From assembly GCA_030386875.1 (NCBI GenBank), contig CM059568.1:11456316-11520315 (forward strand): a stretch of DNA of 64,000 bases, read 5' to 3'. Numbering within the stretch: the first letter of the stretch is position 1; each line of letters starts with the position of its first letter. Shown here piece after piece: positions 1 to 64,000 of the stretch. Below the pieces are notes generated by a model, which saw only the letters and a program-made list of their open reading frames with translations, made no database searches and was not told the DNA's origin. The position numbers and the translations under genes were made by a program. The DNA is from Morinoia aosen. Its lineage: Eukaryota; Arthropoda; Malacostraca; Amphipoda; Talitridae.

Positions 1-1
1 G

Positions 2-1540
2 AAAGTCAAGCGAATACCGATATTCAAAACTATTCCAAAGAAAATCAAATTATTCGAAAAAAAATCTGATGCCGCTGCCAGGCCTCCGTCGAACGACCAA
101 ACCAATACTGCTACCGAAAAATCAACAGTGAATCAAATTTGCACACGCGTTGCAGACACACTGGACGACTTGAAACGATCGCTCAAAATGGAGCCTGCTT
201 ACACTGTAGGTGACGGACACTGTCTCCTCCACGCCGTAACGACGCAGCTTGCTTCACAACAAATATCGAAATGGAATTATATATCTCTGAAAAAAGCCAT
301 CAAAACTGAGAGCTCCAGAAACGAGGACCAGTATGCAAAATTCGTTGACAAGAACAGTGGCAGTTTCGAAAAACTCATCGATAAATACATCGATAAATAC
401 ATCGATGAATACATCGATAAATACATCGATAAATACATCGACAAATACATCGACAAATACATCGACAAATACATCGACAAATACATCGACAAATACATCG
501 ATAAATACATCGATAAATACATCGATAAATACATCGATAAATACATCGATAAATACATCGATATATACATCGATATATACATCGATAAATACATCGATAA
601 ATACATCGATAAATACATCGATAGATACATCGATAAATACATCGATAAATACATCGATAAATACATCGATAAATACATCGATAAATACATCGATAAATAC
701 ATCGATAAATACATCGATAAATACATCGATAAATACATCGATAAATACATCGATAAATACATCGATAAATACATCGATAAATACATCGATAAATACATCG
801 ATAAATACATCGATAAATACACCGATATATACACCGATAAATACACCGATAAATACACCGATAAATACACCGATAAATACACCTATAAATACACCGATAA
901 ATACACCGATAAATACACCGATAAATACACCGATAAATACACCGATAAATACACCGATAAATACAACGATAAATACATCGATAAATACATCGATAAATAC
1001 ATCGATAAATACATCGATAAATACATCGATAAATACATCGATAAATACATCGATAAATACATCGATAAATACATCGATAAATACATCGATAAATATATCG
1101 ATAAATACATCGATAAATACATCGATAAATACATCGATAAATACATCGATAAATACATCGATAAATACATCGATAAATACATCGATAAATACATCGATAA
1201 ATACATCGATAAATACATCGATAAATACATCGATAAATACATCGATAAATACATCGATAAATACATCGATAAATACATCGATAAATACATCGATAAATAC
1301 ATCGATATATACATCGATAAATACATCGATAAATACATCGATAAATACATCGATAAATACATCGATAAATACATCGATAAATACATCGATAAATACATCG
1401 ATAAATACATCGATAAATACATCGATAAATACATCGATAAATACATCGATAAATACATCGATAAATACATCGATAGAAAAGTCTTCGATCACGCTGTTGG
1501 AGACCTCATACGAAAGACTTTGGGGAAGGATTGGAATTAA
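2..1540 (+). CDS. LINE-P ORF1 C-terminal part, OTU-like cysteine protease with giant DKYI repeat (partial, left arm)
   Basis: The frame is open from the window start to 1,540 and continues upstream of it, as the mirror copy shows. About 75 residues in comes the motif TVGDGHCLLHAV, which fits the catalytic Asp-Gly-x-Cys block of OTU-family deubiquitinating proteases. Shortly after, the OTU-like sequence is interrupted by roughly 91 units of Asp-Lys-Tyr-Ile and variants (Thr, Glu, Arg, Asn substitutions), all in frame, followed by a short tail ending GKDWN. The matching catalytic histidine is not visible in this frame; a neighbouring frame carries further protein-like sequence after 1,530, suggesting a frameshift there. 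In the mirror copy this segment follows an SGNH-like ORF1 region and lies 5' of the LINE endonuclease/RT. I therefore assign it to LINE-P ORF1, although a separate captured gene is possible. Confidence 0.6.
   Translation, partial: KVKRIPIFKTIPKKIKLFEKKSDAAARPPSNDQTNTATEKSTVNQICTRVADTLDDLKRSLKMEPAYTVGDGHCLLHAVTTQLASQQISKWNYISLKKAIKTESSRNEDQYAKFVDKNSGSFEKLIDKYIDKYIDEYIDKYIDKYIDKYIDKYIDKYIDKYIDKYIDKYIDKYIDKYIDKYIDKYIDIYIDIYIDKYIDKYIDKYIDRYIDKYIDKYIDKYIDKYIDKYIDKYIDKYIDKYIDKYIDKYIDKYIDKYIDKYIDKYIDKYIDKYTDIYTDKYTDKYTDKYTDKYTYKYTDKYTDKYTDKYTDKYTDKYTDKYNDKYIDKYIDKYIDKYIDKYIDKYIDKYIDKYIDKYIDKYIDKYIDKYIDKYIDKYIDKYIDKYIDKYIDKYIDKYIDKYIDKYIDKYIDKYIDKYIDKYIDKYIDKYIDKYIDIYIDKYIDKYIDKYIDKYIDKYIDKYIDKYIDKYIDKYIDKYIDKYIDKYIDKYIDRKVFDHAVGDLIRKTLGKDWN
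377..1474 (+). repeat. 12-bp coding minisatellite, about 91.5 copies (left arm)
   Basis: Tandem copies of ATACATCGATAA run for 1,098 bp, each with an ATCGAT hexamer. Because the period is 12, five of the six frames stay open: Asp-Lys-Tyr-Ile and Ile-Asn-Thr-Ser on the plus strand, and three frames on the minus strand. Those other long frames are artefacts of the repeat. Variant blocks are visible: a run of ACCGAT units at about 815-960 and paired ATATAT variants near 560-590. Confidence 0.97.
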
Positions 1541-1817
1541 AGTTATATCCAGCCGGGAATAATTTAATTGCCTGTCTTTTGAAACAAAATTATACCAGTC
1601 AATGGCTAAGGAACACAAATATTCCCGGAAGGGTGGTGTTGATGCAGTTGAGGACCGCTAGGGCGTAGGACCTCTAATCCTGCCACCATCTCCCGTTGCC
1701 TGGCGAGATAAAAATGAAATTATGTAATTTTCGTATTTAAAGGTAACAATACACCGTCATCAGTTTTAGTAATAGTAATGCCACAATGGCCAAGTTATAG
1801 TTTATATTAATAGTAAT

Positions 1818-2793
1818 AGTAATGCCACAAGGGTCAAGTTATAGTAATGCCACAAGGGTCAAGTTATAGTAATGCCACAAGGGTCAAGTTATAGTAATGC
1901 CACAAGGGTCAAGTTATAGTAATGCCACAAGGGTCAAGTTATAGTAATGCCAAAAGGGTCAAGTTATAGTAATGCCACAAGGGTCAAGTTATAGTAATGC
2001 CACAAGGGTCAAGTTATAGTAATGCCACAAGGGTCAAGTTATAGTAATGCCACAAGGGTCAAGTTATAGTAATGCCACACGTGTCAAGTTACAGTAATGC
2101 CACACGGGTCAAGTTATAGTAATGCCACACGGGTCAAGTTATAGTAATGCCACACGGGTCAAGTTATAGTAATGCCACACGGGTCAAGTTATAGTAATGC
2201 CACACGGGTCAAGTTATAGTAATGCCACAAGGGTCAAGTTATAGTAATGCCACAAGGGTCAAGTTATAGTAATGCCACAAGGGTCAAGTTATAGTAATGC
2301 CACAAGGGTCAAGTTATAGTAATGCCACAAGGGTCAAGTTATAGTAATGCCACAAGGGTCAAGTTATAGTAATGCCACAAGGGTCAAGTTATAGTAATGC
2401 CACAAGGGTCAAGTTATAGTAATGCCACAAGGGTCAAGTTATAGTAATGCCACACGGGTCAAGTTATAGTAATGCCACACGGGTCAAGTTATAGTAATGC
2501 CACACGGGTCAAGTTATAGTAATGCCACACCGGTCAAGTTATAGTAATGCCACACGGGTCAAGTTATAGTAATGCCACACGGGTCAAGTTATAGTAATGC
2601 CACACGGGTCAAGTTATAGTAATGCCACACGGGTCAAGTTATAGTAATGCCACACGGGTCAAGTTATAGTAATGCCACACGGGTCAAGTTATAGTAATGC
2701 CACACGGGTCAAGTTATAGTAATGCCACACGGGTCAAGTTATAGTAATGCCACACGGGTCAAGTTATAGTAATGCCACACGGGTCAAGTTATA
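1818..2793 (+). repeat. 25-bp satellite, about 39 copies (left arm)
   Basis: Units start AGTAATGCCACAAGGG and repeat every 25 bp. A degenerate unit lies upstream at about 1,774. Two variants (CACAAGGG and CACACGGG) are arranged in alternating blocks, about 10 A-type, 6 C-type, 9 A-type, then 14 C-type. The mirror array has only one C block and one A block, so the left array appears to have gained an extra A+C segment. No spacers are present, so it is not a CRISPR array. Confidence 0.95.
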
Positions 2794-2806
2794 GTAATAG
2801 TAATGC

Positions 2807-3528
2807 CAGGCAGTTGTGGGTTACGTTGATAGTTCTAAAGTTAAACCGATTCTAGCATCACCAGTTAACTCACGCCAAGCTAACTGGTAACCAACCTCTA
2901 GAACGTCGATTCAGAGGCCACAGGTGGACGAAGACCGACGCGGTGAGACGTGACGTTCTTCATAAGCATCCATCAGGCAGGCTGGGTGTTATCCCTTGAA
3001 GGGGTGAGGTGTCACGTAGCGGACGGAAGGACGAGGGCTGGACGACACAGGCACCTGGAGTGCTTAGCTCTCCATCTGGAAGGTTATAGCTTCACCGGAT
3101 GAAAGAAAGTGATAATGCATGCTGAGGGGAGTACAACCGAATTATTACGTTGTGCTGGCTGGAAGGGTCAAAATGATCTGCCCCCAGCTCTAATGGCAAG
3201 CTCCCGAAGTAAAGTTGATGATACATTCAGGAAGCCTATAGGTTGCAGTCAGGTTAGCTACCGGTAAGCCTAGCGCTAGAACTGGTGATGCTCTACCTGT
3301 CTTATTTATTTTCTACACCTCATACCCCAAATACTTTCTTATGTAACGAGAACACCAATTCACGTATTTGATGAAAGAGACAATGGGATTTGGAAGACGA
3401 CAATCTCCCCTACATCAAATGCTCTGATAAACAGTCCTCCGGTAAACATACACCGGAAACAGGACCACTATAGCGCCCTCTTGAAAATGCGTGATGAAAA
3501 TCGTGTTGCTCCCTCCCCCATTTTGTGA
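2807..3528 (+). other. LINE-P inter-ORF region (left arm), no gene seen
   Basis: About 720 bp of unique, moderately GC-rich sequence separates the 25-bp array from the first open codons of ORF2. It contains short direct and inverted words such as CTAACTGGT / ACCAGTTAACT near 2,860-2,890 but no ORF I can support. A minus-strand mirror copy occupies about 19,918-20,640. Confidence 0.5.
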
Positions 3529-6160
3529 CTAAATAACAGTGATCAAATTGAATTTGAAGCTGAAATCACAAACAATGAACGCGGCAATAAAGACCTAGAG
3601 ACGAATACTAAATGCCCTGCTAGACCTAAAAAATGCAATAACTCCACCAAAGATCTGCCTATTGAGATAAATAATATCAAAATATTGCACATAAATGCTC
3701 GCAGTCTCAATGGTAAAATGGATGACGTACGAGTAATGCTGATCACTAACGATATCGATATTTTATGCGTATCTGAAACATGGTTCGATTCCCGAGCCGA
3801 AAGCTCATATCTCAGAATTACCGGGTACAAATTGTACCGTTATGACGGAGTCAAGAGTAAGAGAGGTAGCGGTTCATGCATTTTCATCAAAGATGTCTAC
3901 TCTACATCCTTAGTTCCGATAAAAGAAAAATGCGAAGACATAGAAATGGTTTGGCTCAATGTTCAAGTAAACAATCACAAGTCTTTCATTATCGGCAGTC
4001 TTTACAGACATCCGTCAGCATCTCTTCGTCCAACATTAGATTTCATTGAAAATACGCCTAGATCAATCTCTGCAGCCAAAAAGTCTTTCTATGTTTTCGG
4101 AGATTTTAACGTAGATCTGACAAATAAAAACAATCAGCTAAGCAAGATGCTGCACAGACTTAATCTTTCTCAAATGGTCCAAGAACCAACGCGAATTACC
4201 AACACTTCCAAAACTCTTCTTCACCTAGCAATTACATACAATCCACAAGCAGTACTCAGCATGGAAATCTTACCGTCCTTTTCTGATCACTATTCGGTAG
4301 AATGCCAAATCAATATTGCAAAAGAGAAACAGAAATCTAGTTGCATTACATATCGCATGAAAAACCACTACTCCCCTGAAATATTTCAAGAAAAGCTATT
4401 AGACAGATGGAATGAATTTCAAGGCATGGAAAACACCGATAATGTCAATCTACAAGTTTCGCTTTTCACCGAAAATTTCGTATCAGCTCTTAACGAATGC
4501 GCACCTTTCATGACGAAGAAAGTTAAGCTAAGAATTTCTAAATGGATAACAGATGAGATAAAACGGTTGAGCAGAGCTAAAAGAAATTTGCAGCGTGAGT
4601 ACAAACTGAATAAATCAGACAGTACGCGTCGAAAATTATATAAAGATCATGAGAAGATCCTACGAAGAAAAGTTAAGGAAGCAAAACGGGACTACTTCCA
4701 CAAAGAACTCTTGGCGGCAAAACAAAACCCTAAAAGAACTTGGGAAATCATTAGAGAAGTTACTCAGTATAAAAATTCAGACTGCAAAAGCACTTTTGAC
4801 AACCCCTCAAAAATGGCGAATGACTTTAACACTTTCTTCTCAAAAGTTGGCGAAGATGTTTTCAATGAAGTATCCAGGACAGTTTCAAACACATCTACAG
4901 AGACAAATCCGAGCGATGAGTCATCCCCAAATAGTAGCAACAAGTGGAGACCAAAGCCAGTTAGCGTCATAGAGATACGAAAAATCTTATACTCACTAAA
5001 GAATACTAAAGCGACTGGACATGATAACATAAGCCTCCAACATATAAAAGACAGCTTCCCTGTCACAGCACCCCTTATTCGCTCGATAATAAATACATCT
5101 ATAGTCACTAACAAGTTTCCCGATCAATGGAAACTATCCATTATTAAGCCATTACATAAATCTAGTGATATCGATATTGCGTCAAACTACAGACCAATCA
5201 GTCTCCTGCCTGTTATGTCCAAAATATTAGAAAAAGTGAAAACAAACCAGCTCTCGTCTTCCATAGACGAGTCACATCTACTGCATCGCAATCAATATGC
5301 TTACAGAAGGAATACCAGTACTCAGGACGCCCTGTTAAACATAACAGAAAAAATTTACAATGATATTGACCAAAAAATTAACTCTCTTGCTTGATCTCTC
5401 CAAAGCTTTCGACAGTGTTGAGCATAAGAAACTTCTACAAAAAATTTCCAACCTCAGAATAGACACTCAGTGGTTTGAAAGCTACCTACTAAACCGCTCT
5501 CATGCAGTGTGCTTGAATAACAAAATGTCATCATTCATACCAAATAATTTTGCGCTCCTCAAGGTTCAATCATCGGCCCACTCCTATTTTCAATTTTCAT
5601 CAATGATTTCCCCACCATGCCGGCAAACACAAAAATCTCAATGTATGCTGATGACGTGCAAATTGCCATGACAAGCTCAACAGCGGTTTTAAAAGAAACA
5701 CAAGCCAACGCTGAAAACCTTCTGAGAAATCTGAAATTGTGGTATGACCATAATGGCCTCAAACTCGCAAGTAAAACGCAATGCATTATTTTTGGATCAC
5801 AGAATGCGACTGAAAATTTACCACCATTCAAGCTAACATTTGGAGACGATACAATTAAACCAGTAGATAAGGTTTAAACTCTGGGTGTTTGGTTTGACAA
5901 AAATATGACTTTCAATTCACACGTCGAAACAATGTGCAACAAAATTAACGGAACCTTAATGTTCTTTCATCGTATAAAGAACACACTTGACGAAAAATCT
6001 AGATTATTAGTGATTCAGTCTTTAGTTTTATCGCGTCTGGACTACTGCAGTCTTGTGTGGGGAGATTTACTTCAATGTCGTCAGGAATTAAGAGTTGCAA
6101 AAATGTCTAAACTTCACCGCTAAAGTAGTATGCAAAGGAAATCTGTATATTAATACGCTT
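3529..6160 (+). pseudogene. LINE-P ORF2: APE-type endonuclease and reverse transcriptase, CR1/L2-like (decayed, left arm)
   Basis: Frame open from 3,529; first Met at 3,685. Counting from that Met, endonuclease motifs are Asn4 (HINAR), Glu31 (SETW), Tyr107-Arg108, Asp140-x-Asn142 (GDFN) and Ser200-Asp201-His202. The RT begins near residue 430 (NTKATGHDNIS) and includes NYRPISLLPVMSKILEK. The frame shifts near 5,380-5,394, giving motif A LLDLSKAFDSVEH, then again near 5,550, giving motif B APQGSIIGPLLFSIF and motif C YADDVQI. An in-frame TAA lies at 5,875-5,877, after which LDYCSLVWGD follows. Protein similarity stops near 6,190, where an AT-rich block begins; the missing C-terminus reappears at 9,171. 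The style is CR1/L2-group; exact clade not assigned. The same frameshifts and stop occur in the right arm, so decay preceded the palindrome. Confidence 0.88.
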
Positions 6161-6189
6161 AAAACTAAATTCGTGGGTAACGCTCTACA

Positions 6190-7400
6190 TCTAATAGGTC
6201 TGATAGGATAGGTGAGTTAGGGGAGGGTATTTATATTATTTATTTTGTATTAAGTGTTTTTTATACGGTAATTTTTATTTTAATTGGTAATTTATTTTTG
6301 ATTCGTTAACTTTCGGTAATTTGGTAATTATTTTATAATTTATTTCAATTAATTTTTATTCATATATTTTTTAAATTTTCAATTTTTTTAAAACTTTTCA
6401 TTTTTTTGAATTGTAATTTATTTTTAAATTTTTTATTCATTCCCAATTTTTATTTGTTTCATTTTTTTATTTATTTTTTTATTTTTTTATTTTTTTTTAT
6501 GAATTTTAATTTTTCCTATTTGTTTTCATTTTTTCCAAATTCAATTTTTTTATTCTATCATTTTTTCCAAATTTTTATTTTTTAAATTTTTTAATATTTT
6601 TCAATTTATTTATTTTTCTCAATTTGTTATTTTTTTATTTATCATTTATTTATTTTTCTCTATTCTTGCATATTTATTTTTAAATAATGTATCCCAAGCT
6701 ATTTCATTTTTTTCAATTTTTTATTTTTCTAATTTTTATTTACCATTTTTTTAACACACTCATTTAATTTGTTTTTTTTTCCCCATTCTTCATTATTTTT
6801 AAATATATTAATTTTTTCCGTTTTGTTTTATTTATTCCTAATTTTAGAATTTTTGAATTTTTTTATTTATATTTTCATTTTTCACTTTTTCTTTTTTAAT
6901 TTTTTATTTGATAATTTTTCAATATTTTCAATATTTTTATATTATTTTTTCAATTTCTAATTAATTTCAATTTTCAGTTTTTTCGCAATTTGTTATTAAT
7001 TATCATTTTTTTCAATTTTTTTTTTAAATATTCAATTTTAATTTTTAATTTTTTTATTTATTTTCAATTTTTTTCTAATTTTTTTATTTTTTCCTTTCTT
7101 TTTATTTTATTCAATTATTTTTTTTTGTTTATATCCATTTTTTTGTGTTTTTTGTTATTTTTTTATTGTTTTTTTGTTTTATTTTTTACAGTTCAATGAT
7201 ATGTTTTTATTGATTTATTTTTAATATCTTCATTTTTTATTCTAATTTATTTTTTTAAATTTTTATTCAATTAAAAGTTTTTATTTCAATTTTCTCTATT
7301 TATTTATTCATTTATCTTTTTAACTTGCTTTTTATTGTTTAATTGCCTTTATTTTTTTATTTTTCTTCCATTTTTCTTCCATTTTTTGAAACTTTGTATT
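6190..7400 (+). repeat. T-rich low-complexity block (left arm)
   Basis: About 1.2 kb built almost wholly from (A)T-rich words such as AATTTTTTATTTTT, with extreme strand asymmetry (T on plus). Short Phe/Leu/Ile-rich reading frames at 6,769-6,960 and 6,990-7,199 are by-products of composition. It begins where the LINE-P RT similarity ends, so it forms the first half of the material that splits the LINE. Confidence 0.85.
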
Positions 7401-7619
7401 ACATAAAAATTTGATTTAAAATTACAGTAATTATTTCAGGAATCTTTCCATATCATAGAATTCCAATAAAATACATTTGCTTCATACTTCAACCTTATAT
7501 GCTTGAAAGTGAGTTAATTATTGAAACAGCGTAATCCACATGGATTTCTACTCATTATTATGAAGGCGCCGTAACTCGCGGTATCGTGTCTACGAACATA
7601 CTATGCACAAGGAAACAAG
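7401..7619. other. Unique AT-rich link between T-rich block and TTAGG-like array
   Basis: About 220 bp of non-repetitive sequence. I see no gene. It is mirrored at about 15,830-16,050 with a few single-base differences. Confidence 0.4.
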
Positions 7620-9170
7620 CAGAATGGATAGGATAGGTTGGTACATGTTAGGTTTGCATGGGTTAGGTTGGAATATGTTATTTTAGATTCTATTGGGTAA
7701 TGTTCACCGAATTTTTTCATGGGTCCACCTAGCTTAACAATGACATAAGTTCAGTTAGGATAGGTAGGGTTAGGATAGGTTGAGTTAGGTTAGGATAGGC
7801 AAGATCAGGATAGGTTAGGTTAGGTAAGGTCAGGATAGGTAAGGTCAGGATAGGTAAGGTCAGGATAGGTTAGGTTAGGATAGGTTAGGATAGTTAGCAT
7901 AGGCTACGTAATGTTGACGACATTTATTCACGGGCCAACGGTTTTTATGTTTGCCATATTATCAGGAAAGCTTCCGTTAGCATAGGATAGGTTAGTGTAT
8001 ACATGTTAAGATAAGTTAGGTTAAAATATGTTGTTAGAACTTTTTGGTTAATGTTGACCAAATTTTCTCACGCGTACACCTAGCTTAACGATTACATTGG
8101 TTAAGTTAGGTTAGGATACGATGGGATAAGTTAGGTGATAGGTTAGGATATGATAGGTTAGTATATGATATGTTGGGATATGATAGGTTAGGATACGATA
8201 TGTTTGGACATGATATGTTTGGATAGGATAGGTTAGGATAGGATAGAATAGGTTTGGATAGGATAGGTTAGGATAGGATAGGTTAGGATAGGATAGGCTT
8301 TGATTGAATAGGTCAGGAAGAGATAGGTTAGAATGTTAGGTTAGGAGCCATAGCTTAGGTTAGAATGGGTTATGGTTGAATTTGTTAGATAATGTTGATG
8401 AAATTTTTGCACCGGGACACGGTTTTTTATTTTTGACATATCATCAGTATAGCTTCGATTAGGGTAGGTTAGGACAGGTTAGGTTAGCATAGGTTAGGTA
8501 TGTTATGGCGATGAAATTTTTTACGGATTCACGGTTTTTTGTTTGTCATATTATCAGGATAGGATTGGTTAAGATATGTTAGGTTAGGATAGGTTAGGTA
8601 ATGTTGACAGAATTTTATCAAGGGTCCACGTTTTTTATGTTTGATATATTTTCATGATAGGTTTGGTTAGCTTAGGTCAGGAAGAGTTAGGTTAGAATAT
8701 ATTAGGTTGAGATAGCTTAGGTTAGAATGGATTATGGTCGAATTTGTTAGATAATGTTGAGGAAATTTTTTAACGGGTACACGTTTTTTACTTTTGGCAT
8801 ATTATCAGTATTGCTTTGGTTTGGGCAGGTTAGGATATGTTAGGTTTGGGTAGGTTAAGTCGACTAAATTTTTTACGGGTTCAAGCTTTTTATGTTTTCC
8901 CAATTATCAGGATAGCTTCACTTAGGATACGATACGTTGAGATAGGATAGGTTAGTATATGTTAGTTTTGGATGAGTTAGGTTAAAATATGTTATGTAAG
9001 AATTTGTTAGGTAATATTTACCAAATTTTTTTACGGGTCCACCTAGCCTTAGGATAACGTTGGTTAAAGTTAGGTTAGGATGGTATATGTTAGGTTAGGA
9101 TAGATTTATGTTAGCATATGTTAGGACAAGATAGGTTAGAATATGTTATGTTCAAATTTGTTAAATAATG
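7620..9170 (+). repeat. Degenerate TTAGG-type array with higher-order unit (left arm)
   Basis: Runs of TTAGGATAGG and TTAGGTTAGG alternate with about ten copies of a longer module starting near TAATGTTGACGAAATTTTTT, at roughly 7,690, 7,910, 8,045, 8,390, 8,500, 8,600, 8,750, 8,860, 9,010 and 9,165. The modules come in two kinds: one continues with ACGGTTTTTTATGTTT and a TATTATCAGGATAG end, the other with CCACCTAGCTTAACGAT. This is an interstitial, mutated relative of the arthropod TTAGG repeat rather than a functional telomere. The last module abuts LINE-P coding sequence directly. Confidence 0.85.
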
Positions 9171-9895
9171 TTGACGGAATTTTCTCACGGGTCCCCAAAG
9201 CTTTTTGATGACATTGTCCGTGGAATTTCCAAGGGTCCTGCTAGTTTCAATAAATACGATCATGTCACCCCTCTTTTAAAAAAACTCGTCTGGATCCCAA
9301 TACCGAACAGATTTATGATCCAGAAAGCTCGACGAGTATTCTCCTCTTTGTAACTCCCCCAAAGTAATGCAGAGGCGGTAAAATTTTTTCTATCTAATAT
9401 CCCAAACGAAAGACCAAACCGGAAGAACGATGTTTTTGTCAGTTACCGTTCATCTAACGTGGGACAAAAAGTTCTCTCAGTTTCTGGAGCTTTTGTGTGG
9501 AACAAGCTTCCCCAGCATATCAAAAACTCTAAAACTGGAAAAGAATTTAGAGTAAATGTGTCACGTCATTTTGCATCTCTGTCATAGGGCCTGCAGCATT
9601 TCGGTATGAACTTCCCATCTATTTAAAATTTTAATTTTCCTGAAATTTCTGTTGAAAATTTAGAAACTATTTCATTTTACGTTTGCTAAGCGATTCGTAT
9701 ATTCATCTTACTTATTTCTGTCAACAACAATGAGCACCACAGCCGTCAGTTCAATGCAGCAGAACGAACGTTCTTTCCATAATTAGGAGTATTTCCTCAT
9801 CTTTATTTTGTTATTTCTTTCTCTTTTCTGTATTAATATTTAACGTCCGTATGACAAATATACCATGAAATACATTTTGTGCGTACACCAATAAA
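9171..9895 (+). pseudogene. LINE-P ORF2 C-terminus and 3' UTR (left arm)
   Basis: One frame reads KYDHVTPLLKKLVWIPIPNR, the usual CR1/L2-like tail motif (x-D-H-V-T-P-L-L-x-x-L-x-W-L-P). After a stop near 9,353 another frame reads NVGQKVLSVSGAFVWNKLP and ends with TAG at about 9,587-9,589. This is the part of ORF2 missing after 6,160, so about 3 kb of satellite sits inside the LINE. Sequence to about 9,895 (CCAATAAACAGG) is probably 3' UTR; its exact end is inferred. Confidence 0.75.
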
Positions 9896-11019
9896 CAGGT
9901 TTATAGATGTGAGGGTTGTGCAAAGTTTATAATGAATTAAATTTTGGCGAACGTTGTCTCGCTATTTCAAAATCATTCTCGTAGATGTTCTCAATCGATT
10001 TTCGGCTGAGCTGGGGGGAAGGGGGTAATTTAAGCATTGCATTTATTTTTTTTATTTTTTTATTTTTTTCCGTGCGTTCAGCGCACACGAGCACTGAACT
10101 TTCAAATCGGAAAAAACTCTAAATTTCTGTAATTAAAATTATCACTTTGGATCAAAGCCTAATCTACCTATATGTGCTAAATTTTGTGAATATTCTCTAC
10201 TCAGATGTGATATCCGGCCTCAATGTTACTCCATTTTATCCCACGTACACATGTCCGTATAATGCTGAAGAGTTGTGTTGCTTCTTGACTATAACCTGAT
10301 TTTTCTTAAAAAATTCTGTGAAGAAATTAAAAACCAGTTCATTTTTATGTTTTTCGAAGACTTCTTTTCATTTTAGTTATTTTTTTTTGCGAAAAAATTC
10401 TTAGGATTACAGTGAGCTCAACTGTCATTTTCTGTGTAGTAGATGGTTGGTTGCTTTTCTAATATTTCTAATATTTCATATTTCTATTTTTTTCTAATAT
10501 TTCATTTTCAATAAGTACATATATTAATATGTGTGTGTACGTGTGTAGGTATATATATGTATCTACATATATAGATATACATGTTTCTATTTCATTTCTT
10601 TACGCAAAAACCATCCGGTTAATAAATTTTATTGCACTAGCGAAATGATTCAAAAATAGATCTATCACTTCCCCAGAGGGCGTTTCTGTGAATCGGATTA
10701 ATGTCAAATATAATTAATGAAATAAAGTGCAATTTGAGCATATGAATCTTAGTAAAATTATCTTTCTGTCCGTATGTTGTACAAACTATGAATTTTGATA
10801 TTGGGTATATATTTGTTTACCCATTTCTACTAATATTTTGTAGATATTTATCAATCATGAGTGGTAACCGGCTTACACTGGATCTCTATTTTATCCCATG
10901 TACCCATGTCCGCATGATGTGGTGAATATCGAGAAGATATGAAATATGTTTTTGGTGGTGATAGGGCTTTGCATATTTTTAGGGCATGTTTTTCATTTCT
11001 CATTCAACTACCCTTGACA
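9896..11019. repeat. Unclassified interspersed repeat, two adjacent copies (left arm)
   Basis: Two diverged copies, about 10,125-10,450 and 10,590-10,930, share the core TTTTATCCCATGTACCCATG plus the nearby words GTCCG and ATATTTG. A third copy with the same order of words lies at 33,160-33,720. No ORF, terminal repeats or target duplication could be recognised. A TG/TA-rich microsatellite lies between the copies at about 10,515-10,580. The remainder holds nothing I can name. Confidence 0.6.
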
Positions 11020-11235
11020 GAGATAGACTATTGGCACGCCACGTATGGTTTGTCTATTAGTACGCCTCGTATATTTTGTCTATTAATCTGCCTCGTATGG
11101 TCTATCTATTTGTACACCTCTGATCGCTTGTCTATTAGTACACCTCGTATAGTTTGTCTATTATTATGCCTCGTATGGCTTATCTACTTGTTCACCTCGG
11201 ATGGTTTGTCAATTAGTACTCCTCGTATGGAACAT
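11020..11235 (+). repeat. 26-bp tandem repeat, about 8 copies (left arm)
   Basis: Units of the form CGTATGGTTTGTCTATTAGT plus six more bases recur at 11,042, 11,068, 11,094, 11,120, 11,146 and onward, with 70-90% identity between units. A weak reading frame through it (10,939-11,244) repeats a 26-residue pattern and is probably not a gene. Confidence 0.85.
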
Positions 11236-11361
11236 TTGTTTTAGGATGTCCTATATTAAGAAACTTTTAAAAGCCAAAATGTTGGCATGTATCTCATGTG
11301 ACAACTTGGAAATACACATTTTTTCTTTTTTCTTTTTCTTTTTTTTCAGCGTCCCTGATAT

Positions 11362-11649
11362 TCACCCTAAAACTCGACGCTCCGCCAGCACCTCACCCGT
11401 TGCCTTCACCGCCGCCTCGACTGCCAGCCGCCACGCCCTGTCGCTCGCTAGACGCAACAGTTCCCTGCTAGCGCCTCTGGTACTCCTTGGTCGGAGACAC
11501 TCGGCCAGCAGCAGCAGCCTCACCGGTCTGCTCTCGTCCTCTAACCACGCAGCGTCTCCCCGACAACCGTCGGTCCGCCAAGACGTCATCAGTTGCTGTA
11601 TTACTCGACTGTAATATCCCCTTGCGCCATTATTGTCGGCGATCTTCAT
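11362..11649 (-). CDS. Uncharacterised 95-aa ORF beside palindrome centre (left copy)
   Basis: I do not recognise this protein. It starts MKIADNNGARGYYSRVI and is rich in Arg, Ala and Leu (for example RLLLLAECLRPR and RLASDRAWRLAVEAAV), consistent with amphipathic helices. The segment is much more GC-rich than the AT-rich DNA around it, which suggests either a coding exon or an inserted element. Both copies face away from the centre as a divergent pair with ATG codons about 150 bp apart. A GTGAAT word right after the last codons could be a splice donor, so this might be an exon. No domain, promoter or ribosome context can be shown. It could equally be a chance ORF in a GC-rich element. Confidence 0.25.
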   Translation of the reverse strand: MKIADNNGARGYYSRVIQQLMTSWRTDGCRGDAAWLEDESRPVRLLLLAECLRPRSTRGASRELLRLASDRAWRLAVEAAVKATGEVLAERRVLG

Positions 11650-11721
11650 AATAATACGGAGTTTATTCCAATTGGGTTTTCCCTACCTTGCCGGGTTCGT
11701 TTGCACCTCAGGCACTCACTT

Positions 11722-11727
11722 TGCCCG
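11722..11727. other. Palindrome spacer (symmetry centre)
   Basis: The flanking words GGCACTCACTT (11,711-11,721) and AAGTGAGTGCC (11,728-11,738) are exact reverse complements around TGCCCG. Such a short spacer is what template-switch or fold-back duplication tends to leave, and it would make a long cruciform or hairpin possible. Confidence 0.95.
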
Positions 11728-11799
11728 AAGTGAGTGCCTGAGGTGCAAACGAACCCGGCAAGGTAGGGAAAACCCAATTGGAACAAACTCCGTATTATT

Positions 11800-12087
11800 A
11801 TGAAGATCGCCGACAATAATGGCGCAAGGGGATATTACAGTCGAGTAATACAGCAACCGATGACGTCTTGGCGGACCGACGGTTGTCGGGGAGACGCTGC
11901 GTGGTTAGAGGACGAGAGCAGACCGGTGAGGCTGCTGCTGCTGGCCGAGTGTCTCCGACCAAGGAGTACCAGAGGCGCTAGCAGGGAACTGTTGCGTCTA
12001 GCGAGCGACAGGGCGTGGCGGCTGGCAGTCGAGGCGGCGGTGAAGGCAACGGGTGAGGTGCTGGCGGAGCGTCGAGTTTTAGGGTGA
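11800..12087 (+). CDS. Uncharacterised 95-aa ORF beside palindrome centre (right copy)
   Basis: This is the mirror copy of the minus-strand ORF at 11,362-11,649, differing by one residue (Gln-Pro versus Gln-Leu near residue 20). It has the same GC-rich composition and the same lack of any recognised domain. The pair diverges from the centre of the palindrome. Conservation between arms reflects recent duplication and says nothing about function. Confidence 0.25.
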   Translation: MKIADNNGARGYYSRVIQQPMTSWRTDGCRGDAAWLEDESRPVRLLLLAECLRPRSTRGASRELLRLASDRAWRLAVEAAVKATGEVLAERRVLG

Positions 12088-12213
12088 ATATCAGGGACGC
12101 TGAAAAAAAAGAAAAAGAAAAAAGAAAAAATGTGTATTTCCAAGTTGTCACATGAGATACATGCCAACATATTGGCTTTTAAAAGTTTCTTAATATAGGA
12201 CATCCTAAAACAA

Positions 12214-12429
12214 ATGTTCCATACGAGGAGTACTAATTGACAAACCATCCGAGGTGAACAAGTAGATAAGCCATACGAGGCATAATAATAGACAAACTAT
12301 ACGAGGTGTACTAATAGACAAGCGATCAGAGGTGTACAAATAGATAGACCATACGAGGCAGATTAATAGACAAAATATACGAGGCGTACTAATAGACAAA
12401 CCATACGTGGCGTGCCAATAGTCTATCTC
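12214..12429 (-). repeat. 26-bp tandem repeat (right arm)
   Basis: Mirror copy of the array at 11,020-11,235, with units reading CATACGAGG on the plus strand. Confidence 0.85.
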
Positions 12430-13553
12430 TGTCAAGGGTAGTTGAATGAGAAATGAAAAACATGCCCTAAAAATATGCAAAGCCCTATCACCACCAAAAA
12501 CATATTTCATATCTTCTCGATATTCACCACATCATGCGGACATGGGTACATGGGATAAAATAGAGATCCAGTGTAAGCCGGTTACCACTCATGATTGATA
12601 AATATCTACAAAATATTAGTAGAAATGGGTAAACAAATATATACCCAATATCAAAATTCATAGTTTGTACAACATACGGACAGAAAGATAATTTTACTAA
12701 GATTCATATGCTCAAATTGCACTTTATTTCATTAATTATATTTGACATTAATCCGATTCACAGAAACGCCCTCTGGGGAAGTGATAGATCTATTTTTGAA
12801 TCATTTCGCTAGTGCAATAAAATTTATTAACCGGATGGTTTTTGCGTAAAGAAATGAAATAGAAACATGTATATCTATATATGTAGATACATATATATAC
12901 CTACACACGTACACACACATATTAATATATGTACTTATTGAAAATGAAATATTAGAAAAAAATAGAAATATGAAATATTAGAAATATTAGAAAAGCAACC
13001 AACCATCTACTACACAGAAAATGACAGTTGAGCTCACTGTAATCCTAAGAATTTTTTCGCAAAAAAAAATAACTAAAATGAAAAGAAGTCTTCGAAAAAC
13101 ATAAAAATGAACTGGTTTTTAATTTCTTCACAGAATTTTTTAAGAAAAATCAGGTTATAGTCAAGAAGCAACACAACTCTTCAGCATTATACGGACATGT
13201 GTACGTGGGATAAAATGGAGTAACATTGAGGCCGGATATCACATCTGAGTAGAGAATATTCACAAAATTTAGCACATATAGGTAGATTAGGCTTTGATCC
13301 AAAGTGATAATTTTAATTACAGAAATTTAGAGTTTTTTCCGATTTGAAAGTTCAGTGCTCGTGTGCGCTGAACGCACGGAAAAAAATAAAAAAATAAAAA
13401 AAATAAATGCAATGCTTAAATTACCCCCTTCCCCCCAGCTCAGCCGAAAATCGATTGAGAACATCTACGAGAATGATTTTGAAATAGCGAGACAACGTTC
13501 GCCAAAATTTAATTCATTATAAACTTTGCACAACCCTCACATCTATAAACCTG
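12430..13553. repeat. Unclassified interspersed repeat, two adjacent copies (right arm)
   Basis: Mirror of 9,896-11,019. The core words CATGGGTACATGGGATAAAA (about 12,540-12,560) and GTGTACGTGGGATAAAATGG (about 13,200-13,220) mark the two copies. Nothing else is recognisable. Confidence 0.6.
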
Positions 13554-14278
13554 TTTATTGGTGTACGCACAAAATGTATTTCATGGTATATTTGTCATAC
13601 GGACGTTAAATATTAATACAGAAAAGAGAAAGAAATAACAAAATAAAGATGAGGAAATACTCCTAATTATGGAAAGAACGTTCGTTCTGCTGCATTGAAC
13701 TGACGGCTGTGGTGCTCATTGTTGTTGACAGAAATAAGTAAGATGAATATACGAATCGCTTAGCAAACGTAAAATGAAATAGTTTCTAAATTTTCAACAG
13801 AAATTTCAGGAAAATTAAAATTTTAAATAGATGGGAAGTTCATACCGAAATGCTGCAGGCCCTATGACAGAGATGCAAAATGACGTGACACATTTACTCT
13901 AAATTCTTTTCCAGTTTTAGAGTTTTTGATATGCTGGGGAAGCTTGTTCCACACAAAAGCTCCAGAAACTGAGAGAACTTTTTGTCCCACGTTAGATGAA
14001 CGGTAACTGACAAAAACATCGTTCTTCCGGTTTGGTCTTTCGTTTGGGATATTAGATAGAAAAAATTTTACCGCCTCTGCATTACTTTGGGGGAGTTACA
14101 AAGAGGAGAATACTCGTCGAGCTTTCTGGATCATAAATCTGTTCGGTATTGGGATCCAGACGAGTTTTTTTAAAAGAGGGGTGACATGATCGTATTTATT
14201 GAAACTAGCAGGACCCGTGGAAATTCCACGGACAATGTCATCAAAAAGCTTTGGGGACCCGTGAGAAAATTCCGTCAA
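13554..14278 (-). pseudogene. LINE-P ORF2 C-terminus and 3' UTR (right arm)
   Basis: Mirror of 9,171-9,895. The minus-strand ORF at 14,096-14,281 encodes the HVTPLLKKLVWIPIPNR motif; the last part, with SVSGAFVWNKLPQHIK, ends at about 13,861. One residue differs from the left arm in the first part (Ile-Ser-Thr versus Ile-Ser-Lys). It is cut off from the RT by the CCTAA-like and A-rich blocks, exactly as in the left arm. Confidence 0.75.
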
Positions 14279-15830
14279 CATTATTTAACAAATTTGAACA
14301 TAACATATTCTTAACTATCTTGTCCTAACATATGCTAACATAAATCTATCCTAACCTAACATATACCATCCTAACCTAACTTTAACCAACGTTATCCTAA
14401 GGCTAGGTGGACCCGTAAAAAAATTTGGTCAATATTACCTAACAAATTCTTACATAACATATTTTAACCTAACTCATCCAAAACTAACATATACTAACCT
14501 ATCCTATCTCAACGTATCGTATCCTAAGTGAAGCTATCCTGATAATTGGGAAAACATAAAAAGCATGAACCCGTAAAAAATTTAGTCGACTTAACCTACC
14601 CAAACCTAACATATCCTAACCTGCCCAAACCAAAGCAATACTGATGATATGCCATAAGTAAAAAACGTGTACCCGTTAAAAAATTTCCTCAACATTATCT
14701 AACAAATTCGACCATAATCCATTCTAACCTAAGCTATCTCAACCTAATATATTCTAACCTAACTCTTCCTGACCTAAGCTAACCAAACCTATCATGAAAA
14801 TATATCAAACATAAAAAACGTGGACCCTTCATAAAATTCTGTCAACATTACCTAACCTATCCTAACCTAACATATCTTAACCAATCCTATCCTGATAATA
14901 TGACAAACAAAAAACCGTGAATCCGTAAAAAATTTCATCGCCATAACATACCTAACCTATGCTAACCTAACCTATCCTAACCTACCCTAATCGAAGCTAT
15001 ACTGATGATATGTCAAAAATAAAAAACCGTGTCCCGGTGCAAAAATTTCATCAACATTATCTAACAAATTCAACCATAACCCATTCTAACCTAAGCTATG
15101 GCTCCTAACCTAACATTCTAACCTATCTCTTCCTGACCTATTCAATCAAAGCCTATGCTATCCTAACCTATCCTATCCTAACCTATCCTATCCAAACCTA
15201 TTCTATCCTATCCTAACCTATCCTATCCAAACATATCATGTCCAAACATATCGTATCCTAACCTATCATATCCCAACCTATCATATACTAACCTATCATA
15301 TCCTAACCTATCACCTAACTTATCCCATCGTATCCTAACCTAACTTAACCAATGTAATCGTTAAGCTAGGTGTACGCGTGAGAAAATTTGGTCAACATTA
15401 ACCAAAAAGTTCTAACAACATATTTTAACCTAACTTATCTTAACATGTATACACTAACCTATCCTATGCTAACGGAAGCTTTCCTGATAATATGGCAAAC
15501 ATAAAAACCGTTGGCCCGTGAATAAATGTCGTCAACATTACGTAGCCTATGCTAACTATCCTAACCTATCCTAACCTAACCTATCCTGACCTTACCTATC
15601 CTGACCTTACCTATCCTGACCTTACCTAACCTAACCTATCCTGATCTTGCCTATCCTAACCTAACTCAACCTATCCTAACCCTACCTATCCTAACTGAAC
15701 TAATGTCATTGTTAAGCTAAGTGGACCCATGAAAAAATTCGGTGAACATTACCCAATAGAATCTAAAATAACATATTCCAACCTAACCCATGCAAACCTA
15801 ACATGTACCAACCTATCCTATCCATTCTGC
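14279..15830 (-). repeat. Degenerate CCTAA-type array with higher-order unit (right arm)
   Basis: Mirror of the TTAGG-like array at 7,620-9,170, reading CCTAACCTATCC on the plus strand, with the same interleaved modules. Array length is close to that of the left arm, unlike the 12-bp and 25-bp satellites. Confidence 0.85.
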
Positions 15831-16059
15831 TTGTTTCCTTGTGCATAGTATGTTCGTAGACACGATACCGCGAGTTACGGCGCCTTCATAATGATGAGTA
15901 GAAATCCGTGTGGATTACGCTGTTTCAATAATTAACTCACTTTCAAGCATATAAGGTTGAAGTATGAAGCAAATGTATTTTATTGGAATTCTTTGATATG
16001 GAAAGATTCCTGAAATAATTACTGTAATTTTAAATCAAATTTTTATGTAATGCAAAGTT

Positions 16060-17225
16060 TCAAAAAATGGAAGAAAAATGGAAGAAAAATAAAAAAATAA
16101 AGGCAATTAAACAATAAAAAGCAAGTTAAAAAGATAAATGAATGAATAAATAGAGAAAATTGAAATAAAAACTTTTAATTGAATAAAAATTTAAAAAAAT
16201 AAATTAGAATAAAAAATGAAGATATTAAAAATAAATCAATAAAAACATATCATTGAACTGTAAAAAATAAAACAAAAAAACAATAAAAAAATAACAAAAA
16301 ACACAAAAAAATGGATATAAACAAAAAAAAAATAATTGAATAAAATAAAAAGAAAGGAAAAAATAAAAAAATTAGAAAAAAATTGAAAATTAATAAAAAA
16401 ATTAAAAATTAAAATTGAATATTTAAAAAAAAATTGAAAAAAATGATAATTAATAACAAATTGCGAAAAAACTGAAAATTGAAATTAATTAGAAATTGAA
16501 AAAATAATATAAAAATATTGAAAATATTGAAAAATTATCAAATAAAAAATTAAAAAAGAAAAAGTGAAAAATGAAAATATAAATAAAAAAATTCAAAAAT
16601 TCTAAAATTAGGAAAAAATAAAACAAAACGGAAAAAATTAATATATTTAAAAATAATGAAGAATGGGGAAAAAAAACAAATTAAATGATTGTGTTAAAAA
16701 AATGGTAAATAAAAATTAGAAAAATAAAAAATTGAAAAAAATGAAATAGCTTGGGATACATAATTTAAAAATAAATATGCAAGAATAGAGAAAAATAAAT
16801 AAATGATAAATAAATAAATAACAAATTGAGAAAAATAAATAAATTGAAAAATATTAAAAAATTTAAAAAATAAAAATTTTGAAAAAATGATAGAATAAAA
16901 AAATTAAATTTGGAAAAAATGAAAACAAATAGGAAAAATTAAAATTCATAAAAAAATACAAAAATAAAAAAATAAATAAAAAAAATGAAACAAATAAAAA
17001 TTGGGAATGAATAAAAAATTTAAAAATAAATTACAATTCAAAAAAATGAAAAGTTTTAAAAAATTGAAAATTTAAAAAATAAATGAATAAAAATTAATTG
17101 AAATAAATTATAAAATAATTACCAAATTACCGAAAGTTAACGAATCAAAAATAAATTACCAATTAAAATAAAAATTACCGTATAAAAAATACTTAATACA
17201 AAATAAATAATATAAATACCCTCCC
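16060..17225 (-). repeat. A-rich low-complexity block (right arm)
   Basis: Mirror of the T-rich block at 6,190-7,400, here A-rich on the plus strand. A few single-base and homopolymer-length differences from the left arm are visible. Confidence 0.85.
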
Positions 17226-17289
17226 CTAACTCACCTATCCTATCAGACCTATTAGATGTAGAGCGTTACCCACGAATTTAGTTTTAAGC

Positions 17290-19917
17290 GTATTAATATA
17301 CAGATTTCCTTTGCATACTACTTTAGCGGTGAAGTTTAGACATTTTTGCAACTCTTAATTCCTGACGACATTGAAGTAAATCTCCCCACACAAGACTGCA
17401 GTAGTCCAGACGCGATAAAACTAAAGACTGAATCACTAATAATCTAGATTTTTCGTAAAGTGTGTTCTTTATACGATGAAAGAACATTAAGGTTCCGTTA
17501 ATTTTGTTGCACATTGTTTCGACGTGTGAATTGAAAGTCATATTTTTGTCAAACCAAACACCCAGATTTTAAACCTTATCTACTGGTTTAATTGTATCGT
17601 CTCCAAATGTTAGCTTGAATGGTGGTAAATTTTCAGTCGCATTCTGTGATCCAAAAATAATGCATTGCGTTTTACTTGCGAGTTTGAGGCCATTATGGTC
17701 ATACCACAATTTCAGATTTCTCAGAAGGTTTTCAGCGTTGGCTTGTGTTTCTTTTAAAACCGCTGTTGAGCTTGTCATGGCAATTTGCACGTCATCAGCA
17801 TACATTGAGATTTTTGTGTTTGCCGGCATGGTGGGGAAATCATTGATGAAAATTGAAAATAGGAGTGGGCCGATGATTGAACCTTGAGGAGCGCAAAATT
17901 ATTTGGTATGAATGATGACATTTTGTTATTCAAGCACACTGCATGAGAGCGGTTTAGTAGGTAGCTTTCAAACCACTGAGTGTCTATTCTGAGGTTGGAA
18001 ATTTTTTGTAGAAGTTTCTTATGCTCAACACTGTCGAAAGCTTTGGAGAGATCAAGCAAGAGAGTTAATTTTTTGGTCAATATCATTGTAAATTTTTTCT
18101 GTTATGTTTAACAGGGCGTCCTGAGTACTGGTATTCCTTCTGTAAGCATATTGATTGCGATGCAGTAGATGTGACTCGTCTATGGAAGACGAGAGCTGGT
18201 TTGTTTTCACTTTTTCTAATATTTTGGACATAACAGGCAGGAGACTGATTGGTCTGTAGTTTGACGCAATATCGATATCACTAGATTTATGTAATGGCTT
18301 AATAATGGATAGTTTCCATTGATCGGGAAACTTGTTAGTGACTATAGATGTATTTATTATCGAGCGAATAAGGGGTGCTGTGACAGGGAAGCTGTCTTTT
18401 ATATGTTGGAGGCTTATGTTATCATGTCCAGTCGCTTTAGTATTCTTTAGTGAGTATAAGATTTTTCGTATCTCTATGACGCTAACTGGCTTTGGTCTCC
18501 ACTTGTTGCTACTATTTGGGGATGACTCATCGCTCGGATTTGCCTCTGTAGATGTGTTTGAAACTGTCCTGGATACTTCATTGAAAACATCTTCGCCAAC
18601 TTTTGAGAAGAAAGTGTTAAAGTCATTCGCCATTTTTGAGGGGTTGTCAAAAGTGCTTTTGCAGTCTGAATTTTTATACTGAGCAACTTCTCTAATGATT
18701 TCCCAAGTTCTTTTAGGGTTTTGTTTTGCCGCCAAGAGTTCTTTGTGGAAGTAGTCCCGTTTTGCTTCCTTAACTTTTCTTCGTAGGATCTTCTCATGAT
18801 CTTTATATAATTTTCGACGCGTACTGTCTGATTTATTCAGTTTGTACTCACGCTGCAAATTTCTTTTAGCTCTGCTCAACCGTTTTATCTCATCTGTTAT
18901 CCATTTAGAAATTCTTAGCTTAACTTTCTTCGTCATGAAAGGTGCGCATTCGTTAGGAGCTGATACGAAATTTTCGGTGAAAAGCGAAACTTGTAGATTG
19001 ACATTATCGGTGTTTTCCATGCCTTGAAATTCATTCCATCTGTCTAATAGCTTTTCTTGAAATATTTCAGGGGAGTAGTGGTTTTTCATGCGATATGTAA
19101 TGCAACTAGATTTCTGTTTCTCTTTTGCAATATTGATTTGGCATTCTACCGAATAGTGATCAGAAAAGGACGGTAAGATTTCCATGCTGAGTACTGCTTG
19201 TGGATTGTATGTAATTGCTAGGTGAAGAAGAGTTTTGGAAGTGTTGGTAATTCGCGTTGGTTCTTGGACCATTTGAGAAAGATTAAGTCTGTGCAGCATC
19301 TTGCTTAGCTGATTGTTTTTATTTGTCAGATCTACGTTAAAATCTCCGAAAACATAGAAAGACTTTTTGGCTGCAGAGATTGATCTAGGCGTATTTTCAA
19401 TGAAATCTAATGTTGGACGAAGAGATGCTGACGGATGTCTGTAAAGACTGCCGATAATGAAAGACTTGTGATTGTTTACTTGAACATTGAGCCAAACCAT
19501 TTCTATGTCTTCGCATTTTTCTTTTATCGGAACTAAGGATGTACAGTAGACATCTTTGATGAAAATGCATGAACCGCTACCTCTCTTACTCTTGACTCCG
19601 TCATAACGGTACAATTTGTACCCGGTAATTCTGAGATATGAGCTTTCGGCTCGGGAATCGAACCATGTTTCAGATACGCATAAAATATCGATATCGTTAG
19701 TGATCAGCATTACTCGTACGTCATCCATTTTACCATTGAGACTGCGAGCATTTATGTGCAATATTTTGATATTATTTATCTCAATAGGCAGATCTTTGGT
19801 GGAGTTATTGCATTTTTTAGGTCTAGCAGGGCATTTAGTATTCGTCTCTAGGTCTTTATTGCCGCGTTCATTGTTTGTGATTTCAGCTTCAAATTCAATT
19901 TGATCACTGTTATTTAG
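17290..19917 (-). pseudogene. LINE-P ORF2: endonuclease and reverse transcriptase (decayed, right arm)
   Basis: Mirror of 3,529-6,160, minus strand. Pieces at 18,052-19,761 (endonuclease and RT start), 17,775-18,086 (motif A, LLDLSKAFDSVEH), 17,569-17,829 (motif C, YADDVQI) and 17,323-17,541 (LDYCSLVWGD) sit in the same order and carry the same frame changes and stop as the left arm. Four residues differ in the 569-aa segment: Ser to Cys, Leu to Pro and two Thr to Ala. The identical lesions show that the LINE was already dead when the palindrome formed. Confidence 0.88.
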
Positions 19918-20640
19918 TCACAAAATGGGGGAGGGAGCAACACGATTTTCATCACGCATTTTCAAGAGGGCGCTATAGTGGTCCTGTTTCCGGTGTATGT
20001 TTACCGGAGGACAGTTTATCAGAGCATTTGATGTAGGGGAGATTGTCGTCTTCCAAATCCCATTGTCTCTTTCATCAAATACGTGAATTGGTGTTCTCGT
20101 TACATAAGAAAGTATTTGGGGTATGAGGTGTAGAAAATAAATAAGACAGGTAGAGCATCACCAGTTCTAGCGCTAGGCTTACCGGTAGCTAACCTGACTG
20201 CAACCTATAGGCTTCCTGAATGTATCATCAACTTTACTTCGGGAGCTTGCCATTAGAGCTGGGGGCAGATCATTTTGACCCTTCCAGCCAGCACAACGTA
20301 ATAATTCGGTTGTACTCCCCTCAGCATGCATTATCACTTTCTTTCATCCGGTGAAGCTATAACCTTCCAGATGGAGAGCTAAGCACTCCAGGTGCCTGTG
20401 TCGTCCAGCCCTCGTCCTTCCGTCCGCTACGTGACACCTCACCCCTTCAAGGGATAACACACAGCCTGCCTGATGGATGCTTATGAAGAACGTCACGTCT
20501 CACCGCGTCGGTCTTCGTCCACCTGCGGCCTCTGAATCGACGTTCTAGAGGTTGGTTACCAGTTAGCTTGGCGTGAGTTGACTGGTGATGCTAGAATCGG
20601 TTTAACTTTGGAACTATCAACGTAACCCACAACTGCCTGG
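19918..20640 (-). other. LINE-P inter-ORF region (right arm), no gene seen
   Basis: Mirror of 2,807-3,528 with scattered single-base differences. Nothing recognisable beyond its match to the left arm. Confidence 0.5.
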
Positions 20641-20652
20641 CATTACTATTAC

Positions 20653-21102
20653 TATAACTTGACCCGTGTGGCATTACTATAACTTGACCCGTGTGGCATT
20701 ACTATAACTTGACCCGTGTGGCATTACTATAACTTGACCCGTGTGGCATTACTATAACTTGACCCGTGTGGCATTACTATAACTTGACCCGTGTGGCATT
20801 ACTATAACTTGACCCGTGTGGCATTACTATAACTTGACCCGTGTGGCATTACTATAACTTGACCCGTGTGGCATTACTATAACTTGACCGGTGTGGCATT
20901 ACTATAACTTGACCCGTGTGGCATTACTATAACTTGACCCGTGTGGCATTACTATAACTTGACCCTTGTGGCATTACTATAACTTGACCCTTGTGGCATA
21001 ACTATAACTTGACCCTTGTGGCATTACTATAACTTGACCCTTGTGGCATTACTATAACTTGACCCTTGTGGCATTACTATAACTTGACCCTTGTGGCATT
21101 AC
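20653..21102 (-). repeat. 25-bp satellite, about 18 copies (right arm)
   Basis: Mirror of 1,818-2,793 but less than half its length. It has one block of GACCCGTGTGG units (including one GACCGGTGTGG variant also seen in the left arm) and one block of GACCCTTGTGG units. The shared rare variant anchors the alignment, so the length gap is a real array difference in this assembly. Confidence 0.95.
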
Positions 21103-21380
21103 TATTACTATTAATATAAACTATAACTTGGCCATTGTGGCATTACTATTACTAAAACTGATGACGGTGTATTGTTACCTTTAAATACGAAAATTACATA
21201 ATTTCATTTTTATCTCGCCAGGCAACGGGAGATGGTGGCAGGATTAGAGGTCCTACGCCCTAGCGGTCCTCAACTGCATCAACACCACCCTTCCGGGAAT
21301 ATTTGTGTTCCTTAGCCATTGACTGGTATAATTTTGTTTCAAAAGACAGGCAATTAAATTATTCCCGGCTGGATATAACT

Positions 21381-23861
21381 TTAATTCCAATCCTTCCCCA
21401 AAGTCTTTCGTATGAGGTCTCCAACAGCGTGATCGAAGACTTTTCTATCGATGTATTTATCGATGTATTTATCGATGTATTTATCGATGTATTTATCGAT
21501 GTATTTATCGATGTATTTATCGATGTATTTATCGATGTATTTATCGATGTATTTATCGATGTATTTATCGATGTATTTATCGATGTATTTATCGATGTAT
21601 TTATCGATGTATTTATCGATGTATTTATCGATGTATTTATCGATGTATTTATCGATGTATTTATCGATGTATTTATCGGTGTATTTATCGGTGTATTTAT
21701 CGATGTATTTATCGATGTATTTATCGATGTATTTATCGGTGTATTTATCGGTGTATTTATCGGTGTATTTATCGGTGTATTTATCGGTGTATTTATCGGT
21801 GTATTTATCGGTGTATTTATCGGTGTATTTATCGGTGTATTTATCGGTGTATTTATCGGTGTATTTATCGATGTATTTATCGATGTATTTATCGATGTAT
21901 TTATCGATGTATTTATCGATGTATTTATCGATGTATTTATCGATGTATTTATCGATGTATTTATCGATGTATTTATCGATGTATTTATCGATGTATTTAT
22001 CGATGTATTCATCGATGTATTTATCGATGTATTTACCGATGTATTCATCGATGTATTCATCGATGTATTCATCGATGTATTCATCGATGTATTCATCGAT
22101 GTATTCATCGATGTATTTATCGATGTATTTATCGATGTATTTATCGATGTATATATCGATGTATATATCGATGTATTTATCGATGTATTTATCGATGTAT
22201 TTATCGATGTATTTATCGGTGTATTTATCGATGTATTTATCGATGTATTTATCGATGTATTTATCGATGTATATATCGATGTATATATCGATGTATATAT
22301 CGATGTATTTATCGATGTATTTATCGATGTATTTATCGATGTATTTATCGATGTATTTATCGATGTATTTATCGATGTATTTATCGATGTATTTATCGAT
22401 GTATTTATCGATGTATTTATCAATGTATTTATCAATGTATTTATCGATGTATTTATCGATGTATTTATCGATGTATTTATCGATGTATTTATCGATGTAT
22501 TTATCGATGTATTTATCGATGTATTTATCGATGTATTTATCGATGTATTTATCGATGTATTTATCGATGTATTTATCGATGTATTTATCGATGTATTTAT
22601 CGATGTATTTATCGATGTATTTATCGATGTATTTATCGATGTATTTATCGATGTATTTATCGATGTATTTACCGATGTATTTACCGATGTATTCATCGAT
22701 GTATTCATCGATGTATTCATCGATGTATTCATCGATGTATTCATCGATGTATTTATCGATGTATATATCGATGTATATATCGATGTATTTATCGATGTAT
22801 TTATCGATGTATTTATCGATGTATTTATCGGTGTATTTATCGATGTATTTATCAATGTATTTATCGATGTATTTATCGATGTATATATCGATGTATATAT
22901 CGATGTATATATCGATGTATTTATCGATGTATTTATCGATGTATTTATCGATGTATTTATCGATGTATTTATCGATGTATATATCGATGTATTTATCGAT
23001 GTATATATCGATGTATTTATCGATGTATTTATCGATGTATTTATCGATGTATTTATCGATGTATTTATCAATGTATTTATCGATGTATTTATCGATGTAT
23101 TTATCGATGTATTTATCGATGTATTTATCGATGTATTTATCGATGTATTTATCGATGTATTTATCGATGTATTTATCGATGTATTTATCGATGTATTTAT
23201 CGATGTATTTATCGATGTATTTATCGATGTATTTATCGATGTATTTATCGATGTATTTATCGATGTATTTATCGATGTATTTATCGATGTATTTATCGAT
23301 GTATTTATCGATGTATTTATCGATGTATTTATCGATGTATTTATCGATGTATTTATCGATGTATTTATCGATGAGTTTTTCGAAACTGCCACTGTTCTTG
23401 TCAACGAATTTTGCATACTGGTCGTTGTTTCTGGAGCTCTCAGTTTTGATGGCTTTTTTCAGAGATATATAATTCCATTTCGATATTTGTTGTGAAGCAA
23501 GCTGCGTCGTTACGGCGTGGAGGAGACAGTGTCCGTCACCTACAGTGTAAGCAGGCTCCATTTTGAGCGATCGTTTCAAGTCGTCCAGTGTGTCTGCAAC
23601 GCGTGTGCAAATTTGATTCACTGTTGATTTTTCGGTAGCAGTATTGGTTTGGTCGTTCGACGGAGGCCTGGCAGCGGCATCAGATTTTTTTTCGAATAAT
23701 TTGATTTTCTTTGGAATAGTTTTGAATATCGGTATTCGCTTGACTTTCCTTGGTTCCTGCGTACTCACTGGAAAGTTGAGAATTGGTTGAAAAGGAGGGC
23801 ATGTCGCAATCACTATTTGTGTCTGTTGCAAGTAACGCAAACTTATTTTTCGTACTGACAT
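21381..23861 (-). CDS. LINE-P ORF1 C-terminal part: OTU-like cysteine protease with giant DKYI repeat (right arm)
   Basis: An 826-codon minus-strand frame. Residues 41-80 are Lys-rich (KRIPIFKTIPKKIKLFEKKS). The OTU-like motif GDGHCLLHAV lies at residues 108-117, with Cys112 as predicted nucleophile. From about residue 165 the frame becomes roughly 640 residues of Asp-Lys-Tyr-Ile-type repeats, then ends with FDHAVGDLIRKTLGKDWN. The likely true upstream coding sequence lies in another frame at 23,760-25,479, so the first 40 residues here may be non-native and a frameshift sits near 23,750. OTU proteases cleave ubiquitin linkages; a role in protecting a retrotransposon protein would be inference. 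Peptidase domains are known in some mobile-element proteins, but I cannot name an exact relative. Confidence 0.6.
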   Translation of the reverse strand: MSVRKISLRYLQQTQIVIATCPPFQPILNFPVSTQEPRKVKRIPIFKTIPKKIKLFEKKSDAAARPPSNDQTNTATEKSTVNQICTRVADTLDDLKRSLKMEPAYTVGDGHCLLHAVTTQLASQQISKWNYISLKKAIKTESSRNNDQYAKFVDKNSGSFEKLIDKYIDKYIDKYIDKYIDKYIDKYIDKYIDKYIDKYIDKYIDKYIDKYIDKYIDKYIDKYIDKYIDKYIDKYIDKYIDKYIDKYIDKYIDKYIDKYIDKYIDKYIDKYIDKYIDKYIDKYIDIYIDKYIDIYIDKYIDKYIDKYIDKYIDKYIDIYIDIYIDIYIDKYIDKYIDKYIDKYTDKYIDKYIDKYIDKYIDIYIDIYIDKYIDEYIDEYIDEYIDEYIDEYIGKYIGKYIDKYIDKYIDKYIDKYIDKYIDKYIDKYIDKYIDKYIDKYIDKYIDKYIDKYIDKYIDKYIDKYIDKYIDKYIDKYIDKYIDKYIDKYIDKYIDKYIDKYIDKYIDKYIDKYIDKYIDKYIDIYIDIYIDIYIDKYIDKYIDKYIDKYTDKYIDKYIDKYIDKYIDIYIDIYIDKYIDKYIDKYIDEYIDEYIDEYIDEYIDEYIDEYIGKYIDKYIDEYIDKYIDKYIDKYIDKYIDKYIDKYIDKYIDKYIDKYIDKYIDKYIDKYTDKYTDKYTDKYTDKYTDKYTDKYTDKYTDKYTDKYTDKYTDKYIDKYIDKYIDKYTDKYTDKYIDKYIDKYIDKYIDKYIDKYIDKYIDKYIDKYIDKYIDKYIDKYIDKYIDKYIDKYIDKYIDKYIDKYIDKYIDRKVFDHAVGDLIRKTLGKDWN
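21447..23372 (-). repeat. 12-bp coding minisatellite, about 160.5 copies (right arm)
   Basis: The right-arm array is 1,926 bp against 1,098 bp in the left arm, a difference of exactly 69 units. It contains an internal duplication: the variant pattern at about 22,014-22,305 (six GTATTC units, two ATATAT, one GGT, three ATATAT) recurs 612 bp (51 units) later at about 22,690-22,912. That block is not seen in the left arm. All variants keep the 12-bp phase. Confidence 0.97.
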
Positions 23862-25479
23862 TATATTTGTCTGAGATCGAGTCAGGAAAAGGCTCAGGCT
23901 TATTCACGGTCCTCATGCTGTGGGTGAGTGAGTTACTCAGAGCTCTGCTTGATGACGCAACCAATTTTGAAGGATTTGGTGAACCATATGCAGTGATGTG
24001 CATAGGCTCATATTCTTTTTAAAAGTTTAAGGTGAGACTATTTGTCTCATTCCGTAAATTTTTCGATTCATTGGAATGATCTACAATTCCATTTATTGCT
24101 TGACATTTGTTGAAACGAGGACAATATGGCACGGTGATTCGCAATGTTGATTTCATTGCAAGTTGTTGAAGAAAACGGAAGTTTTCTTCCTGGGTCCGAG
24201 GCCATTGCAAGTTATTGAGTTCATTATCAGGGTAAGTTTGAAATTGAATCAAGTTTAAACCCAGGTTTTTGCAAAAATGCATCGCTCTGTTGAATTCGTT
24301 TGCACCGCAAGCATTGGCAATATAAATACGAGAAAGTGCGTACTTCCTTACAATTTGTTGTTTGATTCGAGCAAGGTCTGAGGGCGAGTGGCAGAGACCA
24401 TCAAAATTTAGTATATAATTTTTAAATCTAGGCATGCAATTTACAGTATGGAGAAGGTCATCGAAAGTTTTGATCCAGCACGAGCGATCGATGTCCTTTC
24501 TTCTGATCGTGCTTAGGATATTATCACCTAGCAGCAAAGTGTCGTAAGGTTCTCGACAATTGGAGTCGATTTCACAAGAGAACCTAGCAGGTACCACAGG
24601 TGCAAGGTCATGAGAACTTATATGTGAATTTAAAGCAAAAAGTTGCTCGGTTAGGTTCTGAATGTTTGATACTGTAGAGAAAATCGACGACGGGCTAGGA
24701 GGCTCACGTTGTCTTAGAGATTTGTTGAAAAACGCTGCTAGTAGAGACAAATTGTGAATAATTTCACGAATTTTTTGAGAGCTTGTTATTTGAAGCGGGT
24801 GCAAGTAGCCATTAAAAGAAGCATCAGTGTTTTTTTATTGCTCTGTACTGGAAATTTTATTTTGTTTTCACAGCTTGCGCTCTGGGGTAATTTACTGCCA
24901 GTATCGGTTTGTGCGCGAATATTATCGAACATATTATCTGGAGAATGAGAAAAGTCTACCACGCTTGAAATGTCCTTATTAATAAAAACTATTTTATCTT
25001 GTACCACTGAGGATGGTGTTTGTGTCCCCGTCGCTGGCGGACAGTTCGGAGCGTTGTTGTTGACGCAGAGCTGGGGAGCTGGCACGCTGTTATGCTTGTT
25101 CAGATGAGGAGCAGGTGGTTGTGGTGCTGCGGCTGAGACTTCACTGCTTCGAACCTTCAAATGATTGCTGTATGTTTGGCAGATATGTTTTCCCTCATCC
25201 GGCGACATTGGTTGCATAGTCTTCACTGACGTTGCTTCGGAAGGTGACACACATTCTTTGACGGGGTTACTGCATGGCAGCTGTTAACAAGTCTCCTGTC
25301 TTTTGAGCATTAGAATCTTGTGAGTTAGAAGATGTAGGTCCCCTACTTGCAGGCACTTTGCTTGGTAAGGTCGTATTTTTGCCCCTGAGAGAACCATTTT
25401 TTCGGGATGTTGTGTAGGGCAACATTTGTACAGAGAACGGCACTTTCCGGCCTGTGAAGCGAGTCTCGTAGTGATGCAT
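23760..25479 (-). pseudogene. LINE-P ORF1 N-terminal part with SGNH/esterase-like segment (decayed)
   Basis: Three minus-strand pieces follow each other: 25,267-25,479 (basic start, MHHYETRFTGRKVPFSV), 24,786-25,250 (Pro/Ser-rich linker) and 24,019-24,804. The last carries YDTLLLGDNILSTI, resembling block I of SGNH hydrolases (GDS-x-L) with Asn in place of the Ser. Such esterase-like segments are known in ORF1 of CR1-group LINEs. After a stop at 24,019 the same frame continues to 23,680 with NKFALLATDTNSD. A frame change near 23,750 then leads into the OTU segment. Breaks near 25,260, 24,810, 24,019 and 23,750 mark it as decayed. It has no left-arm partner in view because the window starts inside the OTU part. 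Confidence 0.6.
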
Positions 25480-26811
25480 CGTGCGTTGTAATTGTATAGC
25501 TATGACTGGATTTTGAGAACGAAGTAGATTTTGTATATATATCGCTGATATTGATTTGCTAAAATTTTACCTTGCTCAGCAAGTATTTTATGAAAAGTGA
25601 GGTAAATCCAAGCCGTTTATCGAAGTATTGAAGCTTACAGCTGAGAGAAAGAGGGGCTGCTCTTTAATGCTGGAGGAAGGAGGCGTGGAAACAGGGAGGG
25701 TTGCGGCTGGCCGTGAACAATGACGTTTTCATGATGACGGTTGGTTACGCTCAGTGGTGCTCAGATTTCGAGATGTCTGTTTCTCGAAATTTGATGTACG
25801 TAATGTTACATTTTGTACGACCAGGTAAGTCTCCCACATGAGTCGCGATTTTTTTTATGAGTCGCTTTTAATGAGAACATATTTTAGTTAAAGTCACTTC
25901 AAAGTCAGTAGCACTTTTTATCATATTTTTCCTGATAATTGTGAATGTTTTTCAACTTCTCGTTCACCCGTTATTCTTACTGGTAGCTCACTTCAAACTA
26001 TCGGTGTTTTTAAACTATTCGGTGTCAGTAGGGAAAGGGAGGTACGAAACACAATAATTCTTCCGTGAACATTTGTCGTCTTGGCCACGTAGGAAGTGAA
26101 CAAAAACTTCACTGAGATGTTAGACATCACCAAAAATTTATCAAATCAAACGTAATTTCTCTGGTTGCTTGGAGCGAAAAAGTTCAGGATTTGCCATGCT
26201 CTGAACAGTCAGAAAGACGGGAGGCAGGGGTCAGGGAAGAGAGGGGGGGGGGGGGAGGGGGGTGAACGGGTTCGGTGAGCGGTGATTGAGGGAACAAGGA
26301 CACTTCAGACAGACAGGCCTATAGGTCGAAACTGGGCTGAGCACACCATTTCCTTCGTGTTGCTAGCACTGCTTTGTTAGCTTCGTATTTAAATTGCACT
26401 GTTTTAAGCAGAAATAAGAAATAAGTTATTTTTTCTTTTCGCAGTTCCACAGGTAGCAAACACATTCACTGAAAGTAAAATTTTTGTATTACAGTAGTAT
26501 GACAGATAGTATGACAGAGCCCTCGTAAAGGTCCATAATTTCAGACATGTACAGGGTTTCACATTTTACTCGCTCAGTTTTACAAAGTTTCACATTTACA
26601 CTAATTGCTTTCCCTCTTCCACGTTATACGTCACTATTTCACCAAAGTTTCTCGATAAAATGACAGTTACTTACAGGAAAAGTAATTTGAAAAACAATTT
26701 TGTGAATTAAATGTCTAAATTAAGCGTCATATACACTCAACATGATTTTTTTTGCAATAACAGATGAGAGAAATCGAAGATGAAAAAGTTTTTTATCCAT
26801 CTCAGATTATA
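25480..26811. other. Non-coding region upstream of LINE-P ORF1
   Basis: No ORF is supportable here. It includes a G-rich run at about 26,220-26,270 and AT-rich flanks. Lying just 5' of ORF1, it may include the LINE-P 5' UTR, but its end cannot be placed. Confidence 0.4.
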
Positions 26812-27335
26812 CGTCACTAGTCAACCAACATTTTCCATCAAAAGAACAAGATAATAATGTAAGCCAATTTGGTGAATCAGAAATTGATTGTGTGCGTTAG
26901 AGATTTTTCAACATTCATGCTCTATTGTAACATAGAAATAGTTCACGAATGATGGTCACTGTTATTTTCCCAAAAGATGCGAAATTACCAGAGTACACTT
27001 TCTAATTTTTTCTATTTTTTTTAACATGGCAAATTATTTCCGAAAGTTGCTGGATCAAGTTTTTTTCAATTTTTAAATTTAAAAGTTCCTTCAAAGAAGA
27101 AGTTTTTTACTCTTCTCACATTTAACGTCACTAGTTAACCAAAATTATCCATCAAAAAAACATGATAATAATGTAAGCTAATTTGGTGAATCAATAATTG
27201 ATTGTGGACATTAGAAATTTTTCAACATCCATGCTCTATTGTAACTAAAAAATAGTTCACAAACGATGGTCACCATTATTTTTCCGAAGATGCGAGTTTG
27301 CCAGAGCACACTTTCTATTTTGTTTCTGGATATAA
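26812..27335. repeat. Duplicated unit of about 210 bp at about 310-bp period
   Basis: Sequence at about 26,812-27,030 and 27,122-27,335 repeats in order the words GTCACTAGT, AATAATGTAAGC, CATGCTCTATTGTAAC, GATGGTCAC and CACTTTCTA, with roughly 85% identity by eye. A more diverged copy may begin at about 26,630 (GTCACTATTTCACC). Its position upstream of LINE-P ORF1 fits a repeated 5' UTR or promoter unit of the kind some LINEs carry, but that is inference. Confidence 0.7.
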
Positions 27336-27846
27336 CGGCACTTGTTGTTCCACGTTAAGAGTCGAGGTGTTTTGGAGAGATGGAGCGAGGATGGAGGAGG
27401 CAGGGGTGAGCTTGTTCGAGCTGCACCTCACCGGCACCGCGAGGGCAACACAAAGTTTACGCATGTCGCCAGTCTGATCTGTTTTTTAAAATGATCAGAA
27501 CTGAATCACTGAGACACTGAAAGTTCACTTTTACCATTTAGTCAGGTAGACGGCACATTCACGGACACATAGATTCCAATTTCGTATTTCGTGGAGTATA
27601 CATTCCCTCACATTCTGAAACAACTTAGCTCCAGTGACTTGGAACGTGCGTTCACCGGCGTGCTCGGGCGACAAAAAAAAAAACTGAGAGTGTACTGAGG
27701 CTGCTTGGCTTGGCGATGCTTATAGAGAAGTCGGAAGGAGAGTTTGACACAGGGTGTGTCGGGAAGAGAAGGGGTGAAACGGAAAGGGATAGGTAGGAAA
27801 AAAGATAGAGATGCGCTGTGCGCATATGATGCTGGTGTTGAGGGTA
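27336..27846. other. Non-coding link between the duplicated unit and LINE-J
   Basis: About 500 bp with no supportable ORF. It contains an A-run near 27,670 and purine-rich stretches at about 27,740-27,810. Confidence 0.4.
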
Positions 27847-28050
27847 TTTTTTTGTAGGTAGTTTAGGGGTGGTAGAAGTTAATTACCCGTCAGGGCTTTG
27901 TATGATCCATCTTTAGTTAGTAGGCATCGTTAGTACCGGACGTGGGTTGTTAGGCTTGCCGTGTTGGATAGGTCTCTTTTATCGCAAGATGTTCGCTTGA
28001 GTCGGTGCTTGTCAGTCGAGTCTGTCCGTCCGTCCGTCGTTAGAGTCGTG

Positions 28051-30804
28051 TTAAGTGTATTTTGGTCTCGGTTGGGGTGCGAGTGTTTTCATTTTTGAGC
28101 TCTGAAATTGTCTGTGTGGTATTTGTGGAGTGTCTTGCGGGAATGTGAGTTGTTGGTAGAGTTGTGGATACATGTCGTGAATGTTTTGCCAGATTCTTTT
28201 TGCGTGTTTGTGGAGTGTAATGTTAATTGGCTGCAAGTTTGCTCGGCGATGTAGTTGTGCAGAGGTGGCGAAATCTTGCCATTCTGAATTTGTTATGTAT
28301 CTCGTGGCTCGGTTTTGTACACGCTGGAGTGTTGAGATAGATGTTGGTGGAAGTGTGTGTAGGGGAATGACTGGGTAGATGAGGGTGGATCTTACTAGAG
28401 CGATGTATAGTTGGCGTTTTACTTCTAGGTTCAGGTGTTTGAATCGGTAGAGGCGTGAGAGGTTTTGGTGTGCTAGTGCTGCTCGTTGTCTGGTGTGGGG
28501 TGCGTATCCGGTTGTGCTGATTGTGAGTCCCAGAACTTTACCTGAGTTTGTGTAGGGGTGTGGGGTGTTGTTGATGTGCACTGTTGGGTGTTTGCGGCGG
28601 CTGATGGCAATTATTTTGAATTTATTTGCATTAGTTTGGATTTTCCATTTTCGTTCGTAATCGTTGATTTGGGCGATGGCTCGTGTTGTTAGAAGAGCTG
28701 CCATGTTATATGAGTGCTTTGCGGATATGATTTGTGTGATGTCGTCTGCAAAAGCTATGTAGTCAGTGTTGGGTATTGGTGGGGGAAGGTCGTGTGTGAA
28801 GTAGTTGTACAGTGTTGGTGAGAGGACTGCTCCCTGGGGGACACCTGACTTGATTGGGAAGGGTGGGCCAGTGTAGTTTGCGATTCGTATGGCTGCGGTG
28901 CGGTTAGTGATGAAGCTATACAGGATTTTTGCGAATAGGGGGTGAATTTGTAGCTGCGACAGTTTGAATTTGAGTCCTGTGTGCCAGACTTTGTCGAAGG
29001 CCTTGCTTACATCTCGTAGAATGATGTCTGTTTTGTTTCTCTGTGTTTGTTTAATGTGGAGGGTCTCATGTAGCGTGGCAAGTGCGGTGTGTGTACCTCT
29101 TCCGTGTCGAAATCCGTGTTGGCGGCTGTTGTAGATGTTGTTGATGGTTAGGTGGTCTGTTAGCCTGTAGGTTAATATCTTGTCTAGGAGCTTAGCGTGG
29201 GTGTCGAGTAAGGAGATGGGGCGGTAATTTTGCACCTCGTGTTGGGAGGTGGAGGGCTTCGGTAAAAAGATCATTATTGCGTGTTTCAGTTTGTTTGGGA
29301 AATAGCCCGCTGAGAGGGCGTTGTTATATATGTACAGAAGATACTGGAGCATGTTTTGCGGTAAGTGTTTAAGGTGGTGTGTGGTTATTTTAGTTGGTCC
29401 TGGAGCTTTTTGGGAAAACGTTCGAAGTGCGTTTTTTACTTCTTCGATTGTGATTGCTGGGTAGTGGATATTATGAAGACGGGAATTGTCTCCTGTCTCG
29501 TGTGGTTCGTTTTGGGGAGCGATGTCGTTCATTTGTGTTTCTATGGTGTGTATGTGTTCAGCGTCGAAATTGTTGTTGGGGTCATCAATACCTGAGTATA
29601 TGTTTGACCAGTGTTGTCGGAACAAAGGTTCCTTGGATTGTGGTGAGTGGTAGAAGATGCCGCCTTCTTTGATGTAGGGGGTGCTTTGTTTTTTATTGTT
29701 GCCTGACATGCGTTTGATGGCGGACCAGAATTGTTGGGGATTGTCCATCTTTTTGATGTTACCAATAGTGTTGTTCCATGTCGCCGAGTAGATACGTTGA
29801 TATGCAGTTTTTATCTGTTGTCTGAGGCTGAGGAGTTCTCTGTATAGGTGGGGTGAGTGGCCGTGTCGTTGGAGATGGTCGTAAATGTGTTTGTGTCTTG
29901 TTTGGAGGACGAGTATGGCATGAGTGGGTTTGATGCCTGGTGTGGTTCTGTGTGTGATAGTTGGAATTGATTGATTGGAGGCTTCGTTGATGTGGGTTTC
30001 CCATGTGATTAGGTGGTTGTCTATGTCCTCTAGTGTAGGGCTTAGGTCCTGCGGTATTGTGTGGTCAGCGAGAAGGTTGCGGTATAGTTCCCAGTTTGCA
30101 TTGTGGAAGGAGGGTCGTGGGCGGATGGGAATTTGTATAGGGTTGGCTGATATTGTGGCTATGATGGGGATGTGGTCGGAAGGTGTTAGTGGACCTGGTT
30201 CGAGTATGATGTTGTGGAATGTTTGCGTGTTTGTTAGTACTATGTCTGGGCTAGTACAAGCGCGGTGTGTGATTATCGTGGGGAAGTTAGGGCCGATGTG
30301 ATGACATTTGTTCCTATCTATTAGTGAGTGTACTTGTCTTCCCTTCCTGTTTGCGTATGTGTATCCAAAGGTGGGGTGTATGGCATTCATGTCGGCAAGG
30401 AGGTAAGTGGGGTGTTTTCGGTTAAAGAGAGTGTGCATGTCAATGTAATTTATGTAATCAATGCGTGGAGGTATGTAGGTAGTGGCAAGTGTGATTGGGC
30501 CTTGTGGTGTTTCTACTGTGATGGCCAACATATCTGTATGAAAGGTGTCGTGAAGCTTGAATGGAAGGTCTTTGCGGATTGCTATTGCTACTCCAGCGTG
30601 ATTTTCATTTGCTTTGTTTGTGGTATATGTGTTGTAATTCCAAATTTTGATGGGGGTGTCGTTACGCATGCAGTGCGAGTTTAGCAGAATTATGTGTGGA
30701 TTGTATTGACGGTAGATGTTGCACAGTGCGATTTTATTGTTTTGCCAGTGTTGGACGTTGTGTTGGATGACGGTTAGTGTTTTGTTCATATTGTGTGTAT
30801 CCAT
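28051..30804 (-). CDS. LINE-J ORF2: endonuclease plus reverse transcriptase, 917 aa
   Basis: Residues 1-225 form an APE-type endonuclease: QHN at 14-16, LADMNA at 136-141 (GDFN-like), SPDIVL at 185-190 and SDH at 209-211. The usual catalytic Glu (SET) position reads LLNSHC (40-45), so the Glu is not where expected. RT spans about 440-760: NYRPISLLD (526-534), motif A RDVSKAFDKVWH (597-608), motif B SGVPQGAVLSPTLYN (653-667) and motif C FADD (685-688). A conserved tail with STLIYPV and VQNRATRYIT follows. It would nick target DNA and prime reverse transcription of its own RNA. The ATG overlaps the ORF1 stop as TAATG, suggesting stop-and-restart translation. Length fits Jockey-group ORF2. Confidence 0.92.
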   Translation of the reverse strand: MDTHNMNKTLTVIQHNVQHWQNNKIALCNIYRQYNPHIILLNSHCMRNDTPIKIWNYNTYTTNKANENHAGVAIAIRKDLPFKLHDTFHTDMLAITVETPQGPITLATTYIPPRIDYINYIDMHTLFNRKHPTYLLADMNAIHPTFGYTYANRKGRQVHSLIDRNKCHHIGPNFPTIITHRACTSPDIVLTNTQTFHNIILEPGPLTPSDHIPIIATISANPIQIPIRPRPSFHNANWELYRNLLADHTIPQDLSPTLEDIDNHLITWETHINEASNQSIPTITHRTTPGIKPTHAILVLQTRHKHIYDHLQRHGHSPHLYRELLSLRQQIKTAYQRIYSATWNNTIGNIKKMDNPQQFWSAIKRMSGNNKKQSTPYIKEGGIFYHSPQSKEPLFRQHWSNIYSGIDDPNNNFDAEHIHTIETQMNDIAPQNEPHETGDNSRLHNIHYPAITIEEVKNALRTFSQKAPGPTKITTHHLKHLPQNMLQYLLYIYNNALSAGYFPNKLKHAIMIFLPKPSTSQHEVQNYRPISLLDTHAKLLDKILTYRLTDHLTINNIYNSRQHGFRHGRGTHTALATLHETLHIKQTQRNKTDIILRDVSKAFDKVWHTGLKFKLSQLQIHPLFAKILYSFITNRTAAIRIANYTGPPFPIKSGVPQGAVLSPTLYNYFTHDLPPPIPNTDYIAFADDITQIISAKHSYNMAALLTTRAIAQINDYERKWKIQTNANKFKIIAISRRKHPTVHINNTPHPYTNSGKVLGLTISTTGYAPHTRQRAALAHQNLSRLYRFKHLNLEVKRQLYIALVRSTLIYPVIPLHTLPPTSISTLQRVQNRATRYITNSEWQDFATSAQLHRRANLQPINITLHKHAKRIWQNIHDMYPQLYQQLTFPQDTPQIPHRQFQSSKMKTLAPQPRPKYT

Positions 30805-32525
30805 TATGGAGTCGAGTGTTTGGGTTTCTTGTGGGGGGTGTCAGATTTTGAGCATGTGTTCATCATGTCGAAGTGTTCGTGTGGGATTGTGGCTATGGGT
30901 GCCACTTCGAGGTCGAATTGGCCGTCAATGATTTCTTTCCATATTTTGTCCGGGTGTGGGTGTACGACAGCGATTTTGAGGCCGGGAGGTTTTTTTGTTA
31001 GTTCTTCAATTATCTGTTGGTTGGTGGGTTCGCTTGGGATATGCTGTGAGTGCGTGTCGCTGCGGAATAGTGAAACCCCTATTTTTTCGTGTCTGGGAGA
31101 TTCTTCAGAGGATGGTTGTTTCTTCTTTTTCCGTTTTTTTGTTTTCTTTTTCGGGCTGGACTGCGTCCTCCAGTTTTCTTGCAAGTTGTCGTCGCTTGTT
31201 TCGTCCTGGGTCGAATTTTCTTCTGTTGAGTGGTAGCTAGTGTCCATTGCGTCTTCGTTGGGGTCGATGTTTGCTTGATGTGCAGGAGTCTCCGTTGTTT
31301 CTGCTTGGGGTTGTTTGTTTTTTTCAATGAACATGTTGAATATTTTTTGGGAATCACGGTTGGGGAACTGGGTGTCCACGTCGTAATTTTCTTTGAGAGA
31401 CTTCGACAAGATTGATCCGAAATCCCCTCCCTGTGCGAGGTTTGCGATGTGGGCCTCGATGATGATGGCGGCGAGTTTTATATGTATTTCGCTGGTGAGT
31501 GTGAGTGTATGTTCTGTTTTTGCAGTTTGTTGGATGGCCGTTTTTGCAATTTCAATGTATGTGCTCTTGGTTTGGTCGGTTTCTTTTTTTTGGAGTTCGT
31601 CGTTCTTCTTGCGGATGGCTTCTTTCCTGTATGGACAAGAGGCTGCGAGTGTTCGGTGGTTTCCTTGACAGTTGAGGCACTTCTTGTCCGGTGAACTGCA
31701 CTGTTGGTAGGTGTGGCCGTGTGCAGCGCATTCAGAGCAGTTCGGTGTCTTGACAGTGCATTGATGTGTGGAGTGGTCCTCAATTTTGTAGCATTTGAAG
31801 CAGATCCGGAGGTGAGTGTATTTTTCTAGTTCCATTTGCGACGGTGTGATTTTTGTGTTGAACATCAGGAGCCCATTCTGGAGAGCGCGCTGTGTCATGG
31901 CGGTGTCGGTGAAAGTTACTTTGATGACGTGCGTGTAGTTTTTGATTTTGTTTATTTCCATGATTTTTGCCCATTGTTGCACTCGTGTTATTTCTTCCTG
32001 TATTTCTTGCGGTTGGCGTTGGCCGATGCTGCTGTCCAGTTGTCTGATGAATATGGTCCTTTTGGCTCTGAGATCTGGGGGGATGATAGGCTTCAGATTT
32101 ATTTTCTGGAAGTGAGTGGTTGCTTTGTCCGAGGTCAGTTTATCGATGGCGGTGATGTCATCGGTTATGGCGTAGAATCCGCTTGAGTTGCTGGTGAGTC
32201 GTATGAGTGGGGCTTCCAAGTGTTTGAAAGCAGTTTCGAAGACTTGTTCTCGCTTTGTAACTTTGCTGGGGTCGATCTTGCGGAGTTGGACTTTGTAGGT
32301 AGTGTTGGATTTGTTGGCAGGCTGTGCTGGGATGGTTGTGGTAGTTTGCTTGGTCGTTCGTGGTTGAGTGTTGTTGCCAGGGATGGCGTTGGTGCGTGTG
32401 TTGGTGTTATGTTGCATAGTGTTGGGTCTTATATGGGTGGGTGTCATGGCTGCTCTGGCTGCGCGGCTGTTTATATAGGCCTCGCTGGAGCCTAACTCTG
32501 GCCGTCCAGGTCTCCGATTGGTCAA
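30804..32525 (-). CDS. LINE-J ORF1: gag-like RNA-binding protein with three zinc knuckles, 573 aa
   Basis: A basic Thr/Asn-rich N-terminus (1-75) is followed by a region at about 155-235 that looks RRM-like (RTIFIRQLD ... VIKVTF). Three cysteine knuckles then follow: C242-x2-C245-x5-H251-x4-C256, C263-x2-C266-x4-H271-x4-C276 and C283-x2-C286-x3-H290-x6-C297. The last pattern is typical of Jockey/I-group ORF1 proteins. The C-terminal third is acidic and then Lys-rich (about residues 455-475). The protein would coat the element RNA and help deliver it to the nucleus. The 'TAATG' overlap with ORF2 couples their translation. I chose the Met at 32,525 because it opens the frame and precedes the conserved region; a later start is possible. 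Confidence 0.9.
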   Translation of the reverse strand: MTNRRPGRPELGSSEAYINSRAARAAMTPTHIRPNTMQHNTNTRTNAIPGNNTQPRTTKQTTTTIPAQPANKSNTTYKVQLRKIDPSKVTKREQVFETAFKHLEAPLIRLTSNSSGFYAITDDITAIDKLTSDKATTHFQKINLKPIIPPDLRAKRTIFIRQLDSSIGQRQPQEIQEEITRVQQWAKIMEINKIKNYTHVIKVTFTDTAMTQRALQNGLLMFNTKITPSQMELEKYTHLRICFKCYKIEDHSTHQCTVKTPNCSECAAHGHTYQQCSSPDKKCLNCQGNHRTLAASCPYRKEAIRKKNDELQKKETDQTKSTYIEIAKTAIQQTAKTEHTLTLTSEIHIKLAAIIIEAHIANLAQGGDFGSILSKSLKENYDVDTQFPNRDSQKIFNMFIEKNKQPQAETTETPAHQANIDPNEDAMDTSYHSTEENSTQDETSDDNLQENWRTQSSPKKKTKKRKKKKQPSSEESPRHEKIGVSLFRSDTHSQHIPSEPTNQQIIEELTKKPPGLKIAVVHPHPDKIWKEIIDGQFDLEVAPIATIPHEHFDMMNTCSKSDTPHKKPKHSTP

Positions 32526-32760
32526 GACGAGGTGCTCGCTTATCGCCGTCTAGGCTTGTGTTAAACTTACGGAGGTTTCTATCGACGTTGCCTGACTGTT
32601 CGAGGCAGGCTGCTTATAAAGCTTGGTCCGGCACCCCAGCGCCAAACTTGGGCGCTGATTTTTGGTCGTTTAGTACTGGCGCTTCGAGGCTGTGAGGTGG
32701 CGCTTTCAAGCTTGTAGGTGGTCTGTGTTTATACCACCACAGAATTGTAGGCCGTTACAA

Positions 32761-33159
32761 AGGCCCCGACACTGTCGGCCCACAATTTAAGTTAACTGTT
32801 AACTGTTTCTCAAGTTTAAGACATTTTTGAACATCTGCCGAAACGAGCAATTCTAATAATATTTCCCGATGTCAAGAAATTCATAGCCTTTTGTCTTGTA
32901 CATGTAAACTGTCAAAGTTGTTTTCACCCCAGAATGAAAATGCAACGTCAATCGTCAAGTGTGTTATAATATAAATCATCAAATCTAGATTAAGTAACAT
33001 TAGGAATACATTACCCTCAATCATTTCTTTTCGACTAGTGAAATGGGTATTACAATACTCATGTGTGTGTATCATTTAAGTGTATTTTTTTTAAATCTTT
33101 TAAAACAAATGATGTACCACCTTTTTTGTACCATCTTTATTGGAAGTTAACTGTTTCTC
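32761..33159. other. AT-rich spacer, nothing recognised
   Basis: About 400 bp with no gene. It has the short tandem word GTTAACTGTTAACTG near 32,792 and lies between the presumed 5' end of LINE-J and the next interspersed repeat. Confidence 0.4.
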
Positions 33160-33720
33160 TGTTTCTATTTCTTACGTGAAAACAATCCGGTTAATTAATT
33201 TTATTGCACTTGTGTAATAATTAAAAAATAGATCTAAAACTAACCCAGAGGGAGTTTTTGTGAATAGGAAAAATGAAAAATACATTTAGACAAATGAAAT
33301 AAAGCGTAATTTGAGCATGTGAATCATGGAAAAATTATCTTTCTCTCCGTCTGTTCAACAAGCTATGAATTTTCACTTGAGTATATGTTTGTTTACGCGT
33401 CTCTGTCAAAATATTGTGGATATTTGCCACTCATATGCGATATCTTTCTTACACTGTATCTCCATTTTATCCCATGTACCCATGTCCGCATGCTGCTGCA
33501 GATAATACCGAGAGGATTTGAAATATGCTGTTATTTTCATTTTGTGGTTCCTCGACCGAAACTTGAGTTTTCTTGAAATTTCTGTTCGTAAGTTAAAAAC
33601 CATTTCATTGTTACGTACTCTGAAGTTTTTTTTCCATCATGTTTATTTTTTCATCAGGTTGTTTCTTACGATTACACTGAGCTTCACTGTCATTTTAGAT
33701 GTAGCAAAAGCAAGATTTTT
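33160..33720 (+). repeat. Third copy of the unclassified interspersed repeat
   Basis: Shares with 10,125-10,930 the ordered words AATCCGGTTAAT, TTTTATTGCACT, TAGATCTA, CCCAGAGGG, AATTATCTTTCT and TTTTATCCCATGTACCCATG, then TTACACTGAGCTTCACTGTC near 33,670. Overall similarity is perhaps 70%. No terminal repeats or coding signal are visible. The dispersed copies suggest an old mobile element or its 3' region. Confidence 0.65.
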
Positions 33721-33739
33721 TTTATGTATATTATTATTT

Positions 33740-34137
33740 TTACTAGTGCACGCGTGCTAGTCGGTGTTAATCTGAAGAATTTCATAACTTCTTTCTTGAG
33801 TTAAATTCGACAGTGCAAGTCGATGCTGTTAGGCATTAGTCTGAAGAATTTTACCCCTTCTTTCTTGAGTTGAATTCTCTCGTGCCACTCGATGTTGTCC
33901 TGCGCTATGCCGAAGAATTTCCTCGCTTCTTTCATGTGTTCAGCTCTCTCTAGATTCTCGGTGTTGCTCTGCATTATTCCGTAGAATTTCCAAACGCCGG
34001 TCAAGGGTCAATTTAGCTCTAGCTTTTCGTTGGCGAGCAGCATTGCTTCGTCTTGCCACTTCGCGTTGTTCATCCGATCGTCTTCGACGTTTTTCTTGCT
34101 GTCGAAGTCTAGCTACTTCTCTCTTGCGGTTGGACAC
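33740..34137 (-). pseudogene. Fragment with 22-residue basic repeats, possibly Helitron-like N-terminus
   Basis: The minus-strand frame at 33,940-34,137 starts MSNRKREVARLRQQEKRRRR and continues with RLEILRNNAEQHRESRES. Downstream DNA repeats this unit about every 66 bp (AAATTCTTCGG and GAAATTCTTCAG words near 33,780, 33,845 and 33,915), but in shifted frames, so the gene is broken. Arg/Glu-rich tandem repeats of this kind occur near the N-terminus of some Helitron-type helicase proteins. No helicase or Rep motif is present here, so the assignment is weak. It could be any basic repeat protein. Confidence 0.3.
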
Positions 34138-35084
34138 ATTTCAATCACTGGTGGCCTCTTTTGCCTGAATTTTATTCTGAAATGTCGTCTATTATCTTTT
34201 CGAAGCTTTTCAAGAAAATCACAACTTCGAAAACAATAACTCAAGTTCCAAAATCTTGGGCCTTATACTAAGGGGTATCCAGGTTACTGGTCAAACGAAT
34301 TAAAACATTTCTTTTTGCGTCATCAATTAAAAATATCAAAGTGACATGATGAATTTCAACACAGAAAGCTCCATAGAAAATTTCTATTTGTAAAAATAAG
34401 CCGATTGCGTATTGTGGATACTATAACCAAGAGGGGGTCACACAGACGGACGGAGGGACGGACGCGGCTCTTTTCATAATAGTGATTTACTTTTTTTCAT
34501 GGACGCCATCCTAAGACTTTTGCGTAAATATAATCGAACCATTTTGATCAGTCAAAAAAATTTCCCTCTTTAATTGAATTTCAAAGTTTTAAATACTTCC
34601 GTGATTAGTTTCCTTTCAAGCAACTGCAAGTCGTTTGGGAAAGATCTTCATAATTATATAACATTTAGATTTCACTATGTTCGCAAATTATTTTAATTAA
34701 TGTCATATGTATAGGCCTCGATCCCGTGAGGGTGCTTTTGAATGGCAGTCGTGCATGTTTTCGCAGTATTTCTGGAAATAAATAATTGCATACGTACATA
34801 TATAACGGTAATATGGGGCTACGACTCAGGGGAGTTATAATGAAATATATATTAATTTGTCAAAGGGTTTTGCATTTATCATAGCACTGAAGGGTTGCTC
34901 TCATATTTCAAAGTAAGATGTCTACGGGGCGAGTATAACATTGGTAATGAAATCACTTGACCTGAAAATTACATTTCCTATAAACAAACATTAGCAGCTG
35001 AGGCTTCATTAATTATATCTGAATAACTATAAGGAGGAATTATTGCTTTACATTACGGATTGTTAAATATAGGTCTATAACCAG
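34138..35084. other. AT-rich region, nothing recognised
   Basis: Nearly 1 kb with no supportable ORF. A short GACGGACG-type run lies at about 34,443-34,470. Part of it may be the diverged first section of the LTR that follows. Confidence 0.4.
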
Positions 35085-37475
35085 GCATAGTCCTCGGAAC
35101 AACATAGCAAAATGATATTCCATGACTCAATTATTATCATTATATAGGAAAGTTTTAGCCTCCCTTAACCATGACAAAGATGTCTCAAGAGAGGAAAGAA
35201 GAACGCACCATTTAGTATGAGGTTGAGGGGACGCGGAATCTATGCACAAGGCGCACGGGAGTAGTGAGCTAGGAAAGAAGTTCCTGAAACAAGAAAAGGT
35301 TTCTGTTGCATTGACAGGGAAGAAAACAAGTCTTTAGTCGAGGAACACATTGTCAAGAACGCCCTGCCAAAGACACACTGCTAGGAAACACATTAGAAAG
35401 AACACGTTATGATACACGCACACGAGTATTGCAAGACTCGTGTCACTGGTCGAAGGAAATGATTGAGGGCGATGTACTCCTAATCTTGCTCAATCTACAC
35501 TTGATAATACATGCAATGATAATTATAAGAGACAACACAATTTCATGGACGATGCATTCTCATTGTGAGGTGAAAACACTCTCGACAGTCTACATGTACA
35601 TGACATAAACTTCGCAATTCCCAACGCCAGGAAATAATACATGAATCGCTTGTTTCGGCCAATGTTCGAACTGTCATTTTAAAGAAGCATAAAAAAATAT
35701 ATATATGAACATACATCCGTATATATATGCACACGCATATGCATTCACACACATACACACATGTATACATACACACATACATGTACACACGTACACACAA
35801 GCATGAGGGCCAAGGAGACTATAAGTTCTGTATCTCTAACCCAACAATTTCAACATAGCGGTCATTAGTTAATAAGCACTTTATCCAAACAAAGGTGGAT
35901 GATCGCACAACAAATGTATATTCTTCACATGAACGCTTCACAATAATAAAGAGATGACGAGTTAGGTAATGTTACAAGTTGAGAGAGGATACTCTAAAAT
36001 ACTTACAGACGATGGGGGAAGGTCCCTCACTTTAGACCTGGAACAGCTTATTTCAGCATATGAACTAAGTGACTACTCTGTCTCTTTCTTTAACCTATCT
36101 GTGGAAGAGGGACAGCAAAATTAGGTCTCTAAAGCAGGGGCAAGTTACATAGGTTATCAGATCAGCCATTGTCGACAAATCCTATTATCAAAAAATGAAA
36201 GCGGCAAGTACACGTTTATCAACGTCGCTTTGAAAACACGAATCACATGGGCTAGTGGTCTCAAATTTCTGCGCCTATTCTCAGTCTACTGAGAATGCCG
36301 TAAATTTTAGGCTTCCACCTTACTGACTGGCGCAACTTGCCCAGCATAGCTCATAGGTGAGAAGCCAATGGACTAAATTATTTTACTTTGCTTCACATCT
36401 TTCTATTAATGAATGTTATAGAGAGTGCAACACAAAGACAAGAAAATCATGTTTCCAAGTTGGTACAGGTTTGGCACGATGTGTCATGAATTTTTCAATA
36501 TCAACAACTGATGTCTAATCCATGGAAGAACCACCACGGTTTTTATTTTTTAGTACACAAATCTTTCAATAGTGAAGCAGTGTATTCTTAATTAAATGTA
36601 AAATTGTGTTAGTTTTGTGTCAAACTATGAAATGTAATAAACTTAAAATAAATCTTCTGCGTCAATTCAGATGCATTGAAATGTCGGTCTCTACATATTA
36701 CATTTACTGCCTATGACACTGTTCACAACGCTGCATTTATTCTCTATGACAACATGCTTACATAGCCCGACTATTATGCAAACATTACTGAGCAAGCACA
36801 AAAAAACATTTAGACGTTAATACAGAAATCACTTTGAACAATGAGAGAAATATAGAAATCGGGTAAATCTGTGAAAGCCACTCACTCACTGAACCTATCT
36901 GACATTCCAGCTTTCCCCATGCTGAGTTGTTAAAACTGAGCATGAGAATGCACACATTAAACCTAACCTCCGAGTTGAATTATTTAACAGATAAATCTGT
37001 GAAGACCACACACTCACTGAACCTATCTGACATTCCAGCTTTCCCCATGCTGAGCTGTTAAAACTGAGCATGAGAATGCACACATTAAACCTAACCTCCG
37101 AGTTAAATTATTTAACAGACAAATCTGTGAAGACCACACACTCACTGAACCTGTCTGACATTCCAGCCTACACTGCTGCACACTCGCTATGTTCTAGAAG
37201 CCGGCTGTTCACCGCTATCTAAGCGCAAATATGTTAAGGCGATCGACAAATATAGCTACTAAGGTAACACGTTACAAAAAAAATAATCTCCTGTCACGAA
37301 TTCACATTTAAAATGCACAGAAACTTAAGATTATCCGGGAACCTGTTTCTCCCACGAGCACTTCAATTCAAATAACACGCTGCGTCACTCTTGCGGACCA
37401 GCGCGGATCCGCAAAATGTTGCCGGAATAAATTGTCAAAATTCTTCAAATTTTTCGTGTCTTGTAAGACGCGACA
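35085..37475 (-). mobile_element. Solo LTR, BEL/Pao-like (same family group as the 2.5-kb LTRs at 51.5 and 57.6 kb)
   Basis: From about 35,085 the sequence follows the LTRs at 51,534-54,018 and 57,580-60,066 in order. Shared landmarks are TCAATTATTATCAT, a CA-rich microsatellite near 35,740-35,800, GGTCCCTCACTTTAGAC near 36,030 and GGACCAGCGCGGATCCGC near 37,400. It ends GTAAGACGCGACA at 37,475. The first ~350 bp of the family LTR are not recognisable here. No internal coding sequence adjoins, so it is read as a lone LTR and a fossil, older than the other copies given its greater divergence. Confidence 0.75.
36864..37165. repeat. Tandem duplication, about 128-bp period, 2.4 copies, inside the solo LTR
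   Basis: The word AAATCTGTGAA recurs at about 36,864, 36,993 and 37,121, each followed by CACTCACTGAACC and CTGACATTCCAGC. The paired full-length LTRs lack this repetition, so it arose within this copy. Confidence 0.85.
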
Positions 37476-38155
37476 ACTTTAGTAAATTATTAAGCTTTAT
37501 TCTTATTTTCGTCACCGGTTCACCCAGTCGTATATCAGTAACCTGAACAATCATTGGAAAATAACTCAGGGTTTCCCAGTGGTGTTTACTTGGAACTAGA
37601 TGGAATGTGCTTGTGGTTTCTTCTGTTTTTCTCCTTGGATTGAGTCATCCAGCGTCCTTGAATATTTCTAGATTCTCCGACCCCGCCACGCACCACACTT
37701 ACCATAAACACACTCACCTGGGCCATGAGTTTACCCTATAATTCCAGGGTTAATTATTAAACCGCACCAGACACGAGTTCGTGAGATTGAACCCTAATTG
37801 AGTAAATCAGCAGGGCCTTGCCCACATACGAGACGCACCAGATTTTGTGCTTTTATATGTCCGTCAGTAAACGGGACATCAGAGAGACAATTACACTTAC
37901 ACACATCAACCAGCCGGATCAGCTATCTCCAGGACTGCGAAGTTTCCTCAGCGAAGATCAGGCAGTAACGCAACTCAACGACCCTGCCGGTTCCTCAAAT
38001 AAAAACCACTAAACTGAGTCCCGAGTCATAATTGTCCTTCTCGCACGGTACTCGAAAAACACTTCCTCGGTATTTGAGTTTGAGCTGGAACGACAATTAT
38101 ACCACCATTAATAATTCCGTTAAGCCCAGACCCTCAAACTTAAAACAAATATAAC
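37476..38155. other. Unassigned sequence before LINE-C
   Basis: About 680 bp with no supportable gene. A 64-codon frame at 37,818-38,012 shows no recognisable motif. The region ends where similarity to LINE-C begins, consistent with 5' truncation of that LINE. Confidence 0.4.
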
Positions 38156-38238
38156 TTGGGAACAATGCGAACTGTTCTAGAAGAATTAATGCCATAATTA
38201 GACATCTATGAACGGGATAATAATGTGATTAACATTGA
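38156..38238 (+). mobile_element. LINE-C copy A, first fragment (5'-truncated)
   Basis: About 80 bp match on the opposite strand the minus-strand copy near 40,660-40,755 (GCGAACTGTTCTAGAAGAAT). The match stops after AACATTGAT, exactly where the second fragment at about 41,565 resumes in alignment. Together they show one plus-strand LINE copy split by the insertion of another. Confidence 0.75.
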
Positions 38239-41200
38239 TTTGTAAACAATTTAAATAATTTATTTGCCCCAGGTGATACAGAGATAGAATGTTTCTTAAG
38301 TCTAGTACAATGGTCAAATTTGAGTATAGCTACCTGTGGGCCCGAATAAGTTCAGTGACTTCTAGGGCATCCTACCATCAAGGTTAGTCTAAGGAGTACA
38401 ATAATGTTTAACCTAATTCACTTAAACTAGAGACGCATTAGACTGATCAATGAGATAATTAACTCGAAATTGATACTTCATTTTACAATATAGTTCATAT
38501 GGACTAGATTTAACAGTAAATTCGACAAACGATTCAAGAACAGACTGAAGGTCGGCGAAATTAACCAAGGCAAATTACATTATTAGGACCAGTTATGTAG
38601 GGGACAAGGTTTGACTCAGTGATATTACACGACTAGTAATCTGATAGGAAGTGAGACTCAAGATTTTTTTGAATACCTTATAAGAATTACTTTCACGGAT
38701 CTTCGCGGGTATTGAGTTCAAAGTTTTAGTTCCAACGAAGAGGATACTGTGTTGTGACCGAGCCTTTGAATAATAAGGAAGCATGAATTTACTTCTATTT
38801 CGGGTTAAATGGTCGTGATGACCAGTTTGCGCAGTTAATAATTGTTTTAGGCTATTGTCGCCATCATTTGTTAATGTTTTGTTAATGAAATTGCAAATGG
38901 AGATTTTGTAGAGATCCGAAAGCTTAAGTATTCGTAAATTTTTGAATGAGTCATTTGTGTGAGCATTATATTCTAGATTCTTTACCGCTCTTATGGCTCT
39001 TTTTTGCAGGGTAAAAATTTTGTTGGTTTTATTTTTATCAGTTCCGTGCCATGCTTCTATTCCGCATTGCAAGTATGGTGAAATGAGCGTTCGGTAGAGC
39101 ATTTGTAAGGCTGTTTCAGGCAGGAAATTTGTAACTTTATTCAGGATTCCGATAGATTTTGGTTATTTAGAACTAATATGAGCGATGTGCTCTTTAAAGG
39201 TTAGATGTTTGTCTATAATGATGCCCAGGAATTTACTTGAGTTGGTTTCTTCGATTTCACCTTCGCCAATTTGAATGCGTGGGAGATATATATTTTTCTT
39301 GTATGAGAATGTAATATATTTTGCTTTATCGATATTAAGGCTTATTTTATTAGCTTTAACCCACAATGAAACCTTATGAAGTTCATTATTTATACGCTCC
39401 GCCATCCTAGCAGGATTTTGGTTTGGGAGGACCGCAGAAAGGGTACTGTCATCGGCAAAAAGTACGAATTTGAAGAATGATGTAGATTTATTGACATCAT
39501 TGATAAAAATTAGAAATAGGAGAGACCAAATGACAGATCCTTGTGGAACTCCATGGCTAATTGTCTGTGGGTCTGATTTTGCGTCGTCAATGACAACGTA
39601 TTGTTTCCGATTTGCTAAGTATGATCTGAACCAATCATAGGCAGCCCCTCGAATGCCATAACAATGTAGTTTCGAGAGTAATACGTTATGGTCCACAAAA
39701 TCGAATGTTGTTCGAAAGTCAAGAAATACGGAGAAAACAAGCTTTCCTTCATCTATATTAGAATAAAGGTATTGCAAATGATTTAATACAGCTTGTGTCG
39801 TAGATTTCTTAGAACGAAAACCGTATTGTTTGTCGTAGAGGAAAGATTTTGTTCAAAATACGAATACACTTTTTTATACACAATTTTCTCGAATATTTTG
39901 CTAATAATTGGTAGTAAAGAGATAGGTCTATAATTGTTAATGCAGTTTTTATCACCATTTTTTAAAAATAGGGGTCACTCTCGCAATTTTGAAAGAGTCG
40001 GGGAAGATACCTCGAGAAAGGGATTGGTTGATAATATAAGATATGCACGGTGCTATTATATCAGCTATAGCCTTAAGAACTTTAGCCGAAAATTTTTTCA
40101 ACCCACTTGATTTATTTTTCAAGTTGTTTATGCACGTAATTACATCGGAGGGATTAGTTGGCGTGAAAAAGAAAGAGTTGGGTTCCGGACATGGTCCATG
40201 TATTGCAAGTGGTCTGTGGGTTCACTGAAGACACTATCGGCTATATTTTTTCCTATGTTTACAAAAAAGTTGTTAAACACAGTTGCAATATTTTTTTCTC
40301 GTGGTATTTTACATTTTCGTGAACGACGGACTCAATTGTTTTCGTAGCATTATTATTCGGTTTATAGCATGAATTAAGCAGGCGCCAAGGTTTTTTAATA
40401 TCAGTTTTGTATTCAGTTAATTTGCGCGTGAAGTAGTCTCGTTTTGAGGTTCGTATTTGATTTGTCACATGATTCCTGAATCTGTTATACGTTACTTTAG
40501 ATATTCGCCCTTCGTATCGTAAGGCTAGGTACGCTTGCCGTTTCTTTATATTGATCACGATATCTTCAGTAATCCAGTGCTTTTGTCTATTTTTCGGCGT
40601 AATTGTGCGGGTGATTATTGGACAACACTGGTTATATGCGGTCGTTATAATATAAGTTAAATTTAGTATTGCTTCATCAATGTTAATCGCATTATTGTCC
40701 CGTTCATAGATGCCTAATGATGGCATTAATTCTTCTAGAACAGTTCGCATTGCTCCCAAGTTGTATTCGTTTACACAACGAAATGAATAAGTATCAGCCT
40801 GTGGGCTGGAACAAGGACTGTAGACATTTTTCTTGATGAGAAACACCGGGAAATGGTCAGATAAGTCAGAAATTATTAGTCCGGTAAGAAAATCAGTCGG
40901 ATCTAACATAAAAATATTATCGAGTAACGTAGCCGATTCAGAAGCAACACGTGTAGGTTTCATGATGATTGGAAGGAAGGAGCTTGACTGAAAAACATTT
41001 ATGAAGTTTGAGATTTGCTCACAGCTATCATATTGTAGAAGATCGTAGTTGAACTCCCCGCAGATTATTATGTCATTATATAGAGACTTGTTGAACTGAG
41101 ATATTATGCTTTGAAGCTCGTTCAGGAAAAAGACGTTACAAGCTGTTGGGGGCCTATATACTGTCCCAAGCATAATCCGTTTATCATTTTTCGTTAGTTC

Positions 41201-41564
41201 TATAAATAAAGTCTCAATATGTTCACGATTCATAGTTGCACTTAAAATGACTTTCGAAGATATATGTTTAGATATGTACGTACTGATGCCACCACCACGT
41301 TTGTTACTACGGAGTAAATGATGGCTATAATAGTTTTGAATTTGAATCAGGTCTTTAGATGAGTCATCTAGCCAACTTTCGGTGAAACTGAGAACATCAA
41401 AATTGCTGTTCAGCTCAGTGATAGTACAAGATATTTCATCTATTTTCGGATAAATGGATCTACAGTTCCAACATAATAGAGAAAAATCGTTACAGGTCTT
41501 CCTCATCGATTCATTGATTTTTTTAGGATTTAGGTATTTACAGTTTCCAGTTTCAATTAGGTTT
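38239..41564 (-). mobile_element. LINE-C copy B: CR1/L2-like non-LTR retrotransposon (decayed), inserted in copy A
   Basis: ORF at 40,259-41,506 (415 aa) is an APE-type endonuclease: LCWNCRS, LSFTESWLDDS, GTVYRPP, CGEFNYDLL (Glu where Asp is usual in GDFN) and SDLSDHFPVF. RT follows at 39,163-39,777 with motif A LDFRTTFDFVDH, motif B GVPQGSVIWSLLFLIFIND and motif C FADDSTLS. The tail ORF at 38,593-39,102 has RTLISPYLQCGIEAWHG. Frame changes near 40,270, 39,800-39,960 and 39,150 break the reading frame between these parts. A probable 3' UTR runs to about 38,239. Its endonuclease and RT style is CR1/L2-group but it is a different family from LINE-P. No poly-A or target duplication was resolved. 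Confidence 0.82.
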
Positions 41565-43009
41565 GGGTGCTAAATACAATGCTAAATTTACCTGAAATTA
41601 AAACGACCGCATATAACCAGTGTTGTCCAATAATCACCCGCACAATTACGTCAAAGAATAGACAAAAGCCCTGGATTACTGAAGATATCTTGATCAATAT
41701 AAAGAAACGTCAAGCGTACCTAGCTTTACTATACGAAGGGCAAATTTCTAAAGTAACGTATAACAGATTCAGGAATCATGTGACAAATCAAATACGAACC
41801 TCAAAACAAAACTACTTCACACGCAAATTTACTTAATACAAAACTATTAGTAAAAAACTTGGCTCCTGCTTAATTCATGCTATAAACCGAATAATAATAC
41901 TACGAAAACAATTGAGTCCATCGTTCACGAAAATGTAAAATACCACGAGAAAAAAAATATTGCAACTGTGTTTAACAACTTTTTTGTAAACATAGGAAAA
42001 AATATAGCCGATAGTGTCTTCAGTGAACCCACAGACCACTTGCAATACATGGACCATGTCCGTGAACCCAACTCTTTCTTTTTCACGCCAACTAATCCCT
42101 CCGATGTAATTACGTGCATAAACAACTTGAAAAATAAATCAAGTGGGTTGAAAAAATTTTCGGCTAAAGTTCTTAAGGCTATAGCTGATAAAATAGCACC
42201 GTGCATATCATATATTATCAACCAATCCCTTTCTCAATGTATCTTCCCCAACTCTTTCAAAATTGCCAGAGTGACCCCTATTTTCAAAGATGGTGATAAA
42301 AACTGCATTAATAATTATAGACATATCTCTGTAATACCAATTATAGGCAAAATATTCGAAAAAAAATTGTGTATAAAAAGTGTATTCGTATTTTGAACAA
42401 AAATCTTTCCTCTACGACAAACAATACGGTTTTCGTTCTAAAAAATCTACGACACAAGCTGTATTAAATCATTTGCAATACCCTTATTCTAATATAGGTG
42501 AAGGAAAGCTTGTTTTCTCCGTATTTCTTGACTTTCGCGAAGCATTCGATTGTGTGGACCATAACGTATTACTCTTGAAACTACATTGTTATGGCATTCG
42601 AGGGGCTGCCCATGATTGGTTCAGATCATACCTAGCAAATCGGAAACAATACGTTGTCATTGACGACGCAAAATCAGACCCGCAGACAATTAGCCACGGA
42701 TTTCCACAAGGATCTGTCCTTGGGCCTTTTCTATTTCTGATTTTTATCAATGATATCATTAAATCTACATCATTCTTCAAATTCATACTTTTTGCCGATG
42801 ACAGTACCCTTTCTGCGGTCCTTCCAAACCAAAATCCCGCTAGGGTAGCGGAGCGTATAAATAATGAACTTCGTAAGGTTTCATTGTGGGTTAAAGCTAA
42901 TAAAATAAGCCTTAATATCGATAAAACAAAATATATTACATTCTCATACAAGAAAAATATATCTCTCCCACGCATTCAAATTGCCGAAGGTGAAACCGAA
43001 GAAACCAAC
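41565..43009 (+). mobile_element. LINE-C copy A, second fragment (linker and RT, decayed)
   Basis: Resumes where the 38,156-38,238 fragment stops. Pieces at 41,567-41,836, 41,968-42,396 and 42,380-43,042 carry the linker, the RT start (FEKKLCIK) and the RT core: motif A LDFREAFDCVDH, motif B GFPQGSVLGPFLFLIFIND and motif C FADDSTLSA. Frame changes near 41,840 and 42,390 break it. Relative to copy B the identity is perhaps 93-95% by eye. LINE similarity ends at GAAACCAAC (43,009), where the Gypsy LTR starts. The remainder of this LINE should lie beyond the window, after that Gypsy element. Confidence 0.8.
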
Positions 43010-43380
43010 TGTAATATAGCGAGTAGTGTGAGTTCAAGTTAGAGAGACCTAAAGTTGGCAACGCTCGAGGCGGCAAGATCATTAGCCAGTTTCCGATTGG
43101 TCGTAGCCAGCTAAACAGTTCATGCTGACTTCAAGTGTATATATATATATTATCCCGGATGGCTAAGTACTACCTCTAAGTTATTCTCTAACTACCTACC
43201 AGTAATTCCATTCTACTCTTTTCTAAATATTCCCACCTATCTCCGCTCTACTCTCGCTGGCCACATGTCTGGTAGTTGAATATCTAAGTTGTAGGGTATC
43301 TAAGAGGTGAGTGGATTATTTGCCTTATGTGATGTGTCATTGCATTTGTCTATTTATGTCAGCACTATCACTGTGTTGTG

Positions 43381-43693
43381 TGTCGCGTTTCTTTGCGGAT
43401 TATGATCTTCGCTACAGCAACGCGGGTTAACGGGCGAGGACGGACAAAAAAGGGCTAGTAACTCTTTCTTTATTTCGGTATCCGTGGCGCCGTAAAAGAC
43501 GGTGGGGGAAGGTCCCTCACGCGAGAAAAACTCGGAATAGCCTATTTCCACCTACAAGAGGAATGACTACTTATTTTTCTTGGCTCTACTTCAACCAAAT
43601 AGAACGCTGGCGTCAGTCTTGCGGACCAGCGCGGATCCGCAAAATGTTGCATGATAAATTTTTTTAAAATTTCGCGTCTTGTAAGACGCGACA
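43381..43693 (-). repeat. LTR of BEL/Pao-like element 1 (3' LTR in coding sense)
   Basis: 313 bp, starting TGTCGCGTTTC and ending AAGACGCGACA. Its last part shares GGACCAGCGCGGATCCGC with the 2.5-kb LTR family, so the short LTR is a relative of the long one. Confidence 0.9.
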
Positions 43694-46600
43694 CTCCCCC
43701 TTTTTGGTGGCTTTGTCCACCAATAACTGCCTTCGGGGGGGGGGGGCGCTGGGTAAGGGCTAGTTCAGTGGCGGGGCGCCCCACTCGACGGGGCTCATCG
43801 TAGTCGTCTCGCCCCGCGAGACGCGTCGGCGTTGTCTTCAGCAACGGGTGAGTGGCCTTCCACCTGCTGCGCGGGCGTGGCTCGTAGAGGAGTCCTCTCT
43901 GCTTCCCCAACCAACGTCGCGCTTTCCGTCGCTGGCGGGTGGTGGACCTCTGGAGGGGTCCTGGTGTCGTCTCCTGGTCTTTTTCGACGCTGCTCGGCAT
44001 TCCTCGTGCGTCGGCAAGTGCGTCATGCTCGTCCCGATGCTTCGAGTTCCGACGGCAGCTTGTCGCGCAGACGGTACTGAGAGGCTGGTTAAGGGATGAT
44101 GGAGGTGGGTGCTTGGCGTTTCCTGGAGGGTCGGGGACCGCGGGGCTGCCTCCCCCTTTGCTTGGCCCGCTCTGTCGAGCTCTCTTATCCACAGATGTGC
44201 GCTCAGCATAGTGCACGTCGTACCTTCTCTTCAGATCACCAGGGTGTGGTAGCTCCCGTTTCAGTCTCTTCTTGGACTTCGGTGATGCGCTGTCTTGACC
44301 GCACAGAGCGGCCATTCCATCATTGGTTGCTGACTGGTTGATAAATCTCGTCGTTGGCGAGGCTTCCGCTTGATTCTCGTCCTCTACCCTTGTGTTTGTC
44401 ATCTTTTCAGAGTCCCCGCGGTCGTCGGGGGGCCGCGGATGAGAGGTTTCATCGCTGTGCTGCTGGGTAATAGCGTCTTTTCCTGAGAACGGTTCAAGGC
44501 ACGTCTCCGGGCCATGGGTTTTGATAACGGCTTCGGCTACGATTCTTGCGACCGTGGAAGAGTGCTCTCCTTCGGGGCTAACGTCGTCGTTCACCTTGCC
44601 GACCATTGCCCAGCCTAAGGCAGTGTGGTGGACAAACGGAGCCTTACGGCGTTGTTTGTCGGAGTGGCTGTAGAGTAGGTCTCCGCAGTCCGTCCCTAGG
44701 AGCACCGCGACTTTTGCGTGTTTGTCCAAGGGCAAAAAATGGTGGGCGAAGTGCGATATCACCAGGGTTCTTGCGACGCGTTCGTAGGTCGCGACTGCTT
44801 TCTTTCTATCGGGGATGGAATTGCATTCCAACATCGGTGGGAGCTCGAATGTTTGGTCTTCAGACACTCCCTTTATTTTCAGCCCTGACACGCGTCTGCC
44901 GTATCGAACGGCGGATTGGTCGGTCAGCGTCTCTAGCGCGTAGTGAGTCTCAGGGGTTGTCACGCGAAGGGCGTTCAACAACTTAGGAGAGCAGAAGGAA
45001 GTGGTACTCATCTCGTCCAGGATTACGTAGGCGCGGCACGACCGACCCGTGTTTTCGTCGATAACGTCTCCCAGGAAAACTTTTCTGCATGCACCCTTTT
45101 CGGCTGTGGGCACGCGAGAGGCCAGGGCCACAGCTCTCAAACTCTCACCGAGCTCACTCTGAGCCCTGTCGCCGCTCGGTTCTCGACTGGGTCTCTCCTG
45201 GCGAGTGGTTTCACTCGAATTTCCGGCTGCTCGCCTGTTGATGTGAGCAGTTGTGCTATGATTGTTGGCTCCGCAGTCGTCGCACATCACAACTTCGTTG
45301 CAGTGCTTGGCCCAGTGAGTGCCTAGGAAGCGATAACACAACTTATATTCGCGGATGAAGTCCTTCTTCTTTTGAGGTTCTATTTTTCTCACCGCTTGGC
45401 ATGAGCTTGTCTCGTGCTGTGCGCTCTGGTGGAGAACACAGCTGCCGGGTCGATTCTCCGAGGATGTGTAGAGAACTGGTGGGGCTCTTGGACTAGGGCG
45501 AGCGGGGGCCGCGGTGTCGCGTCGATTACTCACCCAGTTGAGGTTCGATGCCCCAAAACTGTCGCATTGGGTGTCTGACAGCGTTTTGATGAACTCGCAG
45601 AACCTGGCGAAATCGGGTAGCGATCTAAATAATCTTCTGTGCCTACTTCTTTCGTTTCTCCAGGCATCCAGAACGAAGAAGGGCAGTCTCTCTACGATGG
45701 GCGATAACCCTACGTCAGTGTTCAGGAAGGAGAGGCCGTGGTTATGTTGCATTGTGTGATGAATCGCTAGACAGGCGTCGCTGAACTTCCGCAGCTTGAG
45801 ACCGACCGCGCGGTCACCCTTCGACCCTTTGATGTCCGAAGTTTGCGCGAGGCGTTCGAGCAGGCTGTCGGCTACCCTGTCGTCAGAGCCGAAGCGAGTC
45901 TTCAATTGTTCGACGATGTGGGTGAGCAGGGCCACTGTGTCTAGGTACGGTGCGGCCAGTATATCGTTGATCAGGCTCCTCGGCTCGCCGCAGGTATGGT
46001 TTGTGAAGATCTCAATGGCGTCGATGGGCTCCACGGCGAGCCTTTCCATCCTTCTCTTGAGGGCATCGAACCATCTGTGGAACAGATGAGCCTCTCCCAC
46101 GTAAGGCTGGTTGGCCCCCTTTTTTAAATCTTCGATCATCGAGAGCCTCATAGCTCCGTCGATCACTGGTGGCCTTGTTTCGAAGACCACGGCAGGCGAG
46201 CTGGTGGAAGCGCTAGGCTGGAATTCTGGTGCGGAGGGATTCATCAGAGGTGCGAGGGCAGTGTCACGGGGTAGAGCGTTCACGACCGCCGTCGCACCCC
46301 CTGCGGGCTCCACGACGTGGCGTTGGAAAGCTTGGTCGACCCAGGCACCTGTGCGAGCGTCTTTGCTCTCGATATTCTCTGCACCGAAGGGCTGATCATT
46401 CTCCGTTCGGTTCCTGTTCCTCAATTTTGACCTCTCAATAGTGATTTGTGCCAACAGCACCGATGGATCTTCCGTGATGTCGATAAGCATCTGCTTATTG
46501 CCTTGGCTAGGGGGCTCGCGGCGCTCGGACTCGCCGTCCTTGTGACGAGAGCTGGCGCTGGGAAGGCTCTGACTATGATCGCTCTTACTGTCTTGACTCT

Positions 46601-47231
46601 GGCTGTAATAGCTCGAGCTTTGGTGACTCTGACGACGATGACTGGGGCTTGCCTGGTCTTTGCCCCGACGGTTGGAACGGTGTCCGTTCCTGCTCTCAGC
46701 CAATAATGATTTTGAGGGCTTGTTCTGATATGCAGCGCCTTGCTGCTGGTTCTTGGACGAGGTCTTCATCGACCTCGAGCTCTTGCGCTAGGAGGGTTCC
46801 TTTGCCACACTCTGTGACGAGCTCCCCCAGAGCTCCTCGTTTCTGTGATCCATTGAGTTCGCTAGTGCTTTTCTGCGAGCTCTAGCGCTTGTCAATGAGT
46901 CTCGGATTACCGTCGCTTCTGCAGTGGCTCCTGAACTCTCGAGAGCCAGGACTAGCTGGTCTCCGAGCTGCTTGACGGTCTTAGCCTTTGTTCGGATTCC
47001 AGAGTAGACTTGGTCGACCTCGCCGGGAGTCTCGAGATCTCGTGGTACTGCACCATTCAGGAGACTGTTCAAGGCTGCTAGCTCGTTGTTGAACTGGTCT
47101 TCCAGCTGTAGAAGTCTAGGCTTGTTTTTTCTTTCGAGAGAGTTCATTTCTATGGTCTCGGATATTCGCCACGGGCTGCTGAGAATCTGCTGTGGGCCTC
47201 CTCTTTGGAGGACTTCTTCGTGGACGGGCAC
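43542..47231 (-). pseudogene. Gag and protease-like coding region of BEL/Pao-like element 1
   Basis: In coding order: a coiled, Leu/Glu-rich gag start (47,231-46,788), a Ser/Arg-rich stretch, a Pao-type gag core near 46,100-45,520 (FHRWFDALKRRMERL), a Cys/His knuckle region near 45,330-45,240 (KLCYRFLGTHWAKHC), and a retropepsin-like region near 45,070-44,570 (HHTALGWAMVGKV). In full BEL/Pao elements RT would follow. Here instead comes a basic, Pro-rich tail that runs to 43,542, inside the 3' LTR. One frame of 1,075 codons covers most of it. It is treated as a fossil with about one break. Confidence 0.75.
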
Positions 47232-47251
47232 CTTCCGCTGACGTCTTTTAC

Positions 47252-47564
47252 TGTCGCGTTTCTTTACGGATTATGATCTTCGCTACAGCAACGCAGGTTA
47301 ACGGGCGAGGACGGACAAAAAAGGGCTGGTAACTCTTTCGTTATTTCGGTATCCGTGGCGCCGTAAAAGACGGTGGGGGAAGGTCCCTCACGCTAGAAAA
47401 ACTCGGAATAGCCTATTTCCACCTACAAGAGGAATGACTACTTACTTTTCTTGGCTCTACTTCAACCAAATAGAACGCTGGCGTCAGTCTTGCGGACCAG
47501 CGTGGATCCGCAAAATTTTGCCTGATAAATTTTTTTAAAATTTCGCGTCTTGTAAGACGCGACA
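47252..47564 (-). repeat. LTR of BEL/Pao-like element 1 (5' LTR in coding sense)
   Basis: 313 bp, the same length as its partner. No clear tRNA-primer match beginning TGG was seen just inside it. Confidence 0.9.
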
Positions 47565-47569
47565 TTGTG

Positions 47570-48785
47570 TCTATGTAGAACCCAGATACTGTGCCGGTGT
47601 TGTTTAACCTAAACTGTGCTCTAGTGTAGGATTACTAAGACTTTCATATCGACGACGTGGTGTTGGTAGAACTGCTGGGAGTGACTAAGTAGTAGTGACT
47701 AGTGAGGAAACATTGAATTTGCATAGTGAATTATTTTTTGTTCTGCTCACTGGTGTTGCCAGACGGGCTAGACTAGTGAAGAAACTCAGAATTGATCTAG
47801 TGATTGTACTTTTTGTGCTGTGATTTTTTTCTACTTTTCACGGTGTTAAACTTACTAAAAATTCAATGTGCCATTGATAGGTTCAGTGGGAGAATTTAAT
47901 CCTTTAGAGGAAGAATTTGGAGGCTATGAAACTAGATTACGCTGCTATTTTTTAATAAACAAAATAGGAGACAAGGAAAAAGCCCTCCACTAATTTCACT
48001 AGTGGGTCCAAAAGTTGCTAGGCTAATAAAAGACCTAGTGTCTCCTAAAAGAACCCTTGATGCTACTTATGACGAGATTGTGGAAGCGTTGAGACGGCAT
48101 TTTAAGCCTACACGCAACCAAATCTTCGAAAGGTTCCGGTTCCATAAGTGGAACCAGAAACAAGGGGAAAGCATCACTGATTTTGTTGCTAGCTTGAAGG
48201 CCCTTTCACATACCTGTTATTTCAAACAGGAAGTGCTAGAAGAGACTCTGCTGGACAGATTCATTTTGGGTGTGTCCAGTAATTAAATTCAAAATTTCTT
48301 GCTGAATGAAGCTGGCCTGACATGGCAAAAGGCCATGGATCTAGCTACTGCTAAAGAAACCACACTGAGAGAAACAGTGGGGTTGAGGCAATCAAATTCT
48401 GTTCTCAATGTAGGTCATAGTAAAGTTCAGCAAACTACGTACAAGCCTCAGGCGCAAGCTAGCCCCAAATCAGCATGCAGCGGCTGTGGTGGTTTGCACT
48501 GGCGTAGAGATTGCCCCTATAAAGACAGTAATTGTCATGGTTGTGGCCAAAAAGGTTATCTAAAAAAATGTTGTTTCAAACTAAAAGGGCAAAAATCTGC
48601 TAAAGGCAACAAAAATAATTTTTTGCATGCTATGCATGAAAAAAGGGGGAGGGAACACCATCCTAACACTAATGGAACTAGCAATGGAACCAGTGCAGAC
48701 TACCCAGCCCCCAATCATGGGTGTTATGGGGAAATATTTTCATTAGCCGAGGAAATGAAACCCCTAATGAGAATAAAATTGTTGT
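47570..48785 (+). pseudogene. Leader and gag region of the Mag-like Gypsy element
   Basis: Leader sequence resumes after the BEL/Pao-like insertion. Gag-like protein begins near 47,880 (GEFNPLEEEFGGYE) and continues through 48,002-48,286 (FKPTRNQIFERFRFHKWNQ) and 48,299-48,785. This includes two Cys/His knuckles, SACSGCGGLHWRRDCP and CHGCGQKGYLKKC. The pattern of paired knuckles and the FHKW-type motif fits Mag-like Gypsy gag. The product would form the particle shell and bind element RNA. It is a fossil with about two breaks and is cut off by the next Gypsy insertion. Confidence 0.75.
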
Positions 48786-49422
48786 TGTGGTATATTGCTG
48801 CGCCAGGCATGTATTCCTACGCGCAGCCAATCACTGGGCGCGGCAGCTGTCGGCGGGCTGCTTTGTGTACACATCGTAATTTGTGTTCACGGACGCTTTG
48901 GTGTTCCAATGTGTTTATTCTGTTTAGAATAACACATGCGACGTATTTACGTTATAAGCTGCTCCGTCTAAGTGGCAGGAGATATTTTGTGGGATCTATT
49001 TCCTGACGTGTGGAGCGTCGGTCTGAGCGCCGGCCTTGGGATTATTGCGTCTGCTGCTGGCGAGTGAGGTTGAGCGTGTTTAAGCTTCCGGTTTCGCTCT
49101 TGAAGTATCCTTGTAGATACTTGTGTTGTGTTCTGTTTTTGCGCTGAGACACAAGCAGGTAGGACCTGCAGGCGTGTTGTGTGCCTGTGTATCTGAGTGT
49201 TGTTCAGACACACCACACTAGCGCTGGAGCTAGTGTGTGCTTTCTTTCTGCCGTGAAGTGTGTTCGTTTCACGGCAGCGTGTGTTCACACTGGGTGTGTC
49301 CTCTGACACACGAGCTCAGGTGTGTGTCTGGCGTCGGCTGCAAGGGAGGTTAGGAGGCCGATCCGAGCTCTTGGAGCTCGGCTCTGAGACCTTGGGTCTC
49401 GGGATTTGCACATCCCGCAACA
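48786..49422 (+). repeat. 5' LTR of the second Gypsy-like element
   Basis: 637 bp. It contains several short inverted words near its end, such as GAGCTCTTGGAGCTC and TGAGACCTTGGGTCTC, which could form hairpins in the RNA near the leader. Confidence 0.9.
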
Positions 49423-49438
49423 AGCTATCTAGGCTTTT

Positions 49439-50299
49439 TTGCCTTGCCTTATGTCGGAGGTGCGTAAGGCAGGGACTGCGTCATCGAGAGAGGATGCAGG
49501 GTCGCCCGGGGCGGCTAGTGGTGTGTCTGGGACAGCCACCACGGTTGATCTTAGGCAACTGGCCAGCATCCTGATGCAGGCTAAGGGGCCTATTATTGAC
49601 CGATTGGGGAGAGCTCTCCCCAAGTTCAGCGGCGACGGCACAGTGGATGTGTCGGAGTGGCTGGATGACCTTGAGCGCAGGTGCAAGGTCGAACAGGTTG
49701 GACCTGAGGAGGTCGTAGACTTCCTGCTCGAGGGCAATGCTGCTCGGGTGTTCCGCGCCCTTAGGGTGTCGAAGGCCTCCCAGTGGGAGGTAGTGAAGGC
49801 GACACTGCTGGCGCAGTGCGGCATGTCGCGGCAGGAAGCCTACAGGTGCTTCACGGACCGTCAGCTTCAGGCTGGCGAGGCCGTGGACGTCTATGTGGAC
49901 GACCTGCAACGCCTAAACGCTCGACTGAGGGCAGGGCCGGAGGACTTGATCTTCCGGGTCAAGTTCCTTGAGGGCCTGCCTCAGGCCATCCGTAAGTGGG
50001 CAGTGATGCTCCCGGAGGTTTACACCTCCAGCTTCGACGAGTTGCTGGCGAAGGTGCGTGATAGGGTGTCCGCGCAGCGTGCTGCTGATGGCCTTACTTA
50101 TGCAAGTAAGGCCAAGGCAGCCGCAGCTTCTTCCGGGAAGAAGCCTGGGCTTGTATGCCCAAGGTGTACCAGACCTCACCGGGTGAGGGACTGTACCCAG
50201 ACTCGCCGCAAGGCGAAGGCAGTGCCTCCTTCGAACAGCAGGAAAGAAAGCTTATGCTTTCGCTGCTCGAAGCCCGGTCAGCACTCGGTCCAAGCACGC
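49439..50299 (+). pseudogene. Gag region of the second Gypsy-like element
   Basis: The frame starts shortly after the LTR. An acidic/Ser-rich start leads to a retrotransposon gag core (LPKFSGDGTVDVSEWLDDLE, then QAGEAVDVYVDDLQRLNARL), and then a basic region with CPRCTRPHRVRDC and CFRCSKPG knuckles. It is the particle-forming, RNA-binding protein of the element. The MITE-like insert begins inside the last knuckle region. Fossil. Confidence 0.75.
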
Positions 50300-50792
50300 A
50301 GGATTTCTACACCGCCCACCCCTCTCCCTCCACCTCGGAGCAGCTACTAAAGTTGCCATTCGCGCCAATTATTGAACTATGTAGCACTACTGAGGTTTAT
50401 TAACCTATCTGTTCATTATGCAGTTATTATTAATCACTGCAATATAACCACTACAAGTACTTAGTGAGCAGATACTACAGCGTAATATCAAATTTAACCT
50501 CTATTAAATCATTATAATCAGTTTTTACAACGACCGTTGGTGTTTGGCTATTCGACCCTCCATCTCGGCACGCAAAACAGGCATTTTTAAACTTTTTTAA
50601 GTTAACCTTAAACTAACTGAACTTGGCCTAACCTAACCCAACCTAACCTAACTTAAACTAACCTCTTAACCTAACTTAACTTAACTTAACCTAACCTAAA
50701 TTAATTTAACCTAACATTTCTGTAGCTGCTTGGAGGTGGTGCTGTAGCTGGTTGGAGGTGGAGGGAGAGGGCTGGGCGGTGTAGAAACCTTG
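50300..50792. mobile_element. MITE-like insert with about 45-bp terminal inverted repeats
   Basis: TTTCTACACCGCCC near 50,306 is mirrored by GGGCGGTGTAGAAA near 50,775. The match extends inward with CTCTCCCTCCACCT against AGGTGGAGGGAGAG and further to GTAGC words. The interior is AT-rich, with a CCTAA-rich run at about 50,620-50,715 and no ORF. This is the plan of a non-autonomous DNA transposon. The exact ends and target duplication could not be fixed, so the superfamily is not assigned. Confidence 0.7.
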
Positions 50793-51533
50793 CGAGATCA
50801 GACCCTGTGCGCCCGGGCACTTTGCTCGGGACTGCCCAGAGCCCACAGCTGCCGCTGGCGGCGCTGATCGCAGTTCGGGTTTCCGTGGGGAGGAAGTGGA
50901 AAGGGGCACCGCTTCCTCCGGCGTGGAAACCAAGGAAGTCTAGGTACTTCCACTAGTCTCTCTACGAGAGGCTTGGCTGTCAGTGACAGCCCACAGCGTC
51001 CTGGGGACGTTGTCGTGACTGGTGCTCATGCGCCTGTCACGGGTAAGCAGGGCTTACCCATGGCAGCTGGTAGGCTTATTTCGAGTAGCATGCCAGTTAT
51101 CAAGGCCATTGTGAATGGCCATTCTGCCTTGTGTCTGGTTGACACCGGCAGCGGGTGCACGATGGTGTCCACCCGGGTGGTGGAGGGACTGTCGGGCCGC
51201 AAGGCCCGACATTTTGTGACGGCTGATGGCAGAACTTCCTCTAAGGGGAAGGAATGTCAGGCAGTCGTGCAGTTGTATAAGCACTTTTTTAGAGGGCCAG
51301 CAATTGCAGTTGAAGGGTTGGAGAATCTTGGCGTTGACTGCCTCTTGGGTGACGATGTAATCGATCACATGGGAGGAGTCCCTGTCAAAAGAGGACCCAA
51401 CTCTAGGTACCAGATTGAGTGGGGTCAACCCATTTCTGCCAGGTGCTGTGGTAGTGCTCCCATGAAGGAAGGTCGTGGGGTTGTTCGTGGGGTTAACTCA
51501 CTTACGATTAGTGATCACGACTTTGAAGCCCCG
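50793..51533 (+). pseudogene. Late gag and aspartic protease region of the second Gypsy-like element
   Basis: Gag-type sequence resumes after the MITE-like insert (HFARDCPEP). The frame from 50,973 shows a retropepsin: ALCLVDTGSGCTMVS with the Asp-Thr-Gly active-site triad, and GVDCLLGDDVIDHMGG toward the C-terminal flap partner. It would cleave the polyprotein. The BEL/Pao-like element 2 begins at 51,534, immediately after it. Fossil. Confidence 0.75.
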
Positions 51534-54018
51534 TGTAATGTCGTGCGCTAGCGGAACCTCTATCTTCGCTTTCAGCACGCCATTGAACGGAAATCGGTAG
51601 GACGCCCGAAGGGAAACGAGGTCTCTTCAGGTTTTTTATTTCTTATCCCCTGGTTCCGTAAATCTGCACAGACAAGTATGATTCAGACTCGGACCAGGAA
51701 TTGCAATAAAATCCTAATTTAAGATCGCAGTCGATTGATCAATTAAATGTATATGGCTCTGCATAACGAGAAAGGAATCTCCTACTTCTTGAGCAAGACA
51801 CAGAGCACGGCTAAATGATGTTAGAACTAGGTATGATATTCTAGTGACGGAAGGGCGATAAGAGTGGTCACGAGGCACAGTCATGGGAACAACACAGCAC
51901 AATGACATTTAATGACTCAATTATTATCATTCTATAGGAAAGTTTTAGCCTCCCTCAACCACGACAAAGATGTCCCAAGAGAGGAAAGAAGAAGACACAA
52001 TTTGGCATGAGGTTGAGGGAACGCGGAATCTATGCACAAGGCGCACAGGAGTAGTGAGCTAGGAAAGAAGTTCTTGAAACAATGAAAGGTTTCTGTAGCA
52101 TTGACAGGGAAGAAAACAAGTCTCTAATCGAGGAACACATTGTCGAGAACACCCTGCCAAAGACACACGGCTAGGAAACACATTAGAAAGAACACATCTA
52201 TGATACACGCACACGAATATTGTAGAACTCGTGTCACTAGTCGAAGGGAGTGATTGAGGGCAATGTACTCCAAATCTCGCTCAATCTACATTTGACAATA
52301 CATGCAATGATAATTTTGAGAGACAACACAATTCTACGGGCGATGCATTTTCATTGTGAGGTGAAAACACTCTCGACAGTTTACATGTACATGACATAAG
52401 CTTCGCAATTCCCGACGCCAGGAAATAATACATGAATCGCTTGTTTCGGCCAGTGTTCGAACTGTCTTCTTAAAGAAGCACAAGAGAAATATATATGGAT
52501 ATACATCCGTATATATATACGCACGCATATGTATTCACACGCATACACACATGCATACATACACACAAGCATGAGGGCCAAGAAGACTATAAGCTCTGTA
52601 TCTCCAACCCAACAATTTTAACATAGCGGTCATTAATTAATAAGCACTCTATCCAAACAAAGGTGGATGATCGCGCAACAAATGTATAGTCCTCACATGA
52701 ACGCTTCACGATGATAAAGAGATGACGAGCTAGGTAATGATACAGGTTGAGAGAGGATACTCTAAAATACTTACAGACGATGGGGAAAGGTCCCTCACTT
52801 TAGACTTGGAACAGCTTATTTTAGCATATGAACCAAGTAACTATTCTGTCTCTTTGTTTAACCTATCTGTGGAAGAGGAACAGCAAAATTAGGTCTCTAA
52901 AGCAGGGGCAAGTTACTTAGGTTATCAGATCGGCCATCGTCGACAAAACCCATCATCAAAAGGTGAAAGCGGCAAGTACACGTTTATCAACGTTGCTTTG
53001 AAAACACAAATCACATGGGCTAGTGGTCTCAAATTTCTGCGCCTATTCTCAGTCTACTGAATGCCGTAACTTTAGGCTTCCACCTTACTGACTGGCGCAA
53101 CTTGCCCAGCGCAGCTCGTAGGTAAGAAGCCAATCGACTAAATTTATTTGACTTTGCTTCACATTTTTCTATTAATGAATGTCATAGAGAGCGCAACACA
53201 AAGACAAGAAATTCATATTCCCGAGTTGATACAAGTTCAGCACGATGAGTCATGAACTTTTCAATATCAACAACTGATGTCTAATCCATGGAAGAACCAT
53301 CATAGTTTTTATTTTCAGTACACAAATCTTTCAATAGTGAAGCAGCGGTTGGTTTGTATTCTCAAATAAATAGAAAACTGTGCTAATTTGTGTTAATCTA
53401 TGAAATGTAATAAACTTTAAATAATCCGCTATGTCAAACTCGAAGGCATTGAAATGTCAGCCTCTCCATGTTGCATTTACTGCCTATGACACTTAACTTA
53501 CATGGCTTGGCTATTATGCAAATGTTGCTGAGCAAAAAAAAAAAAAACATTTGAACACTAGTACGGAATTAACCGTGTTCAGCTTAAATACCGTTAAGCT
53601 AGATTCTGACTAATTTCCAGCGCTACACTGCAGCTTACTGGCTACACCGAAAGAAAACACCAGACCTTACGGCCTTGTAACGGCTAGTCTAACTCAATGT
53701 AGGTGGGTTTGCCGGCCACCAGAAGCATCCTCGAATGCTCTAGAAACCGGCCGTTCCCCGCTGTCGAACAAAAGTTGCGTGAAGACACTCAAAAAATATA
53801 GCCAGCGAGGTAACACGTAAATTACATGAATTTCCTACACAAATTCACTCTTAAAAGACACAGAAACTTAAGATTATCCGGGAACCTGTTCCTCCCACGA
53901 GCACTTCACTTCAAATAACACGCTGCGTCACTCTTGCGGACCAGCGCGGATCCGCCGAATGTTGCCAGAATAAATTGTCAAATTCTTTGAATTTTCTCAC
54001 GTCTTGTACGACGTGACA
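51534..54018 (-). repeat. LTR of BEL/Pao-like element 2 (3' LTR in coding sense)
   Basis: 2,485 bp. It includes a CA/TA microsatellite near 52,490-52,570, a GGTCCCTCACTTTAGAC block near 52,790 and GGACCAGCGCGGATCCGC near 53,940. No ORF in it is convincing. Confidence 0.92.
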
Positions 54019-57000
54019 CTCCCCCCCCTTGGTGGCTCTGGCCACCAATAACTGCCTTCGGGGGGGGGATGTGAACGCTGGTTAAGGGCTGGTTCAGTGG
54101 CGGGGCGCCACCCACTACGTGCTCATCGCAGTCGTCTCGCCCCGCGGGACGCGTCGGTGTTGTCTTCAGCGACGTGTGGGTGGCCTTCCACCTGCTGCGC
54201 GGGCGTGACTCGTGGAGGAGTCCTCTTTGCTTCCCCGACCAACGTCGAACTTTCCGTCGCTGGCGGGTGGTGGACCTCTGGAGGGGTCCGGGTGTTGTCT
54301 CCTGGTCTTTCTCGACGCTGCCCGGCATTCCTCGTGCGTCGGCGAGTGCGTCATGCTCGTCCCGATGCTTCGGATTCCGACGGCAGCTTGTCGCGTAGGC
54401 GGTACTGAGAGGCTGGTAAAGGGAAGGTGGAGGTGGGTGCTTGGCGTTTCCTGGAGGGTCCGGAGCCGCGGGGCCGCCTCCCCCTTTGCTTGGCCCGTTC
54501 TGTCGAGCTCTCTTGTCAACAGATGTGCGCTCAGCATGGTGCGCGTCGTACTTTCTCTTCAGATCACCAGGGTACGGAAGCTCCCATTTCCGTTTCTTCT
54601 TGGACTTCGGTGATGCGCTGTCTGGATCGCACTGAGCGTCCATTTCATCGTTTGTTGCTGACTGGTTGATAAATCTCGTCGTTGGCGGGCATTCCGCTTG
54701 ATTGTCTTCCTCTGCCCTTGTGTTTTTCATCTTTTCAGGGTCTCCGCGACCGTCGGGGGGCCGCGGATGAGAGGTTTCGTCGCTGTGCTGCTGGGCGATA
54801 GCGTCTTATCCTGAGAGCGGTTCAAGGGCACGTCTCCGGGCCACAGGTTTTAAGAGCGTCTTCGGCTACGATTCTTGCGACCGTGTAAGAGTGCTCTCCT
54901 TAGGGGCTGACGTCGTCGTTCACCTTGCCGACCACTGCCCAGCCTAAGGCAGTGTGGTGGACGAACGGAGCCTTACGGCGTTGTTTGTCGGAGTGACTGT
55001 AGAGTAGGTCTCCGCAGTCCGTCCACAGGAGCACCGCGACTTCCGCGTGTTTGTCCAAGGGCAGGAAATGCTGAGCGAAGCGCGATATCTCCGGGGTTCT
55101 TGCGACGCGTTCGTAGGTCGCGACTGCTTTCTTTCTATCGGGGATGGAGTCGCATTCCAACATCGTTGGGAGCTCGAAGGTTTGGTCTTCGGACACTCCC
55201 TTTATTTTCAACCCTGACACGCGTCTGCCGTGTCGAGCGGCGGATCGATCGGTCAGCGTTTCCAGCTCGTAGTGAGACTTGGGGTTGTCACGCGGAGGGC
55301 GTTCAACAGCTTAGGTGAGCAGAAGGACGTGGTGCTTTCTCATCTAAGATCACGTAGGCGCGGCACGACCGACCCGTGTTCTCGACGATAACGTCTGCCA
55401 GAACAACTTTGCTGCATGCACCCTTCTCGGCTGTGGGTATGCGGGAGGCCAGGGCCACGGCTCTCAATCTATCCCCGAGTTCGCTCTGAGCTCTGTCGTC
55501 GCTCGGTTCTCGACTGGGTCTCTCCTGACGAGTGGTTTCACTCGAATTTCCAGCTGCTCGCCAGTTGATGTGAGCGGTTGTGGTGGTACTCTCGGCTCCG
55601 CAATCGTCGCTCTTCACGATCTCTTTGCAATGCTTTGCCCAGTGACCGCCTAAGCAGCGGTAGCACAGCTTGTGCTCACGTATGAAGTCCTTCTTCTTGT
55701 GAGATTCCACCTTTCTTACTGCTTGGCACGAGTTCGTCGCGTGCTGTGCACTCTGGTGGAGAACGCAGCTGTTGGGTCGATTCTCCAAGGATGTGTAGAG
55801 AACTCGCGGGGCTCTTAGATTGGGACGAACGGGTGCCGCGGTGTCGCGTCGGACGCTCACCCAGTTGAGGTTTGATTCTCCAAAACTGTCGCATTGGGTA
55901 TCTGACAGCGTTTTGATGAAATCGCAGAACCTCGCGAAATCAGGTAGCGATCCAGATTGTCTTCTGTGCCTAGTTCGTTCGCTTCTCCAGGCGTCCAGAA
56001 CGAAGAAGGGTAGTCTCTCAACGATGAGAGACAGCCCTACGTCGGTGTTCAGGAAGGCGAGGCCTTTGTTGTGCTGCATTGTGTGATGAATCGCTAGACA
56101 GGCGTCGCTGAACTTCCGCAGCTTGAGACCGACCGTGCGGTCGCCCTTTGTCCCCTTTATGTCTGACGTTTGCGCGAGGCGTTCGAGCAGGCTATCGGCT
56201 ACCCTGTCGTCAGAGGCGAAGCGAGTCTTCAATTGTTCGACGATGAGGGTGAGCAGGGCCGCCGTGTCCAGGTAGGTAGCTGCCAGGGTGTCGTCAATGA
56301 GGCTCCTTGGCTCGCCGCAGGTGTGGTTCGTGAGGATCTCGATGACGTCGATGGGCTCCACGGTGAGCCTCTCCATCCTTCTCTTGATGGCATCGAACTA
56401 TCTGTGGAACAGGTGAGCCTCTCTTGCGTAGGGCTGGCTGGGCGTCCTTTTTAAATCTTCGATCATTGAGAGCCTCATAGCTCCGTCAATCACTGGTGGC
56501 CTTGTTTCAAAGACCACGGCGGGTGAGCCGGTGGAAGCCCGGGGTTGGAATGCTGGTGCGGAGGGATTCATCGGAGGTGCGAGATCGGTGGCACGGGGCG
56601 AAGCATTCGCAACCGCCGTTGTGCCCCCTGCGGGTTCGATGACGTGGTGCTGGAAGGCTTGGTCGACCCATGCTCCTGTGCGGTCCTCTTTGCACTCGGT
56701 ATTCTGCTCACCGAAGGGCTGATCGTTCTCCGTTCGGTTCCGGTTCCTCAATTTCGACCTCTCGATGGCGATTTGCGCCAACAGTACCGATGGTTCTTCA
56801 GTGATGTCGATAAGCATCGGCTTATTGCCATGGCTAGGGGGCTCGCGGCGCTCGGATTCGCCGTCCTTGTGCCGAGAGCTGGCGCTGGGAAGGCTCTGGC
56901 TATGATCACTCTCACTGTCTTGGCTCTGGCTGTAATAGCTCGAGCCTTGGTGACTCTGACGGCGATGGCTGGGGCTGGCCTGGTCTCTGCCCCGACGGTT

Positions 57001-57624
57001 GGAACGGTGTCCGTTCCTGCTCTCAGCCAATGATGGTTTTGGGGGCTTGTTCTGATAGGCAGCGCCTTGCTGCTGGTTCTTGGACGAGGTCCTCTTAGAC
57101 CTCGAGCTCTTGCGCTGGGAGGGTTCCTTTGTCACACTCCGTGACGAGCTCCCCAGGAGCTCCTCACTTCTGCGATCCATTGAATCCATCAGCTTCTTCC
57201 TGCGGGCCCTGGCGATTGTCAGCGAGTCCCGGACTGCTGTCGCTTCTGCTGTGGCTCCCGAGCCCTCTAAAGCCATAGCTAGCCAGTCTCCGAGCTTTCT
57301 AACGGTCTTAGCCTTTGTTCGGATTCCGGCATATACCTGGTCCACCTCGCTGGGGTTCCTGAGGTCTCGTGGTACTGCACCATTCAGGAGACTGTTCAAG
57401 GCTGCCAGCTCAGTGATGGATTGGTTTTCCAGCTGTGGAAGTCTGGGCCTGTTCTTTCTTCCGAGAGAGGTCATCTCGGCGCTCTTGAACGCTTGCCACG
57501 GGTTGCTGAGAATCTGCTGTGGGCCTCCTCTTTGGAGGGCTTCTTCGTGGGGGATCACCTTCCGCTGACGTCTATTTACTGTAATGTCGTGCGCTAGCAG
57601 AACCTCTATCTTCGCTTTCGGCAC
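53978..57624 (-). pseudogene. Gag and protease-like coding region of BEL/Pao-like element 2
   Basis: Coding order matches element 1: a Leu/Glu-rich gag start near 57,560-57,110, a Ser/Arg-rich stretch, the Pao-type gag core at 56,376-55,870 (MERLTVEPIDVIEILTNHTC), a knuckle region near 55,690-55,570 (HKLCYRCLGGHWAKHC), a protease-like region near 55,400-54,900 (FVHHTALGWAVVGKV), and a basic Pro-rich tail from 54,730 into the LTR. Identity to element 1 is about 90% by eye. Both copies lack pol at the same place. Fossil with several breaks. Confidence 0.72.
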
Positions 57625-60066
57625 GCCATTGAACGGAACTCGGTAGGACGCCCAAAGGGAAACGAGGTCTCTTCGGGTTTTTTATTTCTTATCCCCTGGT
57701 TCCGTAAATCTGCACAGACAAGTATGATTCAGACTCGGACCAGGAATTGCAATAAAATCCTAATTTAAGATCGCAGTCGATTGATCAATTAAATGTATAT
57801 GGCGCTGCATAACGAGAAAGGAATCTCCTACTTCTTGAGCGAGACACAGAGCGCGGCTAAATGATGTTAGAACTAGGTATGATATTCTAGTGACGGAAGG
57901 GCGATAAGAGTGGTCACGAGGCACAGTCATGGGAACAACACAGCACAATGACATTTCATGACTCAATTATTATCATTCTATAGGAAAGTTTTACCCTCCC
58001 TCAACCACGACAAAGATGTTCCAAGAGAGGAAAGAAGAAGGCACAATTTGGCATGAGGTTGAGGGAACGCGGAATCTATGCACAAGGCGCACAGGAGTAG
58101 TGAGCTAGGAAAGAAGTTCTTGAAACAAGGAAAGGTTTCTCTTGCATTGGCAGGGAAGAAAACAAGTCTCTAATCGAGGAACACATTGTCGAGAACACCC
58201 TGCCAAAGACACACGGCTAGGAAACACATTAGAAAGAACACATCTATGATAAACGCACACGAATATTGTAGAACTCGTGTCACTAGTCGAAGGGAGGGAT
58301 TGAGGGCAATGTACTCCTAATCTCGCTCAATCAACATTTGACAATACATGCAATGATAATTTTGAGAGACAACACAATTCTACGGGCGATGCATTTTCAT
58401 TGTGAGGTGAAGACACTCCCGACAGTTTACATGTACATGACATAAGCTTCGCAATTCCCGACGCCAGGAAATAATACATGAATCGCTTGTTTCGGCCAGT
58501 GTTCGAACTGTCTTCTTAAAGAAGCACAAGAGAAATATATATGAATGTACATCCGTATATATATATACGCACGCATATGTATTCACACGCATACACACAT
58601 GCATACATACACACAAGCATGAGGGCCAAGAAGACTATAAGCCCTGTATCTCCAACCCAACAATTTTAACATAGCGGTCATTAGTTAATAAGCACTCTAT
58701 CCAAACAAAGGTGGATGATCGCGCAACAAATGTATAGTCCTCACATGAACGCTTCACGATGATAAAGAGATGACGAGCTAGGTAATGTTACAGGTTGAGA
58801 GAGGATACTCTAAAATACTTACAGACGATGGGGAAAGGTCCCTCACTTTAGACTTGGAACAGCTTATTTTAGCATATGAACCAAGTAACTATTCTGTCTC
58901 TTTGTTTAACCCATCTGTGGAAGAGGAACAGCAAAATTAGGTCTCTAAAGCAGGGGCAAGTTACTTAGGTTATCAGATCGGCCATCAACGACAAAACCCA
59001 TCATCAAAAGGTGAAAGCGGCAAGTACACGTTTATCAACGTCGCTTTGAAAACACAAATCACATGGGCTAGTGGTCTCAAATTTCTGCGCCTATTCTCAG
59101 TCTACTGAATGCCGTAACTTTAGGCTTCCACCTTACTGACTGGCGCAACTTGCCCAGCACAGCTCGTAGGTAAGAAGCCAATCGACTAAATTTATTTGAC
59201 TTTGCTTCACATTTTTCTATTAATGAATGTCACAGAGAGCGCAACACAAAGACAAGAAATTCATATTCCCGAGTTGGTACAAGTTCAGCACGATGAGTCA
59301 TGAACTTTTCAATATCAATAACTGATGTCTAATCCATGGAAGAACCATCATAGTTTTTATTTTCAGTACACAAATCTTTCAATAGTGAAGCAGCGGTTGG
59401 TTTGTATTCTCAAATAAATAGAAAATTGTGCTAATTTGTGTTAATCTATGAAATGTAATAAACTTCAAATAATCCGCTATGTCAAACTCAAAGGCATTGA
59501 AATGTCAGCCTCTCCATGTTGCATTTACTGCCTATGACACTTAACTTACATGGCTTGGCTATTATGCAAATGTTGCTGAGCAAAAAAAAAAAAAACATTT
59601 GAACACTAATACGGAATTCACCGTGTTCAGCTAAAATACCGTTAAGCTAGATTCTGACTAATTTCCAGCACTACACTGTAGCTTACTGGCTACACCGAAA
59701 GAAAACACCAGACCTTACGGCCTTGTAACGGCTAGTCTGACTCAATGTAGGTGGGTTTGCCGGCCACCAGAAGCATCCTCGAATGCTCTAGAAACCGGCC
59801 GTTCACCGCTGTCGAACACAAGTTGCGTGAAGACACTCAAAAAATATAGCCAGCGAGGTAACACGTAAATTACATGAATTTCCTACACAAATTCACTCCT
59901 AAAAGACACAGAAACTTAAGATTATCCGGGAACCTGTTCCTCCCACGAGCACTTCACTTTAAATAACACGCTGCGTCACTTTTGCGGACCAGCGCGGATC
60001 CGCCGAATGTTGCCAGAATAAATTGTCAAATTCTTTGAATTTTCTCACGTCTTGTACGACGTGACA
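57580..60066 (-). repeat. LTR of BEL/Pao-like element 2 (5' LTR in coding sense)
   Basis: 2,487 bp, partner of 51,534-54,018. The landmarks sit at the same offsets, including the A-run near 59,583. Confidence 0.92.
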
Positions 60067-62108
60067 CCACGTTTTATAACGGTCACTGGACCGTTAGTTG
60101 GCGTTGGTCGGCCGGCGAGCCGACGCAGCTTCAAACTGGTGTTGGCGAGTACAGGTGTACGCGCGCGCCAGGCGTACATGAGAGGTATGCTGAGGAGATC
60201 CAGAGTTGGATTTCTAAAGGTTGGCTGGTGAAGTGGAACAGCCCGGTAAAAGGGGTCATACCACTTTTGGCGGTTGTTCAGCCAACCAAGGACAAGGTGA
60301 GACCGGTAATGGATTACCGTGAACTTAACTTGTTCATTGAGTCTCACACTGGTGATGAGCAAACCGCTGTGTGTGCCGATAAGGTGCGCAAATGGAGGCA
60401 GTTTGAACGGGAGCTTAAGGTCGTTGACCTTAAGTCTGTCTATCTTCAAATTCGTTTCTCCAGTGACTTGTGGCAGTATCAAGCCGTGAGGTATAATGGT
60501 GTGCATTATGCCTTGACTCGCCTCGGGTTTGGCTTGTCATGTGCGCCCAGGATTATGACGATGATCGTGGGCAAGGTTCTTTCGATGTACGATAAGATTA
60601 ATCGTGCCACGGATCATTATATTGACGATATAATGGTCCAAGAGTCCATTGTGAGTGCTTCTCATGTGAGAAAGCACCTGCAGTTGTATGGGCTCGAATC
60701 TAAAGAACCAGTGAATCTCGATGGAGGTCGAGTACTCGGGATAGCCTTAAAGAGGTCTCCCACTGGACATCTATTGATGTCAAGAGGAAGTGAGTTGTCT
60801 TCCTTCATTTCAGAGACGTCTGAGATGACTAAGAGAGAGCTGTTCACTCTGTGTGGCCGCCTTGTAGCTCATTATCCTGTAGCTGGGTGGTTACGACCTC
60901 ACTGTAGCTTTTTGAAGCGACTGGGGTCAGACGGGCCATGGGATAAGCCTGTCAGTCACAGTGTCCTGAAGCTAGCCAAGGAGCTGGCTTCGCGAGCACT
61001 GGCTGATGACCCTGTAAAGGGTCGTTGGCATGTCAATCCTGATGGTAATGTTACCGTCTGGACTGACGCCAGTTCACTGGCAATGGGTGTAGTCGTCCAG
61101 GTTGATGATCGCATCGTGGAGGATGCTACCTGGCTGCGGGAGCAGACAGATCATCTCCACATTAATGTCTCAGAGCTTGAGGCTGTGAGACGTGGAATCA
61201 ATCTGGCTATTATGTGGGGCTTCAAGACCTTCACTATAGCCACTGATTCCAAGACAGTATTATCCTGGTTGGATAACACTGTCGATGATCACAGTCGTGT
61301 GCGCACCAAAGGAGCAGCGCAGATGCTCATCAAGCGTCGCTTGATGGTGATCAAGGAGATCATCAATGAGTATCAGCTGTCTGTTGAGTTTCGATTCGCT
61401 CCCACGGTCGAGAACAAAGCTGATCAACTCACTCGTGTGACTAAGAGCTGGCTTAGTTATCACACGGCGGACGAGTCTGTCTTGGCTGCGTCAGTGGCGG
61501 CTTCTGCAGAAGAAGGGACGCCAAAGAGCGCCATTTGGAAGGCTCATTTGCCTCACCATTTGGGCGTTGATCATACCTTTTATTTGGTCAAGCAGTGCAG
61601 GCCGGGCCTTACTCGAGACCAAGTGAAGCGTACGATTGCAGGGTGTAAAGAGTGTCTTCGCATTGCTCCTGCAAGACGGGTGGAGAACCTTGTCGAGCAC
61701 GGCAATTTAGCCGTCGAGAGTGACTGGCATTGTGTAGCTGCGGATGTGACGCATTATAACGGTGTACAGTTTCTCACTCTCGTCGATTGCGGACCATCTA
61801 GGTTTGCAATTTGGCGAAGGCTGTCGAACGACTCGGCAGCCAGTGTAGTCGCACATCTCCAGCAGGTGGTGATTGAGCGAGGACCTTTTGTGGAGCTATT
61901 GTTGGACAATTCTGCCACATTTAGGTCGGCAACTGTCCCTCAGTTTGCCATCGAATGGGGTATCTCTCCGCGTTTCAGAGCCGCTTATGCCCCGAGCGGT
62001 AATGGAATCGTAGAGAGAAATCATCGCACATCGCACAATCAAGAGGATTGCTGCGCGGGGGGGGGGGGGGGATCACCCCCGAGGTGGCGACATTTTTGTA
62101 CAATGTAA
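60067..62108 (+). pseudogene. RT, RNase H and integrase region of the second Gypsy-like element
   Basis: The frame at 60,228-62,108 begins in the RT (KVRPVMDYRELN), continues to the catalytic HYIDDIMV box, then to RNase H (VTVWTDASSLAMGVVVQ, ATDSKTVLSWLDN) and to integrase. The integrase has an HHLG ... CKECL zinc-binding start and a D-D-E core: ADVTHYNG, LLDNSATF and GNGIVERNH. These enzymes copy the element RNA and insert the DNA. The order RT-RH-IN fits Ty3/Gypsy; I could not name the clade. Fossil with one or more breaks toward its end. Confidence 0.82.
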
Positions 62109-62644
62109 CGCAACGGCACGGAGTCGATAGCAACTCAGTGCCTTGTCGTAAGTTATTTGCCTATCCTTGGAGGATGCCTTACGACAACGGCTTAAGGCCG
62201 GAGATGACGGAAAAATGTGCATTTTGCCGTCGGTGACAGGGTGTGGGTGAAACCTGCAGTGCCCTCTTGCACCAAGCAGTGGACTCCTGGGCGAGTCACT
62301 GCTGTTCGATCAAGGCACGTTGTGTGCATTGATGGCATACCTAGGCATGTCAGCGACATAAGGAAACGTCGCGGCTCTGACTCTGAGGACGTGTACGATG
62401 CATGTGACTCAAACGACGATGGGCCCCATGAGACTCCTGTTGAGCCTCCTCAGGTTAGTGTTGAGGAAGCTCCGGAAACACAACTTGAAACTGCCAACGA
62501 CACGGGAGAGCCCGTTGCTGACGCAGGTGACGAGGTTGTCACGGAGTATGGTAATGAGATGCCAGGACGACCCGTTCGGGAGCGGCGTCCTCCCCAATGG
62601 TTGGGTGATTACGTCACCTGAGTTCCTCGAGGAACTGAGGGGGA
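62109..62644 (+). pseudogene. Integrase C-terminal tail of the second Gypsy-like element
   Basis: The frame at 62,217-62,621 reads VGDRVWVKP and PGRVTAVRSRHVVCIDG, an SH3-like integrase C-terminal fold of the kind common in Gypsy elements. An acidic tail (SDSEDVYDACDSNDDG) ends in PQWLGDYVT. The polypurine tract and 3' LTR follow at once. Confidence 0.65.
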
Positions 62645-63284
62645 TGTGGTGTATTGCTGCGCCAGGCATGTATTCCTACGCGCAGCCAATCACTGGGCGG
62701 CAGCTGTCGGCGGGTTGCTTTGTGTACACATCGTAATTTGTGTTCACGGACGCTTTGGTGTTCCAATGTGTTTATTCTGTTTAGAATTACACATGCGACG
62801 TATTTACGTTGTAAGCTGCTCCGTCTGAGTGGCAGGAGATATTTTGTGGGATCTATTTCCTGACGTGTGGAGCGTCGGTCTGAGCGCCGGCCTTGGGATT
62901 ATTGCGTGTGCTACTGGCGAGTGAGGTTGAGCGTGTTTAAGCTTCCGGTTTCGCTCTTGAAGTATCCTTGTAGATACTCGTGTTGTGTTCTGTTTTTTCG
63001 CTGAGACACAAGCAGGTCGGACCTGCAGGCGTGTTGTGTGCCTGTGTATCTGAGTGTTGTTCAGACACACCACACTAGCGCTGGAGCTAGTGTGTGCTTC
63101 CTTTCTGCCGTGAAGTGTGTTCGTTTCAGGGCAGAAAGGTGTGTGTTCACACTGGGTGTGTCCTCTGACACACGAGCTCAGGTGTGTGTCTGGTGTCGGC
63201 TGCAGGGGAGGTTAGGAGGCCGATCCGAGCTCTAGGAGCTCGGCTCTGAGACCTTGGGTCTCGGGATTTGCACATCCCGCAACA
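62645..63284 (+). repeat. 3' LTR of the second Gypsy-like element
   Basis: 640 bp, partner of 48,786-49,422. Ends CATCCCGCAACA, after which the Mag-like host element resumes. Confidence 0.9.
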
Positions 63285-64000
63285 GTTACTAAATGGTGTG
63301 CCATTAGAGATGGAGGTAGATACAGGTGCTGCCAGGTCTATCCTTTCAATGGCCACATACTCTAAAATACCAACTAAGACAAGACCCGAGCTGAGACCTT
63401 GTGATGATAAGCCTAGGACTTATGGGGGAACGGAACTATTAGTTTGTGGAGAGATTAGGGCTAGCATCCAGCATGAAGCTAGTGGTAGGGCTCCACAGCT
63501 AGCAACTATTGTAGTTGTAGACAGGGAGGGGCCAGCCTTGCTGGGTAGGGACCTGATTAACTCCCTAGGATTAACTATAGTTGCTAATAGGGTGCATAAA
63601 TTAGTTACCCAGGCAGAAGGGCTAGTACAAAAATTTCCCAACCTTTTCCAACCAGGTCTAGGTTGCTTTAAGGGCAGGAAGTTTAGAATTGAGATTGATC
63701 CAACTGTAGTACCCAAGTTTTGCACAGCCCGGAATGTGCCCTACTCACTCAGACCTAAGGTGGAGGCAGAACTAAATAGACTGGTACAGGAAGGTATTCC
63801 CACCCCTGTACAGTACTCTAGGTGGGCAGCGGCTATTGTTCCTGTGCTCAAGGCTGATCAAAGCATCCGCATCTGTGGTGACTACAAACTAACCGTCAAT
63901 AGAGCCACTATGCTTGATACCTACCCCATACCCAGAGTGGAAGATTTATTTAGCGGGTTAGCCGGAGGAGTTATAGACTCCAAGCTAGACATGTCTCAAG
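63285..64000 (+). pseudogene. Protease and start of RT of the Mag-like Gypsy element (cut by window end)
   Basis: After the second Gypsy ends, a frame open to the window end encodes a retropepsin (MEVDTGAARSI with Asp-Thr-Gly, then ALLGRDLINSLGL) followed by an RT N-terminus (FCTARNVPYSLRPKVEAEL, then VPVLKADQSIRICGDYK). These are typical of Mag-like Gypsy pol. RT catalytic motifs, RNase H, integrase and the 3' LTR would lie beyond 64,000. Treated as a fossil. Confidence 0.82.

Follow-up and report, generated by a model that had tools for sequence, protein, structure and literature searches.

A near-perfect palindrome of at least 23.7 kb in the amphipod Morinoia aosen, probably two haplotypes of one locus joined head to head

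Results

A near-perfect palindrome with a 6-nt spacer

The window analysed here, a 64,000-nt stretch of Morinoia aosen contig CM059568.1 (assembly GCA_030386875.1, positions 11,456,316 to 11,520,315), begins inside a large palindrome, whose left arm (1-11721, + strand, visible part) is truncated by the window edge and is followed by the spacer TGCCCG on the axis (11722-11727, bordered by CACTT and AAGTG) and by a right arm that is the reverse complement of the left (11728-23748, − strand). A near-perfect palindrome at 1-23748 with a spacer of this size had been proposed in a preliminary description, and three analyses confirmed it: self-BLAST of the window returned an inverted match over 2,287-21,153 (18.9 kb, 99.2%), a repeat search within 11,600-11,850 found arms at 11,600-11,721 and 11,728-11,849 that were 99% complementary and 6 nt apart, and an alignment run outward from the axis paired base 1 of the window with base 23,748. 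Because this alignment reaches base 1, the length of 23.7 kb is only a lower bound; the window edge is all that was seen to stop the left arm, and a right-arm open reading frame (ORF) at 21,381-23,903 is open across 23,748, so no arm boundary is visible there. No evidence was found for a boundary at 25,500, where the preliminary description had set the right flank. Arms so long and so alike cannot have arisen by chance. Two of the spacer bases, G11723 and C11726, are able to pair, a match that would be coincidental.

The arms carry a dead LINE and repeats

The left arm contains an endonuclease-reverse transcriptase (EN-RT) ORF of a dead LINE (3529-5394, +, 621 aa), in which the reverse transcriptase is broken after 5,394, and the same ORF lies in the right arm (18052-19917, −) with four nucleotide differences. 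All four change an amino acid, as may occur in a dead gene. In Pfam, the retrotransposon endonuclease domain (PF03372) scored above the curated cutoff and the start of the reverse transcriptase (PF00078) below it; a sub-cutoff match to Phage_Orf51 was rejected. Beyond 5,394, we read the sequence as probably continuing the reverse transcriptase in other frames with a stop. Comparison of 5,200-6,130 with its mirror revealed only 2 differing bases in 931 and no indel, and the stops coincide in two of the three frames, among them the two (5,392 and 5,875) by which the reverse transcriptase is broken, and all but one coincide in the third. The lesions common to both arms are therefore older than the two copies, and since the arms share one dead LINE down to its lesions, they are two versions of one locus.

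From the LINE toward the axis, the arms hold A/T-rich sequence, degenerate (TTAGG)-like tandem repeats (7627-9216, mirrored at 14,233-15,822), a dispersed repeat that recurs at 33.2-33.5 kb with 79% identity, a 26-bp tandem repeat and a GC-rich segment, with a GC-rich reading frame of 96 aa beside the axis (11797-12084, +) that is mirrored on the left arm and had no Pfam match. The TTAGG-like repeats, together with the LINE and LTR elements, suggest a nuclear genome of arthropod type. The dead retrotransposon of each arm also includes an OTU-like frame. In the right arm this is the ORF that spans 23,748 (21381-23903, −), which carries a 12-bp satellite in frame, read as IDKY repeats; its match to the OTU domain (PF02338, E=0.0025, 18.7 bits) lies under the curated cutoff of 23.3, and its matches to DUF445, CdrL_M and zf-Tim10_DDP were rejected, as all fall on the IDKY repeats. 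Pfam recognised no host gene in the arms, the four frames scanned giving only matches of transposable-element (TE) type or no accepted match.

Scans of the window with Rfam and for tRNAs gave no match and so no sign of a structure built on rDNA or tRNA. When the axis-proximal 485 bp was searched against the rest of the window, the 30 best matches, leaving aside the two arms themselves, included none below E=0.007 and lay nearly all in A/T runs. Among viral contigs, 16 pattern matches to the ORF at 24,019-24,834 yielded no confirmed relative and the EN-RT ORF had no pattern match, so no outside copy reveals the sequence beyond the axis. The literature was also searched for LINEs that combine OTU and esterase ORFs, and no paper contained four of the five terms used. 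Isopod mitochondrial dimers are palindromic. They were rejected as a model for this locus (compare the dimers treated in PMC4502366) because the arms hold nuclear-type LINEs.

Minisatellites differ in length and internal order between the arms

Two minisatellites distinguish the arms. The 12-bp array has 91.7 copies on the left (376-1475, +) and 160.7 copies on the right (21446-23373, −), a difference of 69 units or 828 bp, and the 25-bp array has 39.5 copies on the left (1812-2798, +) and 18.5 on the right (20648-21109, −), a difference of 21 units or 525 bp. In maps in which each unit was lettered by its variant, the arms agree at the array ends and are reshuffled inside, a pattern as that of minisatellite length alleles. 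The minisatellites have thus not been homogenised between the arms. Because one template read twice should not give two satellite lengths, we take the arms to be two DNA versions of one locus, either alleles in a false join or paralogues in a true one; this argument for separate templates presumes correct assembly of the arrays.

Substitutions are scattered and scarce near the axis

Outside the spacer and both minisatellites, the arms differ by substitution at 44 of 9,629 aligned bases, or 0.46% (46 of 9,632 if two spacer positions are kept), and by six indels of 1-2 nt, all in A/T runs at 6,389-7,127; the difference outside the satellites is thus larger than the roughly 0.3% first estimated. 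Divergence is uneven along the arms (chi-square P=5e-5). In the axis-proximal ~2.5 kb (9233-11721), only 3 of 2,489 bases differ from the mirror, against 39 of 6,429 farther out to 2,799 (Fisher P=0.0015), and the longest identical tract, 2,045 bp, was reached in 4 of 5,000 permutations. The deficit near the axis was not significant against 2,799-5,878 alone (3/2,489 versus 9/3,080, P=0.25), nor within the high-complexity half of the sequence (P=0.21). Sorted by triplet entropy, the lowest quartile is richest in differences (17/2,230, against 6/2,229, 10/2,234 and 9/2,225 in the others), so simple sequence contributes; substitutions nevertheless occur in complex and simple sequence alike, 19 of the 42 in the 2,799-11,721 block falling in the upper half by triplet entropy.

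Near identity beside the axis and uneven divergence would also follow if an old palindrome were kept alike by gene conversion between its arms, in the manner of sex chromosomes, one of the options listed in the preliminary description. Mammalian sex-chromosome palindromes such as human Y P6 share with this one large arms of high identity, and the short spacer alone does not exclude that class, since the spacers of P1 and P2 are very small (as given in PMC3723533). P6, however, has arms that differ by ~0.02% around a spacer of ~46 kb (PMC3723533, same account), against 0.46% and 6 nt here, and the data do not support the likeness. Homogenisation far below normal divergence is not what the arms display, given their overall divergence, the 39 differences in 6,429 bases beyond the axis-proximal 2.5 kb and the unhomogenised minisatellites. 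The arms also hold TEs and satellites, and the lack of a recognised host gene in the four frames scanned would likewise speak against that class. We consider maintenance by gene conversion highly improbable.

The polarity of the changes was read from repeat context at 13 substitutions in or beside the TTAGG-like repeats, few of which have a recurring context. Among these, the left arm has the deviating base at 8,475 (its 9-mer occurs 0 times elsewhere, against 28 for the alternative) and, weakly, at 8,171 (0 against 4). The right arm has it at the positions that mirror 8,292 (0 against 14) and 9,135 and 9,137 (0 against 29 and 8). By this context, changed bases seem to sit on both arms, neither arm having all the changes.

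These results bear on whether a single molecule was read forward and back, through a missed adapter or a template-complement read, with consensus errors supplying the differences. The symmetry of the structure, the confinement of the only short indels outside the satellites to A/T runs and a near-random ratio of transitions to transversions (18:26) speak for such an origin. The 828-bp and 525-bp minisatellite differences with their differing variant maps speak against it, as do the substitutions in the upper half by triplet entropy, and the arms are accordingly not identical save for sequencing error. Consensus error as the source of every difference was likewise rejected: the ratio is low, yet the satellite lengths argue against one template. 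No adapter remnant was found at the axis, where the best local scores for the adapter letters used, 7 and 6, compare with shuffle means of 7.2 and 7.1; this also counts against a single molecule, but the missing trace decides little because searchable sequence survives in less than half of such reads, according to the data drawn from PMC12870357. The earlier argument that scattered substitutions in both arms speak against a simple read fold-back is strengthened by the changes in complex sequence, the repeat context and the minisatellite maps, and we give an origin from one molecule very little credence.

The transition share is low

The 18 transitions and 26 transversions between the arms form a ratio below those of three TE copy pairs in the window (32:17, 308:137 and 115:36; P=0.023, 0.0003 and 0.00003, respectively). 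Against an AT-rich LINE pair of 94% identity and 35% GC, the nearest to the arms in base composition, the ratio of 42:31 gave P=0.09, and pooling this pair with a 98% pair gave P=0.033. A transition share of 18/44 is odd for alleles and counts against a join of two haplotypes. Old copies of the TTAGG-like repeat within the arms show a transversion excess too (for example, 76 transitions to 144 transversions), and sequence context, in part, and consensus error may be sources of the low share.

Discussion

A probable join of two haplotypes head to head

In our judgement, the palindrome reflects a fold-back molecule or a graph join that linked two haplotypes head to head, a reading to which we assign a probability of roughly 60%. 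A collapse of two haplotypes in opposite orientation was offered last among several unranked options in the preliminary description; it now ranks as the most likely. Each of the two homologous chromosomes would then have contributed one copy of an unremarkable TE-rich locus, and the window would show these copies facing opposite ways. At 11,722-11,727, a chimeric library or amplification molecule would have folded back onto a short hairpin, or a false edge of the same effect would have formed in the assembly graph, after which the assembly would have followed haplotype A outward in one direction and haplotype B in the other.

The arms, their junction, the shared lesions, the allele-like differences and the few differences near the axis are observed features of the window; from here we infer allelism of the copies and a junction that does not exist in the chromosome. 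The lesions, the count of 44 in 9,629 and the satellite lengths are those of one locus with allele-like differences, and paralogous arms fit them as well. We judge 0.46% a plausible level of heterozygosity, and the scarcity of differences near the axis is consistent with a short fold-back that bridges the centre and gives way to true alleles farther out.

A possible real inverted duplication

Alternatively, the chromosome may truly carry an inverted duplication, formed when a broken end was resected and its 3′ strand snapped back on CACTT-TGCCCG-AAGTG and was extended, the arms later diverging or one outer arm being exchanged with the homologue; we regard this as possible but rather unlikely. 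In Mre11- or Sae2-deficient yeast, large palindromic duplications arise at inverted repeats of 5-9 bp with spacers of 3-12 bp (Deng et al., as summarised in PMC7999016), and the short inverted repeat with a 6-nt spacer at the axis here falls within that range. The agreement is weak, since five-bp stems with a 6-nt loop occur 156 times in the 12,021-nt right arm and the junction is therefore not distinctive, and a fold-back in vitro could yield an identical one. The arms here are, moreover, diverged rather than new and identical. A real duplication is compatible with the differing minisatellite alleles and with changed bases in each arm, and it also accounts for the few differences near the axis if an exchange with the homologue came after the snap-back. 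The same near-identical centre would follow from such events in vivo, so the sequence alone does not separate the two readings.

Persistence weighs on the other side. The risk of breakage grows as the arms become longer and more alike and as the spacer shrinks or disappears (the review PMC7999016, in its treatment of palindrome stability), and long, similar arms around a very short spacer are accordingly break-prone, a design hard to reconcile with persisting long enough to gather 0.46% divergence. We favour alleles because they need no time after the join, whereas a true palindrome needs time for the arms to diverge. A specific form of the real duplication, which we think distinctly unlikely, is a germline palindrome of at least 23.7 kb that arose by snap-back on one homologue and recombined with the other, placing both alleles on one chromosome; it predicts arms that are identical beside the axis and allelic farther out, in a structure tolerated though expected to break.

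Fold-back artefacts in long-read data

Fold-back reads exist in both ONT and PacBio data (PMC12870357). Their share was at most 0.61% of reads in unamplified ONT gDNA or cDNA (within the libraries reported in PMC12870357) and 0.5% in a PacBio control (PMC6218980), and Canu, Flye and similar assemblers attempt to detect them (PMC12870357, where assemblers are discussed). For a library of that kind, this rarity, together with detection by assemblers, would count against a fold-back between two haplotypes. Palindromes from whole-genome amplification (WGA) are more abundant, reaching 45.8% of reads in Arabidopsis and 11.8% in gorilla, and the authors blamed them for inverted duplications in a gorilla Y assembly (figures and attribution from PMC6218980). 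After multiple displacement amplification (MDA) of tardigrades, often more than one third of mitochondrial reads were palindromic (as stated in PMC13265396). Like the structure described here, long-read fold-backs and WGA or MDA reads are near-perfect inverted duplications in which the spacer is minimal or absent and an adapter remnant is often lacking, and they can enter assemblies as false inverted duplications (in the sources cited above). Fold-back reads, however, copy one molecule, whereas here the satellite alleles differ and substitutions reach 0.46%; a fold-back alone is thus insufficient, and two templates must have been joined as well.

Implications

The palindrome should not be treated as a feature of the chromosome ahead of a check against the raw reads. 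If it is an artefact, as we think, it is of a kind that is hard to spot, as filters for identical fold-backs could miss arms with allele-like differences, and comparative surveys would inherit from it a spurious duplicate as well as a spurious palindrome. If it is real, a palindrome whose diverged arms lie only 6 nt apart would run counter to the expectation that long inverted repeats with so little spacing are short-lived in animal germlines.

Differences between the palindrome arms

Among the 44 substitutions that separate the two inverted arms of the palindrome, counted over 1-375, 1476-1811 and 2799-11721, each with its reverse-complement counterpart in the right arm, only 18 are transitions, a low share compared with that between transposable element copies of the same window. 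The arms also differ in the copy number of a 12-bp minisatellite, with ~161 units in the OTU-like ORF of a LINE (21381-23903, minus strand) versus ~92 in the other arm. This minisatellite is enclosed in frame within the ORF and encodes (IDKY)n, and the reading frame therefore survives copy-number changes of whole units.

Transposable elements in the window

A LINE at 28051-32549 (minus strand) contains two long stop-to-stop open frames, one of 929 aa with Pfam endonuclease and reverse transcriptase domains, both above cutoff, and one of 581 aa without a Pfam match; the element was perhaps recently active. Separately, two LINE fragments (39240-40671 and 41577-43010; 94.4% identity, 905 bp apart) form a second inverted pair.

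A long-ORF region and a related copy, 87% alike, occupy 43381-47564 and 51534-60067. The former is bordered by 313-bp direct repeats (97% alike) and is a candidate BEL/Pao-like element. The latter is flanked by direct repeats of 2.49 kb (98% alike), and sequence similar to these longer repeats is present at 35080-36720 as well.

Direct repeats of ~640 bp (48786-49422 and 62645-63284; 96.4% alike) border a region in which other repeats are nested and in which an ORF (60039-62108) exceeds the Pfam cutoff for RVT_3 but falls slightly short of it for RVT_1 and rve. The region between them has the appearance of an LTR element split by a second element.
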